Source: Hahellaceae bacterium
GTDB lineage: Bacteria > Pseudomonadota > Gammaproteobacteria > Pseudomonadales > Oleiphilaceae
DNA: 64,000 bases
Assembly: GCA_024234575.1 (NCBI GenBank)
Contig: JACKOB010000009.1
Span: 35,282-99,281 of the forward strand
Direction of reading: 5' to 3'
In this document: piece after piece, positions 1 to 64,000 of the stretch
How positions within the stretch are numbered: position 1 is the stretch's first letter
Layout of the letters: each line of letters opens with the position of its first letter
Notes under the pieces: generated by a model
The model's input: only the letters and a program-made list of their open reading frames with translations
Databases searched by the model: none
What the model was told of the DNA's origin: nothing
Made by a program: the position numbers and the translations under genes

Positions 1-2
1 CA

Positions 3-512
3 GATGGTGGCTTAGTGAAAGGCTCCGGTGTATACATTGGTGCCACCAGGGGCAACCTGTCTGCCTAGGATGGCACATTAGAGTATTTTTTATTTCCGGA
101 TGCCGGACCAAAACCTGCCGCACTGATTACCAGTGGCAATGGTGTGAATGTAACGACATCTGATACCGGCATTGAGTGGTGCTGTTCTGGCAACGCCTGG
201 TTGTTTGAGTTTGATTTTGAAAGCCGTTTTGCTGCGACCCCCGATACGGATTACTGGCTCGGTATTCACTTATCTCGTGATTATGGTCGCGATGGTCTGT
301 TTTGGATTGCCCAGGTTGGGTCACCGGGTGAGCAGTCTGAAAGCATGGGGGGTACTTTTAACAATTGGACTATCGATAATATCGAGCGTGCTTTCTACCT
401 TACCGATGACTCGGTACCAACTTCATCTGATGTGCCCGAACCATCAGTAGCATTTCTTTTGAGTATTGGTTTTTTGGGGATGAGTCTTTTCCGCCGGAAA
501 AAAGCAAACTAG
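3..512 (+). pseudogene. PEP-CTERM surface protein, 3' part, interrupted by an in-frame TAG
   Basis: The C-terminus ends in VPEPSVAFLLSIGFLG followed by a basic RRKK tail: the PEP motif, one hydrophobic helix and positive end that mark proteins sorted by the exosortase/PEP-CTERM route to the outer surface. The last uninterrupted stretch could begin at a GTG at 144, but the same frame is open upstream to the window edge except for one TAG at 66-68. The translation on both sides (GVYIGATRGNLSA, stop, DGTLEYFLFPDAGP) reads as one continuous protein. The body is rich in aromatic and acidic residues, as in beta-rich secreted proteins. I therefore call a broken gene, though a sequencing error or a separate short gene starting at 144 is possible. 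A hairpin terminator follows directly. Confidence 0.6.
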
Positions 513-528
513 TAATCAAGGCCTGCTA

Positions 529-563
529 ACGTAACCCAGGGCTTATCCTTGGGTTACGTTTTT
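529..563 (+). terminator. Rho-independent terminator after the PEP-CTERM gene
   Basis: ACGTAACCCA at 529-538 pairs with TGGGTTACGT at 550-559 around a short loop, and the stem runs into a T tract. It lies 17 nt past the PEP-CTERM stop. It may also serve the ParA gene arriving from the other strand. Confidence 0.75.
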
Positions 564-628
564 CAATTTCTAAAATAAAGCATTCCGCCAATCTTATCTT
601 CCTGCCCTTTATCATCTGTCTTTTTCTT

Positions 629-1258
629 TTAAAACCGCTCCAGCCATTTCATCAATTCACCAAACTGGGTGAGATCTGTACCCACTCGGCTTGCCGGTAA
701 ATCAAATATCGACAATCCTGCATCGGCCGAACGCACGTAGTTTTGCGTATCACGAATCGTTGCCGCAAGCGGGTAACCTGCATTTTTTAAAAATGCCTGC
801 AACACCCGGTAATAAGATGCGCGCGCATTTACTCGATTGGCGATGAGTGTTATCAGATCTTTATTAATGTGATGGCCGGATTTCTCCAGGCTCATTAAAA
901 ATCGCGCACCGGCTTTAATGTCTGTTGGCGAAGGTAATATTGGGATTACCAGCCGATAGTTGCCTTGCATAAGGGCGGTAATATCACCTACTTTAACAGC
1001 CGCTGGCATGTCATGAATGGCGCAATGATCTATGGGTATCTCTGCCGAAGGCTTCAACACCTTAATAGGTGCACACTTTTTTGGTCTGGCTTTTACCCAA
1101 TCGAACGACGACTGTTGTACATCGTGATCGATCAAAACCACGTCCCTGCCCATCGAGGCATAGCCACAGGCGATGTTGATAGCGATTGTCGATTTTCCGC
1201 ATCCACCCTTAGGGTTTGCAACGATAACCGTTTTTGGAGGAGTCATAGGCCAGTGCAC
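629..1258 (-). CDS. ParA/MinD-like ATPase (orphan)
   Basis: A deviant Walker A motif KGGCGKST lies at residues 17-24 and a switch-I-like segment LIDHDVQQSS near 42-51, as in the ParA/Soj/VirC1 group of P-loop ATPases that position DNA or protein cargo. At 209 aa it has the size of the short, stand-alone class. No ParB-like partner or parS repeats are seen nearby, so chromosome segregation is not supported; a role in placing a protein complex is equally possible. It lies 173 bp downstream of the polymerase II gene on the same strand. The start is uncertain: GTG at 1258 or ATG at 1246, neither with a clear ribosome site. Confidence 0.85.
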   Translation of the reverse strand: MHWPMTPPKTVIVANPKGGCGKSTIAINIACGYASMGRDVVLIDHDVQQSSFDWVKARPKKCAPIKVLKPSAEIPIDHCAIHDMPAAVKVGDITALMQGNYRLVIPILPSPTDIKAGARFLMSLEKSGHHINKDLITLIANRVNARASYYRVLQAFLKNAGYPLAATIRDTQNYVRSADAGLSIFDLPASRVGTDLTQFGELMKWLERF

Positions 1259-1431
1259 TTAGTAAATAGGCTATTGATCCAAGGTGACCGTAGCCTGCCT
1301 TAGATTGCATTCAATGGTGACACCCAATGACTGTGCCACTTATTTTCAGTGTAGACCAATACTGGAAAAAGCAATGGTCATGCCTGCTTTACCCGTCACT
1401 GGCGGCACAACAAAGCCTGTTCTGTTGCTAG

Positions 1432-3969
1432 TTAGAGTAATGACAGTTGATTGGACGTTAAATCTGTGCCGTTTTCTTCAAGAAAGCAGGCGATGCCATC
1501 AACAATCGGGGCGATCTGTTTTTCTATATAAGTTTCATAATCTAATGGCGATACCAGGCACTCTAAAGGCTCGGGACCATTGACGGTGTAACAGTATTCG
1601 ATCCACCCTCCCTGTTGATACTGTTCTGGCAGTCCCTGCTGCCGCAGCCACTGGTCTGCCTTGAAAGCTGCTTGCGCATGGGGTGGAATGTTCTTTTGAT
1701 AGTCCATCAGCTTTCGCCTTAGCCGTTTGCGAAAAACCAACGAATTGTCTAACTCCCCTGCGCGCAACGCGGTAATAGTTTGGGTGACAAAATCTTTCCA
1801 GGGCTGGTTAAGAAACACCAATCGATACAATTGCTTCTGAAACGATCGCGCGGCCTGCGTCCAATCGGTGCGTACAGTCTCTAACCCTTTAAATACCAGT
1901 TCATAGCTATCTTCCTGTGGGTTCTCGATATCGAAGCCTGGTTTGCACACCAGTCCGGCATAACGTTTTTTAGTGCCTTCCATCGAACCCCTGATTCTCG
2001 GCATCACAAAGCGGCTATAGTGTGTCTCGTACTCAAGTTCTAACGCACTGGTAACGCCATAGGTTTGCAGAATATGATCTTGCCACCAGCTGTTTAGCTT
2101 GTGTGCTAATTTTGCGCCTGTTACATCGGCCTCGTGGGGTAGCAAAGGGCGTTTAGCCAGCACAAAGATAGAGTCGGTATCGCCGTAAATCACGCTGTAC
2201 CCTTCTGCTTCCAGCAAACGACGGGTTTGCATAAGAATTTCATGACCACGCAGTGTGATCGAGCTGGGTAAGCGGGCATCAAAAAAGCGGCAGCCCGGTG
2301 TACCCATCACGCCATAGAACGAGTTCATAATAATTTTGAGTGCTTGCGACAGGGGGGCATTATTTTGCTTTTTTGCGATGTCACGGGCCTGCCAGATTTC
2401 TTCAATCAAATCAGGCAAAATGCTGCATGGGATGCGAAATGTCGCCCCGCGAAAACCGTCTATGTAGTCTTCACTTCCCTGTTGAAAACTAGCTTGTTCA
2501 ACACCCGTTGTCGGGGTGTTTTTTTTCTTGGTTTTGTACGCGTCACCCTCTGCGAGAGCATAAGGATCTACATGAAATGTGCGGATAATACTGGGGTACA
2601 GGCTCTTAAAATCAAACACCAAAACGCTATCATAAAGCCCCGGCAGACTATCCATGACATAGCCACCGGGGCTACCAACGCCTTGTGGGTTTTGCGGCAG
2701 GTTAGGCGCGACATAACCTTGCCGGTGCAACCGCGGTAAATATAGATTTTCAAAGGCGAGTACCGAGCCACCAATCTTATCGAGAGGTAATCCGGTTACT
2801 GTTGATCGCTGCAAGGCGAATTGAATTAGCTCCGTTTTTTTGAAAATATCCCATACCAACACACAGTCTTCCAGGTTATACCGCGCAAGGCTGGGTTTGT
2901 CCTCATTGAACAGGCGGGTGATTTCTTGTCCACGGTCATGAGGGTCGTGTATCAACTTGCCGCGCTTGAGCAATGCTTGCGCAACGTTTTCTAAAGAAAA
3001 ACTCTCTAATTGATAGGTTGCTGTTTTAAGCGTGTCGATGCCGTCAAGTACCGCACGCCCCGGAACCAATACAAAGTGCTGATTATTGTTGGCGCTTGAA
3101 CGCCACTGGGCAACAGCACTGCCTCGTCCAATCGTAAATGGCATGCCCAAGCTCTGACATTTACGCTCCAGAAACCGTAAGTCAAAATTAATACAGTTCC
3201 AGCCTATTAAAATATCCGGGTCTTCCGCTTGCACCCAATCAAGAAACTGGGTGATAAGACTGCGTTCTGTTGGACAATACAATAAAGGCACGTCACTGAT
3301 TTTTTCACCCTGCCCCAACATAAAAACCTGGCTTTTTGCATCATATTGCCGTGCAGAATCCATTGCGCCCGACCTGCCGAGACCATCATGCTGCGTACAA
3401 TGCACGGCGATGGCATAGAGATGATCACCTACCATTGAGGTTTCAATATCAAAAGACACCACCTTCAATGAAGGCATTAACCTATCGTCAGCGTCACTGG
3501 TTTTTTTTCGTCGCGTGGTGCGCATGCGAATATTTTGTGCTTCTTTCTGCAAGTCTGTTGGCAGATCCAGGAGCACCGAGCCTGTGATAAAGCGCTCCAT
3601 TAAATAGCGATCTACGGGGCGAACATCATATTCAAGTGGTTCTATTTGGTGTTTCTGTAGTAACGAAGCGGCTTGGCGAAGATCCCGATAATCACGAAAA
3701 TACAATGCGCTAACCGCTTGTTGATTAAACGACTTTAATGGCAGCGCCTTTTCGCGGTACTTACCTCCTGCTAGCAAATTTCGAACTTTGGGTAAGGCGA
3801 TATTCTCTACAAGGAACACGGCCTCCTGTTGGGTTTGCTTAACCTTAATGGGGCAATCGGCGGTGGCGATCCAAAAAATGTAAGTAAGACCATCAGCTGT
3901 ATCTTGCATTTGCCGGGTAAGGATGACTCCCGGTACTTCGATGGTGTTACCTGCTACTGCTTGATTCAA
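1432..3969 (-). CDS. polB: DNA polymerase II, family B
   Basis: Family-B replicative/repair polymerase with 3'-5' proofreading, used in replication restart and translesion synthesis after DNA damage. Visible motifs: exonuclease I SFDIETS (about residue 172), exonuclease II GWNCINFDLRFL, polymerase motif A DFKSLYPS (about 450), motif B KIIMNSFYGVMG and motif C YGDTDS (about 593). At 845 aa it is somewhat longer than the E. coli enzyme (783 aa). No ATG is available near the N-terminus; I use TTG at 3969, with a weak GGA upstream. No CTGT-N8-ACAG LexA box is visible, but a perfect copy of the island palindrome CGACA-N5-TGTCG sits about 55 nt upstream at 4025-4039. In enterobacteria this gene is SOS-induced. 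Confidence 0.95.
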   Translation of the reverse strand: MNQAVAGNTIEVPGVILTRQMQDTADGLTYIFWIATADCPIKVKQTQQEAVFLVENIALPKVRNLLAGGKYREKALPLKSFNQQAVSALYFRDYRDLRQAASLLQKHQIEPLEYDVRPVDRYLMERFITGSVLLDLPTDLQKEAQNIRMRTTRRKKTSDADDRLMPSLKVVSFDIETSMVGDHLYAIAVHCTQHDGLGRSGAMDSARQYDAKSQVFMLGQGEKISDVPLLYCPTERSLITQFLDWVQAEDPDILIGWNCINFDLRFLERKCQSLGMPFTIGRGSAVAQWRSSANNNQHFVLVPGRAVLDGIDTLKTATYQLESFSLENVAQALLKRGKLIHDPHDRGQEITRLFNEDKPSLARYNLEDCVLVWDIFKKTELIQFALQRSTVTGLPLDKIGGSVLAFENLYLPRLHRQGYVAPNLPQNPQGVGSPGGYVMDSLPGLYDSVLVFDFKSLYPSIIRTFHVDPYALAEGDAYKTKKKNTPTTGVEQASFQQGSEDYIDGFRGATFRIPCSILPDLIEEIWQARDIAKKQNNAPLSQALKIIMNSFYGVMGTPGCRFFDARLPSSITLRGHEILMQTRRLLEAEGYSVIYGDTDSIFVLAKRPLLPHEADVTGAKLAHKLNSWWQDHILQTYGVTSALELEYETHYSRFVMPRIRGSMEGTKKRYAGLVCKPGFDIENPQEDSYELVFKGLETVRTDWTQAARSFQKQLYRLVFLNQPWKDFVTQTITALRAGELDNSLVFRKRLRRKLMDYQKNIPPHAQAAFKADQWLRQQGLPEQYQQGGWIEYCYTVNGPEPLECLVSPLDYETYIEKQIAPIVDGIACFLEENGTDLTSNQLSLL

Positions 3970-4024
3970 ATGAGAATATCCAACGTTAAAAAACTGGGAA
4001 ATATTATTAATAACGCAACTATGG

Positions 4025-4039
4025 CGACAGAGTTTGTCG
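4025..4039 (-). promoter_or_regulatory. CGACA-N5-TGTCG box upstream of polB
   Basis: Perfect 5-5-5 palindrome, CGACAAACTCTGTCG on the minus strand. Unlike the other copies, the hexamer 11 nt downstream is TTATTA, not TAnnnT, so the promoter is less certain. On the plus strand TATTTT lies 10 nt away but no near gene would use it. Confidence 0.55.
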
Positions 4040-4389
4040 CTTACAATGTTATTTTGTTGTCAATGTTAGTTTTTAAGGCGTGTCCATAGTAGAACATTAT
4101 GTAAAAAGGGCTTCCATGGTTTTTTGGAACCATCTGCCGCAGGGATGCGGCAGTTGAGCGCCCAGGGATGGGTTTACAGCGCGTTCCAAAAAACCATGGA
4201 AGACCTTTGGGCGGCACGATGTCCCTTTAATTTAAGACCCAAACATAATTTAAGACGCTAACGTAATTAAAGGCCCTAAAAGAATGCGATAACCTCGCAA
4301 AAATTGTTTAGTCTAAAGCGTCTGCATCTTGTTTAATCTGACAACGCTTTAGGTACACTGTTTCTCACTTTATAAATAAGAAAAATCAT
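4040..4389. other. Intergenic region between polB and recC
   Basis: 350 bp between divergent genes. It holds a 20-bp perfect inverted-repeat element (4111-4202) and, nearer recC, a 9-bp inverted repeat, CTAAAGCGT at 4313-4321 with ACGCTTTAG at 4344-4352, which could be an operator. I see no convincing sigma-70 promoter and no CGACA box serving recC. Confidence 0.5.
4111..4202. repeat. Palindromic hairpin element, REP/MITE-like
   Basis: The left arm 4111-4130 and right arm 4183-4202 are perfect 20-bp inverted repeats (CTTCCATGG then a T run and GGAAC). One more pair-rich stretch extends outward with a single mismatch. Inside is a second hairpin, CTGCCGC-AGGGAT-GCGGCAG at 4134-4153, and a repeated AGGGATG. 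No coding capacity and no second copy in the window. It resembles dispersed palindromic repeats of gammaproteobacteria. Confidence 0.75.
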
Positions 4390-7300
4390 ATGCTTAAACT
4401 TTATTCCGGCAACAAGATGGAAACCTTGGTAGCCAAACTGCACGAGAAGATTCTTCGCTCAGGCGCGCATCCATTGCAAACGACGCAAATCATTGTGCAA
4501 AACCGTGGCATGCAGCATTGGCTTAACATGCAAATGGCGGATGCCGTTCCCGGTGGCGTATGCATGAATATCAAGTATTCACTTGTCGCCAGTTATCTCT
4601 GGCAGATAATCCGCCTTTGTGTGCCCGATGCTCCCCGTACCAATCCATTCAGTCGCGAGCTGTTGGTCTGGAACATCTACGACACCTTAGGTGAAGATCA
4701 AATTCTTAATCATCCGCTGATGCAAGAGCCGTCAGACTACTGGTTTAACAGTCATAATACGGCAGCTCAGCAGTCACTTAAACGTTTTCAACTGGCGCAA
4801 GCGCAAGCGGATCTTTTTGAACAATATTGGATGTACCGTCCCGATTGGATCGAGTCTTGGGAAAAGGAAACCGCTGATCACTGGCAAGCGCTGCTATGGA
4901 ACAACCTTGATGCTAACAGCATTTATAACCCGATTAAGCTCATTAAAAAGGCACAGGCTGAACTTCGGCAGATTCGCCATAAATTGCCTAAAGAGGTCTA
5001 TATTTTCGGCATCAATTCAATGCCACCACTGTATGTTGACTTCCTTTTCGAGTTATCCAAACAGCAAAACATCACGTTGTTTTTATTAAACCCTTCTGAA
5101 GAATACTGGTTTGACCTGATCAGCGAAAAAGAACTGGCTCGTAAAAAAGGCCAGCATTTACGAAAAAAAGCAGAAGCAGAACCAGAAGCAGAAAGTACCG
5201 CCCTTAACGTCACTGACTCCCTTTTCTCATCATTGCCATTTGAAACCGGCAACCCGATTTTAGCCGCACTGGGGCGTCAGTCTCAGGAGTTTTTCGAGAT
5301 TTTGTACAACAACGCCTCTTTACAGGATGAGCAGGTTTACCAACGCCCCGACCGGACAACAGTTCTACATCGACTGCAAAATGATTTATTCCATTTAACC
5401 GATGCACGACAACAAACAGATGCCGCCATCGACGATAGCATAAGCATTACCTCTGCCCACAGCCATTTGCGCGAAGTACAGGCGCTGCACGATTGGTTGT
5501 TGGCAAAACTTGACGCCGACAGCACGCTAAAACCGCAAGACATCATCATAATGTGCCCGCAGATTGAGGCATATGCACCCTATATTCAGTCTGTTTTTAA
5601 CCCAACTTCTTTACCTTTTAATCCGCAACAGCCCAAACTCCCCTGTTCGATTGCCGACAGAAAAGAAAGCGATAGCAACCCGCTGATTCAGGCTTATCTT
5701 AACCTGTTAAAACTGCCAGACAGCCGGTTTCAAATTAGCGAGATTCTGGGTTACCTGCGCCTTAATGCCATCCAGAATAAGTTTAATATCAATGATGAAG
5801 ATCTTCAGCTTTATGAAGTCTGGCTAAGTGATGCGGCGGTGCACTGGGGGTTAAATGGCGAGCACAAATCCCGCTTGTTGGCTAACGAGATGACCCGCGA
5901 GCACCCGCCTGAAAACATTGAGCAATGGGCAACAACACAGTTTACCTGGCAGCAGGGGTTGGAGCGATTGCTACGGGGCTTTGCTTATGGTGATGATAAA
6001 GCGTTGGTTGGCAACCAGATCTACCTGCCCTGGGTGGAAGGTGATAACGCGATAAAATTGGGCAACCTTATACGACTGATTGAGCAGCTTTCCCAGTCTA
6101 GTGTTTATCACCGTACTGAACGTACCGCTCAGCAATGGCAACTGTGGCTGACCGAGCTCTTCGATAATTATTTTACGCCAGATAATGATGAGCTAATCGC
6201 CGCAGAAACGATTCAGGAAGCCATTGGCAAACTTGCCGAAAATACCCTGCAAGCCGGTTACGGCGATAAAATCCCACTCGAAATCGTTAGCTACTTTCTC
6301 GAGCACCAGTTTAGTCAACCCGAGCAGGGTCGGCAGTTTATGACAGGGCAGATAACCTTTTGTTCAATGCTGCCAATGCGCAGTATTCCCTTTCGGATTA
6401 TTGGCGTGTTGGGGATGAATGATGGTGAGTTTCCTCGCCAACGCCCGCCTTATGGATTTGATCTTTTGGCCCAGTCAACCCGACGTAAAGGTGATCGATC
6501 CCGGCGTGATGAAGACAGGTGCCTGTTTCTTGAGGCGCTGGTTTCGGCCAGAGATGCGCTCTACCTCAGCTACCAAGGTAATGATGCCAAGAACAACACC
6601 GAAAAACAGCCTTCCCTCGTGTTAGCCGAGCTGTCGCATTATCTCCATAAAGGTTATTGGCACCCCTCTAAAGAGAACCAGGTAATGCTTTCTGGTGTGT
6701 TACGTAAACTGCCATTGCAGCCATTTAATGAAAAAAACTATCAACCGCCTTTTAGTAGTTACGATGGCAAATGGCTCGCCCTGGGCCAAAATGCCAAGCA
6801 GGTATGCGACACGAGCACAGAAACAATGTTGCCGGAGATTTCAAATAGTCTGAATGAGGCTATCGATATTGCTGATTTAGTCACGTTTTTTAATAACCCG
6901 CCAAAAGGTTTTGCGCGCAAACGGCTAGGTTTGTATTTGGATGATGACAGCGGCGCTCTAGCAGCAGATAGCGAACCCTTTACAACCAATAACCTTGATC
7001 GATATAAAACCCAAAGCCACTATATCTGTCACGAACTAAAACAGGCACGCACACCAGCTAATGTCACGATAGACCCAACTAATGATGCGTTAGAAACTGA
7101 TGAGGTCACTCGGTTAAGCTTACTGGCCGGGCACTTACCCGCCACACCCACGATGGCAATACAACTTGATGAATGGCGCGAACAGGCGCTGCAATTTACC
7201 GCGCAACTGCAGGAAATCGGCGCAGGCACCGTAATGGATACGCGAGTGCAAACAACATCCGGAGAGTCAGTGATACATGCACGCCTGCCCCTGTTAACTT

Positions 7301-7893
7301 TTACAGGTACCGCTTTACCCACTAAAACGACTACTGAAAGCGAAAACCCTTCAAACTCAGTTCTGCTGTTTTGGCGCCTTGCTGATATAAAAGGCAAAGA
7401 CATCGTTAACCTTTGGTTGCATCATTTAATGGCCAATATTACCCGCGGGCCAACACATACCATTGGCGTATTTAGAGCGAAAGGTAATCAACCCAGTTTA
7501 CAAGGCTTTGCACCAGTACAAGACGCAGCCAGTGAGTTGCTAAAATGGCTGCATTATTGGCACAAGGGATTAACCCAGCCCTGTTTTGTTAATGCAGACC
7601 TTGCCAAAGAGATACTGACCAATGAAAAATTTTCTGCCAGCCATTACGCCAACTACTGGCAGGCTGACTTCCAGCAGCAGGGGTTAATCTACGACCCTTA
7701 TTATGCTTACTTTTGGCAGGTGCCGCCGGTTTATGATGAGGATCTTATTGGCTATGCAGAATCGCTTTATGGTCTGGCAATGTCATCATTAGAAAGCTGG
7801 TCAGCAGAAGAAGTTAAAACCATTCTCACAAACATTAGAGTACCCCAATCTGATGCGATCAATACTGCCGATCAGAGGGAGTCACACGCATGA
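4390..7893 (+). CDS. recC: Exonuclease V gamma subunit RecC (copy 1)
   Basis: RecC binds and splits the DNA ends handled by RecBCD and recognises Chi. The N-terminus LYSGNKMETL followed by QNRGMQHWLNMQMAD is the RecC signature; the middle VLGMNDGEFPRQRPPYGFDLL and RRDEDRCLFLEAL match the inactivated helicase part typical of the family. Length 1167 aa against 1122 aa in E. coli. The ATG at 4390 heads the operon; its ribosome site is weak. The stop overlaps the recB start by four bases (ATGA), so the three subunits are translationally coupled. This copy differs strongly in sequence from the second RecC at 60680-63787. Confidence 0.95.
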   Translation: MLKLYSGNKMETLVAKLHEKILRSGAHPLQTTQIIVQNRGMQHWLNMQMADAVPGGVCMNIKYSLVASYLWQIIRLCVPDAPRTNPFSRELLVWNIYDTLGEDQILNHPLMQEPSDYWFNSHNTAAQQSLKRFQLAQAQADLFEQYWMYRPDWIESWEKETADHWQALLWNNLDANSIYNPIKLIKKAQAELRQIRHKLPKEVYIFGINSMPPLYVDFLFELSKQQNITLFLLNPSEEYWFDLISEKELARKKGQHLRKKAEAEPEAESTALNVTDSLFSSLPFETGNPILAALGRQSQEFFEILYNNASLQDEQVYQRPDRTTVLHRLQNDLFHLTDARQQTDAAIDDSISITSAHSHLREVQALHDWLLAKLDADSTLKPQDIIIMCPQIEAYAPYIQSVFNPTSLPFNPQQPKLPCSIADRKESDSNPLIQAYLNLLKLPDSRFQISEILGYLRLNAIQNKFNINDEDLQLYEVWLSDAAVHWGLNGEHKSRLLANEMTREHPPENIEQWATTQFTWQQGLERLLRGFAYGDDKALVGNQIYLPWVEGDNAIKLGNLIRLIEQLSQSSVYHRTERTAQQWQLWLTELFDNYFTPDNDELIAAETIQEAIGKLAENTLQAGYGDKIPLEIVSYFLEHQFSQPEQGRQFMTGQITFCSMLPMRSIPFRIIGVLGMNDGEFPRQRPPYGFDLLAQSTRRKGDRSRRDEDRCLFLEALVSARDALYLSYQGNDAKNNTEKQPSLVLAELSHYLHKGYWHPSKENQVMLSGVLRKLPLQPFNEKNYQPPFSSYDGKWLALGQNAKQVCDTSTETMLPEISNSLNEAIDIADLVTFFNNPPKGFARKRLGLYLDDDSGALAADSEPFTTNNLDRYKTQSHYICHELKQARTPANVTIDPTNDALETDEVTRLSLLAGHLPATPTMAIQLDEWREQALQFTAQLQEIGAGTVMDTRVQTTSGESVIHARLPLLTFTGTALPTKTTTESENPSNSVLLFWRLADIKGKDIVNLWLHHLMANITRGPTHTIGVFRAKGNQPSLQGFAPVQDAASELLKWLHYWHKGLTQPCFVNADLAKEILTNEKFSASHYANYWQADFQQQGLIYDPYYAYFWQVPPVYDEDLIGYAESLYGLAMSSLESWSAEEVKTILTNIRVPQSDAINTADQRESHA

Positions 7894-10800
7894 AAAAACT
7901 AGACGCGCTTAACTTGCCCCTCGCCGGTCGTCATCTTATTGAGGCCAGTGCGGGCACGGGCAAAACTTACAATATCACCCTGCTCTACATTCGACTTTTG
8001 CTCGAAAAAAAGCTGTCGGTACAACAAATACTGGTTGTCACGTTTACCCGCGCCGCCACAGAAGAACTAAAAGGCCGTATTGCCAGCGTTTTACGGGAAT
8101 GCCTTGCCAACTGGGGGAATTATCAACCGGATGAGGGATTTTTCTTCGACTTGCAGCAACGCACAGACATTGCAGAAGCCAAAATTTTACTGGATGAAGC
8201 CCTGCTTACTCTGGATGAAGCTGCGGTCTATACGATTCATGGCTTTTGTAAACAGGCACTCACACAACGGGCATTCGAAACAGGCATGACGTTTGATGCG
8301 CAAATGGAAGTGGATACCAAAGAAATATCGTTAGAAGCTGTACGGGACTGGTATCGACGTCTGGCCATTAACGCTAGCGCCTATCACCTTGTCGAGGCCG
8401 AATGGGCAGCGCCGGAAAGCTTTTTAAACGAATTTGCAAATCTTATCTATACAAAAGAGCCATTCGAATATGACGATGTTGAACCTGCCGCCAAAGCGTT
8501 CCAAGCATTAAAAGAAAGGATCGCGTCGGAATTGGTAGGCCACATGCCAGAATTAATGGCCTATGCCGATACGAAAGGTGGCAGCCACGGTCAAGATGAG
8601 CTGGCGCAATTAATCAGCTGGCTGGATGCAGCGTCGGATATACCACCCCCGTCTGTTGAAGGGGCGTTTTTTAAATATATGCCAAAGGCGGTAAAGCCGT
8701 TACTAACGCCTTTGAAAGAAGTGTGCGACACATCTAAATCTGGCCCTTTTGCACAACTGCAAAAATTAAAAGCGATTAATTTGGCGGCAGGGGCCATAAA
8801 CTGGTGCCGGATACGCATTGCTACCGCAAAGCAAAAACGCAATCAGTTTGACTTTAACGATCTGATCAATTCGCTGCACCATGCATTATACCAATCCCCA
8901 GGGAAAGACCGGTTAACGCTGGCACTGCAACAACAGTACCCGGTAGCCCTGGTAGATGAGTTTCAGGACACGGATCAATCACAATTTGAGCTGTTTGACG
9001 CCATCTACCCTGCTTCGTCTAACGCTGTTGCCCTGTTTATGATAGGCGACCCCAAACAGGCAATTTACGGATTTCGCGGTGGCGATGTATTTGCTTATCT
9101 TAACGCCCGTAAACTGGCAACGCATCACTGGTATATGGATACCAACTGGCGATCAACCCCGGCACTAGTGCAAGGCTACAACCAACTGTTTACTGGTCTA
9201 AGTCACGACAGTCTGGATGCGGTCTTTCGTTTTGGTATTGAGTATGCCGCCGTTGCGGCTTCCAACAAAACTGCGGAGCATCCACTACAGGAGACCACCC
9301 TGGCGTCTGGCGTGAAACATCATGCGCTGGCATTTGTTTACTTTCCACCCAACGAGAAATATCAGCCTAAAAACACGAAAAAAACCAACCCTCCTCATAC
9401 GAAAGCATTTCAGACAGTGATTGCTAATTGGTGTGCAACCGAAATAAGTTTCTTGCTAAGTGGCACCACTCAAATCGGAACTAAAGCATTAAGTGCCAAT
9501 GACATTGCCATACTGGTACGTAATAAAAACGAATCCGCCGAAATGCAAGCTGCATTGGCCGATGCAGGTATCTCGTCGGTTTATTTAAGCGCCAAAGACA
9601 ATGTCTTTGAATCAAAAGAAGCGGTTGCGCTACAGCGATTGTTAGCAGGTGTACTTGAGCTTGAAAACACCCGCAAAATGATCGCTGCCTTGTCGACGGA
9701 GTTTTTTGGATTAACACCTGTTGATCTGGCTGGTTTAAGTGAAGATGAATTACGCTGGGAAGCCTTGCGGGAGCAGTTTGTATCCTTGCGCGAACAATGG
9801 CTGCATCAGGGTTTAATGCCAATGGTTTTTACACTGATGGAAACCAGCTACCAGCCAAACTCGGCAAGCAGCGAAAGATCGCTCACCAATACGCTGCACC
9901 TTTTAGAGCTGTTACAAACAGCCAGCGTTGAACATACGTTGCCTGAAACGTTACTGGCCTGGTTTGAAAGTGAACTGCACACACCCTCCAAAGCCAGTGA
10001 CAACGAACTACGCCTGGAAAGTGACGACAACCTCATTCAGATTGTGACGCAACATGGCTCTAAAGGACTGGAGTACCCTATTGTCTTCGTACCCTTTGCG
10101 TCGTATTTCAGTAAGAGGACGAAACGTTCGTTAACAATGACTTATCACCATCGGGATAATTACTGTGCCAGTACCTTTTTAGGTGATAACAGCCGAATAT
10201 TTGCCTGGTACGAAGAAGAACAACAAGCCGAAGATGTGCGTTTGCTGTACGTGGCCATCACCCGAGCAATCTATCGTTGTTACCTAACGGTTACCGCCTT
10301 TGCCGAAGGACATCTGTCACCATTGGGTTTAATGCTCAACCTACCTGATGCCGAGCCGCAAACGCTATTAGCAATGCTGGCCGATCACCAGGCTAAACAA
10401 CCCGAGGCGATTTCATTAAACACCGTTGAAGGTGACAGCTTTCATCCTGTGGCGACGGCTCTTACGACAGCAAGTGACCAGCCCACAGCCCACACCAGCG
10501 TTTTCACGCGCGGCTTGGACGATCGATGGCGGATACACTCGTTTTCATCGCTGGCGCACTGGCAATTACGCACGCAGGCATCCAGGACTCTTCGTGACCC
10601 TGAAGCTGACCGCCAGCTTGCGCCAGCGCTTCAACCGCAAGCTACCAACGGCATTCGCTTCGAATTTACCAAAGGTGCCGAAGCAGGTAACTTTTTGCAT
10701 ACCCTGCTTGAAACTATCAACTTTTCTGAACCAAACTGGCGTGATTGCGACGACTTGATTTTTGCCCATTCGCATTTGGTACTCGACCAACAGGAAGCGC

Positions 10801-11423
10801 TAATAAACTGGCTGAACGAGTGCTTATACACAGAACTACCCTGTGGTGTGAGCCTAAACCAGATTGCAGAAGACCGCTTGCTTAAAGAAAGCAGCTTTTA
10901 TTTCAGCATACCTAAATTAAAAGTCGACAAATTATTCGATTGCTTAGTAGCCCATCGACAATCTCAGCCCGCTGTGGATGACACACCGTTTATTCTTCCG
11001 AATCAGAATGAAATCAACGGCATGATGTGCGGTTTCATTGACTTAATTTTTGAGCACGACAATCGTTATTATATCGTTGATTATAAATCGACATTTTTAG
11101 GTGCTGCCTTCTCTGACTATCAAACGGAAGCACTTAGAAAAGATATTGAAGCGTCCAGTTACGATCTGCAATTTTTAATCTACACCCTCGCCTTACACCG
11201 ATACTTAAGGCAGTGCCTTCCTGGCTATCAGTGCGAAACCCATTTAGGTGGTGTGTATTATTTATACTTGCGTGGTTTGCAAAACGGGCAAGACGAAGCA
11301 GAACCGACCGGTATATTCCACACGTCTGTTTCGTCAGAAATCATTAACCGCCTAGACCAGTTATTTCTCGATGATTCCCCATCGAATCAAAACGAGCGGA
11401 CACACACCGAGGTGCATTCATGA
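7890..11423 (+). CDS. recB: Exonuclease V beta subunit RecB (copy 1)
   Basis: 3'-5' SF1 helicase plus nuclease of RecBCD. Walker A EASAGTGKT at residues 18-26, Walker B VDEFQDTD, helicase motif IGDPKQAIYGFRGGD, and the C-terminal nuclease motif IVDYKST (about residue 1062) preceded by GFIDLIF, with the conserved Gln and ALHRYLR downstream. Both activities therefore look intact. Length 1177 aa, close to the 1180 aa of E. coli. It overlaps recC and recD by four bases each. It processes double-strand breaks for recombination and degrades phage DNA lacking Chi. Confidence 0.96.
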   Translation: MKKLDALNLPLAGRHLIEASAGTGKTYNITLLYIRLLLEKKLSVQQILVVTFTRAATEELKGRIASVLRECLANWGNYQPDEGFFFDLQQRTDIAEAKILLDEALLTLDEAAVYTIHGFCKQALTQRAFETGMTFDAQMEVDTKEISLEAVRDWYRRLAINASAYHLVEAEWAAPESFLNEFANLIYTKEPFEYDDVEPAAKAFQALKERIASELVGHMPELMAYADTKGGSHGQDELAQLISWLDAASDIPPPSVEGAFFKYMPKAVKPLLTPLKEVCDTSKSGPFAQLQKLKAINLAAGAINWCRIRIATAKQKRNQFDFNDLINSLHHALYQSPGKDRLTLALQQQYPVALVDEFQDTDQSQFELFDAIYPASSNAVALFMIGDPKQAIYGFRGGDVFAYLNARKLATHHWYMDTNWRSTPALVQGYNQLFTGLSHDSLDAVFRFGIEYAAVAASNKTAEHPLQETTLASGVKHHALAFVYFPPNEKYQPKNTKKTNPPHTKAFQTVIANWCATEISFLLSGTTQIGTKALSANDIAILVRNKNESAEMQAALADAGISSVYLSAKDNVFESKEAVALQRLLAGVLELENTRKMIAALSTEFFGLTPVDLAGLSEDELRWEALREQFVSLREQWLHQGLMPMVFTLMETSYQPNSASSERSLTNTLHLLELLQTASVEHTLPETLLAWFESELHTPSKASDNELRLESDDNLIQIVTQHGSKGLEYPIVFVPFASYFSKRTKRSLTMTYHHRDNYCASTFLGDNSRIFAWYEEEQQAEDVRLLYVAITRAIYRCYLTVTAFAEGHLSPLGLMLNLPDAEPQTLLAMLADHQAKQPEAISLNTVEGDSFHPVATALTTASDQPTAHTSVFTRGLDDRWRIHSFSSLAHWQLRTQASRTLRDPEADRQLAPALQPQATNGIRFEFTKGAEAGNFLHTLLETINFSEPNWRDCDDLIFAHSHLVLDQQEALINWLNECLYTELPCGVSLNQIAEDRLLKESSFYFSIPKLKVDKLFDCLVAHRQSQPAVDDTPFILPNQNEINGMMCGFIDLIFEHDNRYYIVDYKSTFLGAAFSDYQTEALRKDIEASSYDLQFLIYTLALHRYLRQCLPGYQCETHLGGVYYLYLRGLQNGQDEAEPTGIFHTSVSSEIINRLDQLFLDDSPSNQNERTHTEVHS

Positions 11424-13477
11424 CCGTTAATCAATCATCCCTCGCACCATCGCCGAACGCTATTAACCAGCATGCCGACGAGCAGTATGAGTTGCCAAGT
11501 TGTGCCGCTTTTCTTGCAGAACATGCGGATAACCAAGCAATTGACTACTACCTGGCGCGAGACTTGTGTCTGTCTGCCAGCACTGTCACCGATACCCTTT
11601 TTTACACCATGGTGCGATTAAGCCAATCGTTACGCGGTGGGCACAGTTGCTTGCAGCTGGCTTATACCAGTGGACAATCGTTACGACTAATTGATAGTGA
11701 AGATGAAACGCCAAATGCTGAGACTCGCAACCTTAAGCCTTTTCCCGAGGTAAGTGTCTGGAGGAATATGCTTAACACTACCGGACTGCTTGATCACCCT
11801 AACAGTTTGATCGTGCTTGAAAAAGACAGGCTCTACATAAGGCGCTACTGGCGGTTTGAACAAGACCTGGCATCGCGCCTGCGACACTTTATTAACAGCG
11901 CCAGCCATTACCATGCTGCAGACGTCAAGTCTGTCGTTGATAAGCTCTTCCCGATACAGCACGACGCTGCAGAGACCGATTGGCAAAAGGTGGCAGTCAT
12001 CAATAGTGTGTATCAGCAACTAGGCATTATTGCCGGCGGCCCCGGAACAGGGAAAACCACCACGGTTACAAAATTACTGCTGGCACTGCTTGCGTTAAAC
12101 CGGCAACAACAAAATGAAGTAAAAATAAAACTGGTAGCCCCTACCGGGAAAGCTGCGCAACGTTTACAAGAATCTATCACGGAAAAAAAACAAGAATTTT
12201 TAAAAAGTGGATTAGCAGACCCTGAGGTGCTATCGCTTATTCCGGCTACAGCCAGCACCCTGCATCGGTTGCTGGGTTACATTCCCAATCATTACCAATT
12301 TCGACACCATGAAGACAACCTGCTCGACCTCGATATACTGGTGGTTGACGAAGCATCAATGATTGATCTCCCTATGATGACCCGGCTTTTTCGCGCACTG
12401 CCAGATCATGCCCATGTCATTCTACTGGGTGACGCCGACCAACTACCCTCCGTCGAAACCGGCAGTGTGCTGGCAGAACTCGTTTCTCGCCCGCACCCGG
12501 GCTACTCGCATAATCGTTGCGAATTAATCCAGTCCATTGATGGGGGTAATGTTAGGCAAACACCACAAGTGTCTGAGCTAACGCAAGCTGTTAGCTCAGA
12601 TCATGTGACCCTGCTGCAAGAAAGCTATCGCTTTCGTGCTGATGGCGGTATCGGCAACCTCGCCAAAGCAATTATTAAAGGGGATGCTTACGGCAGCTGG
12701 AATATATTGGAAGAAAAAAATGCAGAATTGGGATTGCACAAAGTTGCAGAAGCTACGGGCGCTGGCGCCGCAGAACTGGATCAGACAGAATTTCTAAACT
12801 GGTTACTTCAACACCACTTGCCACTATATCGAGACTACCTAAAAGCAGACACTGTAGCGAAAGCGCTAACGATATTTGCCCGCTTTCGTATCCTGACCGC
12901 GACGCGGGTTGGCCCTATGGGTGTAACTGAGCTAAACACACAGATTGAGCAAATGCTTTGGAAGAACAAACTCATCCAATTGCCAGCTAAAAAAAATCTT
13001 CAACGCACTGCCTCTCACTACCATGGGCGCCCTGTAATGGTGACAGAAAACGATTATGCCAGCGGCTTATACAATGGCGATATCGGCATGATATGGCGAC
13101 GCGAGACAGCCGAAGAGTCTTTCGATAACCAACCCGCTACGGTACAAGCGCGTTTACAGGCGGCATTTTTTAACAGCGATGGCGGCATCAAATGGGTTTC
13201 TTTGGCACGATTGCCCAAAGTTGAAAGCGTATTCGCGATGACCATTCACAAAACGCAGGGGTCAGAATTTGATCAAGTGGCATTAGTATTACCTGCAAAG
13301 CCTGGTCGATTACTATCAAGAGAGCTTATTTACACAGCGGTTACCAGAGCCAAAACCAAGCTGGACGTTTTTTCTCGCCAACATGTCTGGCGATTTGCTG
13401 TCGAGCAAACGGTTACCCGCTATGCAGGCTTGCGTGAGAAAGTGTTGGTCGAACCAGAAGCGCATCAAAGCGCCTAA
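11420..13477 (+). CDS. recD: Exonuclease V alpha subunit RecD (copy 1)
   Basis: 5'-3' SF1B helicase, third subunit of RecBCD. Walker A GGPGTGKTTT near residue 205, Walker B VVDEASMIDLP, and the C-terminal TIHKTQGSEFDQVAL and YTAVTRAK motifs are all present. At 685 aa it is longer than the 608 aa of E. coli and of the second copy here; the extra length includes an insertion after the Walker B region (around EL VSRPHPGYS to QAVSS). The four-base overlap with recB fixes the ATG at 11420. It ends 32 bp from the convergent Gre-like gene with no clear terminator between. Confidence 0.95.
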   Translation: MTVNQSSLAPSPNAINQHADEQYELPSCAAFLAEHADNQAIDYYLARDLCLSASTVTDTLFYTMVRLSQSLRGGHSCLQLAYTSGQSLRLIDSEDETPNAETRNLKPFPEVSVWRNMLNTTGLLDHPNSLIVLEKDRLYIRRYWRFEQDLASRLRHFINSASHYHAADVKSVVDKLFPIQHDAAETDWQKVAVINSVYQQLGIIAGGPGTGKTTTVTKLLLALLALNRQQQNEVKIKLVAPTGKAAQRLQESITEKKQEFLKSGLADPEVLSLIPATASTLHRLLGYIPNHYQFRHHEDNLLDLDILVVDEASMIDLPMMTRLFRALPDHAHVILLGDADQLPSVETGSVLAELVSRPHPGYSHNRCELIQSIDGGNVRQTPQVSELTQAVSSDHVTLLQESYRFRADGGIGNLAKAIIKGDAYGSWNILEEKNAELGLHKVAEATGAGAAELDQTEFLNWLLQHHLPLYRDYLKADTVAKALTIFARFRILTATRVGPMGVTELNTQIEQMLWKNKLIQLPAKKNLQRTASHYHGRPVMVTENDYASGLYNGDIGMIWRRETAEESFDNQPATVQARLQAAFFNSDGGIKWVSLARLPKVESVFAMTIHKTQGSEFDQVALVLPAKPGRLLSRELIYTAVTRAKTKLDVFSRQHVWRFAVEQTVTRYAGLREKVLVEPEAHQSA

Positions 13478-13509
13478 GGCGAAAACACGTAAAAGAAAGA
13501 CCTGCCGAA

Positions 13510-13992
13510 TCAGTAAACTGAATAAATTTCAAAGGTTATGGTTGACCCGTTAATCAACAGGTTAACCTCATCCCCTTCTTCTTTGCCAATCAGTTGCTGG
13601 CCCAATGGTGATGAGGGAGTAATGACCTTATAGGTGATGCCAGACTCAGTCACCGTCGCACCGGCACCACCGGGACCGATAAGAAAGCGATGCACAACCT
13701 GATTGTTTTTATCTGCCAGTTCTACCAGTGCCCCCAGCGCAATATTGGCACCTTTAAAATCACGCAATGGCAAATTGCTGTAAGCCTGCATCGTTTGTTT
13801 TAGTTCGGCGACACGTCGAGACAGCCCTTCTGCGAGGTAAGCTGCCTCTAGTCCAAATGTGTCATACTTGTTTTCAGCAGCCGACTCAGGATGTGTAGCG
13901 GTCGAGTGTGCCTCTTTAGCAGCCTGCACCAGGTTTTCCCATTCCTGCTGCAGATACGCTAAAACCTGGGCAAAAAGCAATTTTTTTGTCAT
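13510..13992 (-). CDS. GreA/GreB-family transcription factor
   Basis: The C-terminal half (ITYKVITPSSPLGQQLIGKEEGDEV) is the FKBP-like domain of GreA/GreB proteins, which dock on RNA polymerase beside the secondary channel. The N-terminal 70 residues form a predicted helical region (EAAYLAEGLSRRVAELKQTM) in place of a typical Gre coiled coil, so whether it stimulates transcript cleavage is unclear. 160 aa, close to GreA size. It is a single gene converging on recD, with a separate start at ATG 13992. I leave the symbol empty because this group is distinct from true greA and greB. Confidence 0.8.
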   Translation of the reverse strand: MTKKLLFAQVLAYLQQEWENLVQAAKEAHSTATHPESAAENKYDTFGLEAAYLAEGLSRRVAELKQTMQAYSNLPLRDFKGANIALGALVELADKNNQVVHRFLIGPGGAGATVTESGITYKVITPSSPLGQQLIGKEEGDEVNLLINGSTITFEIYSVY

Positions 13993-14038
13993 TGATTAAG
14001 TTCGTCCACTTGGGTGTGTGCAAGATTGGTTACGCACA

Positions 14039-15229
14039 CTAAAACAGCCCTTTGCCCCGGTCAATGTATTCAGTTCTCTGGCGATGAATGCCATTCATTG
14101 CTTCTTGCAAATTAACCTGCACACCGTCATTCGGGATATTAAAGAAGCCGCCAAAACCCGTTTCTTGAAAACTGAGCACTTCCGTACCGGTAATGCCATC
14201 TTTAAATGTCTGCGCCCACTTAATAACATCATGGCTGTTTTGGAACGATATAAACAACCCCTCTACCCCTGCAGGGTTATCTCTGCCAATTTCAAAACTA
14301 CCGAAGTTAGACAAGGGGAAGCACACGGCAACGGTCAAAATATCGCAGCCAGAGGAATTAAACGTCACAATATCGCCATTTCTGGAGGCATTATAACGGC
14401 TGGGTGTAAGTCCGATTAACACATCCAGCAGAAACTTCTCGAAAAAGTTAAGCTCTCCCGATCCATCGACGATAAGCGGCGTGCCGCTCTCCATGCCAAC
14501 CATCTGCCCGCGCACCGGATCGAGTTCACCTTTACTGTTTACCAATAAGGCGTCTGCCTTTAACGGCGAGTCCTGCAATATTGGGCCGCCAAGATACTTC
14601 ATCATAAAGCCTAACAGGCAAGAAAAATCCCCCGAAGAACAGTTTGGCGATAACTCCGCCAAACCGCGAGCGGTGTCATTGATGGCAATATCGATATTAC
14701 CGGTTAAGGCCTGAATATCGCCAGACAGCCAGCCCTTGGATTTACCAAACCCTAATCTCACGCCAGTAGGTGTCCCGGCTGCATCAAACGAAAATTCAAG
14801 AAACGGATCGTTAATTTTAAATGGGTCTATTGCTTTGGTTGATTTATTAATATGACCAAGGGAGAAATTGTCTACCATAATATCTGCGGGCATTTTTTCT
14901 AAGCCCGGCTCTGTGCCATTACAATCAAGACAAGCATCGCCATTTTCCCAGCGGTAATACCTACCCAGCTCAAGCTTGTCGATATTAAGCTGAGTTTCAA
15001 TATTCACATTGAGGTTGATGCGAACGAAATCTGTATTGTCGTACTGGTAGTTATCAACCGACATAATTGCCTGCCCAGTAACCTGAGACATCTGGGTATC
15101 AGACAGGCTGGCAAGATCCGCCAGTAATGCCGGGCTTTTTAACAGCAACAGCAACGTACAAAAAAAGCACGCACTGCTTTTGCCAACAAATAATTTACTT
15201 GATGTATAGACTGCAACTAATTGATTCAC
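14039..15229 (-). CDS. Secreted beta-rich protein, DUF6160-like
   Basis: The N-terminus has a long signal peptide (hydrophobic CFFCTLLLLLKSPALLADL) followed by LSDTQMSQVTGQA, a motif I associate with the DUF6160-type exported proteins of marine gammaproteobacteria. The rest is rich in Gly, Asn and Asp with alternating hydrophobics, suggesting a beta fold. Paired cysteines (GDACLDCNG, NCSSGDFSCLLG, SGCDILTVAVC) could form disulphides, which fits an exported location. 396 aa. It is monocistronic, and the 540 bp in front of it carry no other gene. No enzymatic function can be read from the sequence. Confidence 0.65.
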   Translation of the reverse strand: MNQLVAVYTSSKLFVGKSSACFFCTLLLLLKSPALLADLASLSDTQMSQVTGQAIMSVDNYQYDNTDFVRINLNVNIETQLNIDKLELGRYYRWENGDACLDCNGTEPGLEKMPADIMVDNFSLGHINKSTKAIDPFKINDPFLEFSFDAAGTPTGVRLGFGKSKGWLSGDIQALTGNIDIAINDTARGLAELSPNCSSGDFSCLLGFMMKYLGGPILQDSPLKADALLVNSKGELDPVRGQMVGMESGTPLIVDGSGELNFFEKFLLDVLIGLTPSRYNASRNGDIVTFNSSGCDILTVAVCFPLSNFGSFEIGRDNPAGVEGLFISFQNSHDVIKWAQTFKDGITGTEVLSFQETGFGGFFNIPNDGVQVNLQEAMNGIHRQRTEYIDRGKGLF

Positions 15230-15769
15230 CGTGATTTCCTTTTTATTAGAATCTAATCCGGTTGAATCAGTATCTCTGTTTCTTGCTTAACAATGTTTTT
15301 TGTAGGCTGCCACGCCTGGGAAAAATACGTAAAGCAGCCCAATCAATGCCCTTATTATTTAGAGCTTATACTCTAGAGATTATACCGCTATGTCATTTGA
15401 GGCAAGCAGCAGGCAGAACGTGACACCCTATTACCTAGTGCAATATCGAATAACTACTAATTTCTTTAAATAACATATTTTGCGTAAGCAAGTGTTTGAA
15501 TGTTCGTTTTAGAATATTTACGGCAATTTCGCCAACTGTTTACACCCACCCTGTTTTCATGTGAACGTCTCGTTAACAAAAAATTGTTTCTAGTAATCTC
15601 CATTTTGCGACAAGCCACACACAAGCTCTGTGAAAGAGTTGATTTAGTAACAGTCTGTCATCTTTACGACCACCAACTCATCCTCCTATGTAGATTGCAT
15701 TATTAGTACACAGGTGTACACTGTACCCATAGAGACCAATTAAAAATCAAACAAGAAAAGGAAATCATT
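15230..15769. other. Intergenic region, divergent
   Basis: 540 bp between a minus-strand secreted protein and a plus-strand small protein. AT-rich. A 68-codon open frame at 15500-15706 has no ribosome site or family resemblance and is not called. A palindrome CTCTAGAG lies near 15370 and a GTACAC inverted repeat at 15706-15719. Confidence 0.5.
15706..15719. promoter_or_regulatory. GTACAC-AG-GTGTAC inverted repeat, candidate operator
   Basis: Perfect 6-bp arms with a 2-bp spacer, 50 nt before the phasin-like gene. It resembles operators of TetR-type regulators of lipid metabolism such as FabR, but that link is only by likeness. Confidence 0.4.
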
Positions 15770-16057
15770 ATGAATACCATGCAAAAAGCCGGTAACTTCA
15801 CCGATTTTGTAAAAGAGTCAGTAGAAAATGTTGTAGATACCGTTGAACGGGTGCACCAAACCACGCTTGATATGGCGGTAGACTTTCTTAAAGTAGTTGG
15901 CTTACCAGAAGAAAAAGCGACTGAAGCTAAAGAAAAGCAGCGTAAATTGGTAGGCAGCGTTTATGAAGCGATTCGTGCTACCAACCAGCAGGTTGGCAAC
16001 ATGGCAAACGAAATTGTTGGCGGCACCAAGGAAGCGATCAAACCCAGTAAAAAATGA
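15770..16057 (+). CDS. Small phasin-like helical protein
   Basis: 95 aa, almost entirely predicted amphipathic helix with heptad-like spacing (TDFVKESVENVVDTVERVHQ) and no cysteines. This is the make-up of phasins and related granule- or membrane-surface proteins, but similarity is by composition, not by a firm family match. The ATG at 15770 has a clear ribosome site (AAGGAA) and an inverted repeat lies upstream. It is monocistronic and ends before a strong terminator. No polyhydroxyalkanoate genes are nearby, so storage-granule binding is only one possibility. Confidence 0.6.
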   Translation: MNTMQKAGNFTDFVKESVENVVDTVERVHQTTLDMAVDFLKVVGLPEEKATEAKEKQRKLVGSVYEAIRATNQQVGNMANEIVGGTKEAIKPSKK

Positions 16058-16122
16058 TGTATCAGCAGTGATATCAGAGGCTGATATCTGATTGGTAGTG
16101 GATTATTGCAGCAATCGGATTG

Positions 16123-16163
16123 AACTGACAGACACCTTTTAAGGTGACTGTCAGTTTTTTTTT
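16123..16163 (+). terminator. Strong rho-independent terminator
   Basis: A 16-bp stem (AACTGACAG-A-CACCTT paired with AAGGTG-A-CTGTCAGTT, one mismatch) followed by nine T. It closes the phasin-like transcript. Confidence 0.9.
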
Positions 16164-16225
16164 GGAATACGGGTTAACCTATTGTGCTGAATAGTGGCCG
16201 CCCAAAGAGTAACGGCCTTTAAAAA

Positions 16226-16651
16226 CTATGGCTGCCATTGAAAAGGCAAATGCAGCTGCTTACCGTTCACTGACACAACGGTGTAATCAGATCCGGCAGT
16301 GACAACCTCTACCTGCTGAGTTCGGGCTGCCTGCTCTAGTAACAAGTTAAGGTCGCGCTTACTTACCTGATCTGGCTGCCCGTAATAATTGGCTACGTGT
16401 ACGGCCAAATTTGTAGAAGAGTCAGCGGCTAAAAGGGCTTTCTTCGCATCCGAAAGCTGCATTGTCAGAAGTTCTTTATTTTCTTCATGTACTGTCGTCA
16501 AGAAAGACATACCCGCTACAACACCTACAACAAATGTCGCCGGGAGAAGTATTCCAAACAAAGTATTCGCCTTTTTAGTTGGGCGGGCCTGGGGCTCATT
16601 GCCAATGCGGTGTTGAAATACTGGGCTAACTGAGTGAATTCCTTTGGCCAT
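16226..16651 (-). CDS. Single-pass membrane protein of unknown function
   Basis: From the ATG at 16651, which has a GGAG ribosome site 10 nt upstream, it encodes 141 aa. A basic N-terminal segment is followed by one transmembrane helix (LFGILLPATFVVGVVAGMSF), a coiled-coil-like stretch (EENKELLTMQLSDAKKALL) and a C-terminal domain ending HLPFQWQP. A longer frame begins at 16729, but no ribosome site supports it. The topology suggests a small domain outside the inner membrane. I do not recognise the family. It is monocistronic and lies divergent to glpD. Confidence 0.6.
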   Translation of the reverse strand: MAKGIHSVSPVFQHRIGNEPQARPTKKANTLFGILLPATFVVGVVAGMSFLTTVHEENKELLTMQLSDAKKALLAADSSTNLAVHVANYYGQPDQVSKRDLNLLLEQAARTQQVEVVTAGSDYTVVSVNGKQLHLPFQWQP

Positions 16652-16936
16652 TTTCTTGTCTCCAATGATTGTTATTCCTAGTGCCAATGTTAGACTTTTC
16701 TCACCGTTTGCGAAGGGCCAAAATGTCAAACATTGTCACAATTGATTCGCATCACCTGCCTTGCTAATTACCAGATCCCAGCCGTGATGATTGCCTAGTT
16801 ATAGTGGCGATTTACGTTAAACAATCCCCTCATTTATTTTCTCAACTCACTGCGTTTTTTTTCATACAAACTACACTTTATAGAAACTGTGCCTATCAGG
16901 TACGCCACCAAAACGAAACTAGCTGTTTGGGATCCA

Positions 16937-18541
16937 ATGACTCTGCGCGAAAACAACATAAAAAGGCTTGATCACGAAAACTATGACGTCCTGATTATTG
17001 GTGGCGGCATCAATGGGGCCGTTGCAGCAGCTTCTTTAGCTGCTCGTGGTGCTAAGATTGCCATTATCGACAAAGGTGACTTCGCCGGGTTTACCAGCTC
17101 TCAGTCATCTAATCTGGCCTGGGGCGGCATCAAGTACATGGAAACCTACGAATTCGGCCTCGTGCGCAAACTTTGTCGATCGCGTAACCAGCTCATGCAA
17201 TGCTACCCATCAACTGTTAAAGAAATAAGATTCCTCACAACCATTGATAAAGGTTTTCGATACTCACCGCTTTTTCTTTATTTAGGGACAATTTTGTACT
17301 GGATTATGGGAAATGGATTTACTCGATTTCCTCGGCTTTTAGGGCGATCAACCATCAAAAAAGAAGAAAAAGTAATAAATCTTGGCAGTGCGGCTGGCGG
17401 TTTTGAGTATTCAGACGCCTATCTCTATGACAACGATGCGCGTTTCGTCTTCCAGTTTATTCGCTCGGCCATGAATTATGGCGCAGTCGCTGCAAACTAC
17501 GTTGAGTCTTTAGGCAGTAAAAGGGACGAAGGCTGGTGGACAACACAATGCAAAGACAATGAAACGAACACCACTTTTGACATAAAGAGCAAAGTGATCA
17601 TCAATGCCTGTGGGCCTTATGCTGATTATCACAACAAGCTCAACCATCAAACCACTAAACACCATCACGCATTTTCAAAAGGTATACACCTAATCGTTGA
17701 TAGGATAACCCGGAACGAACGCGTGCTAACATTTTTCGCTGATGATGGGCGTCTTTTTTTCGTCATACCAATGGGCCCAAAAACCTGTATTGGGACCACT
17801 GACACAAGAGTCGACTCACCAAAAACGGAAGTGACCGCTGAAGACAGAAAATTTGTGCTGGATAACATCAATGCACGCCTTATGCTTTCAAAACCACTGA
17901 CAGAAAAAAGTATCATTGCCGAGCGGTGTGGCGTGCGGCCCCTGGTAGTCACCTCAGGGGAAGGTGAAAACACCGATTGGCTGCAGCTATCCCGTAAACA
18001 TGCGATCGAATTAAATGAGAAAGAAAGACATATTTCTATCTATGGCGGTAAGCTAACTGATTGTCTTAACGTAGGAGATGAAATAGCTGACCTTGTTAAG
18101 AAACTAAAGGTGAATATGCCGCACTTCGATAAAATTTGGTATGGCGAGCCCCATGAAGAAGTCAAAAAAGAATTTTTTCACCAGGCTGAGTTAATGAATT
18201 TGGATAGCTACACATCAAAAACGTCATCTGAGAAATTAAGCCAGCGGTTTTGGCGACGCTACGGTGCCCAGGCCTTTGAAATGTTAGAGAGCATACGCGC
18301 TGACCCCACTGCCGCAGACCTCTTAATTGAGCGCGCAGAATATGTACGCTGTGAAATTGAACATGCCGCCCGCCGGGAAATGATCACTAGGCTGGATGAC
18401 TTTTTGCGCCGTAGATCTAAAATTTCTTTAGTCGTTACCCGACAAGAGCTGGAGGCTGCGCCAGGCTTAAAAACCGCGTGCGAAATTCTTTTTGGTGCGA
18501 AAGCAGATGTAAAATACCAAGAATATTTTGATACTAATTAA
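16937..18541 (+). CDS. glpD: FAD-dependent glycerol-3-phosphate dehydrogenase
   Basis: Oxidises sn-glycerol 3-phosphate to dihydroxyacetone phosphate and passes electrons to quinone at the inner membrane. The dinucleotide-binding motif IIGGGINGA sits about 20 residues in, followed by SSNLAWGGIKYME, the FAD-contact loop typical of GlpD. Later IGTTDTRVDSP and GVRPLV match the family. About 534 aa against 501 in E. coli. I prefer ATG 16937, preceded by GGGA, over GTG 16889. No glpK, glpF or glpR is adjacent; putA follows 75 bp later on the same strand, so both may form a catabolic unit feeding the quinone pool. Confidence 0.88.
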   Translation: MTLRENNIKRLDHENYDVLIIGGGINGAVAAASLAARGAKIAIIDKGDFAGFTSSQSSNLAWGGIKYMETYEFGLVRKLCRSRNQLMQCYPSTVKEIRFLTTIDKGFRYSPLFLYLGTILYWIMGNGFTRFPRLLGRSTIKKEEKVINLGSAAGGFEYSDAYLYDNDARFVFQFIRSAMNYGAVAANYVESLGSKRDEGWWTTQCKDNETNTTFDIKSKVIINACGPYADYHNKLNHQTTKHHHAFSKGIHLIVDRITRNERVLTFFADDGRLFFVIPMGPKTCIGTTDTRVDSPKTEVTAEDRKFVLDNINARLMLSKPLTEKSIIAERCGVRPLVVTSGEGENTDWLQLSRKHAIELNEKERHISIYGGKLTDCLNVGDEIADLVKKLKVNMPHFDKIWYGEPHEEVKKEFFHQAELMNLDSYTSKTSSEKLSQRFWRRYGAQAFEMLESIRADPTAADLLIERAEYVRCEIEHAARREMITRLDDFLRRRSKISLVVTRQELEAAPGLKTACEILFGAKADVKYQEYFDTN

Positions 18542-18616
18542 TAGTATAGATAATTTTATTAAAGTTATTTATTAGCACAGGGCAAACCACAACCCGTGTT
18601 GTTGGGAGGTTCCGCA

Positions 18617-21600
18617 ATGAAAAATCAACAAACACCCGTGCATAAAAAGTGCGCACTGGGTTTAAGTGAAGTTTTCCTATTGCAAAGTTTTAGCAACGAC
18701 GCGCAATGCAACGACGACAGTCGTCTGCTAAAAGGCGAAGCAGCTGATCCAAAAGCTAATCAACCCATATACTGGCCCACAATCGTAGAGCCGTTCTCCG
18801 ATATTATTAATCAATCTGAAAGTGTCATTGTTAAGAACATCATCGCCACACTGCAACACACATCACTCACCCAAGCCTCTGTTATTGACGATATTGAGCA
18901 ATCAGCAAAAGCTTTATTTTTAGAAACGAAAAAACTACGCACCCAGAGAGATTTCTTTGCTGACTGGATGAGCGAATATAGCCTGGACAACCGAGAAGGA
19001 TTGGCGCTTTTACGACTGACCGAGTGTTTTTTGCGGGTTCATAACAGTCCCTTGGCCATTCATCTGGTGGATGAGTTTATAGAGTCTGCTGATTGGCAAA
19101 GCCATTTCTACCACTCCCCTTCACCCTGGGTAAACTTATCAACATTGATTCTTGATTTAGGTAGCCAATGGCGGCATAAATTGGAAGACAAGCCAATTGC
19201 GCCAGGGTTTATGCGCTCTGTGGTCGACAAACTTGGCCCGCCCTGTGTTATCGGTATTGTGAAAACCCTTCTCAAACAGTTAGCCAAAACGTTTGTCTGT
19301 GGCAGCGATATAGACGATGCTGTGGCAAACTGTCAGGCGCAACAGTCACAAGGTTTTAGCCAATCGTTTGATATGCTTGGCGAAGAAGCAATTACCCTTG
19401 CCCAAGCCGATAAATTTTATGAAAGTTACCATGCTTGCATTAAATCTTTAGCTACTTATCAACACACTGCATTCGCCAGTTCTCCGGGTGTTTCTATAAA
19501 ATTATCAGCGATTGAACCGCTTTATAAGCAAGCGCATTGGCCAAAAGTACGTCAGCGACTGTTGTGGCGCTTAAAAACTTTGGTGATGTTGGCAGACAGC
19601 AACCAAATCCCCATCACACTGGATGCTGAAGAATCCTGGCGTCTCGAAATGCAACTGGATGTGATGAAAACGTTACTAAAAGAGCTGCCATTAGCTACAC
19701 CCTATAACCTGGGGCTGGCTGTGCAGGCATACCAGCCAAGAGCGTTAACCTGTATTGATGAGCTTAAAAAGTTTTGTGATGACACAGGTAAATCAATCCA
19801 TATTCGCCTGGTAAAAGGGGCTTACTGGGACACAGAAATAAAATACAGCCAACAACAAGGACATTCTAACTACAGCGTTTTTACCAATAAATTACACACC
19901 GACTTAAACTATCTTGCCTGTACTGCAAAAATAATGACCTGTCAGCAAGCTATTTACGGTCAGTTCGCTACACACAATATAAATACCCTGGCATCCGTAG
20001 TTGAAATTGCCAGACGCCTTAACTGTACCCGTTTCGAATTCCAAAAATTGCATGGCATGGGGGATAGCATCCATCAGGCCGCACAAAATCTTTTCAACCA
20101 AAACACGCGTATTTACTGCCCGGTCGGAAAGCATGATGAGTTGTTGCCCTATCTGGTAAGGAGGTTGTTGGAAAACGGTGTTAACTCGTCTTTTCTTTAC
20201 CATATAAGTCAGCTAAACGAGCATTCTGAGCTACTGCATTCACCGTTGAAAAAACTTAGTGATTTAGCCATCGAGCCAAAACAACTACCAGCGCCGGTAG
20301 ATCTGCTTTTGCCCAAGCGCCCACTGGCACCATCTGTCTTCCCTGATAAATTTAAGGGCTTAGACACCTTGCAGCGGTTCCTTTTGCAAAGCTTCCCCGT
20401 TGCCAAACGCACAATAGGCTCGATTATTGGCGGCATCGAGCATGGCTCAGGCTGCAGCGTTGCAAAGTACTCGCCGATTAATACTGATATTTTCATGGGT
20501 AACACCCTCATTGCCGACGATGCTTTGGTCAATAACGCAATCAACGCGGCTTATGAAGCCTTTGATGAGATAGCTAAAAGCACGGTTCAACAGCGCACTG
20601 CACTGCTACATACCTTAGCCACATTTCTTTATGAAGAACGCGACGCACTCACATCGTTATTAGTCTACGAGGCCGGAAAGTCTGCCGCCGACGCCGGTGC
20701 AGAAATAAAAGAAGCTATCGATTTTTGCTTTTACTACGCCATGCAAGCCAAGAAACTATTAACGACTCCTAAAAAACTGGATAGTATCTGTGGAGAAACT
20801 AATGAGCTTTACTACCAGGCCCGAGGGATTATCGCCTGCATCAGCCCATGGAACTTCCCTTTGGCAATATTCCTTGGCCAGGTGCTTGCAGCCTTCGTGA
20901 CGGGCAATGCGGTAATCGCCAAGCCCGCCAGCGCGACAACACTAATCGCCACCTATGTTTTTGAACTACTTTGCCGGGCCGGTATCCCCAAGCACTGGAT
21001 TCAACTGGTGCTGACGGATTCTGATATATTTAGCCGCAATGTCTTAAAAAATGAAGCAGTTGCGAAAGTTGTTTTCACTGGCTCTCTTGACGCCGCGCAT
21101 AGCATCAATCAGACACTGGCAACAAGAACAAACAGCATTGCAGGCCTCATCGCAGAGACCGGCGGCCTTAATTTTATGGTTTCAGACTCCAGCGCCAGAA
21201 TGGATCAGGTAATCAGCGATGCACTGCAGTCAGCATTCGACAGCGCCGGGCAGCGCTGTTCGGCCTTGCGTGTACTTATCGTTCCAACATCGCAGCTGGA
21301 CGACTACCGTGCGAAGTTAACTGAAGCAATGGCGCTATTAACGGTCGGTGCTACCAATGACATCAGTAATGACATCGGGCCACTTATATCTGCAGAAGCT
21401 AAACGTAAAATTACGACCTATATAAAAGAGAACAAAAACAAGGTTATCTATCAAACAGTCGTTAAAGGCCTTTCAGCCAGTGCAGGCCATTACGTCCCGC
21501 CAACATTGCTGCAACTCAACAGCCTTGATGATATTAATCAGGAAGTGTTTGGGCCGGTGTTACACCTGGCAGGTTATGATGAGGCTGCGCCAGAAAACGT

Positions 21601-21886
21601 AGTTTCACTCATTAATAAAAAGCGTTTTGGCCTGACATTTGGCATCCATTCGCGTCTGCCATCACGTATCGAACTTTTTACCAAAGGAATTCGTTGCGGA
21701 AATATTTACGTTAATCGCAATATCATCGGTGCCACGGTGGGCATGCAGCCATTCGGCGGTTGCAACCTTTCTGGCACTGGGCCCAAAGCCGGGGGCGGCA
21801 ATTATTTACAGGCTTTTCTCACGGAAAAAACAGTAACAATTAACTCCACAGCAATCGGCGGAAACCCTGGTCTGCTTAATCATTAA
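18617..21886 (+). CDS. putA: Bifunctional proline dehydrogenase / glutamate-semialdehyde dehydrogenase
   Basis: Converts proline to glutamate in two steps. The N-terminal proline dehydrogenase barrel carries LDAEESWRLE (about residue 335), RLVKGAYWD and FEFQKLHGMG. The C-terminal aldehyde dehydrogenase carries SPWNFPLAIFLGQ, AETGGLNFMV and the catalytic Cys in FDSAGQRCSAL (about residue 880). About 1089 aa, the bifunctional size. The ribbon-helix-helix repressor domain of E. coli PutA is absent from the N-terminus, so it should not regulate its own gene. ATG 18617 is chosen because GGGAGG lies 7 nt upstream; the upstream GTG/TTG codons lack a ribosome site. Confidence 0.94.
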   Translation: MKNQQTPVHKKCALGLSEVFLLQSFSNDAQCNDDSRLLKGEAADPKANQPIYWPTIVEPFSDIINQSESVIVKNIIATLQHTSLTQASVIDDIEQSAKALFLETKKLRTQRDFFADWMSEYSLDNREGLALLRLTECFLRVHNSPLAIHLVDEFIESADWQSHFYHSPSPWVNLSTLILDLGSQWRHKLEDKPIAPGFMRSVVDKLGPPCVIGIVKTLLKQLAKTFVCGSDIDDAVANCQAQQSQGFSQSFDMLGEEAITLAQADKFYESYHACIKSLATYQHTAFASSPGVSIKLSAIEPLYKQAHWPKVRQRLLWRLKTLVMLADSNQIPITLDAEESWRLEMQLDVMKTLLKELPLATPYNLGLAVQAYQPRALTCIDELKKFCDDTGKSIHIRLVKGAYWDTEIKYSQQQGHSNYSVFTNKLHTDLNYLACTAKIMTCQQAIYGQFATHNINTLASVVEIARRLNCTRFEFQKLHGMGDSIHQAAQNLFNQNTRIYCPVGKHDELLPYLVRRLLENGVNSSFLYHISQLNEHSELLHSPLKKLSDLAIEPKQLPAPVDLLLPKRPLAPSVFPDKFKGLDTLQRFLLQSFPVAKRTIGSIIGGIEHGSGCSVAKYSPINTDIFMGNTLIADDALVNNAINAAYEAFDEIAKSTVQQRTALLHTLATFLYEERDALTSLLVYEAGKSAADAGAEIKEAIDFCFYYAMQAKKLLTTPKKLDSICGETNELYYQARGIIACISPWNFPLAIFLGQVLAAFVTGNAVIAKPASATTLIATYVFELLCRAGIPKHWIQLVLTDSDIFSRNVLKNEAVAKVVFTGSLDAAHSINQTLATRTNSIAGLIAETGGLNFMVSDSSARMDQVISDALQSAFDSAGQRCSALRVLIVPTSQLDDYRAKLTEAMALLTVGATNDISNDIGPLISAEAKRKITTYIKENKNKVIYQTVVKGLSASAGHYVPPTLLQLNSLDDINQEVFGPVLHLAGYDEAAPENVVSLINKKRFGLTFGIHSRLPSRIELFTKGIRCGNIYVNRNIIGATVGMQPFGGCNLSGTGPKAGGGNYLQAFLTEKTVTINSTAIGGNPGLLNH

Positions 21887-22053
21887 ATATGGCTAATAGC
21901 TGGTACGCCTATTTTTAAAAGCAATGAACCCCTAGGACGAAAACTCCGCATGATTGTACAAATATTAGCCGCACCAACAAACAGCAGCTATGCTTTAGTT
22001 ATTCTTTTACGCATATTAGCTTTGTAACTTCACGTTGAGCAGGGCCTGTCGTT

Positions 22054-22949
22054 ATGCAACCAATACTAACTTTCTTTCTAACCTGTTTAAGTCTAATGAT
22101 GCTGTTTACACACACTGCTGTGGCTGAGCAGCAATGCATAGGTGTCATCAGTGCCGGATCAGGTGAAAAATTCTGGAATACACTGGCAGAAGGTGCCATC
22201 GAGGCAGGAGAAAAATACGGTTATCAAGTCATCCCTCGCGGTCCCAAGTTGGAAGCCAATTACATCGCCCAGGCAGAAATCATAAAATACTTCGAGGCAA
22301 GAGGCTGTGTCGGTTTGGTCTTAGCGCCAAACACTCCTACCTTGCACAACGACGTTATACGCCTGCAAAAGAAAGGCATCACGGTGGTATTTGCTGACAG
22401 GCCGTTAAAAAGCCTCCCTGAGATTGCGCTATTCACCACAGATAATTTCACTGCAGGTAAACTAGCCGCCGAGAAATTAATTGCACAGCTTTCGCCAGAA
22501 CAAAACAATATCGCTGTATTTCGATTAGAAGCAAGTGTTGAAACAACCACTCAACGAGAAGACGGCTTCATTAGGACTATCTTAGAACATGGCAAAACAT
22601 TGTATTAGATGCACAAGTTGGCTCTTATTTACCCGACATTATTGACAACACGCTAGGTCATCTACGGAAGTTAAATGTTCCACTACATGGCGTTTTTTCA
22701 CCCAATGAAGACTCTACCGTGGCAGTTGTATCGGCGCTGAAATATATGAAATTGCAGCCGGTGCACATAGGCTTCGATTACAATGCGTTTATCGAGAAGG
22801 CCATTAGCGAAAAAAGGCTTTACGGAACAGTTGTACAACAACCCGACGCAATGGGATTTTCAAGTGTAGAAGCGATACACCGCTATCTTACTGACAAAAA
22901 ACTGCCGCAGTCGGTTTTTCTTGATGTAAAGTTTGTTACCGCTAAATAA
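22054..22949 (+). pseudogene. RbsB-like periplasmic sugar-binding protein, frameshifted
   Basis: The first frame has a signal peptide (FFLTCLSLMMLFTHTAVA) and a type-I periplasmic binding fold: IGVISAGSGEKFWNTLAEG, VLAPNTPT and TTDNFTAGKLAA are typical of ribose/galactose-binding proteins. It ends at 22608. Translation of the -1 frame from 22596 continues the same fold (NIVLDAQVGSYLPDII through PVHIGFDY and YGTVVQQPDAMGF) to 22949. One A missing from the run at 22594-22597 would rejoin the frames, so this is a recent 1-nt deletion or a sequencing error. No ABC permease or ATPase is adjacent; a diguanylate cyclase follows, so the protein may once have served sensing. Confidence 0.8.
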
Positions 22950-23198
22950 CACTTTTTATAGTGGTAAGAATACTCCAGATAAACCAGCCGCCCCTGCAAC
23001 GACTTTGCGGTCAAATCTGCAAATAATTTAGGATAAACATAAGATAACTGAAGGCAGGTTCACAGTTTTCGATTATTTCCACTCGATAAATCGCGCAATT
23101 TTCTCTGTCTCTTCTATAGTTAGTGTGAACAATACCCTGTTAACTTGATGTTATTCCAATAAAAAGAATAAGCAGCACTATCACCTTACGCGACATAC

Positions 23199-24311
23199 AT
23201 GACAATCAACGATACTGGCTCACACAAAGAAATTACTGCTGGGCAATGGCGAGCGAAACAAGTCGTTCGCGTGCTTTACGCAAACTCCTATACGGCTGTT
23301 TATGGCAGTTTTGGTGGGATGGCGCTGACGGCATTTGTTTTGGGGGACGTATTCGACAGCCTTAGCCTCTGGATGTGGCTTTCCTGCGGGATTATCTTAA
23401 CTGCCTTGCGGGTTGTCACCTATCGTCGTTACACCAAATGTACCGAAGCAATGCCCCCTGAGGCCTGGCTTTTGTGGCATCGCGGCATGACACTTTTTTC
23501 CGGCTGCCTTTATGGCGCGCTCGGTGTTTTCTTTTTTGCTGACAACCCGCTTTATCAGGCACTGGTGATTTTTTTAGTGGGTGGGATGGCCTCGGGCGCC
23601 GTCGGCACCTACTCTGTTGACCTGCTTACCTACCGTCTGTTTCTATTTCCTGCGCTCATTCCACTTATGGCCCGGGTTCTCGTTGAAGGTGAGCGCCCAC
23701 ACCTGGCCATGGCAATGCTTTTGGGAATGCTGAGTCTGGTACTTATGCGTTCTGCCCGGGAGGCAAACCGCGTGATGATGGAAAACATCGACATGACGCA
23801 TTCTTTGCAATACCGAGCCACCCACGACTCGCTGGTTGGGCTGCTGAATAGAGAAGAGTTTGAGAATATATTTAAAATACAAACTGAAGGTACCCAGGTG
23901 ACCTGCGCATTGTTATTCATTGACCTGGATAACTTTAAGGCAGTCAATGACACCCTCGGACATCAGGCGGGTGACAAAGCCTTACAGCGTATTGGGGAAA
24001 TCATCAGAGCAGCGGTACGCGCAGAAGATACCGCCGCAAGAATGGGCGGAGATGAGTTTATGATTCTGTTATCCCCCTGCACTGTCGACCAGGCAGAAAT
24101 CGTTGCCGCACATCTATTAGAAAAAATCGACGAGTCTCAAAAAGCACTGCCGGATAACCACCCTCGCTTAGGAGCAAGTATCGGCATTGGATACAGTATC
24201 AATGAAAAAGTAACCTACCAGTCCATGCTAAAAGCCGCAGACAACGCCTGTTACGATATTAAAAAATCAGGAAAAGGACACTTTGCTAAAAGGCATGTTG
24301 GGGACGTTTGA
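23199..24311 (+). CDS. Membrane-bound diguanylate cyclase (GGDEF)
   Basis: Makes cyclic di-GMP from two GTP. The first 195 residues hold about six transmembrane helices (for example YGALGVFFFADNPLYQALVIFLVGG broken by short loops), a MASE-like sensory module. The C-terminal GGDEF domain begins THDSLVGLLNREEF and has an intact active site RMGGDEF. The product-inhibition I-site RxxD is present as RAED just before it. No EAL domain follows. 370 aa. ATG 23199 has no strong ribosome site. It lies 249 bp after the broken binding protein; the pairing hints at a periplasmic signal feeding c-di-GMP, but this is inference. Confidence 0.92.
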   Translation: MTINDTGSHKEITAGQWRAKQVVRVLYANSYTAVYGSFGGMALTAFVLGDVFDSLSLWMWLSCGIILTALRVVTYRRYTKCTEAMPPEAWLLWHRGMTLFSGCLYGALGVFFFADNPLYQALVIFLVGGMASGAVGTYSVDLLTYRLFLFPALIPLMARVLVEGERPHLAMAMLLGMLSLVLMRSAREANRVMMENIDMTHSLQYRATHDSLVGLLNREEFENIFKIQTEGTQVTCALLFIDLDNFKAVNDTLGHQAGDKALQRIGEIIRAAVRAEDTAARMGGDEFMILLSPCTVDQAEIVAAHLLEKIDESQKALPDNHPRLGASIGIGYSINEKVTYQSMLKAADNACYDIKKSGKGHFAKRHVGDV

Positions 24312-24927
24312 ACAACTGACAAGAACTGTGTTGCTTTTACCATAAGTCTGCATAGCGGGTACTTAATATCAATGACTTAGCGTTTGTTTTTTACCATATG
24401 TTTGCATAAATATTAACCATAAAGCTGCATAACCTTAGAAATACACTAACGTGACATATTTTCTTAAATAGAATCAACATGATAGAAAATAGTAACACTA
24501 AATTTTATAGCTGAAAATAATCATGATTTGTGGTTTTCACCGCAATTTGGGGTAGTGCACACTAACCTGCGTTAATTGCCAAATTCTTATCTAACAAAAA
24601 TGTTTTTGTAGTCACTTCCCCCCGATAACAAATAAAAGAACCAAAGATATGAAACATTGAGGAATGTTTACGAGTTGTCAGGATGCTGGAGCTCAAGCAT
24701 GGAATGTCTGAAACAAACTTATCGGGCTTCTTTTCCCAGCTCAAGTTTTAGCAAAATTCCGGCACATTCCCCGATTCCCAATCTGAAATATCTCCAGCCC
24801 TTCTCTAATACATCAACGATCAATTAGCCACATACCCAGGATATATTAAATAAGGAGCTAAGTTTGAAGCCTCACTAAAACTATACAGTGAAATTAAAGA
24901 TGCGATCTCTATGAGTCATACACCTAA
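24312..24927. other. Intergenic region with three 17-bp direct repeats
   Basis: About 615 bp without a supported gene. A 60-codon minus-strand frame at 24562-24744 has no ribosome site or recognisable product. The left part holds the ACCATA/TGCATA repeats; the right part leads to the CGACA-box promoter of the YpsA-like gene. Confidence 0.5.
24338..24431 (+). repeat. Three direct repeats, ACCATA-N4/5-TGCATA
   Basis: Copies at 24338-24354, 24392-24408 and 24415-24431 share the pattern (T/A)ACCATA, four or five variable bases, TGCATA. Spacings are 54 and 23 nt from start to start. They might be a regulator-binding array or remnants of a repeat; nothing else identifies them. Confidence 0.5.
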
Positions 24928-24959
24928 AGACATCCGTTGTCGGAAGCGTTGCCTATAAT
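24928..24959 (+). promoter_or_regulatory. CGACA-box promoter of the YpsA-like gene
   Basis: AGACA-TCCGT-TGTCG at 24928-24942, 11 nt, then a perfect TATAAT at 24954-24959. Expected transcription start is about 24966, 24 nt before the ATG at 24990. No -35 hexamer. Confidence 0.75.
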
Positions 24960-24989
24960 AAGGCATGCAAACATAATTTGGAGGTCGAC

Positions 24990-25472
24990 ATGCTACTAAC
25001 AAAAATCATTAGTGGGGCACAAACAGGTGTAGACAGAGCGGCACTGGATTTTGCCATTGCAAAAGAAATAAATCATGGGGGATTTGTGCCCAGAGGCCGC
25101 CTTGCAGAGGATGGGGCCGTGCCAGCCAAATACCAGGTAAAGGAACTTTCTTCAAAAGACTACCCTACTCGCACCCGGAAAAACGTACTTTCATCAGATG
25201 GTACACTTATAATTACAGGCTCTGCTGCTAACGCCAAATCAAGGGGCACGCAACTAACCATAAAAACAGCAAAGGCGCTTAATAAGCCTTTTTTACTGGT
25301 CAATACTGATGATTGTGACCCTTCCATCGTATTAGCTTGGCTCAATGACAATAAAATCACGTGCCTTAACGTGGCTGGGCCTCGAGAAAGTAATAATCCA
25401 GGCATCGCTACAAAAACTTTTGCCTTGCTCGAAAAAGTTATCAGCCCTTGCGGCAACCATGCTAAAGCATAA
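24990..25472 (+). CDS. YpsA-like putative molybdenum carrier (Rossmann fold, PF12694 type)
   Basis: The start IISGAQTGVDRAALDFA followed by HGGFVPRGRLAEDG and a conserved YPTRTRKNV is characteristic of the family annotated as putative molybdenum carrier, a relative of the LOG/YpsA/SLOG nucleotide-binding superfamily. Members often occur in accessory regions and probably bind nucleotide ligands; the carrier function is only a name. 160 aa. ATG 24990 has a GGAGG ribosome site 6 nt upstream and fits the transcription start predicted from the CGACA box. A zinc-ribbon protein follows 56 bp later and is likely cotranscribed. Confidence 0.85.
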   Translation: MLLTKIISGAQTGVDRAALDFAIAKEINHGGFVPRGRLAEDGAVPAKYQVKELSSKDYPTRTRKNVLSSDGTLIITGSAANAKSRGTQLTIKTAKALNKPFLLVNTDDCDPSIVLAWLNDNKITCLNVAGPRESNNPGIATKTFALLEKVISPCGNHAKA

Positions 25473-25528
25473 CGATTTTTTGTTCGCTCAGCTTATTCCT
25501 GCAGCGGCTTTAGTAAAAAGGAGGCTCT

Positions 25529-26263
25529 GTGTTACCAAGTAAAGCTATTAAGAACGTACTTAAGTCACCGGCGACAAAAAACTGGCTGAAAATTCATGAT
25601 CCCATCGCGACGGTTCAATGCGAATGTGGTGCTTCAGGACGCCATAACATGCGTGTGTCAGAAATATATGGCAATATTTACTGCGAAAACTGTGACTACA
25701 TTCTTGTTGAGGGTCTTGCCACCCGTAATGAAGAAATTCTAACCCTGCTCGACTATTACAACCTCGTTATTAGCCCAAATATTGACGAGTGCCCTTGGGG
25801 TGCTTTTTACTTACTCTTAGGTAAATCTGAATGGAAGTATTTTCTTTCCGCCTTGGATACCTCTTCAAACTTAGCCATAAGTGAACAGTACCTTCGGGAT
25901 AAATTCTTCGAAAATTGCGGTTGCTCGCGCGGGCTTCGCTCGCTCTATTTTGAAATGCTGTTATGCCTTAGGCTGTCACAAAAGGGTGTCGACTTCACCA
26001 CTCAAACACGCAATACAGAGGCAGAGATACTGTATGACATACTGGCAACCCAACAACCTAACGACAGGGCGATGGACATAGGCTGCTCACCGGAAATAAT
26101 TGTTGAAAGTGCCGCCTATGAATTCCAAAATATGGGGATCGAAGAACCCTTAAGTGCATTGGCCTATCCAGTCTATTTATACATTCAACACTGCTTGCTG
26201 AACGATATAAACCAGTTTAATACCGTCATAAAAACAAAAATTGAAAAAAGATCAATAAATTAA
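25529..26263 (+). CDS. Unknown protein with N-terminal zinc-ribbon
   Basis: 244 aa. Residues about 31-53 contain QCECGASGRHN and IYCENCDYI, four cysteines arranged as a CxC plus CxxC zinc ribbon. The remaining 190 residues look mostly helical with no motif I recognise. The GTG start at 25529 is supported by AAGGAGG just upstream. It follows the YpsA-like gene in the same direction and probably shares the CGACA-box promoter. Function unknown; nucleic-acid or protein binding through the ribbon is an inference. Confidence 0.65.
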   Translation: MLPSKAIKNVLKSPATKNWLKIHDPIATVQCECGASGRHNMRVSEIYGNIYCENCDYILVEGLATRNEEILTLLDYYNLVISPNIDECPWGAFYLLLGKSEWKYFLSALDTSSNLAISEQYLRDKFFENCGCSRGLRSLYFEMLLCLRLSQKGVDFTTQTRNTEAEILYDILATQQPNDRAMDIGCSPEIIVESAAYEFQNMGIEEPLSALAYPVYLYIQHCLLNDINQFNTVIKTKIEKRSIN

Positions 26264-26450
26264 GCGACAAGAATAACCATTGGTTAGCGGGATTAGGTTG
26301 TACCGATTTGGTACCCACATTACAAGTGCAAGGGTCCTCCTCGTGCGATAAACAAACATTCAATAGCGGCGCTAACATGCTGAATTTCACTAAAAGTCAC
26401 TGCCGCTTCAGCACCTTAGAAGAAAATTAGACTAATCATCAGGTAACAAC

Positions 26451-27383
26451 ATGTCTCAAGAATCAGGCTATGACCTCATCGGTGATATACACGGCCATGC
26501 CGAGCAGTTAATTGCTTTGCTGAAAAAGCTTGGCTATAGCAAAGGTGAAACAGGGTTTCAACACGCCCAACGCAAAGTTATATTTGTTGGTGACTTTATT
26601 GACCGGGGCGAGCATCTTCGCCAGCACAGACAACTATTAGAAATAGTGATGACCATGGTCGAAAATGGCCACGCTCTTGCGGTGATGGGCAATCACGAAT
26701 TCAACGCCCTGGCCTTTCATACAACACATAACGGAAATCCTTTACGGCCACACAGTCAAAAGAACATTGATCAACATCAGGCTTTTTTAAATGAGTTTGC
26801 TGATGACGATGAATTGAAGCTGCAAATCCTGGACTTTTTCTACCAACTTCCCCTCTGGTTGGATTTGGGGGAACTTCGCGTCATACATGCCTGCTGGGAT
26901 CCAAGCTATATAGAAGGCCTAAGCAAGTATCTAACAGAAGACAATCTTTTAACACCTGAAACACTTATCGACGCATCGACAAAAGGCTCATACGCTTATG
27001 CCGCAATCGAACGGCTATTAAAGGGCTTCGAAATAGAACTACCCCAGGGGTATACATTTACAGACAAATCCGGACATGAGAGAAAAGAAACTCGCATTCA
27101 ATGGTGGAATCAAAACGCAAAAAATCTTGGTGAAATCGTACTCCCTCATGGCCTTGATATTGGTGCTGCAGCAACAATGGACTTACCACCTAAGATCCCT
27201 TTTTACAACAATGAAGCACCACCTTGTTTCATTGGGCATTATTGGATGAAAGGCACACCCAAGTTGTTAACAGATAACGTGGCATGCTTGGATTATTCCG
27301 TCGCCTTAGGTGGAAGTTTGGTGGCGTATCGCTGGTCGGGAGAGACTGTGCTGTCTGCAGACAATTTTGTTTGTAGCAAATGA
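26451..27383 (+). CDS. Calcineurin-like metallophosphoesterase
   Basis: All metal-binding blocks are visible: GDIHGH (residues 12-17), GDFIDRG, GNHEFN and the late IGHYWM. The spacing and the GDIHGHAEQL start place it with the PrpE/diadenosine-tetraphosphatase-like group, which hydrolyses phosphoesters of nucleotides or proteins. 310 aa. It lies 187 bp after the zinc-ribbon gene with its own start (AGGTAA before the ATG). No CGACA box is seen upstream. The substrate cannot be told from sequence; removal of Ap4A-type alarmones is one possibility. Confidence 0.85.
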   Translation: MSQESGYDLIGDIHGHAEQLIALLKKLGYSKGETGFQHAQRKVIFVGDFIDRGEHLRQHRQLLEIVMTMVENGHALAVMGNHEFNALAFHTTHNGNPLRPHSQKNIDQHQAFLNEFADDDELKLQILDFFYQLPLWLDLGELRVIHACWDPSYIEGLSKYLTEDNLLTPETLIDASTKGSYAYAAIERLLKGFEIELPQGYTFTDKSGHERKETRIQWWNQNAKNLGEIVLPHGLDIGAAATMDLPPKIPFYNNEAPPCFIGHYWMKGTPKLLTDNVACLDYSVALGGSLVAYRWSGETVLSADNFVCSK

Positions 27384-27476
27384 TGCGCAGGATATTAGAT
27401 CTGTATTGTGAACAATCGCGAACACGACTGTATTTGCAATTAAATGGGCCTCCCTGCCCAGATAATCGCCTTGTAA

Positions 27477-27734
27477 TCAATTTAACCCAAATATCATTCG
27501 AGCTTCCTTGCTCATTTTTATGTGCCGACTTAGCTGTGGGCCACTTGAAAATCCTTCAGATTTTTCATACAGCGCGATTATGCGCTTTACCTCTTCAAAC
27601 ACTGCCCTGCTAGCTACTTGCTGGGCAACCACCTCACCATTTTCCTGCCTTATTTCGATAGTCCCTATTAGAGAATACTCATTTGAAACAGTAAACGACT
27701 GCGTGTGCGGTTTAAACCGCGCTGTTAATTTCAT
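27477..27734 (-). CDS. Small unknown protein under a CGACA box
   Basis: 85 aa, MKLTARFKPHTQSF... with a beta-rich first half (SLIGTIEIRQENGEVVAQQV) and a helical second half. A GGAG ribosome site lies 9 nt before the ATG. The gene has a perfect regulon promoter 150 nt upstream (CGACA box, 11 nt, TATAAT), which argues that it is real. No family is recognised. It converges on the metallophosphoesterase and lies upstream, with respect to its own direction, of nothing else on its strand until dnaB behind it. Confidence 0.65.
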   Translation of the reverse strand: MKLTARFKPHTQSFTVSNEYSLIGTIEIRQENGEVVAQQVASRAVFEEVKRIIALYEKSEGFSSGPQLSRHIKMSKEARMIFGLN

Positions 27735-27886
27735 ACATCAACTCCTGATAATTATTGGATAACCAAATTCGGCAGGCAGATTTGTCCTTAAGAAAATCCA
27801 CCACCGGCTGGTTGAATCAGAAATTGAGTGTTGAAATTGTCAGGTGCTCATTTTTTACCTATCGAATAAACGTTAACTTGTTTGCC

Positions 27887-27918
27887 ATTATACAACTGGC
27901 TTCAGACATTTGTTGTCG
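27887..27918 (-). promoter_or_regulatory. CGACA-box promoter of the 85-aa gene
   Basis: On the minus strand CGACA-ACAAA-TGTCT (27918-27904), 11 nt, then a perfect TATAAT (27892-27887). Predicted start of transcription about 27880, giving a leader of roughly 145 nt. Confidence 0.75.
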
Positions 27919-28018
27919 TATTGCACATCAATGACTGATAGCTCGTTATCATGAACCAGCAAATGCGGATGACTGAGTCCTGCCCTCTTCTGCCACCTAA
28001 ATCAGCGTATGACAACCG

Positions 28019-29389
28019 CTAGTAGTCGCTTTCATAACCTCGTTCGTCCGTATCCTCAAACTTTGTATAAGCCCCATGAAATGCGAGCTTTACTGTACCA
28101 GTGGGGCCATTGCGTTGCTTTCCGATAATGATTTCCGCTAACCCTTTATCTGGCGAATCTTCGTTGTAGTACTCATCACGGTAGATAAACATGATGACAT
28201 CCGCATCCTGCTCTATAGCTCCAGAATCCCGTAAATCCGAATTAATGGGCCGTCGGCTATCTTTGTCTCGTTTTTCTAACGCCCGATTCAATTGTGACAG
28301 GGCCACAACCGGGCATTCCAGTTCTTTTGCCAGCGCTTTAAGCGATCGGGATATCTCAGAGATTTCTGACGTTCTGCCTTCTGTATTTCCAGGCACCTGC
28401 ATGAGTTGCAGATAATCGATCAAAATTAAGCCTAGTTCACCATTATTTTCTCTGGCAACACGTCGTGCCTTTGACCTCAACTCAGTTGGGCTAAGCGCCG
28501 GTGTATCATCAATATATAGTGGTTTGTCGCGCAATAAGCTGACTGCAGCGGTCAATTTTGGCCAATCATCCTCACCAATCTGGCCGGTACGCACTTTAGA
28601 CTGATGGATGCGTCCCAGGGACGACAACATTCTCATGACGATTGCTTCTGCTGGCATTTCCATACTAAAAACTAATACCGGTTTTTGCGTTTTAATCAGG
28701 GCATTTTCAGCCAGGTTCATAGAAAACGCGGTTTTACCCATAGAGGGCCTAGCTGCAACGATGATTAAGTCTGATTTTTGCAAACCAGATGTTTTGTCAT
28801 CTAATCCCGAAAACCCTGTTGTAAGCCCAGTCATTGCGTCGCCAACATCCATCAGGTAATCAATATGGTCAATTGTTTTCTTTAAGACGGCATTAATGTG
28901 TTGTGTTGCATTGTCATTAGACTTTCCTTCAGCAATACGGAAAATTCGCTGCTCCGCTCGGTCGAGAATATCAGCACTACTTTCACTTTTCGCGTTAAAG
29001 ATCTCCTCGGCGATATCTGATAAACATCCCAACAGGCGTCTGAGTGTTGACTGTTCTCGAATGATCTCTGCATAGGCGCCTATATTGGAAACGCCAGGCG
29101 TTCGGTTGGCGAGTTCACCCAGGTAACTAAAGCCACCCTGGGCCAAAAATTCTTTATCCGTCTTAAGACGTTCCGCCACAGTGACAACGTCAAAAGGCTG
29201 ATTTAAACGCGCAAGTTCAGCAATGGCCGCGAAAATAATTTTGTGGTTGGCTTGATAGAAGTCCTCGGCGGAAATTTTGTCAGAAATATTATCCCAGCGC
29301 GTGTTATCCAATAGTAATCCGCCAATCAACGATTGCTCGGCTTCGACTGAATGGGGTGGTCTTCTTACGCTTTCTGTATGGGATAACAT
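28019..29389 (-). CDS. dnaB: Replicative DNA helicase DnaB
   Basis: Hexameric 5'-3' helicase at the replication fork. N-terminal domain SVEAEQSLIGGLLLDN, RecA-like Walker A AARPSMGKTAF (about residue 216), LGLILIDYLQLM, LSQLNRALE and the C-terminal DADVIMFIYRDEYY are all intact. 456 aa from ATG 29389, the usual bacterial length. A longer frame starts at 29449, but that lies upstream of the TATACT element of the CGACA-box promoter, so I choose 29389. There is no rpsR/rplI or alr neighbour as at the usual dnaB locus, so this may be an extra or relocated copy placed under the regulon. Confidence 0.93.
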   Translation of the reverse strand: MLSHTESVRRPPHSVEAEQSLIGGLLLDNTRWDNISDKISAEDFYQANHKIIFAAIAELARLNQPFDVVTVAERLKTDKEFLAQGGFSYLGELANRTPGVSNIGAYAEIIREQSTLRRLLGCLSDIAEEIFNAKSESSADILDRAEQRIFRIAEGKSNDNATQHINAVLKKTIDHIDYLMDVGDAMTGLTTGFSGLDDKTSGLQKSDLIIVAARPSMGKTAFSMNLAENALIKTQKPVLVFSMEMPAEAIVMRMLSSLGRIHQSKVRTGQIGEDDWPKLTAAVSLLRDKPLYIDDTPALSPTELRSKARRVARENNGELGLILIDYLQLMQVPGNTEGRTSEISEISRSLKALAKELECPVVALSQLNRALEKRDKDSRRPINSDLRDSGAIEQDADVIMFIYRDEYYNEDSPDKGLAEIIIGKQRNGPTGTVKLAFHGAYTKFEDTDERGYESDY

Positions 29390-29433
29390 AATCACTCTCT
29401 TCAAGTTTGTAGCCAATAACTGCATAAGGCCCA

Positions 29434-29465
29434 AGTATATATCTCGCAAACGACAGCCTCTGTCG
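29434..29465 (-). promoter_or_regulatory. CGACA-box promoter of dnaB
   Basis: Minus strand CGACA-GAGGC-TGTCG (29465-29451), 11 nt, TATACT (29439-29434). Transcription should begin about 29427, 38 nt before the DnaB ATG. Confidence 0.75.
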
Positions 29466-29658
29466 GATCCCCCTATAGAAAACCTAAATACGCTTGTTAA
29501 CTATCGAATACCAAAGCGCTCACCTTTTCTATTCTTAATGTGTAACAAAAACTTTCGATACAAAGATTAATAAATAATTGTGCAATTCCACGTCCCGTCT
29601 ACCATTAAATTATTAGCCACCACTGGCAACAGCCCAAAGCAATTTACAGGTAGCATCT

Positions 29659-30321
29659 GTGTCCGAAATGTCATTCGCAGAATTGAAATCAAAACAAAGA
29701 CGTATACGTGACTCGTTTGATGAAAACTTAGGCTTACGAGTTCATCGCGCCTTGAGTTGGCTGCATCGTGCAGAACAATGTATTGATGATGACGGAAAGT
29801 TTCTCTTTCTTTGGATCGGATTCAATGCAGCTTATGCGAACGATTTGGGCCAGCAACGACGCTGTGAAGGCAGTGCACAGCAGCAGTTCATTGACAAACT
29901 AGTGAGTCTTGATCGCGATCGACGGCTATACAATATCCTTTGGAAAATGTTTCCCAACAATGTGCGTGTCTTTCTTAATAATCAGTATGTCTTTCAGCCT
30001 TATTGGGATGCCGTTAACAGCATTGAAAAAACAATCGACTGGCAAGAGAATTTTCGTGCCGCCAAACATGCAGCCCATGTCGCCCTAAGCAAACAAGACA
30101 CCAGTAGCGTTCTCGATATTCTTATGAAACGACTCTATACGCTTCGCAACCAAATCATTCATGGTGGTGCAACATATGACAGCTCTGTTAATCGAAAACA
30201 AATGCGTGATGCCACTGAAGTTATGAGCTGGCTTGTACCAATTATCATCGACATCATGATGAACAACCCCAACGCACTCTGGGGTGATGCATGCTACAAG
30301 GTACAGTCAAATAAAAGCTAA
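29659..30321 (+). CDS. ApeA-like HEPN-domain protein
   Basis: 220 aa, helical. The C-terminal LRNQIIHGGATYDSSVNR near residue 162-179 contains the HEPN RNase motif R-x4-H (RNQIIH), and the surrounding GGAT and VNR match the ApeA-type HEPN group. The early WIGFNAAYA block is also shared by that group. HEPN proteins of this kind are commonly RNases in phage defence or toxin-antitoxin modules. The GTG at 29659 is used; an ATG three codons later is equally possible. The next gene overlaps its end by 38 bp, indicating translational coupling to a HAD phosphatase. Confidence 0.75.
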   Translation: MSEMSFAELKSKQRRIRDSFDENLGLRVHRALSWLHRAEQCIDDDGKFLFLWIGFNAAYANDLGQQRRCEGSAQQQFIDKLVSLDRDRRLYNILWKMFPNNVRVFLNNQYVFQPYWDAVNSIEKTIDWQENFRAAKHAAHVALSKQDTSSVLDILMKRLYTLRNQIIHGGATYDSSVNRKQMRDATEVMSWLVPIIIDIMMNNPNALWGDACYKVQSNKS

Positions 30322-30814
30322 TCAGGAGATTCTTCCTAAGCCATTACTAATTCTGGACTTGGATGAAACTATTATTCACACGACTAATGAGAGAATCGAT
30401 ACTGCCTGGGATTTTGAAACTACAAATTTCTATGTCTACATACGGCCAGGACTGGCAAAATTTATTGAGGCAATCCAAGCGCATTACAAATTGGCCGTTT
30501 GGACTGCGGCAACAAAGGAGTACACCTCTACCATCCTCTCAGGACTGCCTTTTTCCGAAAATGATTGCGAGTTTGTATGGACAAGACAGGATTGTGATTT
30601 CAGAGCTTCAGAGTGTGGCGCTACCCTTCCGATTAAAAATTTAGCGAAGATAAGAGCGAGCTACCCGGATGCCACTACTGTCATGATCGACGACAAGCCT
30701 GAATTTGTGGTGTTTGATATTGAGAAAGTTATTCCCGTTAAGCCGTTTTATGGCAATCAGAATGATCAGGAGCTAGAAATAGTGCTTGCGGCGCTGCTAT
30801 CCTTGATTGATTAG
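30284..30814 (+). CDS. HAD phosphatase, FCP1/NLI-interacting-factor type
   Basis: Starts PLLILDLDETIIHTT, the DxDET catalytic loop of CTD-phosphatase-like HAD enzymes, followed by YIRPGLAKFI, the Thr/Ser motif VWTAATKEY and the late Asp pair VMIDDKPEF. All HAD motifs are present, so it should be an active phosphotransferase on proteins or nucleotides. 176 aa, the minimal domain size. It overlaps the HEPN gene by 38 bp. Pairing with a predicted RNase suggests it controls or is controlled by that protein, for example as an antitoxin-like modifier; this is inference. Confidence 0.82.
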   Translation: MMHATRYSQIKANQEILPKPLLILDLDETIIHTTNERIDTAWDFETTNFYVYIRPGLAKFIEAIQAHYKLAVWTAATKEYTSTILSGLPFSENDCEFVWTRQDCDFRASECGATLPIKNLAKIRASYPDATTVMIDDKPEFVVFDIEKVIPVKPFYGNQNDQELEIVLAALLSLID

Positions 30815-30877
30815 CTATTACCCGAATCTATGCTGCATCGTAGGCGATACGACTATTGCATTTAGTCACCTTCCACC

Positions 30878-32026
30878 TCAGTCCCCGATATCTCCAGCCC
30901 AAACCAATGTACGAAATACCTCTTCGACCTCTCTGGCTGCTTTTTCGCATCGCTCCAAAGAGGGTGTTTTCGCCGCCATATCATCCCCAAGCAACTCCGC
31001 TGCTCGCTTGCTCATATTTGAAAAAACCTTGACTTTGACTGCCTCTGGGCTGATCAAAAGCGCATCAATTAATACATCACTAGAAATTTCCCGTAAAAAA
31101 ATTTGTATCTCGCGGTCTTCCAGCTCATCAAAACGTTCCAGGGTGATAAGCAGCTTTTTGGACAACTTGTGTTTGCTAAATAGAATTTCCAGCGTTTCTA
31201 TGGGGATCTGCAAATAAGGTATCAAGGGAAACAGATCAATGGCGCTAATCTCGGTTTTACCCTCAGCACTGCGTAGATCAAACATAGCCAGCACAGCGTT
31301 TTCGGCATCTACAATATCATCAAGAGTCGGCTTCTTAACAATCGACACTTGTAACCAGTCTTGCCAGCGGGCTTTAGCTTCCGGAAAACTAAAGGCGCCG
31401 ATGATTGAGTCTATGAGTTCAATTTGTACTCGCTCCGGCAATCCCTTAAGACAGGGTAAGCGGCATACGCTTTGCTCTGCGGTTTTTAGGCCTTTTGATA
31501 GGGCTAAAACCTGTCTGATAATAGATTCTTCATCAATGCTACGAACATTATCATCTGTCGTAGCGGGCTCATTTGCCGAAATGCCCCAATTACCGGTAGG
31601 TTCTGAAAGATCAGGTGTTGCTGGTGGCTTTATTCGCTCAAGAATTGTTTGGTCCTCAAAATAATGGCAGATCAGGGTATAAATGCGTTTTTTATCATCG
31701 CTCCCCTCGGGTATTTTGATGCTCGAGAAAATACAGTCCTTAATATCCCACCATTTTATGAATTCGTTCCAGGCTTTGAGTTGAGCGTAGATAATCCCGC
31801 CACAAAGAATCCATCGGACAAACGCTTTTTGCCGGACGGATTTTTCTGCTTTTAACCGCTCTATAAAATCCCATAGTTTTAACTGCTCTTTAACCGTTGT
31901 GGCACGCAGCATGGATTCACATTCTTCAAAAGTGGCAAAGATGAAGTCCCGGCCCAGAATAGAAATTTCGGAATCAGTCAAAGTATCACTTGTTTTCGCC
32001 AGTAAAATATACGCCCATTGACTCAT
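30878..32026 (-). CDS. Protein with C-terminal FliG-C-like domain outside a flagellar locus
   Basis: The last 115 residues (from IPIETLEILFSKHKLSKK) include ELEDREIQIFLREISSD, VFSNMSKRAAELLGDDM and the helical tail: the ARM-like middle/C-terminal pattern of flagellar switch protein FliG, which in motors touches the MotA stator. The N-terminal 260 residues are helical and unrecognised, not FliG-N. No flagellar, MotA/MotB or Zorya gene is seen in the window. I choose ATG 32026 (AAGGAT upstream), giving 382 aa, over a start at 32107. It has its own CGACA-box promoter and lies beyond the sirtuin on the same strand. Confidence 0.7.
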   Translation of the reverse strand: MSQWAYILLAKTSDTLTDSEISILGRDFIFATFEECESMLRATTVKEQLKLWDFIERLKAEKSVRQKAFVRWILCGGIIYAQLKAWNEFIKWWDIKDCIFSSIKIPEGSDDKKRIYTLICHYFEDQTILERIKPPATPDLSEPTGNWGISANEPATTDDNVRSIDEESIIRQVLALSKGLKTAEQSVCRLPCLKGLPERVQIELIDSIIGAFSFPEAKARWQDWLQVSIVKKPTLDDIVDAENAVLAMFDLRSAEGKTEISAIDLFPLIPYLQIPIETLEILFSKHKLSKKLLITLERFDELEDREIQIFLREISSDVLIDALLISPEAVKVKVFSNMSKRAAELLGDDMAAKTPSLERCEKAAREVEEVFRTLVWAGDIGD

Positions 32027-32176
32027 TGGATGATCCTTTATTCTTCCTAAGATTAGTTTGATTTGAAGTTTGGAAAAGTTACTGGTACAGGCCAGCATCG
32101 TTGTCAATAAATACGTTACAGCAATAATGTAAAAAGATTGTGCTTCATTTAGTCTTCTCCTGATTAGATTGGAGAT

Positions 32177-32208
32177 ATCATACGATGAAATAGCGACATT
32201 GCTTGTCT
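32177..32208 (-). promoter_or_regulatory. CGACA-box promoter of the FliG-C gene
   Basis: Minus strand AGACA-AGCAA-TGTCG (32208-32194), 11 nt, TATGAT (32182-32177). Predicted transcript starts about 32170, 145 nt before ATG 32026. Confidence 0.72.
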
Positions 32209-32527
32209 TTAGTGTGTCTAAAGGGAAGCCTGTTTAAATCCCCCATAAACCCATACCATACTACCTAAAACCCGGACTAAGATTTGCCATCATCAACATA
32301 TTCAAAAGCAATGTCACGGGTATAGCACAGCAGTCGAATCTTCGCCTATCTCTCTCTATTTTCGATAGTTTCATCGCCGACTTCACAGATATTCCCATAC
32401 AAGGGTAGAAATCGAGAATGAATCAAATAGTAAGTTTAAAAAACGTAACTACTCGCTTCTTTTAACAATCTTAACTTCTATCGCGGCCATATCTATATCC
32501 TCTGGTTATCGCTAAACGCATAAACAA
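32209..32527. other. Intergenic region downstream of the sirtuin
   Basis: About 320 bp with no open frame that I can support and no strong terminator. It separates the sirtuin operon from the FliG-C promoter. Confidence 0.4.
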
Positions 32528-33373
32528 TCACCGCCTTAACACCCTTTCAATTTTGCACAAACCTTCGAGCCCACCAAAAGGCAGGCCAACTCCTAACCCG
32601 CGATGTTTCTCAACACCATGGTGAACGGGATTAATACGTATTAGCTTGGAGCCATAGTTGCCCATTTGCTGGCGAACCGATGCGATATAGATACCCGCTC
32701 CGATCTCTATGGAAACCAGATTTTTTGTACCGCGAATAAACTCCCCCATCAGTTCCTCCTGCTCGGAAGTTCTATCGCTTATCCATTTTTCGTCATTAAA
32801 CATACAAATATTAGGTCGAGCATAACGCCCACAGTTCGGGCAACGAGGAATTGGCGAGATTAATTTGACGGTCTCACTATCAATTACCAGGTCCAATTCC
32901 GTGGCTGTCCAGATATCCGTGCTACAAGGCAAGGTGCATTGAAGATGATGTATTGACCCGTGGCACTCAACGACTTTCATCTCTGGAAAGCCGGATTTTT
33001 GAAACTGACCATCGACATTACTGGTGTAGATCATATAATCACGTTTAGACGCTACCCAATATTTTAGTAATTCAAAACCCGCATGCGGTTGAGCCTCGCG
33101 ATACATATTTAACCGGTGGCCATAAAACCCCCATGCCTGACGCGGATTCAGCTCAAACCAGCCTGGATTAGCCATTGCGGCAAAAGAGATTTTTGATTTC
33201 CCTAATGCTGGATAGGCCTTCCAAAAACCATCACTGCCCCGAAAGTCTGGTAGGCCTGAGTCTACGCCCATCCCGGCACCCGCCCCAATGAAAATCTCAT
33301 CGGCGTCTTCAATCCACATGGCTGCTTTTTCAATATCACGTAAAATATTCTGCTCGAATTGATAGTAAGACAT
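32528..33373 (-). CDS. Sir2-family protein (sirtuin), apparently intact
   Basis: NAD-dependent deacylase or NAD hydrolase fold. Residues 30-47 carry GAGAGMGVDSGLPDFRG, then YTSNVDGQF (NAD ribose contact), ECHGS with the catalytic His, and a zinc-ribbon with QCTLPC and RCPNCG. Later ARPNICMFNDEKWIS and the helical end complete a 281-aa single domain. The substrate is unknown; the Asn-Asp pair (SNVD) and His argue for activity. It is the last gene of the unknown-AAA+-sirtuin operon, 33 bp after the ATPase. A decayed close paralogue lies at 45311-45976. In defence contexts sirtuins often deplete NAD+. Confidence 0.88.
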   Translation of the reverse strand: MSYYQFEQNILRDIEKAAMWIEDADEIFIGAGAGMGVDSGLPDFRGSDGFWKAYPALGKSKISFAAMANPGWFELNPRQAWGFYGHRLNMYREAQPHAGFELLKYWVASKRDYMIYTSNVDGQFQKSGFPEMKVVECHGSIHHLQCTLPCSTDIWTATELDLVIDSETVKLISPIPRCPNCGRYARPNICMFNDEKWISDRTSEQEELMGEFIRGTKNLVSIEIGAGIYIASVRQQMGNYGSKLIRINPVHHGVEKHRGLGVGLPFGGLEGLCKIERVLRR

Positions 33374-33406
33374 TTACTTCTAATCACCTTCTTATTGATG
33401 GCTCAG

Positions 33407-35575
33407 CTACTGAATAAACCCTATCGGCCTGGGGTTAATGGCCTGACTTGAATCCATTTCACGCTTTAAGTGCTGAAAGAGTGTGCTGGCATCAAACTTT
33501 TCGCCTGAGATTCTAGCTCTGCGTGTTAGCAGCTGAAAATGCCCCGGTACTATTCTGTCCAGTTGCTGCAAACGCTCACTGAATTCATTGGGTTCACCTG
33601 ACTCTTGCGTGCCATATTGTTCCAACCAGTCGTTGAAAAAACGCACGCGTTGATCCAGCGTCATATAGTTAAAGCGGATTTTATAGTCAAACCGTCGTGC
33701 CGCCGCCGGGTCTAATCGGTCCACAAGATTAGTCGACATAATCAGGATACCAGAGAATTTTTCCATCTCCTGCAGCAACTGATTAACGGCACTTGTCTCC
33801 CAACTTCTGACATGCGTTGTTCGGTCCGTTAAAAAAGTATCGGCCTCATCCAGCAACAAAATAGACTTCGTCTTTTTTGCTTCGGCAAAAGCTTTCTTAA
33901 TCAACTTTTCTGTGCCACCAACATAGCAATCAAGCAGTTCGGCCGCGTCCTTTTTCAATAATTTCTTTCCGGTTTCCCGTGCGATGTAATACGCAAACGA
34001 TGTTTTTCCTGTTCCTGGAGGCCCGAACAGTATCATTCTGCCCTCTCCAACGTTGCGAAGCCCTCGCACAATACTGTTTACATTTTCGTCGATATTGACG
34101 TAATCCGGGCAAAACGGGTAATCAGTCTCACCTCGTCGCTGCCTTGTTTTAGACAAGGTTGTTTTAAAAGATATGGCGCCAAATCCGTTAGATGCGTTGA
34201 ATTTTCCCATAACGGAATTGGCAATAAACAACTCCGCTTTGCGACCATTCAACCCAGCCTTTTCAGCATAATCACAGGCCTGTCGAATCGAGGCGATTGA
34301 GATACCATCAAAGCCGGTAAGCTCATCCATAAACGCCTTTCTCAGTTTTAGATTGGGGTGGTACTTTTTGATCAGCTTTGTTTTGGTCTTCTCGTCTGGA
34401 TGGGTAAGCTCCATCACATAGGAAAAGCGCCGCAAATAGGCAGGATCAATATATGAGCTATTGGATAGCCAAATCGTTGGCACATTTAAATTTTCCAACA
34501 AATTATTGAACCAGGCTTTGCTAAAGTTCTTCGAGCCGTCTTCGCGATTGTTAAAAACATCCTCCACCTCATCAAATACTAAAAACACTCGTTCTTTACG
34601 CACAGAGAGCAACATCTGTGCGAGATTGAACGTATCAATGCGGCTCGGCGCCGAGAGAAAGCGATCATTTTCTTTCACTGCCGTAACAGCAAACGCCTGC
34701 TGGGCATGCTTACCCGACAGCAGTTCCGCCAACTGAGTTTTCCCTGTCCCCGGCTCCCCGTAAATTAATATCGAGTGATTTCGACCAGCGTCCGACAGCA
34801 ACGCATCCAGATTACCTACATCATCTGCCACATGTGCATAGTCTTCTTCAGATAACCCACTTCCTAACACTGGGGACACCAACGATTTAAGGATACTTTC
34901 TTCGTCAAATACTTCATTGCATAAGGTATCACTCAGTACATCCAGCACCCTTAAATTATCAATGACACCAAAGTCAGACTCGATTTTTTCTCTTATTTGT
35001 AAAACACCTGTTGTTCTTAATTTTGATTGGCAGTTTAAAACATCTAACACATCACTGGTTGATGCACCCAAAAACGCTGCGATTAGGCTACATAGGTGTT
35101 TAAAGTTATAAAATTTCACTTTCCTGAGTGCATCCTTCATAACGCCTGAATTTTGCAATCTCATAATCAGCGTTAGTACTGCATTTTCGCTATCACTGAA
35201 ACCAAATATTGAACTAAAAATACGGATATTGTCCTCAATGGGAGAGCGGCACTGGCTTAATATCGGACTATCCTGAATTTGCTTAGCACAGGCCGCCGCC
35301 CCCGCCGCTAATTTCGCGCTCTGACTACGTGTAAATTTGTTGTCCATCTGCATGCCGCCTGTAGGCAAATCATCGGCAAATTTCTTGGAAATGAACTTTT
35401 GTTCGATAAGATCAGCACCAACCAACCCAAGTAGAAAATCTAACACATCGTCATCTTCCAACACTTTTGCCGTGTACTTTTCATCAGAGATCAGTATCAA
35501 CAACAGCACTAAAACGTGAATCTCATCTTTCAGCTCGGTTTTTTCAGCAACTAGTTTTTCAAGGTGTTTCATCAT
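33407..35575 (-). CDS. Tandem AAA+ ATPase
   Basis: 722 aa with two AAA+ modules. Module 1: Walker A GEPGTGKTQ (about residue 272), Walker B VFLVFDEVED. Module 2: Walker A GPPGTGKTSF (about 520), Walker B ILLLDEAD (about 572), sensor MSTN and arginine finger region AARRFDYKI; this module resembles classical AAA unfoldases/remodellers. The N-terminal 250 residues are helical and unrecognised and may select substrate. ATG 35575 follows GAGGAG. It lies 57 bp after the 141-aa gene and 33 bp before the sirtuin, forming one operon. Probably the motor of a multi-protein assembly; the client is unknown. Confidence 0.85.
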   Translation of the reverse strand: MMKHLEKLVAEKTELKDEIHVLVLLLILISDEKYTAKVLEDDDVLDFLLGLVGADLIEQKFISKKFADDLPTGGMQMDNKFTRSQSAKLAAGAAACAKQIQDSPILSQCRSPIEDNIRIFSSIFGFSDSENAVLTLIMRLQNSGVMKDALRKVKFYNFKHLCSLIAAFLGASTSDVLDVLNCQSKLRTTGVLQIREKIESDFGVIDNLRVLDVLSDTLCNEVFDEESILKSLVSPVLGSGLSEEDYAHVADDVGNLDALLSDAGRNHSILIYGEPGTGKTQLAELLSGKHAQQAFAVTAVKENDRFLSAPSRIDTFNLAQMLLSVRKERVFLVFDEVEDVFNNREDGSKNFSKAWFNNLLENLNVPTIWLSNSSYIDPAYLRRFSYVMELTHPDEKTKTKLIKKYHPNLKLRKAFMDELTGFDGISIASIRQACDYAEKAGLNGRKAELFIANSVMGKFNASNGFGAISFKTTLSKTRQRRGETDYPFCPDYVNIDENVNSIVRGLRNVGEGRMILFGPPGTGKTSFAYYIARETGKKLLKKDAAELLDCYVGGTEKLIKKAFAEAKKTKSILLLDEADTFLTDRTTHVRSWETSAVNQLLQEMEKFSGILIMSTNLVDRLDPAAARRFDYKIRFNYMTLDQRVRFFNDWLEQYGTQESGEPNEFSERLQQLDRIVPGHFQLLTRRARISGEKFDASTLFQHLKREMDSSQAINPRPIGFIQ

Positions 35576-35632
35576 GCTTTTAATAACTCCTCAGTTCCCA
35601 TTAATTACTCGAAGCGGCTCGCATGAAACAGA

Positions 35633-36058
35633 CTAAAAATTATCGGCCCACCGCTCCCAAAACCCCGGTTCATCGTGATGTGCGTTCTTCATTGCCCGCT
35701 CAAGTGGAAAGATCCAAAACTTAACGCCATCGAAACGAACCTCCCCATTTTCATCTTCGAGAAAGTTCTGTAACTTTTGATAATCCGGGTTGTTTAGCTC
35801 GTAAGGCACATCGATATAGAGTTGCCCCATGTACCCTAAGATCATGTTTACACTGGCAATGTCACCGCACTCTTCATAGGGGACGTTATTGCAATCAAAC
35901 CACTCTATAATTGTCTTTCTTGCGGGGTGATTTTCATAATCGACAACGTGAAATATTGCGTCCTCATTGATTTCTTGTGCGTCCTCGAAGGTCAAATACA
36001 GTACGTCTCGTTTTTTATCTCGCGCTATTTTGTCAATATGATTGATTAGTTGTGGCAT
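35633..36058 (-). CDS. Unknown 141-aa acidic protein, first gene of the AAA+-sirtuin operon
   Basis: MPQLINHIDKIARDKKRDVLYLTF... contains many acidic residues and two aromatic-rich ends (FWERWADNF). No motif or family is recognised. The ATG at 36058 lies 29 nt after the predicted transcription start of the CGACA-box promoter at 36094-36125, and the AAA+ ATPase begins 57 bp downstream, so it heads the operon. Its size and acidity would suit an adaptor or inhibitor of the ATPase or sirtuin, but this is a guess from position. Confidence 0.6.
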   Translation of the reverse strand: MPQLINHIDKIARDKKRDVLYLTFEDAQEINEDAIFHVVDYENHPARKTIIEWFDCNNVPYEECGDIASVNMILGYMGQLYIDVPYELNNPDYQKLQNFLEDENGEVRFDGVKFWIFPLERAMKNAHHDEPGFWERWADNF

Positions 36059-36093
36059 AGCATAAACCTCATAGAAATATTTTGATGGTATGA

Positions 36094-36125
36094 ATAATAA
36101 ACCTTGGTTTCGACGATCCTTGTCG
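36094..36125 (-). promoter_or_regulatory. CGACA-box promoter of the unknown-AAA+-sirtuin operon
   Basis: Minus strand CGACA-AGGAT-CGTCG (36125-36111; one mismatch in the proximal half), 11 nt, TATTAT (36099-36094). It sits in the 76-bp gap after the PP2C gene, so the operon has its own start in addition to any readthrough. Confidence 0.7.
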
Positions 36126-36134
36126 GAAGAAGCT

Positions 36135-36929
36135 TCAGGCCAGTCGTTGTAGCGCGATAACGCTGATATTATCTGACTTGGGAAACGTCAACACCGCCGT
36201 TCTAAGGGCACGAACAGGCGCCTCAACGCCTATTGCCGCACCACGAATCAGTTGCTCAATCCCTGGATTACTGAGGTTCTCAAATAAACCGTCGCTACAC
36301 AGAATCAAAATGTCACCGACCGGCAGCACTGGCAGGCAGGTAGTCGGCTTAGGCGCGTCACTATAGGGCGAAACCACAAAGATGTTCTCGACACTGGTAA
36401 CCAGCGTGCCATGAAACTCTTGCGTACGAATTTTAGCTTCTGCGTCACCACGAATCGTCGCCAGCAACGTATGATCTTGCGTGATCTGGGTAAGGCTCTG
36501 CGTTTTTTGGGAAAAAACATACCCTCTTGAATCCCCAGCATGCCATAGGCGAATAAAATCATGATAAATTTCAGCGGTTACCAGGGTTGCACCACCATTC
36601 ATTATCTCTTTATTTTTCCGCGTCGCTAATGACAATGCATCGCGCAGCTCAAGTGCCATTTCTGAAGGCGGATAACGCAAGCCTTTGCGATCCATTTTTT
36701 CTAGCTGCTCACATACATTTCTGCTGGCAGAGGCGGCTGCCGGCAATCCACTCACGCCATCTGACACAGCAACTCTTACAAACTTTGCTCCAGTGTAACT
36801 TTCTGTGTTGACTTCCCCCTGCAAGAAAGCATCTTTAGTCTGCACTACCTGATCTGCAATCAAAATACAGTCCTGGTTTTCCTCATAATATGAGCCCGCA
36901 CTGGTGAACGCCGCATAACTGAATCTCAT
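36135..36929 (-). CDS. PP2C-type serine/threonine phosphatase
   Basis: PPM/PP2C motifs in order: ENQDCIL, VAVSDGVSG (metal Asp), GGATLVTAEI, WHAGDSRGYV, LCSDGLFENLSN and KSDNISVIAL. All aspartates for the Mn/Mg centre are present, so it should be active. 264 aa from ATG 36929, which has AGAGGT upstream; an in-frame codon at 36959 would lengthen it by ten. The gene lies 30 bp after the glycosylase in the same transcript. No partner serine/threonine kinase is encoded in the window, so its phospho-substrate may be a neighbour in the cluster or a host protein. Confidence 0.92.
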   Translation of the reverse strand: MRFSYAAFTSAGSYYEENQDCILIADQVVQTKDAFLQGEVNTESYTGAKFVRVAVSDGVSGLPAAASASRNVCEQLEKMDRKGLRYPPSEMALELRDALSLATRKNKEIMNGGATLVTAEIYHDFIRLWHAGDSRGYVFSQKTQSLTQITQDHTLLATIRGDAEAKIRTQEFHGTLVTSVENIFVVSPYSDAPKPTTCLPVLPVGDILILCSDGLFENLSNPGIEQLIRGAAIGVEAPVRALRTAVLTFPKSDNISVIALQRLA

Positions 36930-36959
36930 AAATACCTCTGTATAAATAGCGTAGGTCAA

Positions 36960-37604
36960 CTAGCCTTTGAGAAAAGACTGAAGCAATTCAATGTATCTTC
37001 TTTTACACACTGCGTAGTTTTTCGGAAAAGCGCAGTAATTTGGGTGTGGCAACTGATGTGAGATATCAATGTCAGAACCTGAAAACAGATCTGTGACAGT
37101 TCTTTTAACTGCGCCTCCTAAAGAAACAATTTTCGAAGGTGCAACTTGTGCCATTTCGTTTCGAAACTGCGAATATACAAACGCCTTCGCCTCATCTGGT
37201 AAATCATAATAATTGAGATTTTTACCTTGCCTTGTATAGCCCACAAAAGACACGTTGGTGACATAAAATGTCTCGTAAAACAATTTAGGTCCGATAGTCT
37301 GCACGACATCATAGAAAAACTGTGCTGATCGCTCCTTATCATGCCGCGTAACACCGTCTATCAAACACGACAGTGAGTCATAATCAATAAACGGAATACC
37401 GGTTTTACCAGCGCCGAATCTGCCCGGATTCAAACCACATAGCACAATCTTAGGGTGGTTATCCTCACCATACTTGCGGCTAAACTTTTCTATCATTGAC
37501 TTGTTATCCGTGAACTCTTTCAGGACTAAAATATCCGTGCCTGCGAGATAGTTTTCTATCAGACCAGAATCCAGATAAGCCTTTTCTTGCTGCAAATAAG
37601 ACAT
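36960..37604 (-). CDS. SMUG1-like uracil-DNA glycosylase family protein
   Basis: VLCGLNPGRFGAGKTGIP (about residues 54-71) matches the SMUG1/DUF4918 active-site motif (G-M-N-P-G-P-F-G), and the second motif is LPHPNY near residue 183, where SMUG1 has HPS. The fold is that of base-excision enzymes removing uracil or oxidised bases. 214 aa from ATG 37604 with ribosome site GAGGTAA; the frame extends to 37712 but without such a site. Asn in the first motif is kept, suggesting catalysis. It is the first gene of a transcript with the PP2C phosphatase, started from the bidirectional CGACA box. Confidence 0.82.
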   Translation of the reverse strand: MSYLQQEKAYLDSGLIENYLAGTDILVLKEFTDNKSMIEKFSRKYGEDNHPKIVLCGLNPGRFGAGKTGIPFIDYDSLSCLIDGVTRHDKERSAQFFYDVVQTIGPKLFYETFYVTNVSFVGYTRQGKNLNYYDLPDEAKAFVYSQFRNEMAQVAPSKIVSLGGAVKRTVTDLFSGSDIDISHQLPHPNYCAFPKNYAVCKRRYIELLQSFLKG

Positions 37605-37778
37605 AATTACCTCTTTTTCGATAACGCCAGCGTTACTGGCAGGGTTTAAATTGTTGAACAAAACAATCAATCCATGCGTAACCTTCCCTTTCTTCAAAAT
37701 CAAAAAGCTCAATCAGCTAAACAGTGCACGGAGCCACTTCAGCAACGAGCGGACGCTTCTCTCCATTCTTACGTAGAG

Positions 37779-37827
37779 ATAGTAACCCAGAGCAGCGACA
37801 GCGGTTGTCGGAATACCCATTTACCTT
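37779..37827. promoter_or_regulatory. Bidirectional CGACA-box promoter (glycosylase / sirtuin-like)
   Basis: One palindrome CGACAGCGGTTGTCG at 37796-37810. Plus side: 11 nt then TACCTT (37822-37827) toward the sirtuin-like gene. Minus side: 11 nt then TACTAT (37784-37779) toward the glycosylase. Both fit TAnnnT at the same distance. Confidence 0.75.
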
Positions 37828-37862
37828 TGTGTTGGGATTAACACAAATATCGGGGGCTCATA

Positions 37863-38534
37863 GTGAACATTTCCATCTTAACCGGACCTGGGATTGTCGA
37901 TAGCAAAGCAAGTAACGACGCATCAGACATTCTTTTCTACGACAATCATCGCATCACCGGAATCACGGAGTTTAACAACAGGTTTTACCAAAGCTTAAGC
38001 GGTTGGCAATCCAGACCACAGGGCGTACTCAACCATTACAACCAGCAAAGGCGAGCACTGTTATCCATCGCGCCGTCTGATATTCATTACGCTATTACCG
38101 CTCTGAGCCGTGCCCATACCGTCAATCTCGTAACTTTTAATACCGACAACCTGCATGAGCGTTCAGGGGCTGTGAATGTTCTGCACCTTCAAGGCACAAT
38201 CATGGAAGCAAGATGCGACTACCCTGCCCATCAATGCGTTAAACTCCTTGATTACACAACGCCCATGCGACAAAGCGACCATTGCAAACACGACAGACCG
38301 TATCGACCTAACGTCATCTTCTTCGAGGAGGAAGTCAGCAACTACCAGCGCGCAGTCACTCAACTGCTACAAGGCGATCTATTGCTTTGTATTGGGTGTA
38401 CCGATAGAACACCACTGTTGGAATCAATTGTGCGGGAAACTAAGAGGCGTATCCCTGTTCACTTTCTCAGCAACACCGACGCAATGGTTTCATTGACAAA
38501 CGTATTGTCAGAAGAGAATACGTTTGCGTTATGA
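37863..38534 (+). CDS. Sirtuin-like protein lacking the catalytic histidine
   Basis: 223 aa with the Sir2 order: ILTGPGIV (residues 5-12, for GAGIS), VTFNTDNLHERSG (90-102, for TQNxDxLHxRAG), then VLHLQGTIMEARC (106-118), where the canonical sequence is L-H-G and the general-base His is Gln110. Later IGCTDRTPLLESI replaces the GTS-x-x-V-x-P motif. It may still bind NAD or ADP-ribose but should not deacylate. GTG 37863 follows GGGGG. It shares the bidirectional box with the glycosylase gene and is followed 107 bp later by the WYL regulator. Confidence 0.75.
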   Translation: MNISILTGPGIVDSKASNDASDILFYDNHRITGITEFNNRFYQSLSGWQSRPQGVLNHYNQQRRALLSIAPSDIHYAITALSRAHTVNLVTFNTDNLHERSGAVNVLHLQGTIMEARCDYPAHQCVKLLDYTTPMRQSDHCKHDRPYRPNVIFFEEEVSNYQRAVTQLLQGDLLLCIGCTDRTPLLESIVRETKRRIPVHFLSNTDAMVSLTNVLSEENTFAL

Positions 38535-38641
38535 ATCTTAAAAAATCTGAAAACTACCCAAAAGCATGATAAACGCTACACTAAATGGCATGTACTTATC
38601 CAAGAATACCGTTTCAAATTACGCGTGCCATGAGGAAGAAA

Positions 38642-39751
38642 ATGCCAAAACCCAGCAACCCGGTCCTTGAACTCTTTGAACAGAAGATGCACGGCAATGT
38701 GAATGATGCCCTGCAAATTCTAAAGCTATTAAGCACCAAGCATTGGTTGACAAGGACAGAAATTCAAGAAAAACTGCTAAACTTATATTCAAATAATCCA
38801 ACGCTCCCGCACTCAGACGCGTGGTACGAAAACAAAAACTCCAATAATCCAAGTACAAGAAAAGACACTCTCGGAAGACGGGTTGGGCGGGCTGTCGATA
38901 TTCTTCTTGCCAATGACTTGGTCGAAGAAGCAACAGAAGGCAACGCAAAAAAACACCGCCTTACGCCTGAGGGTGTCGATGCCCTTAAGTACGGCCAAAT
39001 TGAGCAAAACAATATATCCGAAGAGCTCTTGCTAACTTTTGCCAAGTCGATGATGAGCAGTGAAGACTACGATGCGCTGCATATCCAAAATAACGAACTC
39101 AACCCGCTGCTGCGAAACCGCAATTGGAACAACAAGGTTAGAATCATATCTAATGGCCTGGAATTCTCTTCGCTTCAACCGATAAATGCTAACGTCTTGG
39201 ATGTTGTTTACGACAGCCTGTTCAACCAGAAAAAATTTACCGCAATATACAAAAATGTCGCCGATATAAATCAGGATATCGACATTAAGAAATCCTATGA
39301 GTTTAACCCGGTTTGGATCGTCTCCAGAGCGGGTGTTCTCTATTTAGTCGCCACCCTCTGGCACTATAAAGACCTTAGACACTTTGCTCTGCATAGGCTA
39401 ATGGACGCAAAACCCCTTGATACAGATGCTGTGATACCCGATACCACCCTGGATGAATACCTCGAATCGGAAGCGTTTCAGTACCCCACGGGTGATGGTG
39501 AAATAGAACTAAAACTGCGCGTTGCCCCCGACCTTAGTTTTATTGTGATGGAAAAATACCTCTCTGAAAACCAGACCTGCGATGAGCAAGCAGATGGCTC
39601 GATCGTCATGACCGCTACACTCACCGACACCTGGGAACTTCGACACTGGTTATTCTCGCTAAATTCTAACGTCGAAGTCATCGGCCCGCCGCATCTAAGG
39701 CAGTGGATCAAGGACCAGGTGGTTGCCATGTTGGGGAGTTATGTTGATTGA
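38642..39751 (+). CDS. WYL-domain transcription regulator
   Basis: 369 aa from ATG 38642 (GAGGAAG ribosome site). An N-terminal winged-helix-like region (LTRTEIQEKL to GRRVGRAVDILLANDLVEEA) is followed by the WYL domain (FNPVWIVSRAGVLYLVATLWHYKDLRHFALHR, written here with a break after VLYLVA) and a C-terminal WCX part ending in WELRHWLFSL and VEVIGPPHLRQWI. This architecture is that of BrxR/CapW repressors and PafB/PafC activators, ligand-sensing regulators of defence and DNA-damage genes. It lies 107 bp behind the sirtuin-like gene with no promoter of its own visible, so it is probably in the bidirectional-box transcript. Confidence 0.85.
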   Translation: MPKPSNPVLELFEQKMHGNVNDALQILKLLSTKHWLTRTEIQEKLLNLYSNNPTLPHSDAWYENKNSNNPSTRKDTLGRRVGRAVDILLANDLVEEATEGNAKKHRLTPEGVDALKYGQIEQNNISEELLLTFAKSMMSSEDYDALHIQNNELNPLLRNRNWNNKVRIISNGLEFSSLQPINANVLDVVYDSLFNQKKFTAIYKNVADINQDIDIKKSYEFNPVWIVSRAGVLYLVATLWHYKDLRHFALHRLMDAKPLDTDAVIPDTTLDEYLESEAFQYPTGDGEIELKLRVAPDLSFIVMEKYLSENQTCDEQADGSIVMTATLTDTWELRHWLFSLNSNVEVIGPPHLRQWIKDQVVAMLGSYVD

Positions 39752-39859
39752 AATTTGGGTACAGTGTTTGAAAGTTAAGTTTTCCTTAACAACAGGTTAT
39801 TTTTGAATCTCTAAGGAGGTTTGCGGGGGGAATATTTTGAGAATAAGTGCTGCCGACCG

Positions 39860-39914
39860 CTCAAATCGATAGATTTGAGTGCTCTTGGGCCTTATAAATA
39901 GTCTGCGCCCAAGA
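39860..39914. terminator. Two hairpins between convergent WYL and DUF262 genes
   Basis: CTCAAATC-GATA-GATTTGAG at 39860-39879 and CTCTTGGGC (39882-39890) with GCCCAAGAG (39906-39914). Neither has a long T run, so they may be weak bidirectional terminators. Confidence 0.4.
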
Positions 39915-39977
39915 GTCTGCCAGATTGATGTGTAACCTCATGAAAAGGCAGGAGCTGGTACTTTCCCGTTCATGGCG

Positions 39978-41993
39978 TCAATAATCAGCACTACCATTTC
40001 GCCGATTTTCGGCTTTGTCATAATGATCCTTAAGCGTTTTCATCATTGTCTCTTGATGCCTCTCGATAACAGTAGGCCAAACCTGCTCCAGGCTTAAATT
40101 TGGTTTTTTTAGTTCGTCATACAATCTAAATATCTCCCGCAACTTAAGCGAATCATAACGCGGTTTAGATTCAAAATCGGCCTTCTTTTTAACCACACTC
40201 TGCTTGCCATAGGAAGAGTTCTCGCCAGGGCTAAGCAACACCAAGTTTCCAAACGCATGAAGCTTTTCGGGATCAAGAGTCCTACCGTACTCTTCATTTT
40301 GTGGATAGACATGCTCCACAGAATTCTTCGATGTAATTCGGTATTTTTCCGGTTTGTCATCCCTGTTTTTGTCACCCTTCCAAAGGAGATATTCAAGCTT
40401 CTGAAACCAGTAGTGAGCAAATGCAGTGCCTTTAGCTTCACTAAAGTAAGTCAATTTTGCTTCCCATTTTTCATTTTGAGGTATTTTATTATTTGCAAGT
40501 GCAAAGCTGGCTTCTTTTTGAGTTTCGGTCGTTAAAGATAGAACATTGTCGACCTTTTCAAGTGCCTCGAGAACTTCCGTTTCCATCATATCGGGCTTTT
40601 CAATGAGCATTGCTAGAAAAGGTGTTAACCAGTAGTGCGCAGACCGGTCGCCTGTATAGTATCTGACCGCTTGCAGTTGAACCAGACTACTCAGCTCCCG
40701 CAGTGTTCTATTGATATTGTCACTCTGGGAAGACTTTGTTTGTGACGTAAGACGTAATTGCGGATCATTGCTGTCATCATGCTCCACCCACTTTACCACC
40801 CATGTATCAAACTGGTAGCGAACTTCCCACAAAAGCTTAATAAACTTTTTAATTTCTTCCTCACCTTTAACGAGCAAGATTTCAAAGATTGAAAGCAAAT
40901 TGCCTGCCTTTATTCTTGGCCTAACATCCTCGCTGTTTTCCGGATTTAACAGGAAAATCCTAAGTGTATGAATCAGCAACAAATCAAAACTAATAATAGA
41001 GCGACAATAAACAGTTGCATCATCAATATTCGTTTCACTGAAATTAGCTACGTCACTATTCGCAACCTCTTTCTTTACATCATCTTTTATTATCCCTTCG
41101 ACTGGTTTTCTGAACAGATCTTCGATTGATCTCTTGCTAAATTCGGACCTGACGGATTCATTTGATATGGCGAATATTTCTTCGTCATACTTGCCAAGGC
41201 CCTTGTACTCTAGTTTTTTCCAGTCCGCGCTTCTAAATAGGTGCCTGAGATTTTGTTCAAAATAGTTCTCTGTATGTTCGCATGCTTGCCAAATCGCATT
41301 ATAAAGTGGTTTTTCCGACTCGATTTTTTTAAGCAACTTTGCTTTCAACATGTCCACCGGCTCTAGCTGGACCCCTGCCGTATTCAAACTATAAAAAAGC
41401 CGATTCAGGTCCAGTTTCGATGGTACAACGTTGTTCACCCATTGCACCTTCTCATAGATGAAGTCGGCAAACATTTTTAAATCAGACCTGCCCCTTTCTG
41501 CTTCGTGCGTTGTAATAAATTGTGTCGAAACAGTATGCGCAGCTGCAATATGCGTGAGATAGGGATTCTGTTTTATCTCCTCATCGCTGGGTTTGGTAAA
41601 CGTATCCAAACCGGCCAGACTTCCCAACAACTGTAATACAGTGTCACGTATTTCAAACTTAATTCGGGGCGTGTTGTCCCGAATTGACACTTTTGAAAGG
41701 TCACATTCAATCTCCAAAGACTTAAACGCCAATGAGATCAACATGAGTGTCGTGATCCGCTGTTGCCCATCAATCAATTCATAAATTTCATTACTATGTA
41801 ATGATGACAAGACAGTTCCAATAAAGTAATGCCCTTCTTCAGCCATATAAGCCTGTTTAATATCAACTAACAGTTTACGTACATCATCATCGTGCCAAAC
41901 ATAGGGTCGCTGATAACTTGGGATAACAAAGCCCATTTTTCCGTCTGCAATATTTTTTAGAGTAAGCAATTCAGAACGAACGGCATCATTCAT
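39978..41993 (-). CDS. DUF262-DUF1524 protein, GmrSD-like nuclease
   Basis: N-terminal DUF262: PSYQRPYVW and LIDGQQRITTL, the DGQQR motif thought to bind or hydrolyse nucleotide. C-terminal DUF1524 HNH nuclease: SVEHVYPQN (His-Val-x-Pro core) and AFGNLVLLSPGENSSYG. This is the arrangement of GmrSD-type IV restriction enzymes against modified phage DNA and of SspE. 671 aa from ATG 41993, preceded by GGAGG. It overlaps the upstream DUF262 gene by 8 bp, so the two are coupled. I see no methylase or sugar-modification gene nearby. Confidence 0.88.
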   Translation of the reverse strand: MNDAVRSELLTLKNIADGKMGFVIPSYQRPYVWHDDDVRKLLVDIKQAYMAEEGHYFIGTVLSSLHSNEIYELIDGQQRITTLMLISLAFKSLEIECDLSKVSIRDNTPRIKFEIRDTVLQLLGSLAGLDTFTKPSDEEIKQNPYLTHIAAAHTVSTQFITTHEAERGRSDLKMFADFIYEKVQWVNNVVPSKLDLNRLFYSLNTAGVQLEPVDMLKAKLLKKIESEKPLYNAIWQACEHTENYFEQNLRHLFRSADWKKLEYKGLGKYDEEIFAISNESVRSEFSKRSIEDLFRKPVEGIIKDDVKKEVANSDVANFSETNIDDATVYCRSIISFDLLLIHTLRIFLLNPENSEDVRPRIKAGNLLSIFEILLVKGEEEIKKFIKLLWEVRYQFDTWVVKWVEHDDSNDPQLRLTSQTKSSQSDNINRTLRELSSLVQLQAVRYYTGDRSAHYWLTPFLAMLIEKPDMMETEVLEALEKVDNVLSLTTETQKEASFALANNKIPQNEKWEAKLTYFSEAKGTAFAHYWFQKLEYLLWKGDKNRDDKPEKYRITSKNSVEHVYPQNEEYGRTLDPEKLHAFGNLVLLSPGENSSYGKQSVVKKKADFESKPRYDSLKLREIFRLYDELKKPNLSLEQVWPTVIERHQETMMKTLKDHYDKAENRRNGSADY

Positions 41994-43365
41994 CGCAAGG
42001 GCCTCCCAGTGCCACAATTTTGTTTGTCAGTGCCGGGCCAAATTGCGAGTCGAAGTGGCCATCCTTTATCTGTAGATCAAAAATGTTGTTTACGTCTTTC
42101 ATAAACCGCGCCTTTACACTTTTAGTATCTCTAATATTATTCGGGTCCACGGTCAGTTTAAAAGCATCAAGATAGCTAAAACATTGCTGCGGGGTGTAAC
42201 TAAGTGCTATCCAATCTAGTACCGGATTGTCATTTATAAAGGCAGGGATGGAGCTTTCTCGCACTGATTTTTGATTAGTCACCCGCCGCGAATACACTAC
42301 TCTAAACAACTTTTTAGCAGCAGACTCCAACTTGTACTCACCAAACTGACTGATATACATCAGCAAACAGGTTTCAAATAAATCTTGTAGATAGCCGCAC
42401 CCTTCCAACTCTCTAAGACTTATGCAGAAATCAACGTAGCCTTTAATATGAGGCAACTCGAGGTTTTTCCAGTACTTATCACGTAGTTTCTGAAAGTAGG
42501 CCAAATAGTTTACACAGTTTAGCCCCGCGTTTATCGGCTGGCGGACATCATACCCCTGCTGAAAAATCGCGTTACGCAGATCACCACAAGGACTAGAAAT
42601 ACTTCGTATTCGAATGAAGGAAACATCGTCGCCTATATCCGTGTTTTCCCCGAACTCCGACACAATACAATCCCGGATCGGTTTTGGTTGCCTATGTGAC
42701 GGTACATTTCGAGGTTGAATACGCTGCCAATATCGGCCTTTGAGCAGTGCCATCACCACTGAGTTCAAATCACCCAGCCTTTCCCATTGCCTGGCGCTAT
42801 TGGTCTGATGTACTTTGGGTACAGCTCGCAGATGATGCGCCTTAATGATATCTGGCCCCGCTAAACGAACCCCGCCTGTATTTTGAGTTTCAAAAAAACG
42901 ATATGCATCATCTTCTGATTGAGTAACCACCAAGGTAAATTGAATTCGATTAAAATCAACCCAATTTTTCCACTGTGAAAGCCCACTACGAAGTCGTTCA
43001 ATATTTTTTAGAATCTGTTGATGACTAATAGACGATGTATATTCTAAAGATATCTCCTGGACCTGCTCACTGATTAATCCCAAGATGGCTAGCGTCGAAA
43101 TACGTTGTTGTCCATCAATGATATTTAATTGCTCTTCAGTCTGATGCAGAATCAGGCTTCCAAGGTAATACGGCAACTCAGCATCTCTTTCGAAGTGAAC
43201 GCGAAAGTCGCGCAAAAGGTCGTCTATTTGCTTATCCTGCCAACAATAGGGGCGCTGGTACTCTGGGATGGTAAGTTTTCCCTTAATTTCTTTACCTTCG
43301 CTAGATTGAATAGTTTTTTTTTCGAATAACTCCCGCGCCGTGCAGGTCGCAACTATTACACTCAT
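41986..43365 (-). CDS. Second DUF262 protein, without HNH domain
   Basis: 459 aa. PEYQRPYCW and IIDGQQRISTL define DUF262; ETQNTGGVRLAGPDIIKAHHLR matches the next conserved block. The C-terminal part is helical and shows no HNH/DUF1524 motif, so it probably supplies a sensing or NTP-dependent role and relies on the coupled downstream protein for DNA cleavage. ATG 43365 starts the two-gene unit. Two adjacent palindromes about 290 bp upstream may control it. No CGACA box is found here, so this unit looks outside the regulon. Confidence 0.85.
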   Translation of the reverse strand: MSVIVATCTARELFEKKTIQSSEGKEIKGKLTIPEYQRPYCWQDKQIDDLLRDFRVHFERDAELPYYLGSLILHQTEEQLNIIDGQQRISTLAILGLISEQVQEISLEYTSSISHQQILKNIERLRSGLSQWKNWVDFNRIQFTLVVTQSEDDAYRFFETQNTGGVRLAGPDIIKAHHLRAVPKVHQTNSARQWERLGDLNSVVMALLKGRYWQRIQPRNVPSHRQPKPIRDCIVSEFGENTDIGDDVSFIRIRSISSPCGDLRNAIFQQGYDVRQPINAGLNCVNYLAYFQKLRDKYWKNLELPHIKGYVDFCISLRELEGCGYLQDLFETCLLMYISQFGEYKLESAAKKLFRVVYSRRVTNQKSVRESSIPAFINDNPVLDWIALSYTPQQCFSYLDAFKLTVDPNNIRDTKSVKARFMKDVNNIFDLQIKDGHFDSQFGPALTNKIVALGGPCDE

Positions 43366-44028
43366 ACATTCACCTTTGGTCCAAAACTGGACCTCACCTT
43401 CACCACATTTAATTCAAAGCAACGGAGTGCATTCTCATGGCATCATCGATCATTCACCCCGCTGTCACCTGCGATTAACTTCGAGCTAATCAGTGAGCGC
43501 TTGGTACGAGGCAAGATCAGTCCTGCAATAACAAACCGCTATGCAACAATACTTGCGTAAGCATCACTCGTATGGCCTACAATAATTTTGGTTTTTCGGC
43601 CACTTTACTGGTCATGCTCTCCTTCTCCATTTCTATCGTTGATGACTAAGTACTAATTATTATTAGTAGATACTTAACTAAGTATATATCCACTAAATAA
43701 CCTGAAGTGACATGGTTAATATAGCCACTTGATCAAAGTGATAAATATTTAGAATAGTGGCAAATAATAAAACTGCAAATGCCCTATAGTTCCGATTTTC
43801 TCTCTATGCTTATAATTCCGTACCTATTGGACCCATCTTCCTTAATGCAGGCTTTCCCTTGATCAGAATTAACACCCAAGACTGTTATGTTGATTTACAT
43901 CGCGGCCCTGGGCTCGTTATACCGCTGGGTGCGCTAGAAATCTGAGCGCACTTCATTCCCTGTTGTAAGAAAAGCCACAACAAAATCAGTCGACAAGCTT
44001 ATGATACTCTGTTGCAGGTCATTGTCAT
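43366..44028. other. Intergenic region upstream of the DUF262 pair
   Basis: 663 bp, AT-rich, no supported gene. It contains the palindromes at 43653-43687. A CGACA at about 43989 lacks the second half and a -10, so it is not a regulon box. Confidence 0.5.
43653..43687. promoter_or_regulatory. Two adjacent 7-bp-arm palindromes
   Basis: TACTAAT-TATT-ATTAGTA at 43653-43670 and ATACTTA-AC-TAAGTAT at 43672-43687, both perfect and one base apart. Candidate operator for the DUF262 operon (start 43365) or a cruciform-forming site. Confidence 0.45.
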
Positions 44029-45321
44029 TTAGTCCTGATCTTCTGAACTAAATTGAACGTCAATACCAGATTGTCTAAGCCATTGATTCAGGTCCAGCCA
44101 GGCACCAGATGAAAGGTCAGTGTTGTTAACCCCCCTAAACTCAGATAGCAATTTGGATTCAGACTCCTTTGCGATCAGTTGCAATACACCAACTTCATTA
44201 GATACAGGGTTTTCGTAGTAATAATGATCAAATTTCCCAGCAAGATTATCCATATAGAAATTTGCTACGCAGCTGTTCAATTTCTCCCCAACTTCTTGAA
44301 TCATAGATAAGCTGTTAATGTGCGAAAATAATGCATTTCCAAGAATGCGTGGCGCAGGAAACGTTGCAGCTAAAGACGCGTTATTTGACTTCCACTCTAA
44401 GAATTCATCGCCAAGTACCCAGACCAACTTCCTATCAATTCCACTGAATATTTGATGGTAAACAAGGGCAATGTCTGCGACAGCCTTGCAATTTTTAAGT
44501 TTGGAAAAAATTCTTTGCCTGCTTTTATCCGAAATTCTTTCACAAAAATAGCTGAAGTCGCCTAAAAGCAACAACTGTTCATCACCTATACCCTTGTCAC
44601 GAATTTCTCGGGCAACCGACGGAAGCAATTTAATAAAGGTGGCCTCATGATAGGCATTGCTCAAACGTGCCATTCGTTTCACGCTTGGGACAAAAAAGTG
44701 GCCAACCCACTCACGTTCTCGCATCAAAAAACTGCACACATTATTAAAATCATCATAACTGGAATCGAACTCAAGCTTTGCCAATTGCTTTCTTACCTTA
44801 TTGGTAAATTTAGGCTCTCTTGTAAATGTTTCCGCCATGCTTTGATGGGTGATCCTATCTATAGGCGTTGAAATATCCCAAGTGATAAGAGCTGGTATAC
44901 TGCAAACGATCTCTATAAACGCTAAGGGGTAATCGTATTGGTCCAGCCATGGCTGGCGAACAAGATAATTGTAGTAGCCGAGCCAATTGTCTGGACCGAT
45001 TCGCGCCACGATATCCAAAGCTTTTAAATGGATTCCTTTTCCTGCAGATGAAGACGACGCTTTCACCAGTTCAAGCAGGTTTTTAAGTGGTATCGGTAAC
45101 TTTTTTAACGGCTTCTCTCCCCCTGAATCACTAAAACGATGAAACGATAACCTCTTGTCGGTGCATATTTTAATAACAAAGGTAAATCTACATTTTTTTG
45201 TCACTACGATGACGGTGATATCTTCGAAACCGTCTTCAATAAGCGAATATTTTCTGCCGAGAACAGGCTCATATGTTTCAACCAAATCTCGTCCACAAAA
45301 CACAGTCGAACTACCTTTCAT
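44029..45321 (-). CDS. PcfJ-like protein
   Basis: 430 aa. Toward the end, EVGEKLNSCVANFYMDN, then YYYENP..GVLQLI and LSEFRGVNNTDLSS resemble the conserved core of PcfJ-like proteins (a Cys-Val pair, a strand reporting on an amino-acid-like ligand, and an R-G-x-N motif). The family is linked to conjugative plasmids and accessory islands; its role is not known. The N-terminal 270 residues are unrecognised. The ATG at 45321 is preferred over 45339. It begins inside the 3' remnant of the decayed sirtuin on the same strand, so its upstream region was reshaped by a rearrangement. Confidence 0.55.
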   Translation of the reverse strand: MKGSSTVFCGRDLVETYEPVLGRKYSLIEDGFEDITVIVVTKKCRFTFVIKICTDKRLSFHRFSDSGGEKPLKKLPIPLKNLLELVKASSSSAGKGIHLKALDIVARIGPDNWLGYYNYLVRQPWLDQYDYPLAFIEIVCSIPALITWDISTPIDRITHQSMAETFTREPKFTNKVRKQLAKLEFDSSYDDFNNVCSFLMREREWVGHFFVPSVKRMARLSNAYHEATFIKLLPSVAREIRDKGIGDEQLLLLGDFSYFCERISDKSRQRIFSKLKNCKAVADIALVYHQIFSGIDRKLVWVLGDEFLEWKSNNASLAATFPAPRILGNALFSHINSLSMIQEVGEKLNSCVANFYMDNLAGKFDHYYYENPVSNEVGVLQLIAKESESKLLSEFRGVNNTDLSSGAWLDLNQWLRQSGIDVQFSSEDQD

Positions 45322-45976
45322 AATTATCCAACGCCTCACTCAACTTTCCTAATGCGCTGATCGCTGTTGAATGAATGAAAATACAGTCACTTTCATGTTG
45401 CTCCCATGAAGAACTAGATATCCACGAACTATCATTAAACATAAGGAAGTTAGGCCGCGCTACTCCCCCGCATGCTGGACAGGCCAATACACTTTTGCTT
45501 ATTAATAACTCCAAAAATTTCTGTCTTCGAATACATTGCATGCCCATGTAAGCCCCACACATTTTTAGTACATCGGCCCGCACATTGATATTTAAAAATG
45601 CTGCCATGGCACTCATATATACTCGCAGGTGAAAAGCCAGACCGTTGAAAATGGCCATCAACATTGCTTGTATAGACGAAGCAGCCACCACGCTTATCAT
45701 CAATCATTGCTTTTAGATGCTGGTAACCTTTGTGATGCTCTGTAGATAAATACTACCGAATCGCACCCTGTAATAAGACCATGCCGCTTCAGGATCTTTT
45801 CTAAACCATATCGGATTGATCAAATCCTCAATATCAACATCTTCGGTTTGATAAAGCCCATTAGCCCCTCGGAAAGTCAACAAAACAGAGTCTGCACTCA
45901 TTCCCGCACCAGCAATAATAAATACGGCATCCGCTTGCCTTATTTTTTCTACGGCTCTTGTCAGGCTCGATATCAT
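45311..45976 (-). pseudogene. Decayed sirtuin, two frameshifts and truncated
   Basis: Three frames together give one Sir2 protein. Frame 1 (45976-45713): VFIIAGAGMSADSVLLTFRGANG. Frame 2 from about 45760: HHKGYQHLKAMIDDKRGG then FVYTSNVDGHFQRSGF and YECHGSIFKYQC. Frame 3: SVLACPACGGVARPNFLMFND. Each block aligns with the intact sirtuin at 32528-33373 (YTSNVDGQF, ECHGS, ARPNICMFNDEKWIS). The end after WISS is lost or scrambled and runs into the PcfJ-like gene. It has no CGACA box. It is a dead paralogue of the operon sirtuin. Confidence 0.8.
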
Positions 45977-46062
45977 GCGGTGCCTATAGCTTTATAGGAA
46001 TATAGGCGTGACGGTAAAGGCACTGCAACGGCTCCCTCTCGACCACGGTTTTAAGAAAAGAA

Positions 46063-46602
46063 TCAACCAACCATGATGGCCTGATAGATGTTCAATAAAT
46101 ACCTAACGTCTGCTTTTGCTCTATGGCGGCTGAGCGTGTTGTTCCGTGCAAACTTTTCGATTGTAGACATAACCGGTATTCCATCAACTTTGCTATCTAA
46201 CACCTCTGCAGAAAACAGTGTATACAAATGCCGACATTCAATATCTAAAGGTTGTCTAGCGGCAGCAAATAACCTTGACAACCAAAACTGGTCCCATTCT
46301 GGATTATCAGAATACATCACCTTGTGGTTTGGCGTTTCCAGTATCTTTTTGATGATTGCTTCCGGTTTCTCGCCGCTACTCTCCAACATGTGCCGCGTTA
46401 TTCCGTGAAGTTTTTCCGCAGATACCGACCAGTCCTGCCATGCCGACACGGTTTTAGGGTTGATTAGATAGCTGACAATTTCACCACAGGGCAATGTCCA
46501 TGCTATTTCGATAGGATAACTGTTATCTGACAGGCTCGAAGCTTCAATGTCTAAGAGGATCGGATAGCTATGTTGAGAGGTTTTTATGTGCATAATGTTC
46601 AC
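46063..46602 (-). CDS. DnaQ-like DEDDh 3'-5' exonuclease
   Basis: ExoI LLDIEASSL, ExoII around LHGITRHMLES, and ExoIII SRHRAKADVRYLLNI with the diagnostic His make a complete DEDDh nuclease of the RNase T/DnaQ group. 179 aa, a single domain. It probably trims DNA or RNA ends. The GTG at 46602 or the ATG at 46593 could be the start; neither has a strong ribosome site. It lies alone between the decayed sirtuin and the EVE-like gene, all on the minus strand. No CGACA box precedes it. Confidence 0.8.
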   Translation of the reverse strand: MNIMHIKTSQHSYPILLDIEASSLSDNSYPIEIAWTLPCGEIVSYLINPKTVSAWQDWSVSAEKLHGITRHMLESSGEKPEAIIKKILETPNHKVMYSDNPEWDQFWLSRLFAAARQPLDIECRHLYTLFSAEVLDSKVDGIPVMSTIEKFARNNTLSRHRAKADVRYLLNIYQAIMVG

Positions 46603-46743
46603 TTAGTGCTGACTCGTGTTTTGGCCCCCAACTTTAGGTTCTTCGGCTGGGAAAAACTGTCGACTTTATTGCCAGCAAAGCGCCGCAGAAAAGGAGTCTG
46701 TTTTGCCCAATCCGTAGTATTCACCTGATATGCAAATCACGTA

Positions 46744-47118
46744 CTATAAGCAGAAAATCTTTTCTACCCATTCATCATGTTCAAATGGCCCGTGTATCGA
46801 TTTAAAACAACCACGACTTTCTTCAATGTTTCTGTCTAAATTCGTAGCTAGCCAATCAACGGTACAAATCACTTTATTAGTTTCTAAGATCACACCTTTA
46901 ATAATGCCAAGATGAAAAATCTTAATTCCAGTTTGGCCACCGCCTTTCATACGCTTGATTGCGATTCGGTCATCCACTTTCATTTCAGACGCTTTTTTGT
47001 ACTGGGCGGGCTGATCACCTTCTTCCCAGCCAAGCATCCAAATACCCTGCTCAATAAACTTTTTATCTTGGTGCTCGACCCCGCCCCAAGAAGCACCAAC
47101 AACCCAATAATTTGGCAT
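46744..47118 (-). CDS. EVE/PUA-like domain protein
   Basis: 124 aa forming one small domain. The opening NYWVVGASWGGVEH, then GIWMLGWEEGDQPAQYKKAS and MKVDDRIAIKRMKGGGQTG resembles EVE/PUA-fold modules that read modified bases, as found beside McrBC- and GmrSD-type nucleases. No nuclease is fused to it. ATG 47118 has GGAG about 8 nt upstream. It may guide a neighbouring nuclease (the DnaQ-like or PD-(D/E)XK-like protein); the family call is moderate because it rests on a general pattern. Confidence 0.55.
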   Translation of the reverse strand: MPNYWVVGASWGGVEHQDKKFIEQGIWMLGWEEGDQPAQYKKASEMKVDDRIAIKRMKGGGQTGIKIFHLGIIKGVILETNKVICTVDWLATNLDRNIEESRGCFKSIHGPFEHDEWVEKIFCL

Positions 47119-47363
47119 TTAATTCTCCTACTTCTAATATTTAGACTGCGTAACGCTGCGTTAAAAGGTGAAGTTATATTGGCGACGTTGTTGCTTGCCT
47201 GTGCAACAAAGATGACAAAATTACGGTTTCCGAATAGGAATCCAACAAATTATTCGCAACAGTACTTTAAAGGTATTGTTTTCGTTTTCTTCGTTTTAAA
47301 TTCCAAGAGTTAAATTGCGCCACCTTCACAATCATGAATGCGACCATCACTGAAACTTTTTCA

Positions 47364-47525
47364 TTAATATTTCATGCACACGGTTCTTGATCCGGTCGTA
47401 CCAAATTTAGCGCATATTTCAGGCGGAATATCTTGCAAAGTAAGCACATCAGAGTGCGGCGGCACAATTTTCTTCCAACCACAGTTAGAACAAGTGTAAA
47501 TGCGTGCGGGTTGCATAAAGGCCAT
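47364..47525 (-). CDS. Zinc-ribbon small protein, degraded copy
   Basis: 53 aa, shorter than the usual ORF cut-off. The first 20 residues (MAFMQPARIYTCSNCGWKKI) are identical to the intact copy at 49267-49464, but the second Cys pair is broken: the intact KKCDDCGST is here ICAKFGTTG, so only three zinc ligands remain. The promoter, ribosome region and first third of the gene are 98% identical to the other copy because of a 123-bp duplication. It is either an altered paralogue or a failing gene under a still perfect CGACA box. Confidence 0.65.
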   Translation of the reverse strand: MAFMQPARIYTCSNCGWKKIVPPHSDVLTLQDIPPEICAKFGTTGSRTVCMKY

Positions 47526-47588
47526 GGTTCTTTTCCTTTTTAAAGAGTAAAGAAATCATACAACCTGAATCCGACAAACACTGTCGTA
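47466..47588. repeat. 123-bp direct repeat, copy 1
   Basis: Matches 49405-49527 with two mismatches (47481 A/G, 47544 A/T). It covers the zinc-ribbon gene start, ribosome site, -10 and CGACA box, and the two copies flank about 1.8 kb carrying the broken phosphodiesterase and the PD-(D/E)XK-like gene. Confidence 0.9.
47555..47586 (-). promoter_or_regulatory. CGACA-box promoter of the degraded zinc-ribbon gene
   Basis: Minus strand CGACA-GTGTT-TGTCG (47586-47572), 11 nt, TATGAT (47560-47555). The predicted transcript starts about 47548, 23 nt before the ATG. Confidence 0.72.
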
Positions 47589-47686
47589 ATAGTCTAATAG
47601 CGTATTTATCAATTCATCACTCCAATTTACATGGCTAACGATGACCACTTTGCCTACCATAATTTGATGGGCTCTGATCTAAACGT

Positions 47687-48087
47687 CTAACATTTCAGCA
47701 ATTGACCAGAACGCCTTGGTCCAGCAGACGCTGGGTTAACGAAGAGGACGCCGTCTCTCAATTCATTTGCTGGTATGTGGGAGTGGCCATAAATCACCAT
47801 GTCAAACTGCTCTTTAGGCTCGAGATCCAAGTCTTGAATATTGTGAAGAAGATTAGGTATTTACCGTCAATGTGTATCGCTTGATATTCTTCGATCTGTT
47901 CTGCCCAGCTATCCTTGTCAATATTTCCACGAACGGATACAACGGGTGCTATTTCTTTCAACTTTTCAAGCACCGCATAGTTACCAATGTCACCAGCATG
48001 AAGAATAATGTCGCAATCTTTAAATAAACCATACACCTCACCCCGAACCAACCCATGTGTATCTGAAATTACGCCTATTCTTGCCAT
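47687..48087 (-). pseudogene. YfcE-type phosphodiesterase, frameshifted
   Basis: The N-terminal frame MARIGVISDTHGLVRGEV, ILHAGDIG and VVSVRGNID carries the first metal motifs of the MJ0936/YfcE phosphodiesterases. Near 47845-47855 the frame breaks; the other frame continues LLHNIQDLDL to MVIYGHSHIPANE and VNPASAGPRR, the last conserved blocks, and stops at 47687. A single-base change would restore a full-length protein of about 130 residues, so this is a broken gene or sequencing error. ATG 48087. Confidence 0.78.
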
Positions 48088-48201
48088 TGCTGTCTCGTTT
48101 TATTAGCCAGTGACATTGGCTGTTTTATAGCTCTATCCCCTTGCTATTGGAAACACCGAAGCACACACATGTTTGCCACAAAGCAGTGCTCTGTAAGGAC
48201 T

Positions 48202-48786
48202 TCAATAGTTGATATTTTTTGCAAGCATGATTATGCCTGGCAGCAAATTTCCAGTAGTTTCAGACACATGCCCTCTCATTTCAGGAGGGAAACACCATCC
48301 CATAACATGGTAATCTTGCTCCCCAAATTCAATTAGAGTTTTCTCGATTAAATCATCGCGATCTTCTATACACATATCTTTTTTATAGACGGGGAAAAAC
48401 CCAACACCAATAGATTTAACGTCTGAACTATTGGCGCGTGTTCTTTTCGCATCCGAGGTTGCAAGCTCCATTGTTTCTCGAACCATACGCTCCAAATTGT
48501 CGGTGCCCATACACACCCATTGAAATTTTGCTTCAATTAACTCTTCGTTAGATTCGTTTGCAAAATACAAATCGGTTCTGCCATTTGTTTTTGCTTTATT
48601 TCGATACCCCTTCTCACTTTGAAACTCCTCCAAAGCGACCCATCCAGACCTCCATGCGGCACCCGCAAGAACACTGATATTGGCTCGCTCATTGTAGTAA
48701 TAAGGCGCATCCTCCCCCCCCATGATCCTGGTATATCTCTCGATAGAAAGCATCCACTCTTCCATGATGCATGACCAATGGGACAT
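48202..48786 (-). CDS. PD-(D/E)XK-like nuclease candidate
   Basis: From ATG 48786 (AAGGGA upstream), 194 aa. The segment NGRTDLYFANESNEELIEAKFQW has the shape of a PD-(D/E)XK core: Asp, about 12 residues, then E-A-K at the end of a strand (written here as RTDLYF and ELIEAKF). The frame can be extended to 48828. Residues around WRSGWVALEEF precede it. No helicase or methylase is adjacent. It lies between the two duplicated zinc-ribbon genes. I hold the nuclease call at moderate strength because only the core motif supports it. Confidence 0.55.
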   Translation of the reverse strand: MSHWSCIMEEWMLSIERYTRIMGGEDAPYYYNERANISVLAGAAWRSGWVALEEFQSEKGYRNKAKTNGRTDLYFANESNEELIEAKFQWVCMGTDNLERMVRETMELATSDAKRTRANSSDVKSIGVGFFPVYKKDMCIEDRDDLIEKTLIEFGEQDYHVMGWCFPPEMRGHVSETTGNLLPGIIMLAKNINY

Positions 48787-48828
48787 TCCCTTACGTCCCT
48801 TTATTTTATACCCCCTAAATGACTTCAC

Positions 48829-49266
48829 TTAGCGCCCCTTGAATATCTAGTAGTAACTTATACGGACTCCGCAAAGGAGCTAATTTTTGCCGCCCTTGGG
48901 TAGAGCGTTCCCATATTCATAGAGACAGAACGCTCTGTATAAATAAAATCTAGCAGAGCTCGAAATAGACTGTTATGTCCTATAGTGCTCATATGTCACC
49001 TAATACAGTGAAAAAATATACGCAACCCACCGCAACTATCGGTGTTTTGTAAACATTTTTGTTTGCTCTCGGAATACCTGGCGAATATCGCACCAGGCCG
49101 ACGTGCTGTATTTACTTATTTTTAGGCCCAGAAGCAAAATTCTGACAGCCATTCTTAATATGGCACTTTAGGACATACTCCAACAAATTATTCGCAGTAG
49201 TAGCTCTAAAAGTATCGTTTGCGAATTCCCCGTCTTTAATAGCGAGAAAGTAATTTAAACTCGTCA
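48829..49266. other. Intergenic region before the zinc-ribbon gene
   Basis: About 440 bp with no supported gene. AGAGCGTTC at 48902-48910 pairs with GAACGCTCT at 48928-48936, a 9-bp perfect hairpin with a 17-nt loop and no T run. The AGACA at 48922 lacks a matching half-site and is not a regulon box. Confidence 0.4.
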
Positions 49267-49464
49267 TCACATCCCAAACAGCCACTTTTTTAATTTGCTC
49301 CCCAATGTTTCATACCGATAACCCTTAATCTCCGTAGACCCGCAGTCATCGCATTTTTTAGGTGGCATATCTTGCGGTAGCATCGCATCGGGATGCGCAG
49401 GGATAATTTTCTTCCAACCGCAGTTAGAACAAGTGTAAATGCGTGCGGGTTGCATAAAGGCCAT
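49267..49464 (-). CDS. Zinc-ribbon small protein, intact copy
   Basis: 65 aa: YTCSNCGWKK and KKCDDCGST form two CxxC knuckles, a rubredoxin/zinc-ribbon fold, followed by a basic helix (GSKLKKWLFGM). Such small ribbons bind DNA, RNA or protein partners. ATG 49464 has AAAGGAAAA upstream and lies 23 nt after the predicted start of transcription. It is one of two copies created by a 123-bp duplication; this one keeps all four cysteines. Its exact role is unknown; regulation by the CGACA box ties it to the regulon. Confidence 0.75.
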   Translation of the reverse strand: MAFMQPARIYTCSNCGWKKIIPAHPDAMLPQDMPPKKCDDCGSTEIKGYRYETLGSKLKKWLFGM

Positions 49465-49527
49465 GGTTCTTTTCCTTTTTAATGAGTAAAGAAATCATAC
49501 AACCTGAATCCGACAAACACTGTCGTA
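49405..49527. repeat. 123-bp direct repeat, copy 2
   Basis: Partner of 47466-47588. Includes promoter, start and first residues of the intact zinc-ribbon gene. The shared block ends just beyond the CGACA box, at 49527. Confidence 0.9.
49494..49525 (-). promoter_or_regulatory. CGACA-box promoter of the intact zinc-ribbon gene
   Basis: Minus strand CGACA-GTGTT-TGTCG (49525-49511), 11 nt, TATGAT (49499-49494). Predicted start about 49487. Confidence 0.75.
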
Positions 49528-49629
49528 TTACCCAATAGTATTTCTAACTGCCGGGCGTTGTGTCTTACAACCACCAAACAGCTAGAAAGTTTTTATCAAC
49601 GGCGATGTACTAAAAACCCCGACAACGCG

Positions 49630-50262
49630 TTACTTCTCCTTAAACTCCAACCCGACAAAACTGCGCTGTGGTTGACCACGTTGCAATTGGTGATGTTGCA
49701 TCCTAAGTTCGCCTTTCACTTCCGCTTTTTTAGCGTCGTTGGTTTGGCGTAATTTATGACTCAACAACACAAGAGCTAACCGCTTGTTTTGATGTTGGCT
49801 CCTTTCTGATTCCATTCTTACCGTAGTGCCTGTTGGTAGATGCGTAATTTGAACAGCAGAATCAGTGGTATTGACATGCTGACCTCCCGCGCCGGAAGCT
49901 CTGCATGATTTAATAACGCACTGATTCAAATCTACTGCATTTTCCTCAGGCTCAGGCCACCAGGCGACATCAAAGAACCAGTTTTTTCGTCCATGATTTG
50001 GTCGGAACGGGCTTTTACACGTCCATTGCATTGCACCAATCCATCGAGTTTGAAACTCAATTGTCTGATCCTTATCGGAGCATTCCACCGAGAGAAGGAT
50101 GGACTTATAGGTACCATTATCCCTACCCGTTTCTTTTTCCAGTACATGCAGTTGCAAATGCCTCTCGGAAGCCTCTTTTACAAAAAGCCCATAGGCTTTG
50201 GCAACCGCGAGACAGCATTCACTGGGGCCTTGCCCTGCGGATAGTTGAACCAGTTTTTTCAT
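49630..50262 (-). CDS. prfH: Peptide chain release factor homologue PrfH
   Basis: 210 aa. The centre SCRASGAGGQHVNTTDSAV contains the GGQ peptidyl-hydrolysis motif, and the start QLSAGQGPSECCLAVA is the PrfH-type N-terminus, which lacks the stop-codon reading domain of RF1/RF2. PrfH enzymes act with RtcB2 on ribosomes whose decoding-centre RNA has been cut, releasing stalled peptides so the RNA can be sealed. ATG overlaps the rtcB stop by four bases, so the two are coupled. It is the last gene of the leader-rtcB-prfH transcript. Confidence 0.9.
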   Translation of the reverse strand: MKKLVQLSAGQGPSECCLAVAKAYGLFVKEASERHLQLHVLEKETGRDNGTYKSILLSVECSDKDQTIEFQTRWIGAMQWTCKSPFRPNHGRKNWFFDVAWWPEPEENAVDLNQCVIKSCRASGAGGQHVNTTDSAVQITHLPTGTTVRMESERSQHQNKRLALVLLSHKLRQTNDAKKAEVKGELRMQHHQLQRGQPQRSFVGLEFKEK

Positions 50263-51470
50263 CCCTCCCTCCTATGACTATGAGATCGTTTGCTGTCTTT
50301 GTTCGACACCGACTTATAGGTCAAAAGCGGTTGAAGCTCCGCGATGACTTTAATTAGTCCGAGATCGGCCAAGTCCGAAATAACAGTATGAATGGGTTTA
50401 TACGCTTCGGGCGCTTCCTCATATAACAGCTCTTTATTGTCACAAAGAACACGACTACCTAGTGATGTTCGTGTGAGTTCAGAAACGCTATAACGATTCT
50501 TTAAACGACCGTAGCATTCGGTTCTTAACCACTTTCTTCCGGCGCCATGGGCTAGAGAGAAGAGGCTAATATCCGCGTCATTCGTCGGGCAAACAAGGTA
50601 ACTGCTATCACCACGCGAGCCTGGTATGACAACGTAGCCTTTGTCGGTCGGAACAGCCCCTTTGCGATGCAACCAACCGGTATGACCCTCCACCTCTTTG
50701 CGTTCAACGAAGTTATGGCTGACATCCAAAATGGGTGTGGTATCCATACTTAATGCCGCCGTCATCCTTTCCGCAATCACTTGCCGATTGATACCTGCCC
50801 ATCGCAAAGCAAAATCGTGACGGTGCATGTAATCCTTACAGGAAGCAGAACCTGGCTCTATGCCTGCATGACTGTGCTCGTTGACATGATCGCGGAGAAT
50901 CGCCTCACCCAACCCTCGTGAGCCACTGTGAACCAGCAGCAGCACCTGGTTTGGGTTGATGCTCATTTGTTGCAACGTAGATTCATCCGCAATGCGACTG
51001 ATTTTTTGCAATTCAACAAAATGATTGCCGCTACCCACAGAGCCCCATGCACTGTGAGCACTGCTAATCATCAGCTGTAGAGACTCAGGAACGTTTTCAT
51101 TTAGTAGGTATTGCTCTATAAGCTCGGCACCTCTGTCTAACCAGCGCTCAGGATCTGACTCTGTCCGTAAGCGCTTTTCCCACTTATCCAGTTTTGCTTT
51201 TCTGACTGGCACATCCGTTTGCCACAGACCGATCCCACAGCCAATATCCGACCCGACCAACGCGGGATAAACCCTGTCAGACAAACAAGCCATTCCAATA
51301 GGGTAACCCCTGCCGGGATGAAGGTCTGGTAACCCAACCACACGGGTCATTCCTTTCATATTTGAAACAAATTCAAGTTGTTTAATCGCTTCGCCTTCAA
51401 TCCAGGCATTATTTGAAGCAATCAATTTTGTTTTTTGATTTATAGTGCGAACGGTATCGCCCATAGTCAT
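50259..51470 (-). CDS. rtcB: RNA 3'-phosphate ligase RtcB, PrfH-associated
   Basis: GTP/Mn-dependent RNA ligase joining 2',3'-cyclic phosphate or 3'-phosphate to 5'-OH ends. VGLPDLHPGRGYPIG, VGSDIGCGIG, VHSGSRGLG, SHNFVERKEV and the late HGAGRKW are the metal- and GMP-binding blocks; the His of HGAGR that takes GMP is present. 403 aa. Start at 51470 or the ATG two codons later (51464). It is followed without gap by prfH and preceded by a 16-codon peptide with a perfect ribosome site. The pair is a ribosome-repair module against RNA-cleaving toxins. Confidence 0.93.
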   Translation of the reverse strand: MTMGDTVRTINQKTKLIASNNAWIEGEAIKQLEFVSNMKGMTRVVGLPDLHPGRGYPIGMACLSDRVYPALVGSDIGCGIGLWQTDVPVRKAKLDKWEKRLRTESDPERWLDRGAELIEQYLLNENVPESLQLMISSAHSAWGSVGSGNHFVELQKISRIADESTLQQMSINPNQVLLLVHSGSRGLGEAILRDHVNEHSHAGIEPGSASCKDYMHRHDFALRWAGINRQVIAERMTAALSMDTTPILDVSHNFVERKEVEGHTGWLHRKGAVPTDKGYVVIPGSRGDSSYLVCPTNDADISLFSLAHGAGRKWLRTECYGRLKNRYSVSELTRTSLGSRVLCDNKELLYEEAPEAYKPIHTVISDLADLGLIKVIAELQPLLTYKSVSNKDSKRSHSHRREG

Positions 51471-51583
51471 TTACCTATGATACTTTTTCGAATCTGCATT
51501 AACCGAGGGCAAATTAATACCCCGTAAGTTAATACGCGAATTAGATGGCAATGACGAGAGATATTTATGGGAGTGGCGAAGAC

Positions 51584-51634
51584 TTACGCCAAAAGATCAC
51601 CCGCATTGCCAAGAGACGTGTTTAAGTTTTTCAT
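51584..51634 (-). CDS. 16-residue leader peptide upstream of rtcB
   Basis: A very short reading frame MKNLNTSLGNAGDLLA starts at ATG 51634 behind a perfect AAGGAGG ribosome site at 51647-51641. The rtcB ATG lies 114 nt after its stop. It could be a translation-sensing leader: damaged ribosomes stalling on it might change folding of the downstream RNA. It could also be a free small peptide. Its transcript starts at the CGACA-box element about 130 nt upstream. Confidence 0.55.
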   Translation of the reverse strand: MKNLNTSLGNAGDLLA

Positions 51635-51771
51635 GATGCACCTCCTTGGTTCTGGGTTATTGGGAATTTTCGCGGCAAATATTAACAACCTGTTGGTTTT
51701 AACGCAATGAGTTAATAAGCGATGCAGTTTTGGTTTCTGGTATAAATGCTTTGCTTTCCTGCTCAACTAAA

Positions 51772-51820
51772 AGATTAAACCAGCCTTCCGACAAATCTTG
51801 TCGGAACCATGAGTTACCCT
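51772..51820. promoter_or_regulatory. Bidirectional CGACA-box promoter (rtcB operon / unknown gene)
   Basis: Palindrome CGACAAATCTTGTCG at 51789-51803, embedded in the longer TTCCGACAA/TTGTCGGAA. Minus side: 11 nt then TAATCT (51777-51772) for leader-rtcB-prfH. Plus side: 11 nt then TACCCT (51815-51820) for the 51905 gene. Confidence 0.75.
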
Positions 51821-51904
51821 TGATTACTCTTAGATAGAAGTCACATTCACAGTGTATTCGGGCAACGCCTCTGTACTAAAAACCCAGCACCACCCCGGAG
51901 ATTA

Positions 51905-52807
51905 ATGTTGACAAAAAGACAGTCTCGTAGCGTTCAGCAACGAAAAAAATCACTTTATTCGAACAACTTTAGTGGCTTTAAACGTATTAACCGGCTGTTT
52001 TTGGATGCGATAGAATTTCAGCAAGCCTATGATGAGCATATATGGGCAGAGATTGTTTTGCAGAGCAATAATTGTATTGGTGCTGATTACGACATCATGC
52101 TTGAAAGCGAAGTCGCTGTTTTTGATGAAAGTAATCAACTGATCGCCAATCAGTCAAATCAATTGGCCAATATCACCCATGGTTTGTTTTTTAATCAGAG
52201 CGACTATATCCGCCAATATCCTGACCGGTCGTCCAAGCAACTTGACCTTGAAATCAAACCAGAACACCTTAAAAGCCCAATCGACCTATTACCTTATCAA
52301 TGCTCTCTTTATAGGCGATTGGAAAGCTTTAGTGAGTCCATGGATTCATTGTCAGCGTCAGATAATATCAAGATCATCTACACCTTAAGTCGACAATTCG
52401 AGCCTAACTATAGTGATGCCAGAAACCCACCCGTAACACACGCTAGTCACTTTGACTTCTGGGCTCCGCGACTTTTAGAGTGGATAAAAGGGCTGACACC
52501 CATAACGCTGTCATCAGCCACAAATAAATTTACCTGGGAACACCACACTCCCCATTACAACATCCAACTTTTAGACGCCTCAGGCTGGGTTGAGTGTGAA
52601 TTTAAAATCTATGGTGAAATCACAAAAGGCGCCGATACAAGCATTTCGTCACCTTACGATAAAACATCAAATTACGTTTTGATTGATGCGCTAAGACATG
52701 AATACTGCCGTAGCTCACATCGAAACATCCCTTTTTTCTTGAATTGTGACCGTGTGGATCAATTCTCGGTGAGTATTTCTCAGGCATTGGGGGAGTGTGG
52801 TTGGTGA
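51905..52807 (+). CDS. Unknown 300-aa protein, divergent from the rtcB operon
   Basis: Begins MLTKRQSRSVQQRKKS and carries many basic residues in the first 20, then mostly mixed alpha/beta sequence (YDIMLESEVAVFDESN, HYNIQLLDASGWVECEF). No motif or family is recognised; the C-terminus ends with LNCDRVDQFSVSISQALGECGW. ATG 51905 follows CGGAG. The gene shares one CGACA palindrome with the rtcB-prfH operon, with a correctly spaced -10 on each side, so it is likely co-induced with ribosome repair. Candidate new partner in that response. Confidence 0.6.
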   Translation: MLTKRQSRSVQQRKKSLYSNNFSGFKRINRLFLDAIEFQQAYDEHIWAEIVLQSNNCIGADYDIMLESEVAVFDESNQLIANQSNQLANITHGLFFNQSDYIRQYPDRSSKQLDLEIKPEHLKSPIDLLPYQCSLYRRLESFSESMDSLSASDNIKIIYTLSRQFEPNYSDARNPPVTHASHFDFWAPRLLEWIKGLTPITLSSATNKFTWEHHTPHYNIQLLDASGWVECEFKIYGEITKGADTSISSPYDKTSNYVLIDALRHEYCRSSHRNIPFFLNCDRVDQFSVSISQALGECGW

Positions 52808-53067
52808 TAGCGTCGGAGAAATCCTATCGGGGCAACTTCAGTTGTATTCACTTTTTCACACATCACAACTCTCCCATTGATTGATTTCATTTTTCCTAAT
52901 TGAATTGACCCTATCGTCACCATCAGAGATAAATCATACCCTTGGCAATAACATACACAGCCGCCTCAGTTTATTAGTAATCGCGCGGCTCATTTATAAA
53001 ATGAGCCTAAGCCATATAAGCAGAGCAACTAAAGAATTAGTCCACATCTGCCCACAACCTATTCTAG

Positions 53068-53814
53068 CTAAATCGCTCGCTCCCCCTTAAGCCACTTCCC
53101 TACCACCCAAGGGACCATACTTGAGGCTTTCGCACGAATAAACTCATAGCCGAATGGCTTTTCAACGACATCTAATGACACCATTACTTTCTCTGCGTGA
53201 TAGCTGGCTTTCTTTAACAATCCTGCCGCTGGATATACGCTTAAGGATGTACCCACTACCAGTATTCGTGCGGCATCCCTAACATGAGCTTGTGCAGTAC
53301 CATGGTGCATTATCGGCTCACCAAACCACACGATGTGCGGCCTTAACTGGCTTCTTAACTCACACGTATCCCCCATTGATATCGATTTGCAACCTATATC
53401 ATAGATCAATGTCTCGTCGATGCTGCTGCGTGCTTTGGTTATTTCACCGTGAACATGGATGATATTGGAGGAGCCTGCCCGCTCATGAAGATCGTCAACA
53501 TTTTGTGTTATCACCACGACTTCATATTGCTGCTCAAGCGCGACGATTGCCTCATGCGCTTCATTTGGCTGAGCATTACATACGTTTTCTCTGCGCTCAT
53601 TATAGAAATCAAGCACCAGTTGGGGGTTTTTCGCCCACGCTTGAGGCGAGGCGACTTCCTCCAGAGAATACTCATTCCACAATCCATTGGCATCGCGAAA
53701 GGTTCGAATGCCGCTTTCTGCACTGATCCCCGCACCGGTAAATACAACGATTTTCTTTTTATCTAATGTTCTTGTCATTGGCTGTAGTTGCTCGTTTTCA
53801 TGCATGCTGGCCAT
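53068..53814 (-). CDS. cobB: CobB-type sirtuin deacylase
   Basis: VVFTGAGISAESGIRTFRD, TQNVDDLHERAGSSN, HVHGEI with the catalytic His and VVGTSLSVYPAAGL give the complete Sir2 active site. Only two (IGCKSISMGDTC) of the usual four zinc cysteines remain; the first pair reads ARSS, as in metal-light CobB variants. About 248 aa from ATG 53814, where AAGG lies just upstream; longer starts up to 53883 lack a ribosome site. It has its own perfect CGACA-box promoter 150 nt upstream. Removes acyl groups from lysines using NAD+. Confidence 0.88.
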   Translation of the reverse strand: MASMHENEQLQPMTRTLDKKKIVVFTGAGISAESGIRTFRDANGLWNEYSLEEVASPQAWAKNPQLVLDFYNERRENVCNAQPNEAHEAIVALEQQYEVVVITQNVDDLHERAGSSNIIHVHGEITKARSSIDETLIYDIGCKSISMGDTCELRSQLRPHIVWFGEPIMHHGTAQAHVRDAARILVVGTSLSVYPAAGLLKKASYHAEKVMVSLDVVEKPFGYEFIRAKASSMVPWVVGKWLKGERAI

Positions 53815-53959
53815 CCTTACCTTACAATAGAAAATCCAGTGGCCTTTGCTTGATTGTAATACCAACCTGGAGAGTTCCTGCACCTTGATTCAGTGATTTG
53901 AAGCGGCCATGGTCTGCTTGCCTCTGGGGTGACATTACGATTTGTGATTCATTAATGTC

Positions 53960-53991
53960 ATTGTATCTGAGGGTTGCGACAATGAGTGTCG
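53960..53991 (-). promoter_or_regulatory. CGACA-box promoter of cobB
   Basis: Minus strand CGACA-CTCAT-TGTCG (53991-53977), 11 nt, TACAAT (53965-53960). The plus side has no -10 at this spacing, so it drives only cobB. Confidence 0.75.
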
Positions 53992-54145
53992 TAGTGGTTT
54001 TTGTTGGAAATTTAAGGGATTAATTACGTTGAAAGTCGAATGCCACGAACAAGTTACGCACGGCATGGTGTTTAATGACAGGAAAAATTTTGTACCCTTT
54101 GGCAACAAACTTTTTGCAGTGTCTATCGCTAGGTTTTTCCGCTTG

Positions 54146-54487
54146 TTACGGTCGATTCTCGATAGAACCAGCAAGAGTATCAACTACCCATTGGTTTATG
54201 CTTTTTCCTTCAACTGCAGCGGCAACTACTAAGCTTGCATGCAAGTCTGAGCTTAGACGTACATTAAATTTACCTGAGTAATGTTTTTTCGGCTCTACGC
54301 CATCTTTTTTGCACATTTCAAGAAACATATCTAAAGATATTTTTCCTTCTCTATGCAACCCCTCTATATCTGTAGCATAAAAGTCAGCGCCACCATTGAG
54401 GTTAATAAACTCCCCCCGGAACATTTCAATTTCAGGATCATAATTAATAACCGCTTGATGACCGTCAAAATTCATTAAATTGATCAT
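54146..54487 (-). CDS. hicB: HicB antitoxin
   Basis: 113 aa from ATG 54487, which overlaps the HicA stop as ATGA. The first half (YDPEIEMFRGEFINLNGGADFYATDIEGL) is the degenerate RNase-H-like fold of HicB and the end (FNVRLSSDLHASLVVAAAVEGKSINQWVVDTL) is a ribbon-helix-helix DNA-binding domain; both are abbreviated here by their key residues. It neutralises HicA and represses the operon. The frame can be read back to 54514, inside hicA, without a ribosome site. Confidence 0.9.
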   Translation of the reverse strand: MINLMNFDGHQAVINYDPEIEMFRGEFINLNGGADFYATDIEGLHREGKISLDMFLEMCKKDGVEPKKHYSGKFNVRLSSDLHASLVVAAAVEGKSINQWVVDTLAGSIENRP

Positions 54488-54738
54488 GGGTTTACTCCAT
54501 TTGATTCTAACCATCGGCGAATGCTGCTAACCGCGCCTTTATCTGTATCAGGGGACGGATGTGGCCGATGAAATACTCGCCTTTCACCAAATAATCTAAC
54601 GCCAACACGAGAACCTTCGCCTTCCTCCAGCGTGCCTCCCAGCTCAAGAAATAAAGACTCAATATCTTTCCATTTGATACTGCCATTGACCGGGCGTGTA
54701 AAAATCAGATCAAGTGTTTTTTGGTGTTTTCGTTTCAT
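54484..54738 (-). CDS. hicA: HicA mRNA interferase toxin
   Basis: About 84 aa starting at ATG 54738 (MKRKHQKTL). WKDIESLFLELGGTLEEGEG and VFHRPHP with the catalytic His and the late RRWLESNGV are the dsRBD-like HicA fold that cleaves mRNA. The ATGA overlap with HicB gives the usual toxin-first order. An ATG six bases upstream is also possible. A GTAC-rich palindromic promoter region lies just upstream. Located between cobB and the second recD. Confidence 0.9.
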   Translation of the reverse strand: MKRKHQKTLDLIFTRPVNGSIKWKDIESLFLELGGTLEEGEGSRVGVRLFGERRVFHRPHPSPDTDKGAVSSIRRWLESNGVNP

Positions 54739-54745
54739 TTGCATA

Positions 54746-54776
54746 TTATAGTACCATTATATAGTACTGTAAATGT
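54746..54776 (-). promoter_or_regulatory. hicAB operator/promoter, GTAC-rich repeats
   Basis: TATAGTACCA and TATAGTACTG occur back to back just before hicA, giving GTAC palindromes 14 nt apart, the layout expected for HicB ribbon-helix-helix autoregulation. Confidence 0.5.
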
Positions 54777-55024
54777 AGGCATAAAGTTAACCGTAAAGCC
54801 GTGGTGTCATGGAAGTGAAACACTTTCCAACCGGAGATCGCGTTATAACAAAAGCTTGCGATAGCTTCGGAGTCACCTTGTTTCTTCGTATGCTTGAGCT
54901 TTGACTCTGCATGCCCTGCGCCCAAAGGTGGGCGAACAACATCATGCCCTGGGGCGTTGGAATAAAGCATCTCAGAGGTAAAGGTCAGCCCTCCATCCTT
55001 TTAATGCTGAAACATGCCAATCCA

Positions 55025-56851
55025 TCACAAACCCACCCCCAACAACACCTCACCCTGCCCCCACAGCTCAACCATTTCCTTAGCCCGGGTAATTGCCGTA
55101 TAAACCAAAGCTCTATTAAATACTCGACTGTCACTGTCCGGCAGTAAAAACAAGACACGACTGAATTCCGATCCCTGTGATTTATGGACGGTCATTGCAA
55201 AGGCCGTTTCGTGGGCAGGTATGCGGCTGGGGGTATAGTCTTTAAAGCCATCACTCATAGGGAAATACACCCGCAACTGGCCATCCCCCGTCAAATCCAA
55301 ACATATACCCACATCACCGTTGTACAGGCCTGTTTGATAATCGTTCTGGCTGATCATAACTGGCCGCCCATGGTACCAAGTCTTGTCGGCGGGAAAGCCG
55401 AGGGCTTTCTGGCACAGCAGGTTGGTGTCTATGCGGCCACTAAAACCTTTGTGTGTTGCTGTTAATAAACAGAACTGACTGTAACCGGCAAAAACGTCTG
55501 TCACTTGCTTGGGATTTGCCAGCGAAGCAAGGTATGGGGCGAAACCGGCTTTTACTTTTTGTATCAACGGGTCAGCCTTTTTAGCATTATAACGTCTAAA
55601 CTCTGCCGGTTGATAATCCTGCCAGCCAATATCGGTGTTAGCAGGATTGCGCAAAAGTTCTAATGCATCTTCATTTTTACCGGCGTTAATCAGTTTGGCT
55701 AACTGCCCTATTCCGCTGCTATCACCAAAGCGATAACTGTGTTTCAGGAATACCAGATTATCTCCTAGCGCCTTAGGGTGATCTACTGCAAATTCCGAGA
55801 CTGATTGCCCCGACAATTGGGTCAGTTCATCTGCAAACTGGTGGCTAAAGCCAAATTGACTGCAAATCTCAGCAAACGGGCTGCCGGGGTCCACCGCCGT
55901 TAGCTGGTCTTTATCGCCAAGTAAAATAATCCTGGCATTCACTGGCAAAGCATCCAGGCATTTGGCCATCATCGCGCTATCAATCATTGATGATTCGTCA
56001 ATCACTAACACATCAACTGCCAAGGGGTTACCTGCATGATGGCGAAAGTTCACCGAGTTGGGTTTGTAGCCAAGCAAACGGTGTAGGGTTGATGCTTTCA
56101 GGGTGATAAACTGGTCTTTTATTGCCTGGTCGCAATCGAGTTTACCTACTTCTTTCTGAATTGATTCCTGCATTCTGGCGGCAGCTTTTCCCGTAGGCGC
56201 AGCAAGGCGAATTCGCAACTTTGACTGAGCCGTACAGAGTGCCGCTAGCAAACGTAAAACAGTGGTGGTTTTACCCGTTCCTGGGCCGCCAGAAAGTACG
56301 CACAACCGCTTTTTCAACGCCAATGCCGCAGCTACTTTTTGCCAGTCTAGTTTAAATTCACAGGTAGGGAATAAGCGTGTTAACGCATTTGCCAATTCGC
56401 CTGCGTTGGAGAGCTCAACCGATTGTGAAGCTAATTGCGTTAGCCTTTGCTGTAGCTGGGTGTGGTATAGGTGATAACGTGCGAAATAGAGCTGATCACC
56501 ATCTATAATCAATGGCGTAAAGCCTCCCACGGAAGACGCTACACCCGCGGCTATTAAGTAATTCTTCCAAGTCGTCAAAGCGTTTTGCTTGTCAGTTACG
56601 CTTGGCACATCGGCTTCCGCTATCGCGTTGCTCATATCAAGGCAGATTTTCCCTGCTTCTAACGCCTCAAACACCAATTGCAGCGTTTGCTCTATTGACG
56701 GACTGTTTTCACGGGTGCAGCTTTTTTTAGGGCAAAGACGCGCAAATACCGCTGACAGTTGTTTGGCCAATGCAGCGCTCGCGGCAGAGGGCCCTTGCGT
56801 TGCTTTTGATCGCTGGGCGTTTATTAATTTATCTACTGTCAGGCTGCTCAT
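55025..56851 (-). CDS. recD: Exonuclease V alpha subunit RecD (copy 2)
   Basis: 608 aa, exactly the E. coli length. Walker A GGPGTGKTTT near residue 190, Walker B VLVIDESSMID, TVHKSQGSEFSRVLF and YTAITRAKEMVEL are intact. It overlaps recB by four bases. The N-terminal SSLTVDKLINAQ is unlike the longer first copy. It lies at the downstream end of the second recCBD operon, pointing toward the first operon across the island. I see no reason to doubt activity. Confidence 0.94.
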   Translation of the reverse strand: MSSLTVDKLINAQRSKATQGPSAASAALAKQLSAVFARLCPKKSCTRENSPSIEQTLQLVFEALEAGKICLDMSNAIAEADVPSVTDKQNALTTWKNYLIAAGVASSVGGFTPLIIDGDQLYFARYHLYHTQLQQRLTQLASQSVELSNAGELANALTRLFPTCEFKLDWQKVAAALALKKRLCVLSGGPGTGKTTTVLRLLAALCTAQSKLRIRLAAPTGKAAARMQESIQKEVGKLDCDQAIKDQFITLKASTLHRLLGYKPNSVNFRHHAGNPLAVDVLVIDESSMIDSAMMAKCLDALPVNARIILLGDKDQLTAVDPGSPFAEICSQFGFSHQFADELTQLSGQSVSEFAVDHPKALGDNLVFLKHSYRFGDSSGIGQLAKLINAGKNEDALELLRNPANTDIGWQDYQPAEFRRYNAKKADPLIQKVKAGFAPYLASLANPKQVTDVFAGYSQFCLLTATHKGFSGRIDTNLLCQKALGFPADKTWYHGRPVMISQNDYQTGLYNGDVGICLDLTGDGQLRVYFPMSDGFKDYTPSRIPAHETAFAMTVHKSQGSEFSRVLFLLPDSDSRVFNRALVYTAITRAKEMVELWGQGEVLLGVGL

Positions 56852-59800
56852 ACCACCACCTCCTGGGTTGCCAACTGTTCGTCGAGTGCTAAAATCAGGG
56901 CCGCTGGTGGCTGAAAATAATAGAGTCCGCTGGCAGGTTCAGCCGATGATTGGTCGATATCAATGCCTCGCACAAAGACATACCAGGCACCTCCAAGATG
57001 TTGCTCAATGTTGTAATGGGGCAATTGCTGCCGCAGATAACGATGCAACGCTAACAGATATAGTAACGCCTGCAGATAGTAATGGGTTTTCGCCATAGCG
57101 TGTTCCATATGACGGGGGGCATAGTCTTTCGTTTGGTCACCCAGGTAGTTGGATTTCCAATCGAGCACATGATATTTATCCTGATCATCTTTAAACACTA
57201 AGTCGATGAATCCCGTCAGGAAGCCTTGTATCTTCTTATCATTTAACTGTTTGCTGGCGTCAACAAAAGCAGACGGCAGCTGATAAAGAGGGTTCGCCAA
57301 AATAGAGTGAATATGACCTACAGTGCCCCGGGCCGTGAGCATAAATTCTAATTCTGCCTGTCGATCTGCTTCGTCAATCCTGGCAAGACAAAAGCCTCGT
57401 TCATTAAGAGGTTTCTGCAGGGTGCCGAACACGGCTTGGGCTACGGGTTCATACCATTTCTCACGTTGCCCCTCAGTGCAGATGGCAAAGCGGTTCATTT
57501 TGTCGGCAATCAAACCTTTTAATTGCGCTTTATCTGTGGATGTGAAATCCCAATGCTCAAAGATGCTGTGCAAGCACTCCCCTGGCAATGCACCTCGGGG
57601 AAAGTTAAATATACTGGGTGGTTGGCTTGCACCCTCTGTCGTGTTGTTCTGTTTGAGGATGCCCTCATCCGTAGTGCCCTCTTCTGGAACATCGTCTGCA
57701 TGTGCTGATCGCTCCACCGAAGCATGTTGATTTCCTACCAGACCACTGAAGCTGGTTTGTAGCCAGGATGGCGCCAAATAGCGATCAAGCACCGCCGCAC
57801 AGCTTAACTTCCGCTCGGCCTCAGGCGTCAATTTAACTCTCTTGGCGGCAGCACTTTCTTGTACGATCAGGCAGCTAACGGCGGCCATATTCCCAGTGAT
57901 GCTTGCTGGCTGACGTTTTTCGGCTTGCGTTTGAAAGTCATTCACCCCAGCGACAAACTCTGCAAAGCTCATTTTTGTAACTTTGCCTCGTAATTTTTCA
58001 ACTGGATTATCCTGCATTGAATCATCGCCATATAACAACCAGGCTAAAGCAGAATTAGCTGTAAATTTATATCCACCGGCCTGAACATGCGCCCAAAAAA
58101 TAACACAGCGGTGAACAGGCCGAGTTAACGCTACATATAACAGGCGAAGCTGTTCTTTTAGCTGATCTTCATTGGCTTGCTTTTTGGCTTCGGCAAAGTA
58201 ATCCGAGCCAAAGTCAACGACAGCTTGCGTGTCTTGATGCGCGCCGATAATCTCGTCTTTTATGCCTTGTTTACCCTGCCATAAGAATGGACAAAAAACG
58301 ATGTTGTACTCCAAACCTTTGGCGGCATGCAAAGTGACGATCTTCACACGCTGGGTATCACTCTCTAGTCGTAGTTGGTGTTCATCCTCATTACTGTTGC
58401 CAGTAAAGGCGTACTGCAACCAGCTAACTAAGGCTTTGATGCTACTTTGCTGGCGACTACGTTGCTGCATTATTTCTGCAATATGCATAAGATCTGTCAG
58501 ATTTCGTTCGCCATCATGATAGTCCACTAAACGCTGGGCCAGCGTTGTACCATTGCTATCTGGCAGGCTTAACCAGTGCCTGAACATGGCACTGAAGCCA
58601 CTGTCTGTCCAGATTCGTTTCAACTGCCAATAGTCTTCAAGTAAAGACTCCCATTGTGGGCCACCGTCTTTCATGGCAACAATCTCATGGCCAGCCAAAC
58701 CAAGTAGCGGATCGGCCAATAGCTCAGTCACCCGCGCCTCAACCCCCGGATCAGCAACTGCCCGCAATAAGCGCAGCACTGTTTTCGCCGCGTCGCTTTC
58801 CAGTACCTTGTCCTGCCCTTGTCGGACACTCATTACTCCCTGCTTCGATAACGCTTCGGCCATAAGTGCCGCTTGTTTGTGGGTAGGAACCAATATCGCG
58901 ATATCTGCCGGATTCACTTTGCTTTTTTGGCCGTCTTCGGAGGTAAAGTAGGCATAGCCTGTATCAGCCTTCGCCAAAATGTCGGCAATTTGTTGTACAG
59001 TATGCGAGATAGCAATTGGCTCAATTTCACCTTTGGAAAAGGCTTTTTGATCTTTACTTTCAGCAATCACAAACTGCATGGCCTCGGGTGGCTGTCCTTC
59101 TATATACAATTCCTTTTTCGGTTTGGCGGCCACCCAATCAAACGTGATTTCTTCACTAATAAAACTGCGATGTGAGGGGCTGAACAAGGCGTTTACGCTA
59201 TCGACCAATGCTGGGGTCGAACGGAAATTGGTTTTGAGTGTGCGTTGGTAATCAGACGCATCCGAACCTTGATAATAAGCATAGATATCAGCCCCACGAA
59301 AACTATAAATCGCCTGTTTGGGATCGCCGACATAAAATAAGGGCGTTTGGGTTTGTGCAAATAGGCTCTGAAAGATGGTTAGCTGCAAGGGATCGGTATC
59401 TTGGAACTCGTCTACCAGAGCGGCCCGAAACTGCTTGGCGACGGCTATGGCTAAAACTCTCCCGCTATCGCTCACCAAGGCTTGATAAATACTTAAGATC
59501 ATATCGTCGAAATCCATCATGCCTAAGCAGGACTTCAACGCGGGGAACTTTTTATCAATGTCTAGCAAGAGACCTTTGAGAGCGACCTGCAAACGATATT
59601 GAAATGCTTTATCAAGTATAGCAATCAGCTTATTTTGATTTTCTCTCACTTCTTTATAGGCTTCAAAGGTACTAAGAAACGCGTTCATTAATAAGAAAAA
59701 TTTGTGTTTAGGTGGATTCCTTCTCACCTTAACTTTTTTATCAATTTCAGACTGACAGAATTTCTTTGCATCGGTCCCGTGCTTACTGTTGCTCTTCGAT

Positions 59801-60687
59801 AATTCCACGACGAGCACTTCTTTGACTGATTTGATATAACTATCAAATTTATCTAGTTTATAGTCTTTAGCTAAAAGATTACCGTCCGCTATTGACTGGC
59901 GTAAACAAGAGATAACGGCTTCATAATTATTATCCCAATAAGTTTTGCATCTAAGCTGTTCTTCTTGGCAATTTTTTAACTTTGATGAAAGCTCTGGAAA
60001 CAAATCAGCCAATTCATCTTTTGCTGCAGCGAAATCAGCCTGTTCTACAACTTTTTGTGGTTCTAGAATCTTCTGATACGGTTTCGACTTGAACTTATCT
60101 ACCGCTTTTAACCATGCCGCTGGAGTCTGTTTCTTTTTAACCAACCATTCGACCCATTCCTTGTCTTCTTCCGTCAAAGTTAGCATTTGGTTGCGCCAAA
60201 AATCCTGCACAACATCACTAAGTTGTTCGGAAGTGTCTGTAACTGGGGTCAGGTTAAACCTTGCCCCTGCCTCAAAGGCATAGTCATTTAACAAGCGCTG
60301 ACAGAAGCTATGGATGGTAAAAATAGCCGCCTGGTCAAATCGGGCTAGTGCGATAAGTAAGCGTTGTTTGATCTGTGCTTCGCTAATACTGCCCTGCCAT
60401 TGTTTAAACAGCGCACTAAAAAATTCTTCATCTTCAGTAGTCTGCTGACCATTGATCCATGACATCGCTTCATGCAAGCGCTTTCTGATTCGGCCAGTTA
60501 ACTCTGCCGTTGCGGCTTTAGTAAACGTCACCACCAGAATATTCTCCGGCAACAGTTCTTTCTCTACCACTAAGCGGAGGTACAAACCGGTGATGCTCCA
60601 GGTTTTTCCGGTCCCCGCACTAGCTTCAATCAAATTGCTGCCCACTAAGGGCGCGTTAAAAACATCAAATGTAAGGCGACTATTCAT
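56848..60687 (-). CDS. recB: Exonuclease V beta subunit RecB (copy 2)
   Basis: 1279 aa, about 100 longer than E. coli RecB. Walker A EASAGTGKTWSI (residues 18-29), VDEFQDTDPLQ, GDPKQAIYSFRGADI, and the nuclease core VLDWKSNYLG (about residue 1176) with GFIDLVF before and ALHRYLR after. Extra length lies in the 2A/2B region and in an acidic linker with many Ala/Glu (HADDVPEEGTTDEG). Helicase and nuclease both look active. It overlaps recD (ATGA) and recC (8 bp). Together with RecC and RecD it should form a full second RecBCD enzyme. Confidence 0.95.
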   Translation of the reverse strand: MNSRLTFDVFNAPLVGSNLIEASAGTGKTWSITGLYLRLVVEKELLPENILVVTFTKAATAELTGRIRKRLHEAMSWINGQQTTEDEEFFSALFKQWQGSISEAQIKQRLLIALARFDQAAIFTIHSFCQRLLNDYAFEAGARFNLTPVTDTSEQLSDVVQDFWRNQMLTLTEEDKEWVEWLVKKKQTPAAWLKAVDKFKSKPYQKILEPQKVVEQADFAAAKDELADLFPELSSKLKNCQEEQLRCKTYWDNNYEAVISCLRQSIADGNLLAKDYKLDKFDSYIKSVKEVLVVELSKSNSKHGTDAKKFCQSEIDKKVKVRRNPPKHKFFLLMNAFLSTFEAYKEVRENQNKLIAILDKAFQYRLQVALKGLLLDIDKKFPALKSCLGMMDFDDMILSIYQALVSDSGRVLAIAVAKQFRAALVDEFQDTDPLQLTIFQSLFAQTQTPLFYVGDPKQAIYSFRGADIYAYYQGSDASDYQRTLKTNFRSTPALVDSVNALFSPSHRSFISEEITFDWVAAKPKKELYIEGQPPEAMQFVIAESKDQKAFSKGEIEPIAISHTVQQIADILAKADTGYAYFTSEDGQKSKVNPADIAILVPTHKQAALMAEALSKQGVMSVRQGQDKVLESDAAKTVLRLLRAVADPGVEARVTELLADPLLGLAGHEIVAMKDGGPQWESLLEDYWQLKRIWTDSGFSAMFRHWLSLPDSNGTTLAQRLVDYHDGERNLTDLMHIAEIMQQRSRQQSSIKALVSWLQYAFTGNSNEDEHQLRLESDTQRVKIVTLHAAKGLEYNIVFCPFLWQGKQGIKDEIIGAHQDTQAVVDFGSDYFAEAKKQANEDQLKEQLRLLYVALTRPVHRCVIFWAHVQAGGYKFTANSALAWLLYGDDSMQDNPVEKLRGKVTKMSFAEFVAGVNDFQTQAEKRQPASITGNMAAVSCLIVQESAAAKRVKLTPEAERKLSCAAVLDRYLAPSWLQTSFSGLVGNQHASVERSAHADDVPEEGTTDEGILKQNNTTEGASQPPSIFNFPRGALPGECLHSIFEHWDFTSTDKAQLKGLIADKMNRFAICTEGQREKWYEPVAQAVFGTLQKPLNERGFCLARIDEADRQAELEFMLTARGTVGHIHSILANPLYQLPSAFVDASKQLNDKKIQGFLTGFIDLVFKDDQDKYHVLDWKSNYLGDQTKDYAPRHMEHAMAKTHYYLQALLYLLALHRYLRQQLPHYNIEQHLGGAWYVFVRGIDIDQSSAEPASGLYYFQPPAALILALDEQLATQEVVV

Positions 60688-63600
60688 GATCAGCCCTCCC
60701 TGCTTTTATGATCGGCAATATCAACTGTTGAGCCAAGGTCTCAAAGTGCGTATCCAATGGACAATGACCTCGATATAAAAACTGATTGGCTGGTTTACTG
60801 CCGACACCTTCCCACTTTTTCTGAGCCTCGCTGAGCGCAGGGTTTTGGTTCTCTGCCGCCTCTTTGATTTTTTCAGCGTATGCAAAGCTGACCTTGGCAA
60901 AAAACGGCAGAGGTTTTGTCAACCCATCGCAATAGGCTCGCAACCAGTCAGCTAATCGGCTCTGCGCATCCTCTATAGGATCAAAAACCAGCATGCCACC
61001 CAAGCTAAGAATCTTTGTCGTGCAACGAATGCCTGGCGGATTAACGCAACATAACAGCAGATGTTTTAACCACAGCTGGATTTTTTGGTAAGGGTATAGG
61101 TTATCACTGAGCAGCAGTAACTGCCCTTGTGGTCGTAACTCCCTCAACACACCGGTAATATTAATGCCGCTAACGTGCAAATCCACGGTGATTGGCTCTA
61201 GAGTCGGCTCATTAAATTCGGCAGCGGCACCCTCTAGCAATTCGCCGACTTTATTCTGTTCGATCTTATGCAGAACCTCGCCATGCAATCCATGAGGCAA
61301 AAACCCAGAGGCTCTCGCCATTATCATGGAGGTTTCCGCCCTGCCCGCTCTCGTTTGGGCCAAAACGATTGAACGCACTGCACCATCCGTAAAATTGGCT
61401 AAACCAAAGGGTTCAACATTATTCCACTCATTGGAGTCATCCCGAAGGGTGATGCCCAGTGCATGGCGTAAAAAACTATTTTGCGGATTAGTAAAGAAGC
61501 TACATAACTCATCAACGTCTATTTGTGAGACGGCCTCTGTGTTTTCTAACGCTTGCGTAAAGAGCGGCGGCAGAGTTTTCTGCCCTCGACCGACTTTTCG
61601 GGCTACTTGCACCCAGTGCTCATCATGGCTTTGTAACATTGTCTCAGCAGTAAAATTACCCGCACTGTATACATGCATCCCATGTTGGTACTCAGTGATT
61701 TTTAAACCACTGCACAACTCGCCAGCACGATTACAACAATCAAGCAATTCAGAAACCATTACCGAAGGTGGGATCTGTTCGCCATTATGAATATTGCGAC
61801 CAACATAACTCATATATAGCCCGTCTTGTGCTGACATAATCAACTGCAGCGTTAAGTAGCGCTCATCGTTGCCCCTACTTCGGTCACCGCAACGCCTGCC
61901 CGCCGATGGTTGGTTTTGCAATAAGTCAAAGCCGGGTTCACGTTGCTGGGTTGGCCATGCGTCATAATTCATACCTAATAAACAGACGTGCTTAAAAGGC
62001 ACACCGGCCAAATTATTCATGCTTGAGAATGTTACTACTCCCGCCATACGGCCTGCTCGCTGAGTCGTCGAGATTCGATCAGACAACAATACCTGAAAAG
62101 AATTGTTGCTGAGCTTTTCAGTAAGTTTAGATTGCTCCGCATGGTTGGTTAGTTCATCCAGCACCCCAAGTAACTGTAATTCGGTTTGCTCTTCTAGTTC
62201 ATCCACTATAAAGAAATCGCTTAACAAGCCTTGAATATTCTCTCTCCACTTATCCAGGCTGTATGCCTCTTTTAGCGCCTCACGCCAACTGAAGAGCTTT
62301 TCACAAAAGCTCACAAACTGGCTCAGCACAATGGTTAGCCCGCCTTCTAATTCATCCACTGGTAACACACCGCGAAACAGCGGCAAGTCTGCATACATTT
62401 TTTTTGGTAAAACGGCGCCTAATAATAGGCGATCAAGCCCTGCGCGCCAGGTATGCTCCGCACTCTTTGGCAAACCTAGGTCAGCTCGATGCGCTGCATC
62501 GATGCCCCAACGAACACCAGCATCGTCTAGCCAGTAATCAATTTTATCCAGATCGTCGTCAGACAAATTAAAACGCATTTTGATCAATCGATTGCGAGCC
62601 AGAACCAACACCTGCTCGCGGGTAAAGCGCCAACGGGGTATTTCCAGCAGCGCTGTTAATCCGTTAATTAAAGGCGATTCCACCGCTGTCAAACTACCAT
62701 TGATAACATACGGAATCTTCGAATCATCGTCGTCAAAAACCGCTCGAATAAAGGGGGCGTAATTTTCAAGATCAGGTAAGGCAACCAACACATCGCCGGC
62801 CACTAGTTGCGGGTTTTCTGTAAAAAGTTGCAGTAGGTAATCATGTAGCGCCTCTACTTCTCGCATGGCGCTGAAGCAATTTACCGTCAGTAATTTTTGC
62901 TTACCGGTTCCAACAAACTCTGATTTTTTACCGACGAGGAAATTTTGTAAATTGGTCAACACTCCTTGTGTTGACGGAGCCGCTTCAAGACCTATGTCTG
63001 GGGAGTTGAGCTGTTCATAAAACTCATAACCAGTTTGGTGCCAGTGTTTAACCTCTGCAGGAATATCACCGCCTTCCTGTGCGGAAAAAGCAAATAGATG
63101 TACTTCGCAATTCACTGATAAAGCGTTAAGGATCTTGATAAAATTAGATGGCAAATTCGCCACACCGAATACAAAAATCTTTTGAGGCAGTTTAATTTTT
63201 TGAGTCTCAATCTCGGCCAGCAGTGTTTCTTCTAACTTCGAGCGATACCCATGCGTCGTTGCTTTATTTAAACGCATCCAGAGAGCTTGCTGCCAGACTT
63301 CATCCTCACCCAACCCTAACAACGCTTCGCCTGATTCCCTGTTTTCCCAATTCTTTAGCCAATCACCCCGGTAAACTTGGTAATGATCAAATATACGACT
63401 GACTTTTCCCGCCAACACCATCGCATCGGCTTCAGTACACTGCGCTAGGTAGTGATGTAGTCGCGGAAAATCCCGAGTAAATACTGTGTCTTGCAAGGCT
63501 TTGAAAATGCTTAACTGCATCACCTGCGCGTCAAAATCACTACGCTCCGGTAGATCAGCAATCACTTGGCGCATCAGGCCCCAGCTGTAGGACGCAGGCA

Positions 63601-63787
63601 AAACAGGGTCCAAATTAGCGCTGATGCCAGCGTGAGCGGCCAGACACTGCTTCAACCAACGGCCGATAACCATATTCGGTACGACAACCACTTGCTTGGC
63701 AAACAAAGAGCGTCCAGTTGCAGCCGTGATCTGGATATAGTGATTGACCAGCGTTTTAAAATTTCGGGATTTATAAACGGATAACAT
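60680..63787 (-). CDS. recC: Exonuclease V gamma subunit RecC (copy 2)
   Basis: 1035 aa against 1122 in E. coli and 1167 for copy 1. The N-terminal MLSVYKSRNFKTLV and VVVPNMVIGRWLKQCLAAHA, the middle GMNYDAWPTQQREPGFDLL and RRCGDRSRGNDERYLTLQL are RecC landmarks. It heads the second operon and overlaps recB by 8 bp. No CGACA box or other clear operator is found in the 213 bp available upstream. Low similarity to copy 1 shows the two operons are not a recent duplication but separate lineages, one likely acquired. Confidence 0.93.
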   Translation of the reverse strand: MLSVYKSRNFKTLVNHYIQITAATGRSLFAKQVVVVPNMVIGRWLKQCLAAHAGISANLDPVLPASYSWGLMRQVIADLPERSDFDAQVMQLSIFKALQDTVFTRDFPRLHHYLAQCTEADAMVLAGKVSRIFDHYQVYRGDWLKNWENRESGEALLGLGEDEVWQQALWMRLNKATTHGYRSKLEETLLAEIETQKIKLPQKIFVFGVANLPSNFIKILNALSVNCEVHLFAFSAQEGGDIPAEVKHWHQTGYEFYEQLNSPDIGLEAAPSTQGVLTNLQNFLVGKKSEFVGTGKQKLLTVNCFSAMREVEALHDYLLQLFTENPQLVAGDVLVALPDLENYAPFIRAVFDDDDSKIPYVINGSLTAVESPLINGLTALLEIPRWRFTREQVLVLARNRLIKMRFNLSDDDLDKIDYWLDDAGVRWGIDAAHRADLGLPKSAEHTWRAGLDRLLLGAVLPKKMYADLPLFRGVLPVDELEGGLTIVLSQFVSFCEKLFSWREALKEAYSLDKWRENIQGLLSDFFIVDELEEQTELQLLGVLDELTNHAEQSKLTEKLSNNSFQVLLSDRISTTQRAGRMAGVVTFSSMNNLAGVPFKHVCLLGMNYDAWPTQQREPGFDLLQNQPSAGRRCGDRSRGNDERYLTLQLIMSAQDGLYMSYVGRNIHNGEQIPPSVMVSELLDCCNRAGELCSGLKITEYQHGMHVYSAGNFTAETMLQSHDEHWVQVARKVGRGQKTLPPLFTQALENTEAVSQIDVDELCSFFTNPQNSFLRHALGITLRDDSNEWNNVEPFGLANFTDGAVRSIVLAQTRAGRAETSMIMARASGFLPHGLHGEVLHKIEQNKVGELLEGAAAEFNEPTLEPITVDLHVSGINITGVLRELRPQGQLLLLSDNLYPYQKIQLWLKHLLLCCVNPPGIRCTTKILSLGGMLVFDPIEDAQSRLADWLRAYCDGLTKPLPFFAKVSFAYAEKIKEAAENQNPALSEAQKKWEGVGSKPANQFLYRGHCPLDTHFETLAQQLILPIIKAGRADHE

Positions 63788-64000
63788 TGTCGTTCCTTAA
63801 CAGTCAATCATTGCACGGGCCAATAGACCCGCAGCGCCTTTTCAGCCGCTTCACTGAAAGTGATTTGATTAGAGATTGTAATATTGAGATTAGTAGGAAA
63901 TTATCAAACTACGTATGTCTTAAAGTGCCGACTTTGAAAATGTGGAGAATTGTTCAACCATGCTATGCGGTTTGAGTGGTTTATTAGTACCCTGACAAGG

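Follow-up and report, generated by a model that had tools for sequence, protein, structure and literature searches.

A common palindromic promoter precedes defence and repair operons of a gammaproteobacterial island and resembles the sites of the WYL activator DriD

To our knowledge, it is poorly understood how defence islands come to be switched on. The window analysed here, a stretch of 64,000 nucleotides from a Hahellaceae bacterium (contig JACKOB010000009.1), raises this question, with about ten operons of an island of defence and repair genes preceded by a common palindrome promoter. The original prediction for this DNA described the promoters as an activator-dependent class and likened them to those of the actinobacterial damage regulator PafBC. 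Our best reading is that the island may be a regulon of defence and repair genes under a DriD-type activator; no description of such a regulon was found in the literature searched.

Palindromes were present at all eleven places named in that prediction, ten as exact copies of GACA-N5-TGTC and one, at 36111, with one mismatch. The fuller form CGACA-N5-TGTCG has ten intergenic copies from 24.9 to 54.0 kb, each agreeing with it in 9 or 10 of its 10 letters. An extra exact palindrome, at 37260, falls within a UDG-like ORF and lacks an N11 -10. The eleven exact copies stand well above random sequence, where simulated windows held a mean of 0.64 and a maximum of 4 (300 simulations). A TAnnnT hexamer begins exactly 11 nt beyond the half-site in 13 orientations. 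Each of the 11 exact sites was read in both orientations, 22 in all: the hexamer stood at offset 11 in 12 of these, at offset 10 in 2 of them, and at most twice at each of the other offsets from 0 to 40. The reverse orientation of 36111 is the thirteenth, so the predicted twelve of thirteen orientations were right in substance. The claimed absence of a -35 at the usual distance was also borne out, as the best match at spacers of 16-18 was just 1 to 3 of 6 letters in all 13 orientations. None of the 13 N11 promoters has the TG at -15/-14 of an extended -10. A relaxed scan of the window (8 of 10 letters, N11, [TC]AnnnT) yielded just 46232- and 18992-, both 8 of 10, beyond the 13. The E. coli-type LexA box CTGT-N8-ACAG was considered and set aside, having two occurrences in the window (7291 and 19330), a number near chance, and none at the sites.

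The N11 promoter with AGACATCCGTTGTCG and TATAAT (24928..24959, forward strand) targets a cpYpsA (SLOG) gene at 24978-25472. Several reverse-strand promoters follow. That with CGACAACAAATGTCT and TATAAT (27887..27918) has as its next ORF 27477-27734, whose 85 aa gave no match in a Pfam scan; CGACAGAGGCTGTCG with TATACT (29434..29465) targets a DnaB-family gene (28019-29449), and AGACAAGCAATGTCG with TATGAT (32177..32208) a FliG_C-containing ORF (30878-32107). The one-mismatch palindrome CGACAAGGATCGTCG with TATTAT (36094..36125) targets 35633-36058 and possibly also drives the double-AAA and SIR2 genes after it. The double-AAA ATPase (33407..35575, reverse strand) belongs to a family that was also observed behind the palindrome in other genomes (G367, G292 and G211). 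At the two-way palindrome 37796-37810 (37779..37827), TACTAT at N11 on the reverse strand faces a UDG-like gene, and TACCTT at N11 on the forward strand faces SIR2-like plus WYL genes. A second two-way palindrome, 51789-51803 (51772..51820), has TAATCT at N11 towards RtcB-PrfH on the reverse strand, with RtcB 318 nt away, and TACCCT at N11 towards 51905-52807 on the forward strand. Two zinc-ribbon ORFs on the reverse strand, 47364-47525 and 49267-49464, are the targets of CGACAGTGTTTGTCG with TATGAT at N11 (47555..47586) and of a palindrome with TATGAT at N11 (49494..49525); each pair is the same promoter plus zinc-ribbon ORF unit, duplicated. The forward orientation of 47572 has TAGCGT at N11 with only ORFs of 60 and 51 codons downstream, and may be a chance match, doubtful as a promoter. 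Finally, CGACACTCATTGTCG with TACAAT at N11 (53960..53991, reverse strand) targets a SIR2 gene at 53068-53883. SIR2 is the product of two palindrome targets, and the claim that the downstream genes are mutually non-homologous stood only in part, failing for these two and for the duplicated zinc-ribbon units.

A candidate activator, with WYL and WCX domains by Pfam, is encoded at 38585..39751 on the forward strand. In profile comparisons it matched DriD with an E-value of 9e-19, PafBC with 4e-16, BrxR with 3e-5 and CapW with 6e-5, the match to DriD spanning WYL-WCX and not the DNA-binding part. DriD was also the best solved match of its fold model; the sequence alone reached E 0.015 at best against solved chains. 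Its winged helix is seen only in the model (mean pLDDT 67) and is longer than those of its relatives, whose RTVQRDL-like helix the protein lacks. R211 and R214 of PafBC are conserved ssDNA-binding arginines in the excerpt of PMC11804915 available; by our own mapping of that pair, R252 of the island protein seems to be kept and the other position seems to be Ala in FALHR. A protein search returned five homologs, the window's own included, while scans found four WYL loci on genome contigs and none on viral contigs.

DriD of Caulobacter crescentus is the closest known match, ahead of PafBC. In the available parts of PMC12340889, DriD is a homodimeric WYL activator with a palindromic site of consensus ATACGAC-N7-GTCGTAT, and its sites cover the -35, always equally far from the -10; the -35s themselves are poor. 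The core CGAC-N7-GTCG is contained in the island's CGACA-N5-TGTCG, which is matched in 9 or 10 of 10 letters at eleven places, and in all three DriD promoters printed in those parts a -10 with G at -14 can be placed at 11 nt. DriD and the island thus have in common a WYL-WCX regulator, the core, a site over the -35, the 11-nt distance to the -10, a poor or missing -35, and DNA-repair genes among the targets. They differ in the outer letters of the half-site (GTCGTAT in DriD, TGTCG and then an A/T-rich flank in the island), in the start of the -10 (CA versus TA), and in the targets, which for DriD are named in those parts as didA, bapE, recJ, dnaG and a divergent operon (PMC12340889) and do not include defence islands.

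DriD fits better than PafBC because of the homodimer, the palindromic site, the same core, the same 11 nt, and the better profile and fold scores. The PafBC motif is non-palindromic, a lone half-site, with a phase of 12 nt from TGTC to the -10; this phase is the same in the island. The likeness to PafBC first drawn was right as to the superfamily and, by that consensus, the phase, although DriD is closer in core, palindrome and scores. PafBC of mycobacteria, like the proposed island regulator, is a WYL activator of a DNA-damage regulon, described in the available text as a heterodimer (PMC11804915); only its PafB domain touches promoter DNA. No pair of paralogous WYL subunits like its own was seen within the window, where Pfam scans of 40 ORFs found a single WYL gene. 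SiwR of Mycobacterium smegmatis is, in the accessible portion of PMC10693628, a homodimeric WYL activator responding to genotoxic stress. Like the island, it has an imperfect palindrome between -35 and -10; unlike the island's, this is a 19-bp palindrome of other sequence, at one adjacent operon.

Judging from scans of 369 other genomes, the promoter class occurs beyond this island, near a related regulator and DNA-repair genes. The WYL subfamily was found in 30 of these genomes, twice in some (G002, G042, G110, G203). It was present in 10 of the 23 with the full pattern, and so absent from 13, versus 20 of the 346 others; without the three genomes that supplied the profile, the contrast was 7/20 versus 20/346 (p 2e-4). 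Around 30 WYL loci, 22 exact palindromes were observed versus 0 in three simulations, and the -10 offset peaked at 11, a peak that remained in the 20 loci selected independently of the pattern. No N11 site lay within about 10 kb of 17 of the 30 loci. Sphaerotilus natans is one bacterium with both subfamily WYL genes and N11 sites.

The N11 pattern gave 32 matches versus 27 for its reversed control, and an N7 pattern gave 12 versus 22. Since the reversed control was not clean, the N7 pattern, scrambled palindromes and WYL-negative genomes were used as controls. A WYL gene lay no more than about 8 kb from the match in 5 of 30 N11 regions and 0 of 12 N7 regions. Generic WYL proteins (E below 1e-10) were found in 11 of 22 N11 genomes and 5 of 11 N7 genomes, and the high-scoring WYL subfamily, the sole separator of these sets, in 9 of 22 versus 0 of 11. 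At the 9-of-10 level, scrambled CAGCA-N5-TGCTG reached up to 64 matches versus 74 for the real palindrome, while exact copies numbered 0 to 3 versus 22. As the scrambled counts come near the real one at 9 of 10, the excess is clear only for exact copies and the offset peak. The whole-genome scan that the original prediction proposed was run on other genomes with the regulator family. In G140, six of the seven palindromes look like a repeat of one identical sequence. At 8 of 10 letters, the WYL-RtcB-AAA locus of the Methylomonas plasmid showed no N11 site; in Marinomonas, a single 9-of-10 site lies some 1.8 kb away from the WYL gene.

We consider it probable that the palindromes are sites of a homodimeric DriD-type WYL activator, most likely the island's own 38585-39751. 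Numbered with the first TAnnnT base at -12, the 15-bp site reaches from about -38 to about -24. The palindrome would occupy the place where sigma would read a -35, and promoters without a -35 would depend on the regulator. On the model of DriD, a DNA damage or infection signal would let the dimer bind, and the bound dimer would recruit sigma70 polymerase, turning on defence, NAD-related, RNA-repair and DNA-repair genes jointly. Binding by the island's WYL protein, activation and the signal are what we infer here. The predicted WYL-run, activator-dependent class remains the best-supported reading, amended in that site 4025 breaks the N11 rule and that the class extends beyond the island.

The class may be real and WYL-driven with a second WYL protein, encoded elsewhere in the genome, as its activator in place of 38585. 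This would accord with the diverged winged helix described above and with a subfamily that some genomes carry twice; we hold it to be unlikely, given that the WYL gene sits mid-island behind site 37796+. The flanks of the window's palindromes also differ from those elsewhere, a pattern that joint divergence of protein and sites would produce. A LexA-like damage regulator or another non-WYL factor is a very remote candidate for binding the palindrome: repair genes, polB among them, are under LexA control in other bacteria, and the WYL link is one of co-occurrence only, but core and phase fit DriD, and the WYL subfamily is found more often in genomes with the pattern. It is also improbable that the island protein represses in the manner of BrxR and CapW, with the palindrome as an operator at which polymerase is blocked until the operator is freed upon infection. 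BrxR and CapW, the known defence-linked WYL regulators in the excerpts of PMC9122601 and PMC9122588, do repress through inverted repeats, and the palindrome would mask the -35 region. In those excerpts, however, the -10 is overlapped by CapW sites and precedes the BrxR site of E. fergusonii, whereas in 13 orientations a gap of 11 nt separates the island operator from the -10 that follows it, which is free and at a fixed phase. With -35 and extended -10 both missing in 13/13, little activity is expected of these promoters when no protein is bound, and BrxR and CapW score below DriD for the island protein in both profile and fold.

The proposed activator class contrasts with the described defence-island WYL regulators, which are repressors. 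Its common promoter would be a sequence handle by which regulon members can be read from genomes, and double-AAA, SIR2-like and zinc-ribbon genes of unknown role gain a damage or defence context. On a broader view, which we regard as evenly balanced, DriD-like WYL activators might form a modular response, independent of SOS, across Gammaproteobacteria as GTDB defines them, which a defence or repair operon joins once it has gained one CGAC-N7-GTCG/N11/-10 promoter, with RecBCD targeted in some lineages and with diverged winged helices and flanks separating regulons.

RecBCD is the chief repair and anti-phage nuclease, and the idea of recBCD under a WYL activator is now directly testable. A perfect palindrome at 4025..4039 lies between polB (reverse strand) and recC (forward strand), 55 nt from the polB ORF start and 350 nt from recC, with recC, recB and recD (4390..13477, forward strand) downstream. 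There is no TAnnnT at N11 on either side of it; the recC side has TATTTT at N10 and the polB side TTATTA at N11. This palindrome is probably a regulatory site. In other genomes, the palindrome was found upstream of recC at 4 of 20 WYL-positive versus 0 of 13 WYL-negative loci, a contrast that was kept when five pattern-positive and two small genomes were added to the WYL-negative set.

All eleven palindromes of the original prediction were found at their places in the window. We counted 11 exact copies of GACA-N5-TGTC (simulated mean 0.64), comprising ten of those eleven plus 37260, which lies within an ORF; site 36111 has one mismatch. The proposed fixed spacing also held, with TAnnnT 11 nt beyond the 15-bp palindrome in 12 of the 22 exact-site orientations and also at 36111-. 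Any other offset had TAnnnT in at most 2 of the 22, and in 300 simulations the composite of palindrome and -10 averaged 0.01 occurrences per window. The -10 elements of these 13 promoters match 3 to 6 of 6 letters, while the best -35 at spacers of 16–18 scores only 1 to 3 of 6 in all 13. This pattern is real and beyond chance.

A plausible gene lies downstream in 12 of the 13 promoter orientations. Behind the sites are genes for cpYpsA (SLOG), a DnaB-family helicase, RtcB with PrfH, and a SIR2 protein; a UDG-like gene with a PP2C-like gene next; a SIR2-like gene followed by the WYL regulator (38585-39751, +); a 141-codon ORF followed by double-AAA and SIR2 genes; a FliG_C-containing ORF; and ORFs of 85 and 300 codons. 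Site 4025 lies between the DNA polymerase II gene and recC. The claim that the downstream genes are mutually unrelated fails for the 47572- and 49511- units, which are duplicates of each other: promoter and small zinc-ribbon ORF (CSNCGWKK) span 47364-47586 and 49267-49525. Two neighbouring GmrSD-type genes (39978-43365, -), the second with DUF7834, have no palindrome of their own; PADLOC scored HEC-06, Orf5 and SspE models on them. Between these and 46063, a SIR2-like coding sequence (45311-45976, -) is divided, by eye, between ORFs 45713-45976 and 45311-45703/45450-45707, and looks like a broken gene.

Among 369 genomes of the class of genome G002, the full pattern, CGACA-N5-TGTCG-N11-TAnnnT (N11 site), had 32 matches in 23 genomes, and its reversed control 27. 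An N7 spacer gave 12 matches, spread over 11 genomes, and 22 for its reversed control. The subfamily of the window's WYL regulator (E below 1e-40) was present in 30 of the 369, namely in 10/23 full-pattern genomes versus 20/346 others (Fisher 1.5e-6), and in 0/11 N7-pattern genomes. Leaving out the three genomes with proteins in the profile (G002, G030, G223) gave 7/20 versus 20/346 (p 2e-4).

The 30 WYL loci (525 kb) held 22 exact palindromes, compared to 0 in three simulations; six scrambled versions of the palindrome gave 0 to 3. Offsets of [TC]AnnnT peaked at 11 for exact sites (11/44 orientations; next offset 3) and likewise for 9-of-10 sites (23/148; next 9), and 13 of the 30 loci had an N11 site. 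In the 20 loci from genomes not selected by pattern, offset 11 was seen in 12/94 (next 6), and 11 exact palindromes were found versus 0 or 1 in eight simulations. Genome-wide, exact palindromes numbered 122 in the 30 WYL-positive genomes (86 Mb; 28 hold them) versus 82 in 52 WYL-negative genomes (137 Mb; numbered G005 to G060, not randomly drawn), p 9e-10, or 5e-8 without the profile genomes and G140 repeats. The latter, six identical copies of CGACAAAAGGTGTCG across G140 contig 1, are probably a repeat element, not regulator sites.

Recurrent targets were observed in WYL-positive genomes. Their N11 sites precede genes for double-AAA ATPases with 28–30% identity to the window's (G367, G211 and, twice, G292, one 326 nt away), an AAA and a PD-(D/E)XK protein (G030), an ADP-ribosylglycohydrolase (G367), GmrSD_N/DUF7834 (at 269 nt in G155) and an HD domain (at 434 nt in G076), as well as a WYL gene (G002, 289 nt) and recC (G162). 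Beyond these sites, seven full-pattern matches lie within longer ORFs and look like chance. Loci L063 (~7725-7990, G223) and L064 (~2207-2579, G106) have intergenic palindromes with N11 -10s, then a 78-codon ORF with, by eye, an FtsZ-like glycine-rich motif; the one copy scanned had no Pfam match.

Exact palindromes were found 90 to 142 nt upstream of the recC match in 4/20 WYL-positive genomes (G076, G292, G110, G162) and in 0/13 WYL-negative loci. This contrast alone is not significant (p 0.12), but the excess over chance (~0.0004 expected per locus) is. The -10 spacing is variable (N11 TAGCAT, N11 GATACT, N10, N12), likewise at 4025, which is therefore a probable true site. The window holds two complete recC-recB-recD sets (4390-13477 and 55025-63787). 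Within the window, only the first has an upstream palindrome; none was found at 8 of 10 letters in 63600-64000.

Four loci (L001-L004; Sphaerotilus, Leptothrix and unclassified) carry a palindrome of 9 or 10 of 10 letters immediately 3' of the WYL gene, and at N10 stands CACACT or GACACT. In L002, the next genes encode a double-AAA ATPase and a SIR2 protein, 30% and 48% identical to those of the window. A P. aeruginosa plasmid carries CGACAGGATTTGTCG-N11-TATTGT ~330 nt 5' of its WYL gene. The small zinc-ribbon ORF in between (CxxCxW) is akin to those of the window, so this ORF may be a recurrent partner. On a Vibrio plasmid, the WYL gene is 127 nt downstream of CGACGCAATTTGTCG-N11-TATAGT. No such arrangement adjoins the WYL genes of Methylomonas and Marinomonas plasmids.

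The system is best explained as a putative regulon of defence and repair genes under a WYL activator of the type of DriD, the homodimeric activator of Caulobacter crescentus. CGACA-N5-TGTCG contains CGAC-N7-GTCG, the core of the DriD site (PMC12340889). The palindromes of the three promoters printed there match 8, 6 and 6 of 8 core letters, and 11 nt beyond them stand CAATCT, CAAGGT and CAGAAG. We derived this -10 placement from the sequences as printed rather than from the paper's figure, and under it the third promoter (bapE) has no T at -7. All three have G at spacer position 10 (-14 in this frame), and that paper names G-14 as conserved. What is new would be the host range, the breadth and the targets rather than the principle. 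Titles and abstract starts yielded no paper on the motif, a DriD-type defence-island regulon or WYL control of recBCD, which is weak evidence given that few subscription papers or bioRxiv preprints were covered.

Finally, we compared palindrome flanks. C directly follows TGTCG in 87% of 30 exact N11 sites from hand-picked loci, 29 of them from WYL-bearing genomes or records and some orthologous between two Sphaerotilus genomes. Across 20 window flanks, C takes this place in 15%, and the next two places are A or T in 100% and 90%. These figures would fit a winged helix that has diverged and reads flanks that have diverged as well.
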